IMG/VR virus record: IMGVR_UViG_3300013131_000308
Coordinates: 1 to 20,374 of that record
Length of the DNA stretch: 20,374 nt
Origin: a virus
Strand: one strand, 5' to 3'
This document shows, in pieces, positions 1-20,374 of this stretch. The position numbers were made by a program, and so were the translations under genes. Numbering within the stretch: position 1 is the first letter of the stretch; each line of letters starts with the position of its first letter. Below the pieces are notes generated by a model that made no database searches, was not told where the DNA came from, and saw only the letters and a program-made list of their open reading frames with translations.

Positions 1-96
1 CGCCGCCCCTACCTCGTCACGAATGAGGCTCTTGATATGCACCCAGTCGTCGGTGGTCAGCACCCCGGCGGCTGCCACAATCGCCTCATTCGCCAT
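1..96 (-). CDS. Partial small phage protein, N-terminus only
   Basis: An ATG at 96 opens a frame that runs off the left edge of the window after 32 codons with no stop, beginning MANEAIVAAAGVL. It follows the TAG of the upstream gene by nine bases, so it continues the same operon. The residues after the start (alternating small and hydrophobic, then TTDDWVHIKSLIRDE) look helical and acidic. I do not recognise the family. Its position downstream of the tail fibre genes is where small tail accessory, chaperone or lysis-associated genes usually sit, but nothing in the 32 residues decides between these. The upstream G-tract (GGGG, about 8 nt before the ATG) is a weak ribosome binding site. Confidence 0.6.
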   Translation of the reverse strand, partial: MANEAIVAAAGVLTTDDWVHIKSLIRDEVGAA

Positions 97-105
97 GCGT
101 CACCC

Positions 106-309
106 CTACTCCGCCAGTTCCCGCCGGATGAGTACGATCACCGCCCGCACCACCAGCTTCAGCACCGCATTGCGCCCGGCTGCCGTCAGCGTGTCCCAGT
201 TCGTGTATCCGTCTCGCAGATCGCCCAAAATGGTTTTCAGCTTACGCGCCGCGTCCGCCACGTCCGCCGTCTCAACCGCTTTATTCTGGATGATGATTTT
301 CGTTGCCAT
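106..309 (-). CDS. Small helical protein of unknown function
   Basis: This 67-residue protein (MATKIIIQNKAVETADVAD...) is not one I recognise. It has a short beta-like start (KIIIQ), a helical and charged middle, and a hydrophobic C-terminal helix (NAVLKLVVRAVIVLIRRELAE) that is amphipathic rather than a clear membrane span because of its arginines. A GTG two codons upstream at 315 overlaps the TGA of the preceding gene and is an alternative start; a GAGG lies 4 nt before that GTG and 10 nt before the ATG, so the site does not decide between them. It is part of the minus-strand tail operon, followed nine bases later by the partial gene at the edge. A tail accessory role is only inferred from position. 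Confidence 0.6.
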   Translation of the reverse strand: MATKIIIQNKAVETADVADAARKLKTILGDLRDGYTNWDTLTAAGRNAVLKLVVRAVIVLIRRELAE

Positions 310-311
310 CG

Positions 312-770
312 TCACACCGCCTCAATCGTCACATACCCGACTTCCAACCCGCCCTTACGCTCCACCCGCACCCGGTATACCCCCACCACCGGCGCGCCGA
401 ACTCCAACTCACACTTCCCTGTCACCACTGGCGCATCCGTCGGCGTATCATCCATCACGCCGTTGTAGTCCACATAATATTGAACCACCGAATCCCCCGC
501 GATTCGGACATCTGTCACCGCAATAATCGCCACATCCGCCCCGCCCGCCGTCACTCGGATTTTATCGGTCGTCATCACCAGCGCCGTGCTCACCGCCGCC
601 TCCACCGCGCCCCAGTCCGCCGGAGCATCCGCCACCGTGAAATGCGCCAGCGTCCCATACGACCCCCGGCTCAGCCCGCAAAACGTCGGCCAATGCCCCC
701 GCAGCCGCCCATCCAGCACCACCATATCCATCTCACCATTGATCGCCTTGCTCAGCATCACATCACCCAT
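312..770 (-). CDS. Tail-region protein of unknown function
   Basis: This 152-residue protein begins MGDVMLSKAINGEMDMVVLDG. The frame extends further upstream to 827, but the ATG at 770 is chosen because it lies two bases after the TGA of the preceding gene and has GAGGTG about 5 nt upstream; the longer start would run 50 bases into that gene. The C-terminal two thirds look beta-rich (VVQYYVDYNGVMDD, CELEFGAPVVGVYRVRVERKGG), suggesting a small beta-sandwich such as a fibre-associated or adhesion domain. I see no catalytic motif or signal peptide. It follows the short fibre-like gene and precedes small unknown genes, so a distal tail structural role is the best guess, at low certainty. Confidence 0.6.
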   Translation of the reverse strand: MGDVMLSKAINGEMDMVVLDGRLRGHWPTFCGLSRGSYGTLAHFTVADAPADWGAVEAAVSTALVMTTDKIRVTAGGADVAIIAVTDVRIAGDSVVQYYVDYNGVMDDTPTDAPVVTGKCELEFGAPVVGVYRVRVERKGGLEVGYVTIEAV

Positions 771-771
771 G

Positions 772-1299
772 TCACACCTCAATCGCCCAGAATTGCGGGT
801 GCATATTTGCTGACGCCGTTCCCGCACCCATATAACACGTCAATGTGTTAGCCACATTGTTCGTTTTCCACTGCAATTTGACCGTGTGCGTCGCCACGCT
901 CAATACACCCGTCACCACCACAAACGATACATTCCCGCTGTATGGATAGTAAAACAACACCAATCCATCATCCCCACCCAACCGCGCCCCATCCACATCC
1001 ACATCCAGATACCCGCGATAGGTCGTTACGCCACCTGCCACCACCAGCGCCCCCACGAACCCGATCATCAGTCGCCCGCCGTTGGTCGCCACGCTGATCG
1101 TGAACTCGCTCCCCGCCCCATCCACATCCGTAAACGAGGTGCTAGTCGTCGTCACATTCGCCGCCGCATCTGAATTGCTCACCGTCCTCGGTCGGGTGAA
1201 CAGATAATCCATGTTGTCCCGCACATTCGTGTTCAAATCCGTCGCATCCACCAGCACGCTGTTCGACCATGTTGCTGGCGTTGTCCATGTCGCTGTCAT
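772..1299 (-). CDS. Short tail fibre-like / distal tail protein
   Basis: The N-terminus of this 175-residue protein, MTATWTTPATWSNSVLVDA followed by TDLNTNVRDNMDYL, matches a motif I know from many phage tail fibre and baseplate-associated proteins (W-T-P-x-T-W ... LN-x-x-x-RDN). The rest is beta-rich with Ser/Thr/Val/Gly-rich strands (TTTSTSFTDVDGAGSEFTISV) and ends in an aromatic strand (HPQFWAIEV), as expected of a trimeric fibre head or receptor-facing domain. The start has GGGAGG 4 nt upstream, a strong ribosome binding site, and lies nine bases after the hub-like gene's TAG. Receptor binding is inferred from composition and position; no specific ligand can be named. Confidence 0.6.
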   Translation of the reverse strand: MTATWTTPATWSNSVLVDATDLNTNVRDNMDYLFTRPRTVSNSDAAANVTTTSTSFTDVDGAGSEFTISVATNGGRLMIGFVGALVVAGGVTTYRGYLDVDVDGARLGGDDGLVLFYYPYSGNVSFVVVTGVLSVATHTVKLQWKTNNVANTLTCYMGAGTASANMHPQFWAIEV

Positions 1300-1308
1300 T
1301 TTGCCTCC

Positions 1309-2898
1309 CTATAACGCCGGGTATATGCTGCCCGGCTCGCTCCGTCCCGTCACCCCTAACTGCCAGTACGCGAACCGGTTCACCTGCTCCAGCGTCCACC
1401 GCGTCTCATGCCGCTGCAACTCGTCCCACAAATAATGCTCTTCCCGCACGATCACATAATCGCCCGTATGCCCCACCGCGCTCGATTGCACACGGATTGC
1501 GTCTCCCATCGTCAGCGCCAGCATAACCGTCTCGTATGCCGCGTTCACGTTTGTCATTCGGATCGTTTTGCACGTCCCGCGTGGCGTATACCGCCGCTGC
1601 AACTCCCATTCCGCCAGCGATGCCCCGAACGCCCGATCACTGACGATCTGCGAATCCACCAGATACTCGCGCTCTCCGTATGTGGTTTTACTCAGGTTGT
1701 CCTCGCTGGTGAATTCCTCACTGTTATTCTGGCTCACCGTCTGCCCGCGCTGGATGATCTTCCCCACCGTCGCGCTCACAATTTTGCTGCTGTTTGTCAC
1801 CGTCAACACCGCGCTCTGCGCCTGCGCCTGCACACTGATCGTCGCCGCGCCACTCGTCACCGCGAAATCAGCCCCCGCCGGCGCGCTGACCGCCCTTGCG
1901 CTTACCCGGTTCTCCGCCGCCAACGCCGCCGCCGTAAATGGCACACGCACCGTCCGCGTCTCCCCCGCCTGCAAATTCAACGGCGTAGCCAGCTGCCACA
2001 GCACATCCGTCGCCACCGATGACCGCGTGCGCGGATACACCCGCACCCTCACGATATTGCTTAAATCCTCGCCATATCGGTAATTCAGTATCTGCCATTG
2101 GTTCACCACCGTCATCTGGATCGCATTGATTCCGCCGCTATCCGGCTCACTGTACAACTGCTGGATACGATCTCGCGACCAAAACACCGCCCGCCCCAAC
2201 CGATCAAAATAGAATTTCCCGCGCTCGGCCTCCGCCACCAGCTTGATCGTCGCCATCACCGACGGGTCTTTCGGCAGATAATCGCCCACGTATGGCAACA
2301 AATCGCTCGTCGTATCCAGCACCGACACCTGAGAAAATGCCCCCGGTATCGTGCTAACCCCTAGCACGCTCGCTCCCGCCACTCCCAGAATCCATACCCC
2401 TACCGTCGGCGGCAGCTGCACCTGCGTCAAAATCGTCTCAATCGCGCTCGTCGCCGTCACATTCTCCAGCAGCGCAATATTGGCGATCTGCCGATCCAGA
2501 AACCACCGTCCGCTATTGCACGTCACCACGCATGACGACTCGCTGATCGTGCTGGCCTCCGGTGTGATGAACTGCACCCACCCCGTGAAATGCGTCCGCG
2601 TCACGCTTTCATGCACGCTCGTCACCTGCACCCGCCGCTGCGGCTGCAAACTCCCGTACAGCGCCCCGCTCGCATTCTCCGGCGAGAACAACCCGTTCTC
2701 GTTCCGCAGGTTGATCGTTATCACCTCATCGCCCAGCGTCTCGTCATAGCTATTTAGCCCCAACGACCACCGGCACGCCGTCACCCACTGCGTCACATCC
2801 TCATACGCCCCATCAAACGCGCCATCGTTGTTCCAGTCAATGCAAATCGCCCAGCTCGCCCAACTCGCATCCCCGCCATCCGTCAACACATACGTCAT
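1309..2898 (-). CDS. Tail tip hub-like minor tail protein
   Basis: This 529-residue protein starts with an aspartate-rich loop at residues 21-33 (DWNNDGAFDGAYE) followed by DVTQWV. I know this arrangement from phage tail-tip proteins; it resembles a calcium-binding DxNxDG loop. A hub-like beta region follows, with NLRNENGLFSPEN and GWVQFITPEAS, then a Val/Ser/Thr-rich stretch near residues 310-370. The C-terminus contains GDYVIVREEHYLWD and YWQLGVTGRSEPGS, a closing pattern typical of such tail proteins. It is separated from the preceding hub-like gene by a palindromic repeat (2918-2966) and probably forms the tail tip or adhesion device downstream of the distal tail protein. Family assignment is by motif recognition only. 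The start has GAGG five bases before the ATG. Confidence 0.65.
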   Translation of the reverse strand: MTYVLTDGGDASWASWAICIDWNNDGAFDGAYEDVTQWVTACRWSLGLNSYDETLGDEVITINLRNENGLFSPENASGALYGSLQPQRRVQVTSVHESVTRTHFTGWVQFITPEASTISESSCVVTCNSGRWFLDRQIANIALLENVTATSAIETILTQVQLPPTVGVWILGVAGASVLGVSTIPGAFSQVSVLDTTSDLLPYVGDYLPKDPSVMATIKLVAEAERGKFYFDRLGRAVFWSRDRIQQLYSEPDSGGINAIQMTVVNQWQILNYRYGEDLSNIVRVRVYPRTRSSVATDVLWQLATPLNLQAGETRTVRVPFTAAALAAENRVSARAVSAPAGADFAVTSGAATISVQAQAQSAVLTVTNSSKIVSATVGKIIQRGQTVSQNNSEEFTSEDNLSKTTYGEREYLVDSQIVSDRAFGASLAEWELQRRYTPRGTCKTIRMTNVNAAYETVMLALTMGDAIRVQSSAVGHTGDYVIVREEHYLWDELQRHETRWTLEQVNRFAYWQLGVTGRSEPGSIYPAL

Positions 2899-2917
2899 CG
2901 CATCCTCGTCGTTCTCT

Positions 2918-2966
2918 CCTCTCTGTTACTACGGAGAGGGGTGAGGTTCTTCTCTAGGGGTGGGGA
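2918..2966. repeat. Intergenic palindromic repeat, copy 1
   Basis: A variant copy: arms CCTCTC (2918-2923) and GAGAGG (2934-2939), then the tail GGGGTGAGGTTCTTCTC and GGGGTGGGGAC. The right edge ends directly at the TAG of the hub-like gene (2967-2969). It fills the gap between two hub-like genes. Without a T-tract on the minus strand it is not an intrinsic terminator; mRNA 3'-end protection is possible. Confidence 0.8.
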
Positions 2967-4736
2967 CTACGGCATAATCGCCTGCGAGATGCCCAGCACA
3001 CGTAGGTTAAATTCAATCACCCCGCTGCTGCGCTCTCCCATCCCGCTCACAAATCCCGGCGCAAACGTCTCCGGCACGTAATAACTCATCGGTGTGCTTT
3101 CCCCGTGCACCATCGCCCGAAATTCAATCGTATGTTCCTGATACAACCCCGCCTCGCGCAGCACATCGGTCAAATCCATGCTCACATCCAGCGCCGCATT
3201 ATCCGTGCTGCGCGGGTTCCAAGGCCCGCCATAGGCCGCCGTCACATCCACCCCATTCACCAGCAGCCGCAGCCCCTTCGGATGATGATCCCCCTCGCGC
3301 ACCGCAAACGTATTCTCCGCCACCCACCGCCTGCCGTCCTGCTGCGAAATCACGATCGAATTCGTGCTCAATGGCCGCGTTTTCCACCTCGCCACCACCC
3401 GCACCACATCCGTCACCGCTTCGTCAAATTGGATTTTGAACTGCGCCCGCTTCCAATATCCCGCCTTCACCCCGTAACAAACCGTGTCCGTCCAAGTGTT
3501 CTCGCTCCAGTACGGGAACGTCTGCACCGCCACGTTCCGCACATCCACCGCCTCCAGCGCCCCCACCACCCGCTGCGCTGCATCCATCTGCCGCTTATCC
3601 GTCGTGCTCAGCTCTAAATCCGTCGTCACCCCGCCCATGCCCACGCGCTCGGTCACGCTCATCACCCAGAACACGTCGTCAATATCCGCCGTCCGCACCA
3701 CCAGCTCGTCCCGCCATATCTCCCCGATATAGCGCACCCGCACCCTATCCCCCGCCTGCAACCCTACTTGCGCCCGTGCGCTCAGCTTATACGTCCGCGC
3801 CTCAACCGCGTTCCGTTCCAACCACGCCGCCGCTGCATCGTATAACGCATTCGCCGCCAGCGTTTTCGCCGCCGTATTGTTCGCCACTGGCCCGATCTCT
3901 TTGAACGTCACATAACGCTCGATCACGCCATACGCCGCCACGCTCTCCGCATCCTCCAGATAGTATTCCGTCGCGCCGTTCTCCAGCACGCTCTGGATCA
4001 CATACGGATTCGTCCGCGTACTCCCCCCCAGCGTCAGCGCCGCCGCACCCTCACCCGTCCCCAAGGGCCTCACGCGGTTCGCCACCGCTTCTGTGCTGGC
4101 CGTCTCCGTCATGCGTTCGATCAATATCAAATCCCGCTGCCCGTACATCTCCCTCGCAACCAGCGGCACATTCGTCACGATCCCATCCGCCACCGCCCCG
4201 AATGCACCAATCGCCACGCTTTTCCACGCTGCACCGTCCCGCAGGTGTATCCCGCGTTCCTCGCACATCCGTATCAACGCCTTCAGCACACTCGCCCCGG
4301 CGAACCGCACCGTTTGCAGACCCAACCCGCCCTCAACCTCAACATCCCACCCGGCGATTGCCGCCAACTCCGCCGCAATCACCCACATTTCCTCATTCGT
4401 ATATACCCGGTTGCGCCCCACCGTCCGCCGCGTCAGCGCATCCAGCGCCCCCCGCGCCTCCACCCGCACCCTATCCCCCGCCGCCCCGCTATATTCCATC
4501 CGGCGGATAATCCCGCGCCCGATCTCGCGTGTGTTCCCGTCCTGCTCCACCCACACCCGCACCCAGCGCTCATTCGCGCACAATTCCAGCGCCCGACCAT
4601 CCCCGCCAGCAAATGCCAACGACAATCCGCCCGCCTCATCCAGCGCTCGCGTCACCGTCGCCTCTAGCAGCGCCACCGGCCCCGCGCCCAACCGCGTCAC
4701 CCCGTCCGCCGCATACACATCCGCCCACAACCGCAT
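2967..4736 (-). CDS. Tail-associated hub protein (Tal/Gp37-like)
   Basis: The first half of this 589-residue protein resembles the siphophage hub or tail-associated proteins that cap the tail tube below the distal tail protein: MRLWADVYAADGVTRLG, then RVWVEQDGNTREIGRGIIRR and a region around residues 110-175 with AGWDVEVEGGLGLQTVRF and SVLKALIRMCEERGIHLRDG. Residues 310-375 include VGLQAGDRVRVRYIGEIW, an OB-like pattern seen in such hubs. The C-terminal 200 residues look like an added beta-sandwich, possibly carbohydrate binding (WKTRPLSTNSIVIS ... HTIEFRAMVHGES). No muralytic peptidase motif is visible. The ATG directly follows the TAA of the fibre gene. The stop codon TAG lies exactly at the edge of the repeat at 2918-2966, so the last codons abut the repeat. 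Confidence 0.65.
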   Translation of the reverse strand: MRLWADVYAADGVTRLGAGPVALLEATVTRALDEAGGLSLAFAGGDGRALELCANERWVRVWVEQDGNTREIGRGIIRRMEYSGAAGDRVRVEARGALDALTRRTVGRNRVYTNEEMWVIAAELAAIAGWDVEVEGGLGLQTVRFAGASVLKALIRMCEERGIHLRDGAAWKSVAIGAFGAVADGIVTNVPLVAREMYGQRDLILIERMTETASTEAVANRVRPLGTGEGAAALTLGGSTRTNPYVIQSVLENGATEYYLEDAESVAAYGVIERYVTFKEIGPVANNTAAKTLAANALYDAAAAWLERNAVEARTYKLSARAQVGLQAGDRVRVRYIGEIWRDELVVRTADIDDVFWVMSVTERVGMGGVTTDLELSTTDKRQMDAAQRVVGALEAVDVRNVAVQTFPYWSENTWTDTVCYGVKAGYWKRAQFKIQFDEAVTDVVRVVARWKTRPLSTNSIVISQQDGRRWVAENTFAVREGDHHPKGLRLLVNGVDVTAAYGGPWNPRSTDNAALDVSMDLTDVLREAGLYQEHTIEFRAMVHGESTPMSYYVPETFAPGFVSGMGERSSGVIEFNLRVLGISQAIMP

Positions 4737-6146
4737 TTATGTACCACCCCACACACCATAGCGGCTAATTGCAATATTTTTTGCAGTCGCCGTCGTCGTG
4801 ATCGCCAGCACACACGCGCCCAACTCCGTGCTGCTCACGGGCAAATTCGTGGTCACAGCCACCTCCGGTCCATCGTTCACGCTGAAATATGCCGCGCTCA
4901 CGCCCGGAACCGTCCGCACCCGCAGCACATACCGCGTACTCGCCGCAATCGCCCCCACCGTCGCGCTCACTGTCTGCGCTGCACCCGTGCTGACCACGCC
5001 CACCCAGCCCGCATCTCCCGCCACTGTCGAATACCGGAACGCCGCCGCACTCGTCAACAGCGTATCCACATTCGTCGGCGTGGCCGCAAACACCCCAACC
5101 CACAGCCGTAAATTCGTGATGTCCGATCCCGTCCGCAACACGCATTCAAACACCGGACTATGTGCCAGCCGCGTCAGGTTATAGCTGCTTGTCCGTCTCC
5201 CGCCAAACGTCCCCGCCGTCGCCGCAATCGCCTGATTCACATACGTATCATCCGCATCGTTGGAGGCCGTCACTGCCCCCGCGCCGCCCAGCGTCCCCGC
5301 CGCGATGCCCACGCTCGCCCACGTTGCCGCCGCCGCCCGTTCATACCACCCGTTCCCGCCACGCCCCACCAACCTCGGCGCACTCACCGCCGCCAGATGC
5401 TCCACCCAGTTTGTGCCGTTATAAACTAGCGTCATCTGCTGATCGGCCAGCCCCAGATACCGATACCCGCCCGGCTGCACCAACCGGATATTCCCCGTTC
5501 CTGCCACGCCATCGCGCACCCGCACCACCCGCGCCGCGCTCGCCCCGCTGATCGTCAACACATCCCCCGCCGTGCCGCCGCTGATCGTATCCAGATCGTC
5601 ACTCGCCGCGCTCGCCTCAGTGTCCACCGTGTGCCGCGTCCGCGTCCGCGTCACTGCCCCGCTGCTGATCGTCAGCGCCGCGCTCGCACCCCACGTCGTA
5701 TACGTGCTCAATGGCATCAGCGCCGCCACCCACGCCGTCCCACTGTAGATCAACATGCAATACAGCGCCGTGTTGTTTAGCACCATGTCCGCGCCCGTCG
5801 CCGTGCTGATATTCCCCGTGCCGTGTTTCACCGTCACCACCCGCGCCGCATTCGCGCACCGCAGGTACATAATCCGCCCCGCCGCGCCGTTGTTGATCGT
5901 ATCCATATCATCACTGGCCGCGCTCGCCTCAGTGTCCGCCGTCACATGACTCTTCGTCGGCGTGATCGCCCCACCGCTGATCGTCAACGCTTCCGCGCTG
6001 CCTATCGAGATGCGATCAAACGCCTGCACCCCGTTCAGCGTATCCTCCACCGCGCTTTTCAGGTTCGCAATAGGCGTAGTCACGTCTACCGCATCAATCC
6101 CCTGCCCATCCACAATCCCGCTTACGTTTACGCTGATCGTCGTCAT
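4737..6146 (-). CDS. Tail fibre protein with a duplicated domain
   Basis: This is a 469-residue protein. After a short N-terminal part (SVNVSGIVDGQ...LKSAVEDTLNG) it has two copies of a ~95-residue domain at roughly residues 50-140 and 154-251. Each begins ALTIS(G/S)GA(I/V)T, then DTEASAASDD(M/L)DTI, and ends in GTGNI...YSGTAWVA or YNGTNWVE. This domain is common in phage fibres and contains beta strands with a glycine turn. The C-terminal 200 residues (from about GNGWYERAAAATW) look like a receptor-facing beta-sandwich with FEC, LRLWVGVF and VLRVRTVPGVSAAYFSVNDG. The start overlaps the TGA of the small upstream gene in ATGA. Host-surface binding is inferred from domain type. Confidence 0.65.
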   Translation of the reverse strand: MTTISVNVSGIVDGQGIDAVDVTTPIANLKSAVEDTLNGVQAFDRISIGSAEALTISGGAITPTKSHVTADTEASAASDDMDTINNGAAGRIMYLRCANAARVVTVKHGTGNISTATGADMVLNNTALYCMLIYSGTAWVAALMPLSTYTTWGASAALTISSGAVTRTRTRHTVDTEASAASDDLDTISGGTAGDVLTISGASAARVVRVRDGVAGTGNIRLVQPGGYRYLGLADQQMTLVYNGTNWVEHLAAVSAPRLVGRGGNGWYERAAAATWASVGIAAGTLGGAGAVTASNDADDTYVNQAIAATAGTFGGRRTSSYNLTRLAHSPVFECVLRTGSDITNLRLWVGVFAATPTNVDTLLTSAAAFRYSTVAGDAGWVGVVSTGAAQTVSATVGAIAASTRYVLRVRTVPGVSAAYFSVNDGPEVAVTTNLPVSSTELGACVLAITTTATAKNIAISRYGVWGGT

Positions 6147-6385
6147 CTGCCGCGCTCCCCGTTGATCGAAATGCTGATATGCCGTCTATTTGCAAACGGC
6201 TCTACCGCATCTACCCTGATATACCCCTCATCTAGCAGCCGCTGAAGCTGCCCGATCTGCACGCGCTCCCACGTCACATCACCGCATACCCGCTGCATCA
6301 AATCGAGCAGATGGGTATATTTCTCAGCGTTCGGCAACCACTTGCCATCCACCTTAATCACTACGTCCCCCGCCTGAAATTGCAT
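6143..6385 (-). CDS. Small conserved-looking protein between Dit and fibre
   Basis: I do not recognise this 80-residue protein (MQFQAGDVVIKVDGKWLPN...). The first 17 residues look like a small beta hairpin (GDVVIKVDGKWLPN), followed by a helix (AEKYTHLLDLMQRVCG) and a second helix with QIGQLQRLLDEGYIRVDAVEPF. The composition is well mixed and the gene is properly coupled (ATGA overlap with the fibre gene downstream), so it is likely real. The ribosome binding site GGGAGGGGG at 6393-6401 is part of the left arm of the intergenic palindromic repeat, seven bases before the ATG. A role as a tail tip accessory or fibre chaperone would fit the location but is not shown by the sequence. Confidence 0.65.
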   Translation of the reverse strand: MQFQAGDVVIKVDGKWLPNAEKYTHLLDLMQRVCGDVTWERVQIGQLQRLLDEGYIRVDAVEPFANRRHISISINGERGR

Positions 6386-6392
6386 GTCTTTT

Positions 6393-6401
6393 CCCCCTCC
6401 C
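6393..6401 (-). promoter_or_regulatory. Repeat-derived ribosome binding site
   Basis: The minus-strand GGGAGGGGG is seven bases (AAAAGAC) before the ATG at 6385, an ideal Shine-Dalgarno, and is at the same time the outer arm of palindromic repeat copy 2. In a folded mRNA the arm would be paired with its partner, which could reduce translation of this small gene. Confidence 0.6.
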
Positions 6402-6434
6402 TATCGCTATGGGGAGGGGTCGGGGGTGGGGACT
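6393..6434. repeat. Intergenic palindromic repeat, copy 2
   Basis: The arms CCCCTCCC and GGGGAGGGG surround a short centre containing ATCGCTAT, followed by the tail TCGGGGGTGGGGACTT. It lies between the Dit-like gene (stop five bases away) and the 80-residue gene. The left arm also serves as the latter gene's ribosome binding site. Confidence 0.85.
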
Positions 6435-6437
6435 TCT

Positions 6438-7295
6438 TCACACCCACCGCTCCAAATACCGCAGATTCACCGCCGCCGCATCGCTCGCCTGCGAGAATTT
6501 AATCTCTATCGTGTTCGCCCCCGGCAGCAGCCGCAGCCACCCCGCGCTCGCGCTGAACTGCGTCCCGTATACCCCCACATCGTTCAGCCGCACATCCCGC
6601 CGCCGGCTATCAATCACCAGATTGCTGCCCGCGCTCACCGTCCCCGCGTACCGCACCTCGTCCTCAACCGCCCCGTCCCGCACCCGTCGGATAATCACAT
6701 CACCCGCACTCTGCCCCACATCCGGCCTCACGGTGGCCTGCAAATACGTGTACGCATTTCCGACATTCGTCAGCGTCGTCGTCGTGCTAACCCCACTCGC
6801 GCTCACCGGAGCGCCCCCGCCCCACTTCGCCCCGCCGCCCCATGTCGCCCCACCGCCCCACACCACGCTATTCCCCGATCCATACCAGAACGGATCGCTC
6901 GCCTGCCAGACGATCTTCATCCGCATCCGCCTGTCGGGCACAGCCTGCGCCGCATCCGCATGATTGATCGAATTCACCCGCACCCACGCCCACCGTTCGC
7001 TCTGGTTCGCGCTCGTCGGCTGCATATACAACCGCCCCACGCCCACATCTGCCATCCGCCGGAACGCATCCACATCCGTTGTTGCCGTCTCATACGCATG
7101 ATGCAACCAGAACTCCGCCCGCACCGTCCCGATTTCGTTCAGCCCGCGCCCATCCCCCAGCACATCAAAACCGCCATCCGCACCCGGCATCCGCACCGTT
7201 TGCGTCACCAGATCGGCGAAATTGTCACTCGCATTAATCTGCGTATTCGGGAACGTGTACGTATACGTCCCCCGCACAAACCGCGTTAGCCTCAT
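6438..7295 (-). CDS. Distal tail protein (Dit-like)
   Basis: This 285-residue protein directly follows the tape measure gene (ATGA overlap at 7292-7295), the usual position of the distal tail protein that forms the hexameric ring joining tube to tip. The N-terminal part has the expected pattern: MRLTRFVRGTYTYTFPNTQ, then FADLVTQTVRMPGADGGFD, and later RMRMKIVWQASDPFWYGSG, a late-strand motif I associate with Dit proteins. A linker of three WGGGA units (VVWGGGATWGGGAKWGGGA) follows, and then a C-terminal beta-sandwich ending in GANTIEIKFSQASDAAAV. The TGA stop lies five bases from the edge of the downstream palindromic repeat at 6393-6434. The N-terminal Dit assignment is fairly good; the C-terminal domain's role is unknown. 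Confidence 0.75.
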   Translation of the reverse strand: MRLTRFVRGTYTYTFPNTQINASDNFADLVTQTVRMPGADGGFDVLGDGRGLNEIGTVRAEFWLHHAYETATTDVDAFRRMADVGVGRLYMQPTSANQSERWAWVRVNSINHADAAQAVPDRRMRMKIVWQASDPFWYGSGNSVVWGGGATWGGGAKWGGGAPVSASGVSTTTTLTNVGNAYTYLQATVRPDVGQSAGDVIIRRVRDGAVEDEVRYAGTVSAGSNLVIDSRRRDVRLNDVGVYGTQFSASAGWLRLLPGANTIEIKFSQASDAAAVNLRYLERWV

Positions 7296-9508
7296 ACCCC
7301 ACCTCGCGCCGCCAGCAGGCTGCCAATGCGCCGCTCGAATGCATCTGCCGCCGCCCGTCCGCCCGCCGCATCATTCGCGTAAATCGTTAGCCCGCTGATG
7401 GATACCCCGCCCATCGCACCGTTCGGCACAATTGCCCCACTCTGCCCCGGTACGAATAGCTCCGGCCCCCGCTCCCCCACCACATACGGCTGCCCCCCGT
7501 TCACCGGCCCGCCATCCGCCCGCAGCTGCGAAAACGCAATACGCGCCATGAAATCATTCCCGCCCGCCGCTGCTAATGTCCGCTGCCATAGTTGATCGTT
7601 GCTCAATCCAGATGTTGCCTCCCGCGCCGTTTGCTTGCTGGCCTCAAAATTCTGGATCGCGGCGATGCCATCAATCAACCCTTTGATGAACGTAGCCACC
7701 GGTTGCAACAATCGCACAATCCCATCGGCCAACGCCTGTACATACGGCTGGATCGCAGTCCACACGTTTTGAATCGTCGTCACAAAATCACCAATTGTCT
7801 GAACTACGGTGCCAATAAAATCGTTGACCGCCGGTAGCCCGCTGGTGACAAACCAATCGTACACATCCTCCAGCACCGGACTGATGAAATCCCACACGCC
7901 ACCGATGAAATCGAACAATCCCTGCACCGCCGGTAACACCGTGTTTTCAATAAATCGCTGTATCTCCGGCAGCGCCGTTGTCACAAACCAGTCATACACC
8001 GCCGCCAACGCCGGGCTGATCGTATCCCACACCCCCCCGATCCAGTTGAACAACCCCTGCACCGCTGGTAACACCGTGTTCGTTACATAATTGCCAATGG
8101 CCGGCAACGCATCATTTACGAACCAGTTGTACACCGCCTCCAGTGCAGGTCTGACCATCTCCCACACGCCCCCTAAAAATGCCCAGAATTTGCCGAGCAG
8201 CGGCATTACCTGTGTGTCTATAAAATCGCGTATCCCCCCGAAATTGGTCATGTATGCCGCGCCTAGTGCCACCACCGCTGCAATCACAATCCCGATGGGC
8301 GACGCGATCATTCCAATGGCCGTCCCCAACGCCGCAACCAGCGGCCCTACCAGCACCAGCGCCCCCGCCAGCATCACCAGCGTTTGTGTAACCTCCGGGT
8401 TTTGAGTCATCCACTCGGTCACGCGGTCAATCACGGGCATCAATTGGCTAATCAGATTGTTCAGCGTAGGCAGTAGTGCCGTGCCGATGGTGATCCCAAC
8501 GCCATTAATGCCCGCATTCAATAAATCCCACTGTGCTGTAAAACTCTGATTCTGTATTTCCCGTGCCGCCGCTGTTGCTCCATCCAGCCCGTTGCTGAAT
8601 GCCGCCAGCGCATCCACCGCGTTATCGCTGCCGAACGCCGTCACGCCGCGCAACGCCTCTACACTGCCCACTGCCCCCGCCATGTTGCTCTGAAACGTCG
8701 GCGATTGTGTGCTCAGTTTTTTGAATACGCCGACCAGTCCCAGATTGGCAATGGCCGCGCTGCCGCTTTCCAACCCCAACTCGCCCATCGCCTTCTTCAT
8801 TTTCTCGTTCGGGTTCAATAGCGCCGTCATCATCGCGCCCAGCTGCGTCGCGCTCTGGCTCGTGCTAGTGCCCTGCGTTGTCAAATACGCCATCATCCCG
8901 CCCAGATCATCGAACGAGATGCCCAACGAACTCGCCAAACCTGTTACCTGCGGCAGCGCGCTCGCAAACTCATCCATCGAGCCAGTGCCTTTGCCAACCG
9001 TCTGCGTCAGCACATCGCTGGCGAACCCCGCTTGATCCGCGCTGAATCCGTAACTATTCATGATCGAGATCAGCGCACTCGTCGTCCCCGCCAGATCAGC
9101 ATTACCCGCCTCACTGGTGGCCACCGATGCGTTCAAAATCGCCATGTGCGAACTCGCGTCCGCCACACCGCCCGCGATGTCATACATCGCATCCGCCACC
9201 GCCTGCGGCCCCGAACGCGCTTTCCGCCCGACATTCAAAATCTCTTTGCTCATCGCTGCCGTTTCGCTGCCCGTCATCCCCATCACAGCAGCCACATTCG
9301 TCATGCTCTCGTCAAAATCCGCCGCCGCTTTGACGCTCACTCCCAGCCCTGCCGCAATCGGCGCGGTTGCCAGAGTCATGGTTTTGCCCACGCCCTGTAA
9401 TTTGCTGCCCAGCCCCGCCAGCCCGCTGTCAGCCGACTTAAGTTTGTTATCCCAATCGCTGGCATCCAGCGTCAGCAGCCCATACAAACTCGCAACCTGT
9501 GTCGCCAT
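7292..9508 (-). CDS. Tail tape measure protein
   Basis: At 738 residues this is the second-longest run of coding in the tail block and has the hallmarks of a TP901-type tape measure protein. These are a coiled, Ala/Gly/Lys-rich start (LKSADSGLAGLGSKLQGVGK), the core FDESMTNVAAVMG and SGPQAVADAMYDIAGGVADA, a strongly hydrophobic stretch near residues 372-420 that could span a membrane, and a Gly-rich C-terminus. Residues about 440-575 hold three 45-residue tandem repeats containing GGVW, a YxWFV motif and TVLPAVQGLF. By the usual rule of about 0.15 nm per residue, the tail would be near 110 nm (inference). It follows the G/GT frameshift pair and precedes Dit. The ATG has GAGGTG upstream. Confidence 0.9.
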   Translation of the reverse strand: MATQVASLYGLLTLDASDWDNKLKSADSGLAGLGSKLQGVGKTMTLATAPIAAGLGVSVKAAADFDESMTNVAAVMGMTGSETAAMSKEILNVGRKARSGPQAVADAMYDIAGGVADASSHMAILNASVATSEAGNADLAGTTSALISIMNSYGFSADQAGFASDVLTQTVGKGTGSMDEFASALPQVTGLASSLGISFDDLGGMMAYLTTQGTSTSQSATQLGAMMTALLNPNEKMKKAMGELGLESGSAAIANLGLVGVFKKLSTQSPTFQSNMAGAVGSVEALRGVTAFGSDNAVDALAAFSNGLDGATAAAREIQNQSFTAQWDLLNAGINGVGITIGTALLPTLNNLISQLMPVIDRVTEWMTQNPEVTQTLVMLAGALVLVGPLVAALGTAIGMIASPIGIVIAAVVALGAAYMTNFGGIRDFIDTQVMPLLGKFWAFLGGVWEMVRPALEAVYNWFVNDALPAIGNYVTNTVLPAVQGLFNWIGGVWDTISPALAAVYDWFVTTALPEIQRFIENTVLPAVQGLFDFIGGVWDFISPVLEDVYDWFVTSGLPAVNDFIGTVVQTIGDFVTTIQNVWTAIQPYVQALADGIVRLLQPVATFIKGLIDGIAAIQNFEASKQTAREATSGLSNDQLWQRTLAAAGGNDFMARIAFSQLRADGGPVNGGQPYVVGERGPELFVPGQSGAIVPNGAMGGVSISGLTIYANDAAGGRAAADAFERRIGSLLAARGGV

Positions 9509-9554
9509 TCACGCACCTCTGCATAATTTTTGCACTCCCCACTCACCTCATTTT

Positions 9555-9666
9555 CCCCTCTCCCTACGGAGAGGGGTCGGGGGTGAGGTTCTTCTCCTAT
9601 TCCTTCCCCTCCCTATCGCTATAGGGCAGGGGTCGGGGGTGGGGATTTTTCAGGGGGTGGGGACTC
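9555..9666. repeat. Composite of palindromic repeats (three units)
   Basis: Unit one (9555-9597) has arms CCCCTCTCC and GGAGAGGGG with the tail TCGGGGGTGAGGTTCTTCTC. Unit two (9605-9645) has CCCCTCCC and a slightly decayed right arm (AGGGCAGGGG), and tail TCGGGGGTGGGGA. Unit three (9651-9664) is only a tail. The same three-part arrangement recurs at 16358-16466, joined by the same TTCTTCTCCTATTCC. It fills the gap between the chaperone extension and the tape measure gene. Confidence 0.85.
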
Positions 9667-9667
9667 T

Positions 9668-9883
9668 TTACCGCTTCCGCCGCGCCCCCCACGCCTCAAC
9701 CTCGCGGTTCGCGTTGTAGATCGCCAGCACATCCTCCGTGTCCTGCACGCTCATCCCGTCCACCTCTGCCGGCGTGATGTGCAGCAGCAGCGCCAGTTGC
9801 GCCCGTTCGATCCTATCCTCGTCCCCATCGTCCCACGCCACGCTGCCCGGAGACTTCACCGCCATTACATACGCCCCGCCTAG
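9668..9883 (-). CDS. Tail assembly chaperone extension (GT product of -1 frameshift)
   Basis: This frame lies in -1 relation to the G gene and has no credible start of its own, but reads well from the slippery site onward: LGGAYVMAVKSPGSVAWDDG, then ERAQLALLLHITPAEV and MSVQDTEDVLAIYNANREVEAWGARRKR. The last part resembles the T domain of phage tail chaperones. If ribosomes slip at 9889-9883, the product is the 126-residue G protein fused to 71 further residues (197 in total), with the last Asn read as Lys. In lambda and many siphophages the G and GT forms occur together and guide tape measure and tube assembly. An internal ATG at about 9868 could give a shorter separate protein, but gene order and the heptamer favour frameshift. 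The stop TAA is four bases from a palindromic repeat. Confidence 0.75.
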   Translation of the reverse strand, partial: LGGAYVMAVKSPGSVAWDDGDEDRIERAQLALLLHITPAEVDGMSVQDTEDVLAIYNANREVEAWGARRKR

Positions 9884-10260
9884 TTTGGGCTGTTTCGGGC
9901 CTCTGCCATCGCCTCGATCAACGGCTGAAATTTCACATCCAGCAGCCAATCCAACGACTCCGCTTTCCGCCAATCCAGCTCCGCCGGTGCATCCTCCGCC
10001 AACCACTCACGCGGCACGCTCACCAGCACCTCGCACAGCAACACCTCGCGCCGTTCCTCAATTGCATCCAGCCGCCCCAACGCCTCCGCCTTCGCCACCG
10101 TCAACGTCCGCAGCTCATCCGCCGTCAGATCAGGCCGCGCCGGGTTCTCCAGCAGCACGCCGATCTGCACCAGTTCTCCACTCACCTGCCGCCACTCTTT
10201 CGACCACCGCCGCGTCACGCGCCGAAAATCGAACTGCGGCTTATTCGCCTTTTCCGCCAT
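9880..10260 (-). CDS. Tail assembly chaperone (G-like)
   Basis: A 126-residue protein (MAEKANKPQFDFRRVTRRWS...) located between the major tail protein and the tape measure, the standard position of the tail assembly chaperone. It is charged and helical, with a Trp-rich middle (VPREWLAEDAPAELDWRKAESLDWLLDVKF). Its last codons are CCC-AAAC followed by TAG, forming the canonical C CCA AAC slippery heptamer in the zero frame, so the TAG is probably bypassed in a fraction of translations. In family terms, G-like proteins bind the tape measure and deliver tail tube subunits. The start has a GGGGG tract about 5 nt upstream. The gap before it (10261-10402) carries the interrupted palindromic repeat. 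Confidence 0.75.
   Translation of the reverse strand: MAEKANKPQFDFRRVTRRWSKEWRQVSGELVQIGVLLENPARPDLTADELRTLTVAKAEALGRLDAIEERREVLLCEVLVSVPREWLAEDAPAELDWRKAESLDWLLDVKFQPLIEAMAEARNSPN
9883..9889 (-). other. Programmed -1 ribosomal frameshift site
   Basis: On the minus strand the bases are CCCAAAC, read in the G frame as C CCA AAC and followed immediately by TAG at 9882-9880. This fits the X XXY YYZ rule (X=C, Y=A, Z=C): tandem slippage re-pairs CCA to CCC and AAC to AAA, after which the -1 frame continues for 71 residues to the stop at 9668. The site sits exactly where lambda-type phages shift between G and GT. A stop directly after the heptamer is typical and slows the ribosome. Downstream GC-rich sequence could form a stimulating structure, but I cannot show a convincing pseudoknot by eye. 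Confidence 0.8.
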
Positions 10261-10296
10261 TCACGCCCCCATGTTGGGTAACTTATCCGCTTCATT

Positions 10297-10391
10297 CCCC
10301 TCTCTCTACGGGGAGGGGGTGAATGCACAGGGGAATTTATACTTGTGCGCCATAGGCGTTCCCCTGTGCATTCAGGGGTGAGGTTCTTCTC
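10297..10391. repeat. Palindromic repeat interrupted by a second element
   Basis: The left part (CCCCTCTCTCTACGGGGAGG, 10297-10316) and the tail (GGGGTGAGGTTCTTCTC from 10375) are separated by the nested palindrome 10320-10374. Removing 10323-10381, or the equivalent bases, restores a normal unit. It lies between the major tail protein and the tail chaperone. Confidence 0.8.
10320..10374. mobile_element. Nested 55-bp palindromic insertion (MITE-like)
   Basis: Perfect 16-bp inverted repeats TGAATGCACAGGGGAA (10320-10335) and TTCCCCTGTGCATTCA (10359-10374) enclose 23 bases that themselves hold a short CGCC-ATA-GGCG hairpin. The bases GGGGTGA occur on both sides (10316-10322 and 10375-10381), compatible with a 7-bp target duplication that overlaps the outermost arm. 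It carries no gene and would need a transposase elsewhere. Confidence 0.6.
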
Positions 10392-10402
10392 AGGAGCGAG
10401 GG

Positions 10403-10825
10403 TTAAAACACATGCCCACCCTGAATCGTCCCCACCGGTGCAGCCGCCTGCTCGAACGACAACTCGAACGACATGCGCCCCTTGTCAATCGTCTGGCTCG
10501 GCCCACTTACGCTCGTCAGCACCATGCTCCCCTCATATTTCGGCTTGCCCGTGCTGTTGCCCTCCGGCCCCCAGATCACCACGCCCACCGTCCCCGGCAC
10601 CAGCGCCGCCCGGTATCCGCTGAACGTGCTGCTGTCATACACCACCACGAACGACATCGTAGAATCCGTCAGCTTCGCCGCCTTCATCACATGCGTCGCA
10701 CCCGCGCCCGCCGTGATGTCCTCGGTCGCCACGCTGATCTCATGGCTGATCTCATCCGTCCAATAGCCGCTCACGTTCACGCCGTTGAACGACAAATACG
10801 CATTGTTTCCGTTAGCTGTAGCCAC
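10403..10825 (-). CDS. Major tail protein (tail tube subunit)
   Basis: This 140-residue protein (MATANGNNAYLSFNGVNVSG...) lies between the tail terminator and the chaperone pair, where the tube subunit is expected. It is beta-rich with the usual small tube-protein pattern: an N-terminal strand with N-G-V-N-V-S-G, a central segment DSTMSFVVVYDSSTFSGYRAAL, and a late strand GRMSFELSFEQAAAPVG. The length is on the short side for the family, without an Ig-like C-terminal domain. The start is GTG at 10825, inside the preceding gene. It is supported by GGAGG seven bases upstream, and there is no ATG in reach. It should be among the most abundant virion proteins. Downstream the gap contains a palindromic repeat. 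Confidence 0.75.
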   Translation of the reverse strand: MATANGNNAYLSFNGVNVSGYWTDEISHEISVATEDITAGAGATHVMKAAKLTDSTMSFVVVYDSSTFSGYRAALVPGTVGVVIWGPEGNSTGKPKYEGSMVLTSVSGPSQTIDKGRMSFELSFEQAAAPVGTIQGGHVF

Positions 10826-11243
10826 TGTTGGCCTCCATGACCACTAAAAACTGATACCCCTCGTGATAGATCGCCTGCGCCCTGTCCACTCGCTCCACCA
10901 GATGCACCGCCCGGTCAGCCGTCACCGTGCTAATCGTCCACCCGCTCGGCTGCACCATCCCCAGCCGCCGATCTTGTGCCCCCGTATCGTTCAGCACATC
11001 GGCGATCTGCTCAGCCCCCGCCGCCGCCGCCGCGAACGTATCCGCCACGCATTTCACCGTCACCGTGTACCCCGCGTCGGCACGATCCCCGCGCACATTG
11101 CGCTCACCACCCGCCGCCACGAACCATACCGCGTATGGCCTCACCACCCCCGCTGGCGCAGCATCCGCATAGCACCGTTCGCCCCACACGCCCGCCCCAT
11201 CCAGCGTCCCGCGTAGCGCCTCATACAGCGCCCGTACACTCAT
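10812..11243 (-). CDS. Tail terminator / tail completion protein (DUF3168-like)
   Basis: A 143-residue protein beginning MSVRALYEALRGTLDGAG. The frame extends upstream to 11303, but the ATG at 11243 is chosen because it overlaps the upstream TGA as ATGA, the coupling seen elsewhere in this operon. The pattern is that of tail terminators (DUF3168/gpU-like): an N-terminal helix, then RPYAVWFVAAGGERNVRGDR, then VKCVADTFAAAAAGAEQIADVLND, and a final strand pair (YHEGYQFLVVMEANSG). Such proteins cap the tail tube at its correct length and join it to the head. The gene order (gp10-like, terminator, major tail) supports the assignment. Family membership rests on my reading of the pattern, not a search. 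Confidence 0.7.
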   Translation of the reverse strand: MSVRALYEALRGTLDGAGVWGERCYADAAPAGVVRPYAVWFVAAGGERNVRGDRADAGYTVTVKCVADTFAAAAAGAEQIADVLNDTGAQDRRLGMVQPSGWTISTVTADRAVHLVERVDRAQAIYHEGYQFLVVMEANSGYS

Positions 11244-11656
11244 AGCAGCCCCCGCCGCCGCGCCACATCTGCCGCCATCTCCCCGAACAACCGCCTGCCC
11301 CACTGGTCGAACACCGGCGCGATAAATGGCCGCGCTCCCATGTTCTCCGTCCCCTCTTCCAGATACAGCCCGTATTCAACCCCGTCCTGTATCCAGTATT
11401 CGCCCTCGCGTTGCTTCTGCACGTTCATCGAAGCCCGCAGCGCCCCCGTATCCACGTTTGGCGGATACCCATCCACACTCGCCACATGCACCACGCCCCC
11501 GCGCTCATAACTCCGCCCCGCTGGTGATGTGTTGAACGACAGCAATATATCCCCTAGCATCCCCGCGCCCGCGCTCCGCAATATCTCATCCACCAGCTCC
11601 GGATTCTGCGCGATCAGCAGCTTTAGCTTGCTGTCTATCCGCACGTTCTTACTCAT
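11240..11656 (-). CDS. HK97 gp10-like head-tail joining protein
   Basis: The 138 residues include the family signature region GRSYERGGVVHVASVDGYPP followed by NVDTGALRASM, then an aromatic strand with EYGLYLEEGTENMGARPFIAPVF. The phrases 'TGALRASM', 'LEEGT' and 'ARPF..PA' are diagnostic of the HK97 gp10-like tail component family, which works at the neck or tail completion step. The ATG overlaps the upstream stop (TAA at 11649-11651) by eight bases, and the downstream gene overlaps its stop, so translation is coupled throughout this cluster. The N-terminus is a helical KLKLLIAQNPELVDEILRSAG. Length and order (head closure, gp10-like, tail terminator) match the standard siphovirus arrangement. 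Confidence 0.8.
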   Translation of the reverse strand: MSKNVRIDSKLKLLIAQNPELVDEILRSAGAGMLGDILLSFNTSPAGRSYERGGVVHVASVDGYPPNVDTGALRASMNVQKQREGEYWIQDGVEYGLYLEEGTENMGARPFIAPVFDQWGRRLFGEMAADVARRRGLL

Positions 11657-12017
11657 GCACCCTCACAATCACCGCGCTGGCAAACACCGCATCCGTATGC
11701 CCATCCAGCACCGCCACGATCCGGTACACCGCCCCCCCCACCGTCACCCGCTGGTTCACACCTAGCGCCGTCCCGATAGGCACGACCATCCGCAGCCGTT
11801 CTATCATCGCCACTTGGCTGCCGATCTCCGTCGTGTCACTGCCACTCATGCGCGTTTCGGTGATAATCCGGCACGCCACGCCGCTCGCGCTCAACCGCCA
11901 CGTATGCGCTGCCGTCCCATATTGATCTGTGGCGATCACCTCATCCTCGATCACACACACCTCACTCAAGAACCGCATCGCCACCTGCTGCACCCGCGCC
12001 AGCCCCCGAATCACCAT
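11649..12017 (-). CDS. Head closure protein (head-tail connector II)
   Basis: This 122-residue protein begins MVIRGLARVQQVAMRFLSEV and is beta-rich afterwards (VIEDEVIATDQYGTAAHTWRL, RIITETRMSG, RLRMVVPIGTALGVNQRVTV, YRIVAVLDGHTDAVFASAVIVRV). The late segment with 'RVTV-GG-VYRIVAVLDGHTD' is typical of head closure proteins of the SPP1 gp16/HK97 gp7 type (small beta-barrels that close the portal channel). It overlaps both neighbours by 7-8 bases and sits between the adaptor and the gp10-like protein, the expected place. Function is inferred from order and fold-like pattern. Confidence 0.7.
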   Translation of the reverse strand: MVIRGLARVQQVAMRFLSEVCVIEDEVIATDQYGTAAHTWRLSASGVACRIITETRMSGSDTTEIGSQVAMIERLRMVVPIGTALGVNQRVTVGGAVYRIVAVLDGHTDAVFASAVIVRVHE

Positions 12018-12370
12018 TCCTCCGGCGCTCCCGTCTGCCCGCTATCGCTCCGGTACACCGCTTTCGCCACCCCGCGCACCGCCCCGATCCCGAATGCCCG
12101 CCGCTTCTCGCTCAACAACTCGCGCAGGCTGCTCACGCTCCGGCTGCTATCCACCCGCAGCCAATCCGCCTGAAAATCCCCGTCTGCGCTCAACCGTGCG
12201 ATCAGGTTTTGCAGCAACATAATCACCGCCTGCTGCCATCCTCCCGCCTCGTCAATCGCAAACGTGATCTCCGCATCCGTGAATAGCGCAGCCGCTTCCA
12301 CCGTGTCCCCCACATGGAATCGCGCCCGTGTTACATCCGTTGGCGTTCCCGGCGTATACGTAAACGTCAT
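12011..12370 (-). CDS. Head-tail adaptor (gp6-like connector I)
   Basis: A 119-residue, mostly helical protein: MTFTYTPGTPTDVTRARFHVG, then GDTVEAAALFTDAEITFAID and EAGGWQQAVIMLLQNLIARL. This pattern (a start with short strands, 'RFHVGDT', 'LFTDAEI' and a long helix) is a common signature of the phage head-tail adaptor or gp6-like connector that binds under the portal. The C-terminus (SLRELLSEKRRAFGIG) is also helical and charged. It is four bases downstream of the preceding stop and overlaps the head closure gene by seven bases. Confidence 0.8.
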   Translation of the reverse strand: MTFTYTPGTPTDVTRARFHVGDTVEAAALFTDAEITFAIDEAGGWQQAVIMLLQNLIARLSADGDFQADWLRVDSSRSVSSLRELLSEKRRAFGIGAVRGVAKAVYRSDSGQTGAPEEW

Positions 12371-12373
12371 CGC

Positions 12374-12727
12374 TCACTCCTCGATCAACAGCGTCGCCAC
12401 CACGCTGCCCGTGTCACTCTGGGCAACGCTCACCGTCACATACCCGCACACCGGCGCTTCGTCATACCCGCCCGTGATCGCGCTCCCCGTGTCCGTGTCG
12501 GTCTGCACACGCGGATAAAACCACGCATCCGTGTTCGCATTCGTCACCGTCAGCAGCGTCTGCGCCGGGCTGCCCGCCGTGATCGTCACATCGCACGTCC
12601 CCGCTTGCGCCGTGTAATCCAAATGTACCGCGTGCAGCGTCCCGTACACCGGCACGGTCGTCGTCCCGCTGCCCGTCGCGCTCCCCGCCGTCCCCGTCAC
12701 CGCCACCGTCACCGTATGCTGTTCCAT
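12374..12727 (-). CDS. Beta-rich virion-associated protein after the capsid unit
   Basis: This 117-residue protein (MEQHTVTVAVTGTAGSATGS...) is Thr/Val/Gly-rich and entirely beta-like: TTTVPVYGTLHAVHLDYTAQ, DVTITAGSPAQTLLTVTNANT, FYPRVQTDTDTGSAITG, GYVTVSVAQSD. I have seen this pattern (TVPV-G-LHAVHLDY ... PAQTLLTVTN-NT-WFYPRVQ ... GYVTVSVAQ) as a small structural protein beside capsid and connector genes of phages; the exact role is unknown, a decoration or neck protein being likely. The longer start at 12742 is rejected because it lies in the terminator T-tract. The ATG at 12727 has GGGGGG three bases upstream. It is the first gene after the terminator. Confidence 0.65.
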   Translation of the reverse strand: MEQHTVTVAVTGTAGSATGSGTTTVPVYGTLHAVHLDYTAQAGTCDVTITAGSPAQTLLTVTNANTDAWFYPRVQTDTDTGSAITGGYDEAPVCGYVTVSVAQSDTGSVVATLLIEE

Positions 12728-12740
12728 CGTCCCCCCGTTC

Positions 12741-12773
12741 AAAAAAGCCGCCCGACTAACCAGCCGGACGGCT
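12741..12773 (-). terminator. Intrinsic transcription terminator of the capsid unit
   Basis: On the minus strand a 12-bp stem (AGCCGTCCGGCT pairing with AGTCGGGCGGCT, two G-T wobbles and no mismatch) closes a GGTT loop and is followed by a run of six T. The arms are at 12762-12773 and 12746-12757, the T-tract at 12746-12741. This is a textbook rho-independent terminator. It lies twelve bases after the stop of the fibre-like decoration gene and before the connector genes, so it ends or attenuates the scaffold-capsid unit. Connector and tail genes downstream need either read-through, antitermination or another promoter; I see no clear promoter in the short gap. Confidence 0.85.
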
Positions 12774-12784
12774 CTTTCTCGCTG

Positions 12785-13189
12785 CTACGCAAACGTCACG
12801 TTGACGTTTACCCCGCTGGCGTACCATTTTCCGTTGTACGCCACCACGCTGAAGCGGTCGCCTACCGCGCCGCCGAACGTCCCCACATCTGCCCCACTCC
12901 CCGCGCCGTTCAGTCCGCTGGCGATGGTCACAGTATGCGCGTTCGCAGTTAGCGCGATCACCGTTAGCTCGTTCCCGTCGTCTGTGGATGCTGTCGGGGC
13001 GGCCAGCGTCATCGCCGCCACTCCCGCTTTCGTCAGCACCACATACCCGCTTTTGATCGAGATCGCCCCGTTCGCGGCTGCCGGCAGCACCGTGCGCTGC
13101 ACGCCTCCGGTCAGGTTGCCCACCACATCCCCGGTCACGTTCCCCACCACATCCGCCGTCACCCCGTTAGGAAAAGCCGTGCTGCCCAT
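12785..13189 (-). CDS. Fibre-like capsid decoration protein
   Basis: The 134 residues begin with a glycine-rich repeated segment (ADVVGNVTGDVVGNLTGG: two eight-residue units VVGN(V/L)TG(D/G)). A compact beta domain follows: AISIKSGYVVLTKAGVAAMT, then ASTDDGNELTVIALTANAHT and VGDRFSVVAYNGKWYASG. The repeat resembles the turn-rich stalks of phage fibres, and the second part matches a small domain I know from fibre and head decoration proteins ('LTKAGVAAMTLAAPT', 'FGGAVGDRFSVVAYNGKWY'). Its place directly after the major capsid gene and before the terminator suggests a head fibre rather than a tail fibre. The start has GGGGGG three bases upstream. Binding partner and function are inference. Confidence 0.65.
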   Translation of the reverse strand: MGSTAFPNGVTADVVGNVTGDVVGNLTGGVQRTVLPAAANGAISIKSGYVVLTKAGVAAMTLAAPTASTDDGNELTVIALTANAHTVTIASGLNGAGSGADVGTFGGAVGDRFSVVAYNGKWYASGVNVNVTFA

Positions 13190-13197
13190 CGTCCCCC

Positions 13198-14097
13198 CTA
13201 GCTCGGATTATGGCCGTACACCCAGCGCCAGTCATCGCAACCGAACGAGTAATGCAGCTTCAGTTCATAGACGACTTCGGTGGTCGTCTCATGAGTCATC
13301 ATCACCTGCACCGCCTCGCGGTTGTACCAGTTCACCACTTCCGAGCGCCATGTGTCGTCAATCATGAACCACGCATTGGTATCGCTCAGCCGCTGCCACG
13401 AAATCACGCTGAATCGCCCCGCCTGCGGGTTGATCGCGTTGTTCGCGCTGGCGGGGTCGAGAGCACTGTTGGCAATCTCCAGCGCAGTGTCTTCCAGTTC
13501 CGGCGGCACCAACAACACATTCGGCATCAGACCGATTTCGTTGCCCTTGTCGTCCGCAAAACGCATCATCGCAATGCGGGTCGCGCTCACGCCCGCCTTG
13601 CTCAGCGCGGTTGTCCCCTTGTTCGAGTACGTCCCCGCGCTCTTGTTCGGCGATTTCGGATGGTCAGTCGCGCACAGCGCCTTGCCATCGCTCCATGTCG
13701 CACCGGTAAACGCCGCGTTGAACAACCCCGCCGCGTCAATCTCCATTTTCTGCTCGGCGCTAATGCCCGCACGCCGCACAATGTCCCCGATGCGCCCGTA
13801 CTGATCGTTCAGCAGCAGCCGCTTCTCGATAACCAACTCCACCGGGTACTCAACGTGAGTGTACGACTGGGTGTACAGCTGATCGAGATCGAGGCGACCC
13901 TTTTTGCCGCCCTTCTTGTACTGGTTCCACGCATCCGGCGACATGCCGCCCATGCCCGAACCCTTTTCCTCGGCGATCGTGCTGCCGCGCACGCTGAACA
14001 AGCGCCCGCGCAGACTCGGCACACGGCTTTGTCCCACCTCGAAATGGTGGTAAATGATCGGTGTCAACAGACTATCAAATTGTTCTTGGCGAAGCAT
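13198..14097 (-). CDS. Major capsid protein (Mu gpT-like, HK97 fold)
   Basis: This 299-residue protein starts MLRQEQFDSLLTPIIYHHFE and has the features of Mu-type major head subunits. These include LVIEKRLLLNDQYGRIGDIV, the loop ALCATDHPKSPNKSAG with 'ATDHP', a helix LSKAGVSATRIAMMRFADDKG, and the 'GLMPNVLLVPPELEDTALEI' strand-helix. The C-terminal axial part contains AWFMIDDTWRSEVVNWYNRE. Length and motif order fit the family well. The ATG has a strong GGGAGG site. It lies between a cement-like protein and the head fibre-like gene. No separate maturation protease is visible in the window, and no cleavage site is obvious. Confidence 0.88.
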   Translation of the reverse strand: MLRQEQFDSLLTPIIYHHFEVGQSRVPSLRGRLFSVRGSTIAEEKGSGMGGMSPDAWNQYKKGGKKGRLDLDQLYTQSYTHVEYPVELVIEKRLLLNDQYGRIGDIVRRAGISAEQKMEIDAAGLFNAAFTGATWSDGKALCATDHPKSPNKSAGTYSNKGTTALSKAGVSATRIAMMRFADDKGNEIGLMPNVLLVPPELEDTALEIANSALDPASANNAINPQAGRFSVISWQRLSDTNAWFMIDDTWRSEVVNWYNREAVQVMMTHETTTEVVYELKLHYSFGCDDWRWVYGHNPS

Positions 14098-14116
14098 CGT
14101 ATATCCTCCCTATCGC

Positions 14117-14542
14117 CTAGTTCGTCCAATGCTCGCCGTGATTAATCATCACCAGCGTCCATTCGTCAGCGGTACTATCGGCCACCACCTGCACATCTGC
14201 ATTGCTGCTGGTGGTCACGCTCATCGCCCCCGCGCTGCCGGTGATGTCCAGCGTCGCGCCAATCGCCCGTGCGCTCGCGTCGTACACCGCGTACACCGCA
14301 TCCGCATCGGTAATCACCTCGACCTGCGTCGTGCTGGCGGTGCCGCTCGTGGTGTTCAGCACCACGCCCACCAGCGCCCCATCGTTGGTCGCCGCCAGAT
14401 CAATCTCGCCGCTTTCCAGATTCACCAGATCGCCCTTGTACAGGGTCTCAGTGTCTTTGAAGGTCAGTTTCTGAATCGTCGGCTGCCCGCCGCTCAGGCG
14501 GTACATAAACCGGAATCCGGCTGTCACATCAACTACTGCCAT
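14117..14542 (-). CDS. Head decoration / cement-like protein
   Basis: A 141-residue beta-rich protein (MAVVDVTAGFRFMYRLSGGQ...). It contains FKDTETLYKGDLVNLESGEI followed by DLAATNDGALVGVVLNTTSG, a pattern known from capsid cement or DUF2190-type proteins that stabilise the expanded capsid ('YKGDLV', 'GALVGVV'). The frame extends upstream to a TTG at 14557, but the ATG at 14542 is chosen because GGAGAG lies nine bases before it. It stands between scaffold and major capsid, where decoration genes are typical. A small stem-loop lies in the gap before it (14572-14601). The C-terminus ends in ADEWTLVMINHGEHWTN. Confidence 0.7.
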   Translation of the reverse strand: MAVVDVTAGFRFMYRLSGGQPTIQKLTFKDTETLYKGDLVNLESGEIDLAATNDGALVGVVLNTTSGTASTTQVEVITDADAVYAVYDASARAIGATLDITGSAGAMSVTTSSNADVQVVADSTADEWTLVMINHGEHWTN

Positions 14543-14571
14543 TGTCGTTCTCTCCAATCACGTTGTTGTAG

Positions 14572-14601
14572 GCTACCCGTCCGCCGAAGCCTCCGGGCAG
14601 C
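14572..14601 (-). other. Small inverted repeat between scaffold and cement genes
   Basis: The arms GCTGCCCG (14601-14594) and CGGGTAGC (14579-14572) on the minus strand pair over eight bases with one G-T wobble and a 14-base GC-rich loop that includes TTCG. There is no T-tract after it, so it is not an intrinsic terminator. It may be an mRNA processing or stability element between scaffold and capsid-cement cistrons, a place where phages often adjust relative yield. It could also be a chance hairpin in GC-rich DNA. Confidence 0.3.
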
Positions 14602-14632
14602 GTTTGCGATTGGCATCTCGCCATCCGTCTAC

Positions 14633-15223
14633 CTAGCCCTCGCGGGCCGCTTTGGCCTTCGCGCTGATATACTGCTCATCCGTCATGCCGAATCGGCGTG
14701 CCGCTGCGCGTTCATCCTCGCTCAGGCTGACAGTTTTCCGACCTGCCGCACCCGCCCCCGCATCCAGATCGGGCGCGATCTTGGCCGTTAGTCGCTGCCA
14801 GTTTGCATCCAACCACGTCGCCAGCTTTTCCGGTGCATAGTCCCCCGGAACCAGCGCGCGCAAGTCCTCCCGAACCTGCCCGATGCGCGCTTCGTTGCTG
14901 GCGCGAATGATGCCCTCCAGTGTTTTCGCCCTGTCCTCGAACGGCTTCAGGCTCTCCACCTCTGCCGCCCGCTGCCGGGCCAGTTCCTCATAATTGCCCT
15001 GCTCGGCCAGCCGCTTCTGTTGCGCCTCGCCCAGCCCTTTGATCGTCGTTTCCAACTCGTTCAGCCGATGCCGCCGCGACGCGCTCTCTTTGTTCACATC
15101 GCTCAGCCGCGCCTCCAGGTCAGCAAACCGCTTCTGCGCCCACTCCGGCAGCCCGCTTAAATCATTCTGCGTGCCACCCTCAGCCGCTGGCATCCCGCCC
15201 GCAGCCTGCGTATCATCCGTCAT
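14633..15223 (-). CDS. Capsid scaffold protein
   Basis: A 196-residue highly charged, Ala/Glu/Arg-rich protein beginning MTDDTQAAGGMPAAEGGTQN. The middle (about residues 30-110) is one long coiled-coil type helix: FADLEARLSDVNKESASRRH, NELETTIKGLGEAQQKRLAE, ARQRAAEVESLKPFEDRAKT. This low-complexity helical profile directly before the major capsid cluster is typical of scaffold proteins. The C-terminus (SLSEDERAAARRFGMTDEQY) resembles the end region of such proteins. I see no protease catalytic motif. The frame extends to GTG 15250, inside the promoter-like element, so the ATG at 15223 is preferred; a GGGGGG tract lies nine bases before it. Confidence 0.75.
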   Translation of the reverse strand: MTDDTQAAGGMPAAEGGTQNDLSGLPEWAQKRFADLEARLSDVNKESASRRHRLNELETTIKGLGEAQQKRLAEQGNYEELARQRAAEVESLKPFEDRAKTLEGIIRASNEARIGQVREDLRALVPGDYAPEKLATWLDANWQRLTAKIAPDLDAGAGAAGRKTVSLSEDERAAARRFGMTDEQYISAKAKAAREG

Positions 15224-15247
15224 TAGCTCACGCCCCCCTGCTCCATC

Positions 15248-15276
15248 CACCTATTCTCACTCTACCACCCTGTCAA
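15248..15276 (-). promoter_or_regulatory. Promoter-like element upstream of the scaffold-capsid unit
   Basis: On the minus strand the element begins TTGACA (15276-15271) followed by GGGTGGTAGAGTGAGAA and TAGGTG. It matches the element at 20178-20206 in 25 of 29 positions. Read as sigma-70, TTGACA is a perfect -35; a 17-base spacer leads to TAGGTG, a weak -10. Alternatively TGGTAGAGT inside it resembles an extended -10 at short spacing, or the element could be an operator. It lies 25 bases before the scaffold ATG and just downstream of the palindromic repeat. A capsid-unit promoter here would fit the terminator at 12741-12773. Confidence 0.5.
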
Positions 15277-15292
15277 GTGTCACCCCTCAGTT

Positions 15293-15336
15293 CCCCATCC
15301 CCATTGCGATGGGGATGGGGCTAGGGGGTGGGGACT
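15293..15336. repeat. Intergenic palindromic repeat
   Basis: A perfect 12-bp palindrome arm (CCCCATCCCCAT ... ATGGGGATGGGG, 15293-15320) is followed by the tail CTAGGGGGTGGGGACTTC, whose last bases form part of the minor head gene's TGA. The arm sequence differs from the other copies on both sides in a compensatory way (CATCC/GGATG instead of CTCC/GGAG), which keeps the pairing. Confidence 0.85.
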
Positions 15337-16338
15337 TCACCCCTCCATCACCTCGCGCAGCGTCTTTTCGCGTGCCATATCCCCGTACACCGGGTCGCTA
15401 TATGTCCCCACGAAATCCCGCAGCGTCGCCCGCCCACTCTGTAACATCTCCAGCGCGCCCGGCCCCGCCATCGCCAACTGGTTCTCTTCTGGCAGCGCCG
15501 CGAACCACGCCTCTCCCCCCTGCACCTGCCGATCCACCCCGCGCAGCACCGGCACACCGATGCACCGCCCGTTATGATGGTCAATCACCGCCGCACCAAT
15601 CGGCAACCGCGTCCCGTGCAGCGCCACACACGCCAAACACGTCCGCGCGTCCAAACTCGCCACCCGCACCTGATACCCCAGAATGTCCGCGTTCGCATTC
15701 TGGTACACCTGCGATCCGCGCCTGTAGCTGTGGATATACAATGTCCGCATCATCGTGTTCGCCTGTGCTGCCGGCAGCCCCTCCGTCGCGTTCGTCACCG
15801 CCGCTGCCACCCGCCTCGGCCCCCACCCCTCCACCAGCCCGCGTATCGCCTGATTCTGCACCACATCCAGCACCGCGCCGCTATACCGCTGCACCTCGCT
15901 CGCCCACGCATCCCCCTGCACATAATCCACCAGCGCCGCCACAGCATCCGGGTTCGGCTTATTCCACGCCGCCCCGATCTGCGCCAGCATCCGGCCATCT
16001 GTGCCCTGTAGCGCCAGCGTTTGCGTCAATCGCCCTGCCGCCTCCGCCCCCTTTGCCTGCACCTCCCCCCCCGCATCATTCACCGCCTGCGCGTTCCGCC
16101 GCATCACGGGTTCTAGGTCAGCCACCAACGCCCGCAGCACCGGGTTATCAGGCCGCAGGCGTTCGCCCGCCGCCTCCAACCGTGCCGCCTCCGCATCCAG
16201 TTCGGCCAACCGTTGCGCCACGATTCCACTCGTGCTGCGCCCCGCCACCGCCCCCAGAACCGCCCGCGTCGCCCGCGCATAGTTCCGGTCTAGCAAATCG
16301 CTCACGATCTCATTCAGCGAACGCGCCACACTGCTCAT
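15337..16338 (-). CDS. Minor head protein (Mu gpF-like, PF04233-type)
   Basis: This is a 333-residue protein. The C-terminal half has the Mu-F head morphogenesis signature: AQANTMMRTLYIHSYRRGSQ, then ASLDARTCLACVALHG with C234 and C237, and DHHNGRCIGVPV with H254/H255 and C259, a probable metal- or disulfide-stabilised core. Before it, residues 1-180 are helical and charged. The end (FAALPEENQLAMAGPG, then ATLRDFVGTYSDPVYGDM) also matches the family. These proteins assist head assembly and DNA passage near the portal. The ATG at 16338 has GAGG five bases upstream; a GTG one codon earlier is not preferred. The TGA shares bases with the adjacent repeat at 15293-15336. Confidence 0.85.
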   Translation of the reverse strand: MSSVARSLNEIVSDLLDRNYARATRAVLGAVAGRSTSGIVAQRLAELDAEAARLEAAGERLRPDNPVLRALVADLEPVMRRNAQAVNDAGGEVQAKGAEAAGRLTQTLALQGTDGRMLAQIGAAWNKPNPDAVAALVDYVQGDAWASEVQRYSGAVLDVVQNQAIRGLVEGWGPRRVAAAVTNATEGLPAAQANTMMRTLYIHSYRRGSQVYQNANADILGYQVRVASLDARTCLACVALHGTRLPIGAAVIDHHNGRCIGVPVLRGVDRQVQGGEAWFAALPEENQLAMAGPGALEMLQSGRATLRDFVGTYSDPVYGDMAREKTLREVMEG

Positions 16339-16357
16339 CACATCCTCTTTCTCTTCT

Positions 16358-16466
16358 CCCCTCTCCCTACGGAGAGGGGTCGGGGGTGAGGTTCTTCTCC
16401 TATTCCCCTCCCTATCGCAATGGGGAGGGGTTAGGGGTGGGGACTATTCTCAGGGGGTGGGGATCA
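16358..16466. repeat. Composite of palindromic repeats (three units)
   Basis: Unit one (16358-16399) is the CCCCTCTCC/GGAGAGGGG type with the GAGG tail. Unit two (16405-16443) is the CCCCTCCC/GGGGAGGGG type with TTAGGGGTGGGGA. Unit three (16452-16464) is a tail only. The order and joining bases match the composite at 9555-9666. It fills the gap between the cement-like protein and the minor head gene, three bases from the former's TAA. Confidence 0.85.
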
Positions 16467-16874
16467 TTACACCGCCGCCGTGCCGCGCACCAGCTTCACA
16501 ATCAGCGTGCTCGTGCTGATCGCCACGCCCAGCACCACCGGATACCACCCCGTCGTCACATCGCCCACCGGCGCAATCCCGCCCGCCGTCGCGCTCAGCA
16601 CATACACGCCCTTCGCCACCGTGCCGCCAACGGTGAAATCGTCATCTTCCACCACCAATCGCACCGGCTGCCCGCTGCTCGCCCCGTTCACAGCGATGCC
16701 CACCGCGTTCGCCGTCGCAGCACTCGCGTTCGCATCCGCCAGCTTCACGCGCCCATCGGTCGCATCCACATAGCACACCTGTCCCGCCGTCACCGTCGCG
16801 CCCGCAATCCCGTCCCGATACACCGCATTCGCCCCCGGCACCACATCCGCCGCCGTCACCGTTACATCAGCCAT
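16467..16874 (-). CDS. Small cement-like structural protein
   Basis: The 135 residues (MADVTVTAADVVPGANAVYR...) are Ala/Val/Gly/Thr-rich and beta-like with turns: GATVTAGQVCYVDATDGRVK, AVGIAVNGASSGQPVRLVVE, GGTVAKGVYVLSATAGGIAP and WYPVVLGVAISTSTLIVKLV. The pattern of 'TAGQ-CYVDATDGRVKLADAN', 'GIAVNGASSGQPVRL' and 'VLSATAGGIAP' resembles small phage capsid cement or decoration proteins (DUF2190-like), though it lies between portal and minor head rather than next to the capsid gene. The ATG overlaps the portal TGA in TGATG, with GGGGGG six bases upstream. The TAA is three bases from the repeat cluster at 16358-16466. Confidence 0.7.
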   Translation of the reverse strand: MADVTVTAADVVPGANAVYRDGIAGATVTAGQVCYVDATDGRVKLADANASAATANAVGIAVNGASSGQPVRLVVEDDDFTVGGTVAKGVYVLSATAGGIAPVGDVTTGWYPVVLGVAISTSTLIVKLVRGTAAV

Positions 16875-18274
16875 CACGCACCCCCCATATTGAACTCACT
16901 AAACCCCGGTAGATTCCCCGCCAGCGCCGCCAACTGATTTTGTTGTTGCGCTGCCTTCTCAGCCATCAACGCCGCGATTTTGTCCGGGTCATACCCGTAT
17001 GCCGCCGCGATCAGCCGCAAAAACTCATGCTCGCCCACGCTCTCCCGCACCTTCAACGCATTGTCAATAATCTCCGTCCGGTTGCGGATTTCCGCCTGCC
17101 GCCATCGGCACATCCACCGCGCCGCCGCCGGAGGCAGCACGCTCCCGAACACCCCCGCCAACCGGTGCGCGAACGCCATCACGTCCTCCCACACATTCCC
17201 GTTTCGCACGCTGAACACCTGCACTTTCTCCAGCAGGCCGTTCTCACGCTCTTTCAGCGCCTCGCCACTTTGGCTATCCCCGCCCATCATGCTCGGCAGC
17301 GGTGTCCGGCTGATCGTCCCGATCTGGTTAATCAGCCAATCGGCCTGCGCGATAAAAGGTACAATCTGCCCCTGCTCCATCACGCCCGCATCCGCCACCT
17401 GATCGTTCGTCAACCCGTCCGGCGCGATCACCACCCACATCCCCGGCGACAAGTTCGCTGGCGGGTCAAACCCCCGCGCCACCCGCACCTGAAACGCCGT
17501 CAACTCGCTCGTCAGCACCATGCTCACCAGCGTTCGATTCAGCGCATCCTGTAGCGGCACTACGTTCGCAATCTCCGAGCGCCCATAAAACCGCCCCGTC
17601 CGCCGCTTGTTCCGCAGATGAAACACCGGAACGCCCAGTGCCCCGCCCGCGTTATCCACCCACTCCGCCGCCTCTAGTTGGATGAACTCCCCGCCCACTC
17701 CCACCGTTGCCCCATCCCGATAGAGCAGCTTTTCCACCCGGTCAGGCAGATACACATTCACCCGCTTATCATCGCCCTCGTCCCACACTTTCACCGCCCC
17801 CACCATCTGCTGCGCCATCCGGTCATACACCGGAATCACGCCCACCCGCCCGTCCCACGCGCTCTCATGCGTCAGCCGCACCTGCTGCGCCTCATTGTCC
17901 CAACTCACCATCACGAACGCATCCCCATCACACACCGCGTCCGCATGCACATCCATTTGCAGCCCGTCGAACCGATTCGCCGCCATCACCCCCGCCGCCC
18001 ACTGGCTCGCCGCATCGTTATCCGTCACGATGCTCTCGACCACCAGCCGATCAGCCATTCGGTCAACCACCATCTCGCAATAGTTGTCATTGAACTGGTC
18101 AGTCACCGTCCCGCTGATACGCAGCATGTCCCGCATCGCGCTCGTCAGTTTCGCCCGATGCTCCCCCGCGTTGTACTGCCGCCACAGCGCCACGCCCTGC
18201 CCCCACACCGTCACGCCGTCCTGCCAGTCCACCGCCACCACATCGCCCAACATCCGCTGCAAATCGTTAAGCAT
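16874..18274 (-). CDS. Portal protein (SPP1 gp6-like)
   Basis: A 466-residue protein directly after the large terminase, as in most tailed phages. Features match SPP1-type portals. The N-terminal helix region contains VALWRQYNAGEHRAKLTSAM and later QFNDNYCEMVVDRMADRLVV. A middle beta wing includes DAVCDGDAFVMVSWDNEAQQ and RVGVIPVYDRMAQQMVG, and a segment FYGRSEIANVVPLQDALNRT with 'GRSEI..V.PLQDALNR', which is characteristic. The crown includes SLTGEAL-like 'DSQSGEALKERENGLLEKVQ'. It forms the dodecameric DNA channel. The ATG overlaps the terminase stop by eight bases. The C-terminal tail is Gln-rich (EKAAQQQNQLAALAG). Confidence 0.9.
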   Translation of the reverse strand: MLNDLQRMLGDVVAVDWQDGVTVWGQGVALWRQYNAGEHRAKLTSAMRDMLRISGTVTDQFNDNYCEMVVDRMADRLVVESIVTDNDAASQWAAGVMAANRFDGLQMDVHADAVCDGDAFVMVSWDNEAQQVRLTHESAWDGRVGVIPVYDRMAQQMVGAVKVWDEGDDKRVNVYLPDRVEKLLYRDGATVGVGGEFIQLEAAEWVDNAGGALGVPVFHLRNKRRTGRFYGRSEIANVVPLQDALNRTLVSMVLTSELTAFQVRVARGFDPPANLSPGMWVVIAPDGLTNDQVADAGVMEQGQIVPFIAQADWLINQIGTISRTPLPSMMGGDSQSGEALKERENGLLEKVQVFSVRNGNVWEDVMAFAHRLAGVFGSVLPPAAARWMCRWRQAEIRNRTEIIDNALKVRESVGEHEFLRLIAAAYGYDPDKIAALMAEKAAQQQNQLAALAGNLPGFSEFNMGGA

Positions 18275-19508
18275 ATCTCCGCCCTACCGCCTTAATCGGC
18301 TTCTTCGGTTCCTCGTTTATCATTTCCCACGCCCCGCTGCTTGCATCCACCTGATCGTCATGTTCGCCAAAGGGGAATGCCGTCAATTCCTCGATATACG
18401 CATCCGCCCACGCCCGATCCGCCAGATGCACCAGCCCCAGCGCCGCCCGCGCCGCAAATGGCAGCACTCTTGTCACCTTATCTACATGCGCCGTATATCC
18501 GCGTATCACATGCCGCGCCAGCCGCCGATCTTTCGCCAGCGCCTGTATCGCCCGCGTCATATACCCCGCCTGCTCGAATCCCTGCACCACCTCCGCCCCA
18601 TCCGCCAGCATCACATCCGCAATGAACCTCGGCAGATCGTGTAACTCCACCCGCCCCCGCGCCACATCGCTGATCGTATGCTCCCCGTTCGCGTGTGCAT
18701 CCATCCTCAGCCCCACCGTATAGTCCGCCCCGGTTCGGCTGCTCATTGCCAAATCCCAGTACCGCACCGCCCTCACCACCTGCGGTACAACTCGCACCCT
18801 CGGCTCAAACCACGCCCGTTTGATAATCCCGCCCTCCGCAGGTCGAGGCTCTTGCATATATAGCGCCGCAAACGAGTATTCCCCCTGCGTTCGCGCTATA
18901 TCCCTCAGCGCCCCCGCGTCATATCGCTCCGGCCATAGCACCGCTCCCACCTCTCGCCCCAGCGCATCCCCCCCCACCGCCAGCGCGGGCAGCACCAGCG
19001 TCTCCCACTTATCCCCCTCGCGCTTCAGCAGCCGCCCGGTCAGATCGTCCTGATGCCACCGCGTCGCCATCACGATCACCGCCCCGCCCGGCTCCAGCCG
19101 CGTATACAAATCGTCCGTATACGAATCCCAAATTTTATCCCTATACGTTTGCGATTCGGCCTGCTCACGGTTTTTTACCGGGTCATCCAGCACCAGCAGA
19201 TGCGCCCCTTTGCCCGTCGCGCCGCCACCCATCCCCAGCGCGTCCGCCCCGCCTTCCTCGTTCGTATCCGCGATATTCCACTCCATCACGCTCTGGCTGT
19301 CCCCCGCCAGCGTCGTTCCCGGAAAGATCGCCCCATACGCCCTCGACCTCAACAAATTTCGCGCCGTCCGGCTGTTTTTGTTCGCTAACCCCTGCCCGTA
19401 GCTCACCAGCATCACGCGGTGTCCCGGATTGCGCCCCAAATGCCATATTGGATACAATCGGCTCACCGTCAATGTTTTCCCGTGTCTCGGTGGCATCGCA
19501 ATAATCAA
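18267..19508 (-). CDS. terL: Terminase large subunit, main part (ATPase C-terminal portion and nuclease)
   Basis: 413 residues of a large terminase, the packaging motor. Motifs visible: Walker A-type MPPRHGKT at residues 5-12, Walker B LLVLDD near 104-109, coupling motif MATRWHQDD at 147-155, and nuclease-domain motifs RYWDLAMSS (D252) and GEHDDQVDA (381-389). The frame starts at TTG 19508, only four residues before the Walker motif, so the N-terminal adaptor segment is missing. That segment is encoded in the +1 frame by 19723-19505. With one more base in the G run at 19525-19530 the two would join into a 485-residue protein of normal length. TTG 19508 overlaps the upstream TGA (TTGA) and has GGAGG ten bases before it, so coupled translation of a split protein is also possible. 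Confidence 0.88.
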   Translation of the reverse strand: MIIAMPPRHGKTLTVSRLYPIWHLGRNPGHRVMLVSYGQGLANKNSRTARNLLRSRAYGAIFPGTTLAGDSQSVMEWNIADTNEEGGADALGMGGGATGKGAHLLVLDDPVKNREQAESQTYRDKIWDSYTDDLYTRLEPGGAVIVMATRWHQDDLTGRLLKREGDKWETLVLPALAVGGDALGREVGAVLWPERYDAGALRDIARTQGEYSFAALYMQEPRPAEGGIIKRAWFEPRVRVVPQVVRAVRYWDLAMSSRTGADYTVGLRMDAHANGEHTISDVARGRVELHDLPRFIADVMLADGAEVVQGFEQAGYMTRAIQALAKDRRLARHVIRGYTAHVDKVTRVLPFAARAALGLVHLADRAWADAYIEELTAFPFGEHDDQVDASSGAWEMINEEPKKPIKAVGRRYA

Positions 19509-19723
19509 TCGCCCGATGCCTCCGCCCCCCGCGTTTCCACATACCGCGTCACCTGCATAAGCTGCTCATCCAGCAACCGCAAATGCGCCGCATCCTCATA
19601 CCCCCGGTACACCGCCGCCTTAAACGCGCTCAGGCTGATGTCCTGCCGCCCCGTGCGGCTCAGCGTCACCCCGGCTGCCGCTAGGCTGTTACGCGCCAGT
19701 GCCTGCGCCAACGCCCAATTCAT
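19505..19723 (-). CDS. terL: Terminase large subunit, N-terminal fragment in another frame
   Basis: The 72 residues (MNWALAQALARNSLAAAGVT...) contain AAVYRGYEDAAHLRLLDEQLMQVTRYVE, which corresponds to the region that precedes the Walker A motif in many large terminases (aromatic residue, 'HL..L...L..V', then basic 'RLIIAMPPRHGK'). The frame ends GAEASGD-TGA, with odd residues after VETRG; in the other frame the same DNA reads GGGGIGRLIIAMPPRHGKT, the family's expected sequence. The crossing is at or near the six-G run 19525-19530, where a single-base loss would explain everything. The gene overlaps small terminase by 35 bases. Either an assembly or sequencing indel, a real disruption, slippage, or a split gene; the first and third are simplest. 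Confidence 0.7.
   Translation of the reverse strand: MNWALAQALARNSLAAAGVTLSRTGRQDISLSAFKAAVYRGYEDAAHLRLLDEQLMQVTRYVETRGAEASGD
19525..19530 (-). other. Homopolymer at the terL frame change
   Basis: Six consecutive G on the minus strand lie where the large terminase reading frame changes by -1. Seven G would give one continuous 485-residue frame. A run of this length can produce sequencing or assembly indels, real phase mutations, or transcriptional slippage. The local codons (CGG GGG GCG) are a poor ribosomal slippery heptamer. Confidence 0.6.
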
Positions 19724-20156
19724 TAATCATCGCCTCGAATACTGCCCCCAGATCAACCCCCCGCGCCCGCGCCGCCTCTGCCAACTGCCGCTGTAACCCC
19801 GCGTCCACATCCAGAATCAGCCGCGTCGTCCGTCCCCAGTTCTGCGGATCGCTCCGCTCCAGAAACCACGCATCGGCCTGCCAATTTCCCGCCTCGCCCG
19901 CCGCCTGTATCCGCTGGATTCGCGCCCGCCGTGCATCGGCCCGCGCCTTTTCTACCGCCGCCGCAAATTCCGCATCGCTCCGCTTCCAACGCGCCAGCGT
20001 ATCATCGCTAATCCCCGCCACCGCACACGCATCCGCCACCGTATTCCCCTCCCGCAGCGCTCGTAACACTGTCGGGATGATCGTCTTATCCACCTCATGC
20101 AGCAGCTTATTCGTTCGTTTTTTCGCCGTCCCGGCTACCGTCTTTTTCTGTGCCAT
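19689..20156 (-). CDS. terS: Terminase small subunit
   Basis: The 155-residue protein starts MAQKKTVAGTAKKRTNKLLH. Residues about 39-58 (TVADACAVAGISDDTLARWK) form a helix-turn-helix of the kind that binds the packaging site, followed by RSDAEFAAAVEKARADARR and a central WFLERSDPQNWGRT that is typical of small terminases ('W.LER..P..WG'). The rest is a helical oligomerisation region. The frame extends to GTG 20180, but that codon lies in the promoter-like element, so ATG 20156 is preferred; the ribosome binding site is weak. It heads the module and overlaps the large terminase gene by 35 bases. The DNA packaging start site is often within or near this gene, but I cannot identify it. Confidence 0.88.
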   Translation of the reverse strand: MAQKKTVAGTAKKRTNKLLHEVDKTIIPTVLRALREGNTVADACAVAGISDDTLARWKRSDAEFAAAVEKARADARRARIQRIQAAGEAGNWQADAWFLERSDPQNWGRTTRLILDVDAGLQRQLAEAARARGVDLGAVFEAMINELGVGAGTGA

Positions 20157-20177
20157 AGCTCTCGCTGTCCATTTCCT

Positions 20178-20206
20178 CACCTATCCCCACTGTATCACCC
20201 TGTCAA
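20178..20206 (-). promoter_or_regulatory. Promoter-like element upstream of small terminase
   Basis: On the minus strand TTGACA (20206-20201) is followed by GGGTGATACAGTGGGGA and TAGGTG. It is the partner of the element at 15248-15276 (25 of 29 positions identical). With a sigma-70 reading the -35 is perfect and the -10 (TAGGTG, 17-base spacer) weak; TGATACAGT within is an alternative -10-like stretch. Initiation about 7 bases after the -10 would leave roughly 15 bases before the small terminase ATG. It lies about 15 bases downstream of the palindromic repeat 20220-20268 in the direction of transcription. Probably the late or structural-module promoter, or an operator for a phage regulator. 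Confidence 0.5.
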
Positions 20207-20318
20207 CCACCCCGCCTCTCCCCCCCTCTCCATGTAATGGGGAGGGGGCAGGGGGTGGGGTTCTTCTCGCATCATGCTCCGCACAAGCCACCCGCCACGC
20301 CGCGATAATATCCGCCAT
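20181..20318 (-). CDS. Possible small ORF whose C-terminus is repeat-derived
   Basis: ATG 20318 opens a 45-codon frame (MADIIAAWRVACAEHDARR...) with GGGGGG six bases upstream. The first 19 residues look like a genuine helical protein start, but from TPPPAPSPLHGEGGRGG onward the frame is simply the translation of the palindromic repeat at 20220-20268, and the TAG falls in the promoter-like element. I read it as a small or truncated gene whose 3' end was replaced by the repeat, or a chance frame. No function can be given. Confidence 0.3.
   Translation of the reverse strand: MADIIAAWRVACAEHDARRTPPPAPSPLHGEGGRGGVVDRVIQWG
20220..20268. repeat. Intergenic palindromic repeat
   Basis: The arms CCCCCTCTCCAT and ATGGGGAGGGGG (with one G-T-type mismatch) around a centre GTA, then the tail CAGGGGGTGGGGTTCTTCTC. 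It lies about 15 bases upstream of the small terminase promoter-like element, in the same orientation as the other copies. Confidence 0.85.
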
Positions 20319-20334
20319 CCCGATCCCCCCTATT

Positions 20335-20374
20335 CCCCTCTCCATGTAATGGGGAGGGGTTAGGGGTGGGGTTC
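20335..20374. repeat. Palindromic repeat cut by the window edge
   Basis: The arms CCCCTCTCCAT and ATGGGGAGGGG around GTA, with tail TTAGGGGTGGGGTTC running to the last base of the window. It is nearly identical to the copy at 20220-20268 and lies just upstream of the possible small ORF. Confidence 0.85.

Follow-up and report, generated by a model that had tools for sequence, protein, structure and literature searches.

The window, by which we mean the whole stretch of DNA analysed here, is a 20,374-base IMG/VR virus fragment carrying a siphovirus-like structural module (7292..19508), with every gene on the - strand; the tape measure (7292-9508), major capsid (13198-14097), portal (16874-18274) and large terminase (18267-19508) genes were recognized. 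This module of co-oriented genes is the context of ten small repeat units found at eight sites, all on the + strand and each comprising a C-arm, a G-arm and a G-rich tail; the units outnumber the sites because those at 9555 and 16358 hold two units each, in the same orientation. An earlier note on this DNA had described such units, with paired C-rich and G-rich arms and an asymmetric tail, and their presence at these sites was confirmed, far above chance. The same note called the sequence a prophage, a state that is not demonstrated for this virus fragment.

Type A units read CCCCTCTCC-CTAC-GGAGAGGGG-TCG-GGGGTGAGG and are located at 9555..9588 and 16358..16391 (+). Each is followed, in the same orientation, by a type B unit (9606..9644, 17 nt past the type A unit, and 16405..16442; +), which has the arms CCCCTCCC/GGGGAGGGG and the tail GGGGTGGGG, and then by an extra tail remnant, GGGGTGGGGA, close to a stop codon (9654..9663 near stop 9668 and 16454..16463 near stop 16467; +), so that 9555-9663 and 16358-16463 share one arrangement with a single orientation. 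Another type B unit (6393..6431, +) consists of the C-arm, the loop TATCGCTAT, the G-arm GGGGAGGGG, the linker TCG and the tail GGGGTGGGG; stop 6438 comes after its tail and the start codon of the next gene is at 6385. Three further units depart from these forms, being degenerate (2914..2966, +), interrupted (10297..10383, +) or variant (15293..15333, +): in the first the arms have collapsed, and TTCTTCTCTA and a second tail, GGGGTGGGGA, come after them, ending at stop 2967 (TAG); the second is type A-like, with another palindrome (10320-10374) interrupting it; and the third has the arms CCCCATCCCC/GGGGATGGGG and the tail GGGGTGGGG, with stop 15337 next to it. The last two units (20223..20260 and 20335..20371, +) lie in frame inside an ORF that is read whole in the overlapping contig L006 (608-1063), where a further unit follows the one placed at the end of the window. 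The motif GGGGTGRGG occurs 14 times in the window, 13 of them on the + strand, with 2.1 expected and none of 100 shuffles reaching 14; GGRGAGGGG occurs 12 times (1.75 expected). The full core GGRGAGGGG-N3-GGGGTGRGG was found five times in the forward direction and never in reverse or in the reversed control.

The tail of each type is the mirror image of its G-arm with T in place of A (arm GGAGAGGGG with tail GGGGTGAGG; arm GGGGAGGGG with tail GGGGTGGGG). This pairing was concordant in all 35 Nostoc units (18 A/A and 17 G/G) and in 302 viral units (277 A/A and 25 G/G) against 3 discordant, a viral figure that counts overlapping loci more than once. Holder et al. (2015) described a class II purine intrastrand triplex motif, as PIT elements or TM_ECO (PMC4666352), and, judged by their sequence, our units are of this PIT/TM (potential intrastrand triplex) class of architecture, the triplex fold itself being potential only. 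They share with it a C-stem, a short loop, a G-stem, a 3-nt linker and a mirrored G-rich third strand with T opposite A, as well as the TTA and CCG linkers, the high copy number, the mostly intergenic location and the inverted pairs in chromosomes. They differ in that unit A, whose G-arm on inspection is GGAGAGGGG, falls outside the exact TM_ECO consensus (CCCTCNCCCN3-6GGGNGAGGGN3GGGNGAGGG). Moreover, TM_ECO is reported to be intergenic in E. coli, to have a high copy number, to favour neither strand and to be unconnected with phages or plasmids (PMC4666352), whereas here the units fill phage genomes on one strand. A search of Rfam with the repeat units gave no match. With regard to MITEs, which have terminal inverted repeats and a target duplication, composite elements in the unit-bearing bacterial genome G001 have outward-facing tails at both ends, and the window units lack these. 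In short, these are small dispersed repeats of about 34-40 nt, of the potential-intrastrand-triplex/REP-like kind; the class is already known, and its strand-locked life in phages appears to be new.

Units of this kind were present in dozens of IMG/VR contigs among the matches listed, and a scan of IMG/VR with the full type A pattern gave at least 119 stretches, an incomplete sample enriched for perfect units in which some contigs may include host sequence and in which contigs were clustered by nucleotide similarity only. Among 50,697 annotated phage records, real units were found in one, Virus Rctr41k. One Anaerolineae genome contains 423 core copies, and the description of the repeats as host-type therefore holds for their kind; it does not extend to a link with the phage's own host. 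The exact window tail (the pattern ending TTCTTCTC) matched two genome records, no other viral contig and none of 395 other Anaerolineae genomes. Capsid homologues in Anaerolineae were distant (at most 42% identity), and searches with the tape measure and with the type B loop pattern found nothing.

A comparison with relatives whose major capsid proteins are 60-87% identical, and whose gene order is common, bears on how the units arrived. Units are present at four junctions of the window, which measure 142, 159, 125 and 86 nt; in the unit-free relatives L013, L022 and L014 the same junctions mostly span a few nucleotides or the genes overlap. The junction holding the 9606..9644 unit, for instance, is a few nucleotides long in L013 and L022, and at 15250-15337 L022 carries a longer insert of unrelated sequence. 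The opposite case is the portal junction, at which L022 has a unit and the genes of the window overlap. As the relatives have both filled and empty junctions, the units do not belong to fixed sites as an ancestral trait; they were inserted. This result, together with tails lying next to stop codons more often than uniform placement predicts, supports the earlier suggestion of a mobile repeat with a preference for gene ends.

In the window, tails end 1, 6, 5, 3 and 4 nt before stops 2967, 6438, 9668, 15337 and 16467, respectively, and 19 nt before stop 10403. The five sites with a tail edge near a stop were thus recovered, at 1-6 nt. Contrary to what the note said of two of them, no tail shares any stop-codon base, and the units at 20223 and 20335 are away from a stop, inside their ORF. 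When placement was compared with chance, none of 100,000 random placements brought five of eight marks as near to stops. In the viral sample, 138 of the 182 distinct units among the IMG/VR matches listed were outside called genes; single units between co-directional genes were oriented tail-to-stop in 70 cases and tail-to-start in 20, again among the matches listed. On the same basis, 26 tails were within 10 nt of a stop, with 12 expected from uniform placement in the gap, and none of 17 units in the opposite orientation was this close. These figures rely on our own codon-model gene caller, except for Virus Rctr41k, for which the depositors' gene calls gave a like placement. The order seen in the sequences is stop, 0-14 nt, CCTCACCCC, hairpin, AG-rich stretch and next start; part of the proximity to stops must come from sparing the start region of the next gene. 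Since REPs are known to sit within 20 nt of gene 3' ends (PMC3733652), stop proximity alone is not new. Some units are in frame within genes and encode peptides such as LTPGPSPVGEG; no such peptide strings were found in the literature searched, and no related phage gene lacking the in-frame unit of contig G454 was found.

The units had also been said to share one orientation relative to transcription. The single orientation stands; within the window, because all genes are on one strand, it is identical to a shared DNA strand and the two cannot be separated. In related phages, units at other junctions were always antisense to late genes. Among the matches listed, 37 of 47 multi-unit viral contigs, a count that omits one cluster with palindromic composite elements, had every unit on one strand. 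An independent per-unit preference of 81% predicts 25.5 such contigs (P 0.0002), and one of 90% would predict 33.6, which does not differ significantly from the number seen (P 0.16). Whole viral contigs had strand counts of 26/0 over 43.5 kb, 9/0 over 52.9 kb, 7/0, 0/9 and 0/6. Pairs of units more than 1 kb apart, among the matches listed, were concordant in 426 cases and discordant in 17 in viral representatives, with one contig supplying most of these pairs, and 32 against 23 in the bacterial genomes covered. The orientation preference thus held in viral contigs, mostly one-stranded, but not in two bacterial genomes, whose tandem contexts, on the stretches of chromosome covered, were unbiased (23 vs 24 in G001; 13 vs 10 in Nostoc).

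We gave up a transcription-linked reading of the orientation in view of contigs whose genes lie on both strands. Where local genes are reversed with respect to the contig, 10 of 11 units among the matches listed stay on the contig's strand, a result from about five phage groups and our own gene caller; restricted to intergenic units, the strand-switch count was 4 tail-to-stop and 5 tail-to-start, mostly from the composite cluster. The clearest instance is contig G445, in which a + unit lies between the Mu-type portal and Mu F genes of the + strand, and another + unit adjoins the large terminase, which is on the - strand together with the tape measure. In addition, GC3 skew was computed separately for the genes of each strand, which takes out the transcription component, and the G-rich strand of the unit was the negative-skew strand in 6 of 6 independent contigs (two-sided sign P about 0.03, n=6); the composite-bearing contig G401, set aside from this comparison, had a skew near zero.

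Our preferred explanation, to which we give somewhat less than an even chance, is that the units are inserted into, or tolerated on, the lagging-strand template and that their direction is set by the DNA strand and not by individual genes. A common pool would supply repeats to phage genomes again and again, and they would survive chiefly in the spare space separating a gene's stop from the ribosome-binding site of the next gene, sometimes in frame within genes. On the GC-skew leading-sense strand, the presumed lagging-strand template, every unit reads 5'-CCTCACCCC-N3-CCCCTCTCC-loop-GGAGAGGGG-3', that is, an unpaired foot followed by a hairpin. The simplest mechanism would be that this form, as single-stranded DNA, is inserted at the fork into the template of the lagging strand, in the manner of IS200/IS605-type and REP transposases, which act on single-stranded DNA, and loss of the opposite orientation possibly reinforces the bias. 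IS200-type elements insert into the lagging-strand template (PMC6006769), and our units share with the IS200/IS605 family the foot-plus-hairpin form and a strand-tied orientation consistent with that template; they differ in having no transposase gene inside or adjoining them, and the single-strand step, the enzyme and the role of replication are our inference. Most lambdoid prophages run in the direction of host replication (PMC11253608), and insertion in a prophage state would tie the strand to the direction of the late genes. Against this reading, no clear unit was found beside the Y1 transposase loci (PF01797) of the unit-bearing genomes G001 (1 locus) and G002 (12 loci), and in the two unbiased bacterial genomes rearrangement or palindromic composite elements would have to mask such insertion. 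The data that tested the hypotheses had also served to form them. A more specific form, in which non-coding repeats travel as single-stranded hairpins caught only on the lagging-strand template, their direction recording replication and stop edges being preferred landing or survival sites, is rather doubtful.

Selection at the RNA level, gene by gene, is less likely than a strand-set direction, and we regard it as improbable. It supposes insertion either way, with only the orientation giving a C-rich tail and then a hairpin in the mRNA being tolerated or useful in operons, as the opposite one puts a G-rich stretch, prone to quadruplex or triplex formation, ahead of the next start codon. The excess of tails at stops agrees with it, as do the 121 tail-to-stop against 28 tail-to-start viral units between co-directional majority-strand genes among the matches listed, and the sense RNA of unit A, which is predicted to form a simple duplex hairpin (-20.1 kcal/mol, z -2.75). 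The earlier idea of a selected RNA structure just after stop codons is nevertheless weakened by the several units in frame inside genes, the junctions empty in relatives and the contig strand mostly kept where genes switch; the unbiased bacterial tandem contexts also argue against it, and PIT motifs had shown neither promoter nor terminator activity in earlier work cited in PMC4666352. A role as intrinsic terminators was rejected: in the sense direction, A/G-rich sequence and not a T tract comes after the hairpin, and a terminator scan of the window predicted no sense-strand site at any unit.

Still less probable is that insertion is unbiased and that, where the lagging-strand template carries the G-rich strand of a unit, the unit folds into a triplex or quadruplex, blocks the progress of replication and is lost by deletion. 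The stretch GGGGAGGGG-N3-GGGGTGGGG has four G runs, a motif related to the units formed a stable triplex in vitro and proved unstable at its loci in E. coli (PMC4666352), and such loss fits the relation of strand to GC skew; however, the same physics left no strand bias in the two bacterial genomes, and Holder et al. detected no triplex in vivo (PMC4666352).

It is very unlikely that the units are host REP/REPIN elements mobilised by a RAYT: they resemble the GTAG and CGTC families (PMC3733652) as dispersed, high-copy palindromes of similar size (20-40 nt for REPs), with an unpaired tag at one end, near-3'-end placement and some in-frame insertions, but their tag is CCTCACCCC or CCCCACCCC and not GTAG or CGTC, the window units pair directly instead of inverted, and the search for a RAYT-like transposase, which covered 13 Y1_Tnp loci in the two unit-bearing genomes G001 and G002, found none with a clear unit closer than about 1.5 kb and no RAYT flanked by repeats.

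Repeats of the REP and triplex types are among the commonest small repeats of bacteria, and there is no settled view of how they move. A phage genome is one compact replicating unit, which makes one-strand placement a sharp signature of insertion or of copy survival, and this placement suggests that one or the other is linked to the copying of phage DNA. If the direction of the units follows replication, such repeats could reveal the replication direction of uncultivated phages.

The repeat units also occur in interrupted, composite and tandem forms. The type A-like unit at 10297 (10297-10383, + strand) is split by a separate palindrome of 55 nt, TGAATGCACAGGGGAA ... TTCCCCTGTGCATTCA (10320-10374), which lies between the G-arm and the tail, a layout resembling the insertion of one repeat within a second one. 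In the Anaerolineae SJ7 genome (L042-L061), the chromosomal copies are organised as composite elements, roughly 110-150 bp long, in which two hairpins carry their tails outward; stop codons often lie 2-30 nt from the edges of these elements. In contig G429, positions 18533-19989 are taken up by inverted pairs of units arrayed in tandem, one period measuring about 335 bp.

Units are also found within genes. Upstream of the small terminase gene, in the contig overlapping the + end of the window, an ORF of 151 aa (L006:608-1063) reads through three of them in frame, and two in-frame units apiece are contained in the neighbouring ThiF (E1-like) and JAB-domain genes of the phage contig G454 (L244:5620-6516 and 6578-7507, - strand).

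The - strand of the window carries two copies of a 29-nt sequence, TTGACAGGGTGRTASAGTGRGRATAGGTG (15248-15276 and 20178-20206), both matching the IUPAC pattern with zero mismatches; the expected number of copies is 0. In the sense direction, each copy immediately follows a unit and shortly precedes a gene start; with TTGACA, 17 nt and TAGGTG, it looks like a repeated, putative promoter.

Among the relatives, about 1.15 kb interrupts the large terminase gene between residues 83 and 103 (L022:2051-3198 and L027:555-1702), in the manner of an intron or intein. The Mu F-like gene at L021:5344-6360, matched on the strand opposite to its neighbours, is a local inversion in a single relative.

Both the + end of the window (20374) and the end of L006 (4801) fall inside units, and therefore these repeats probably break metagenome assemblies.
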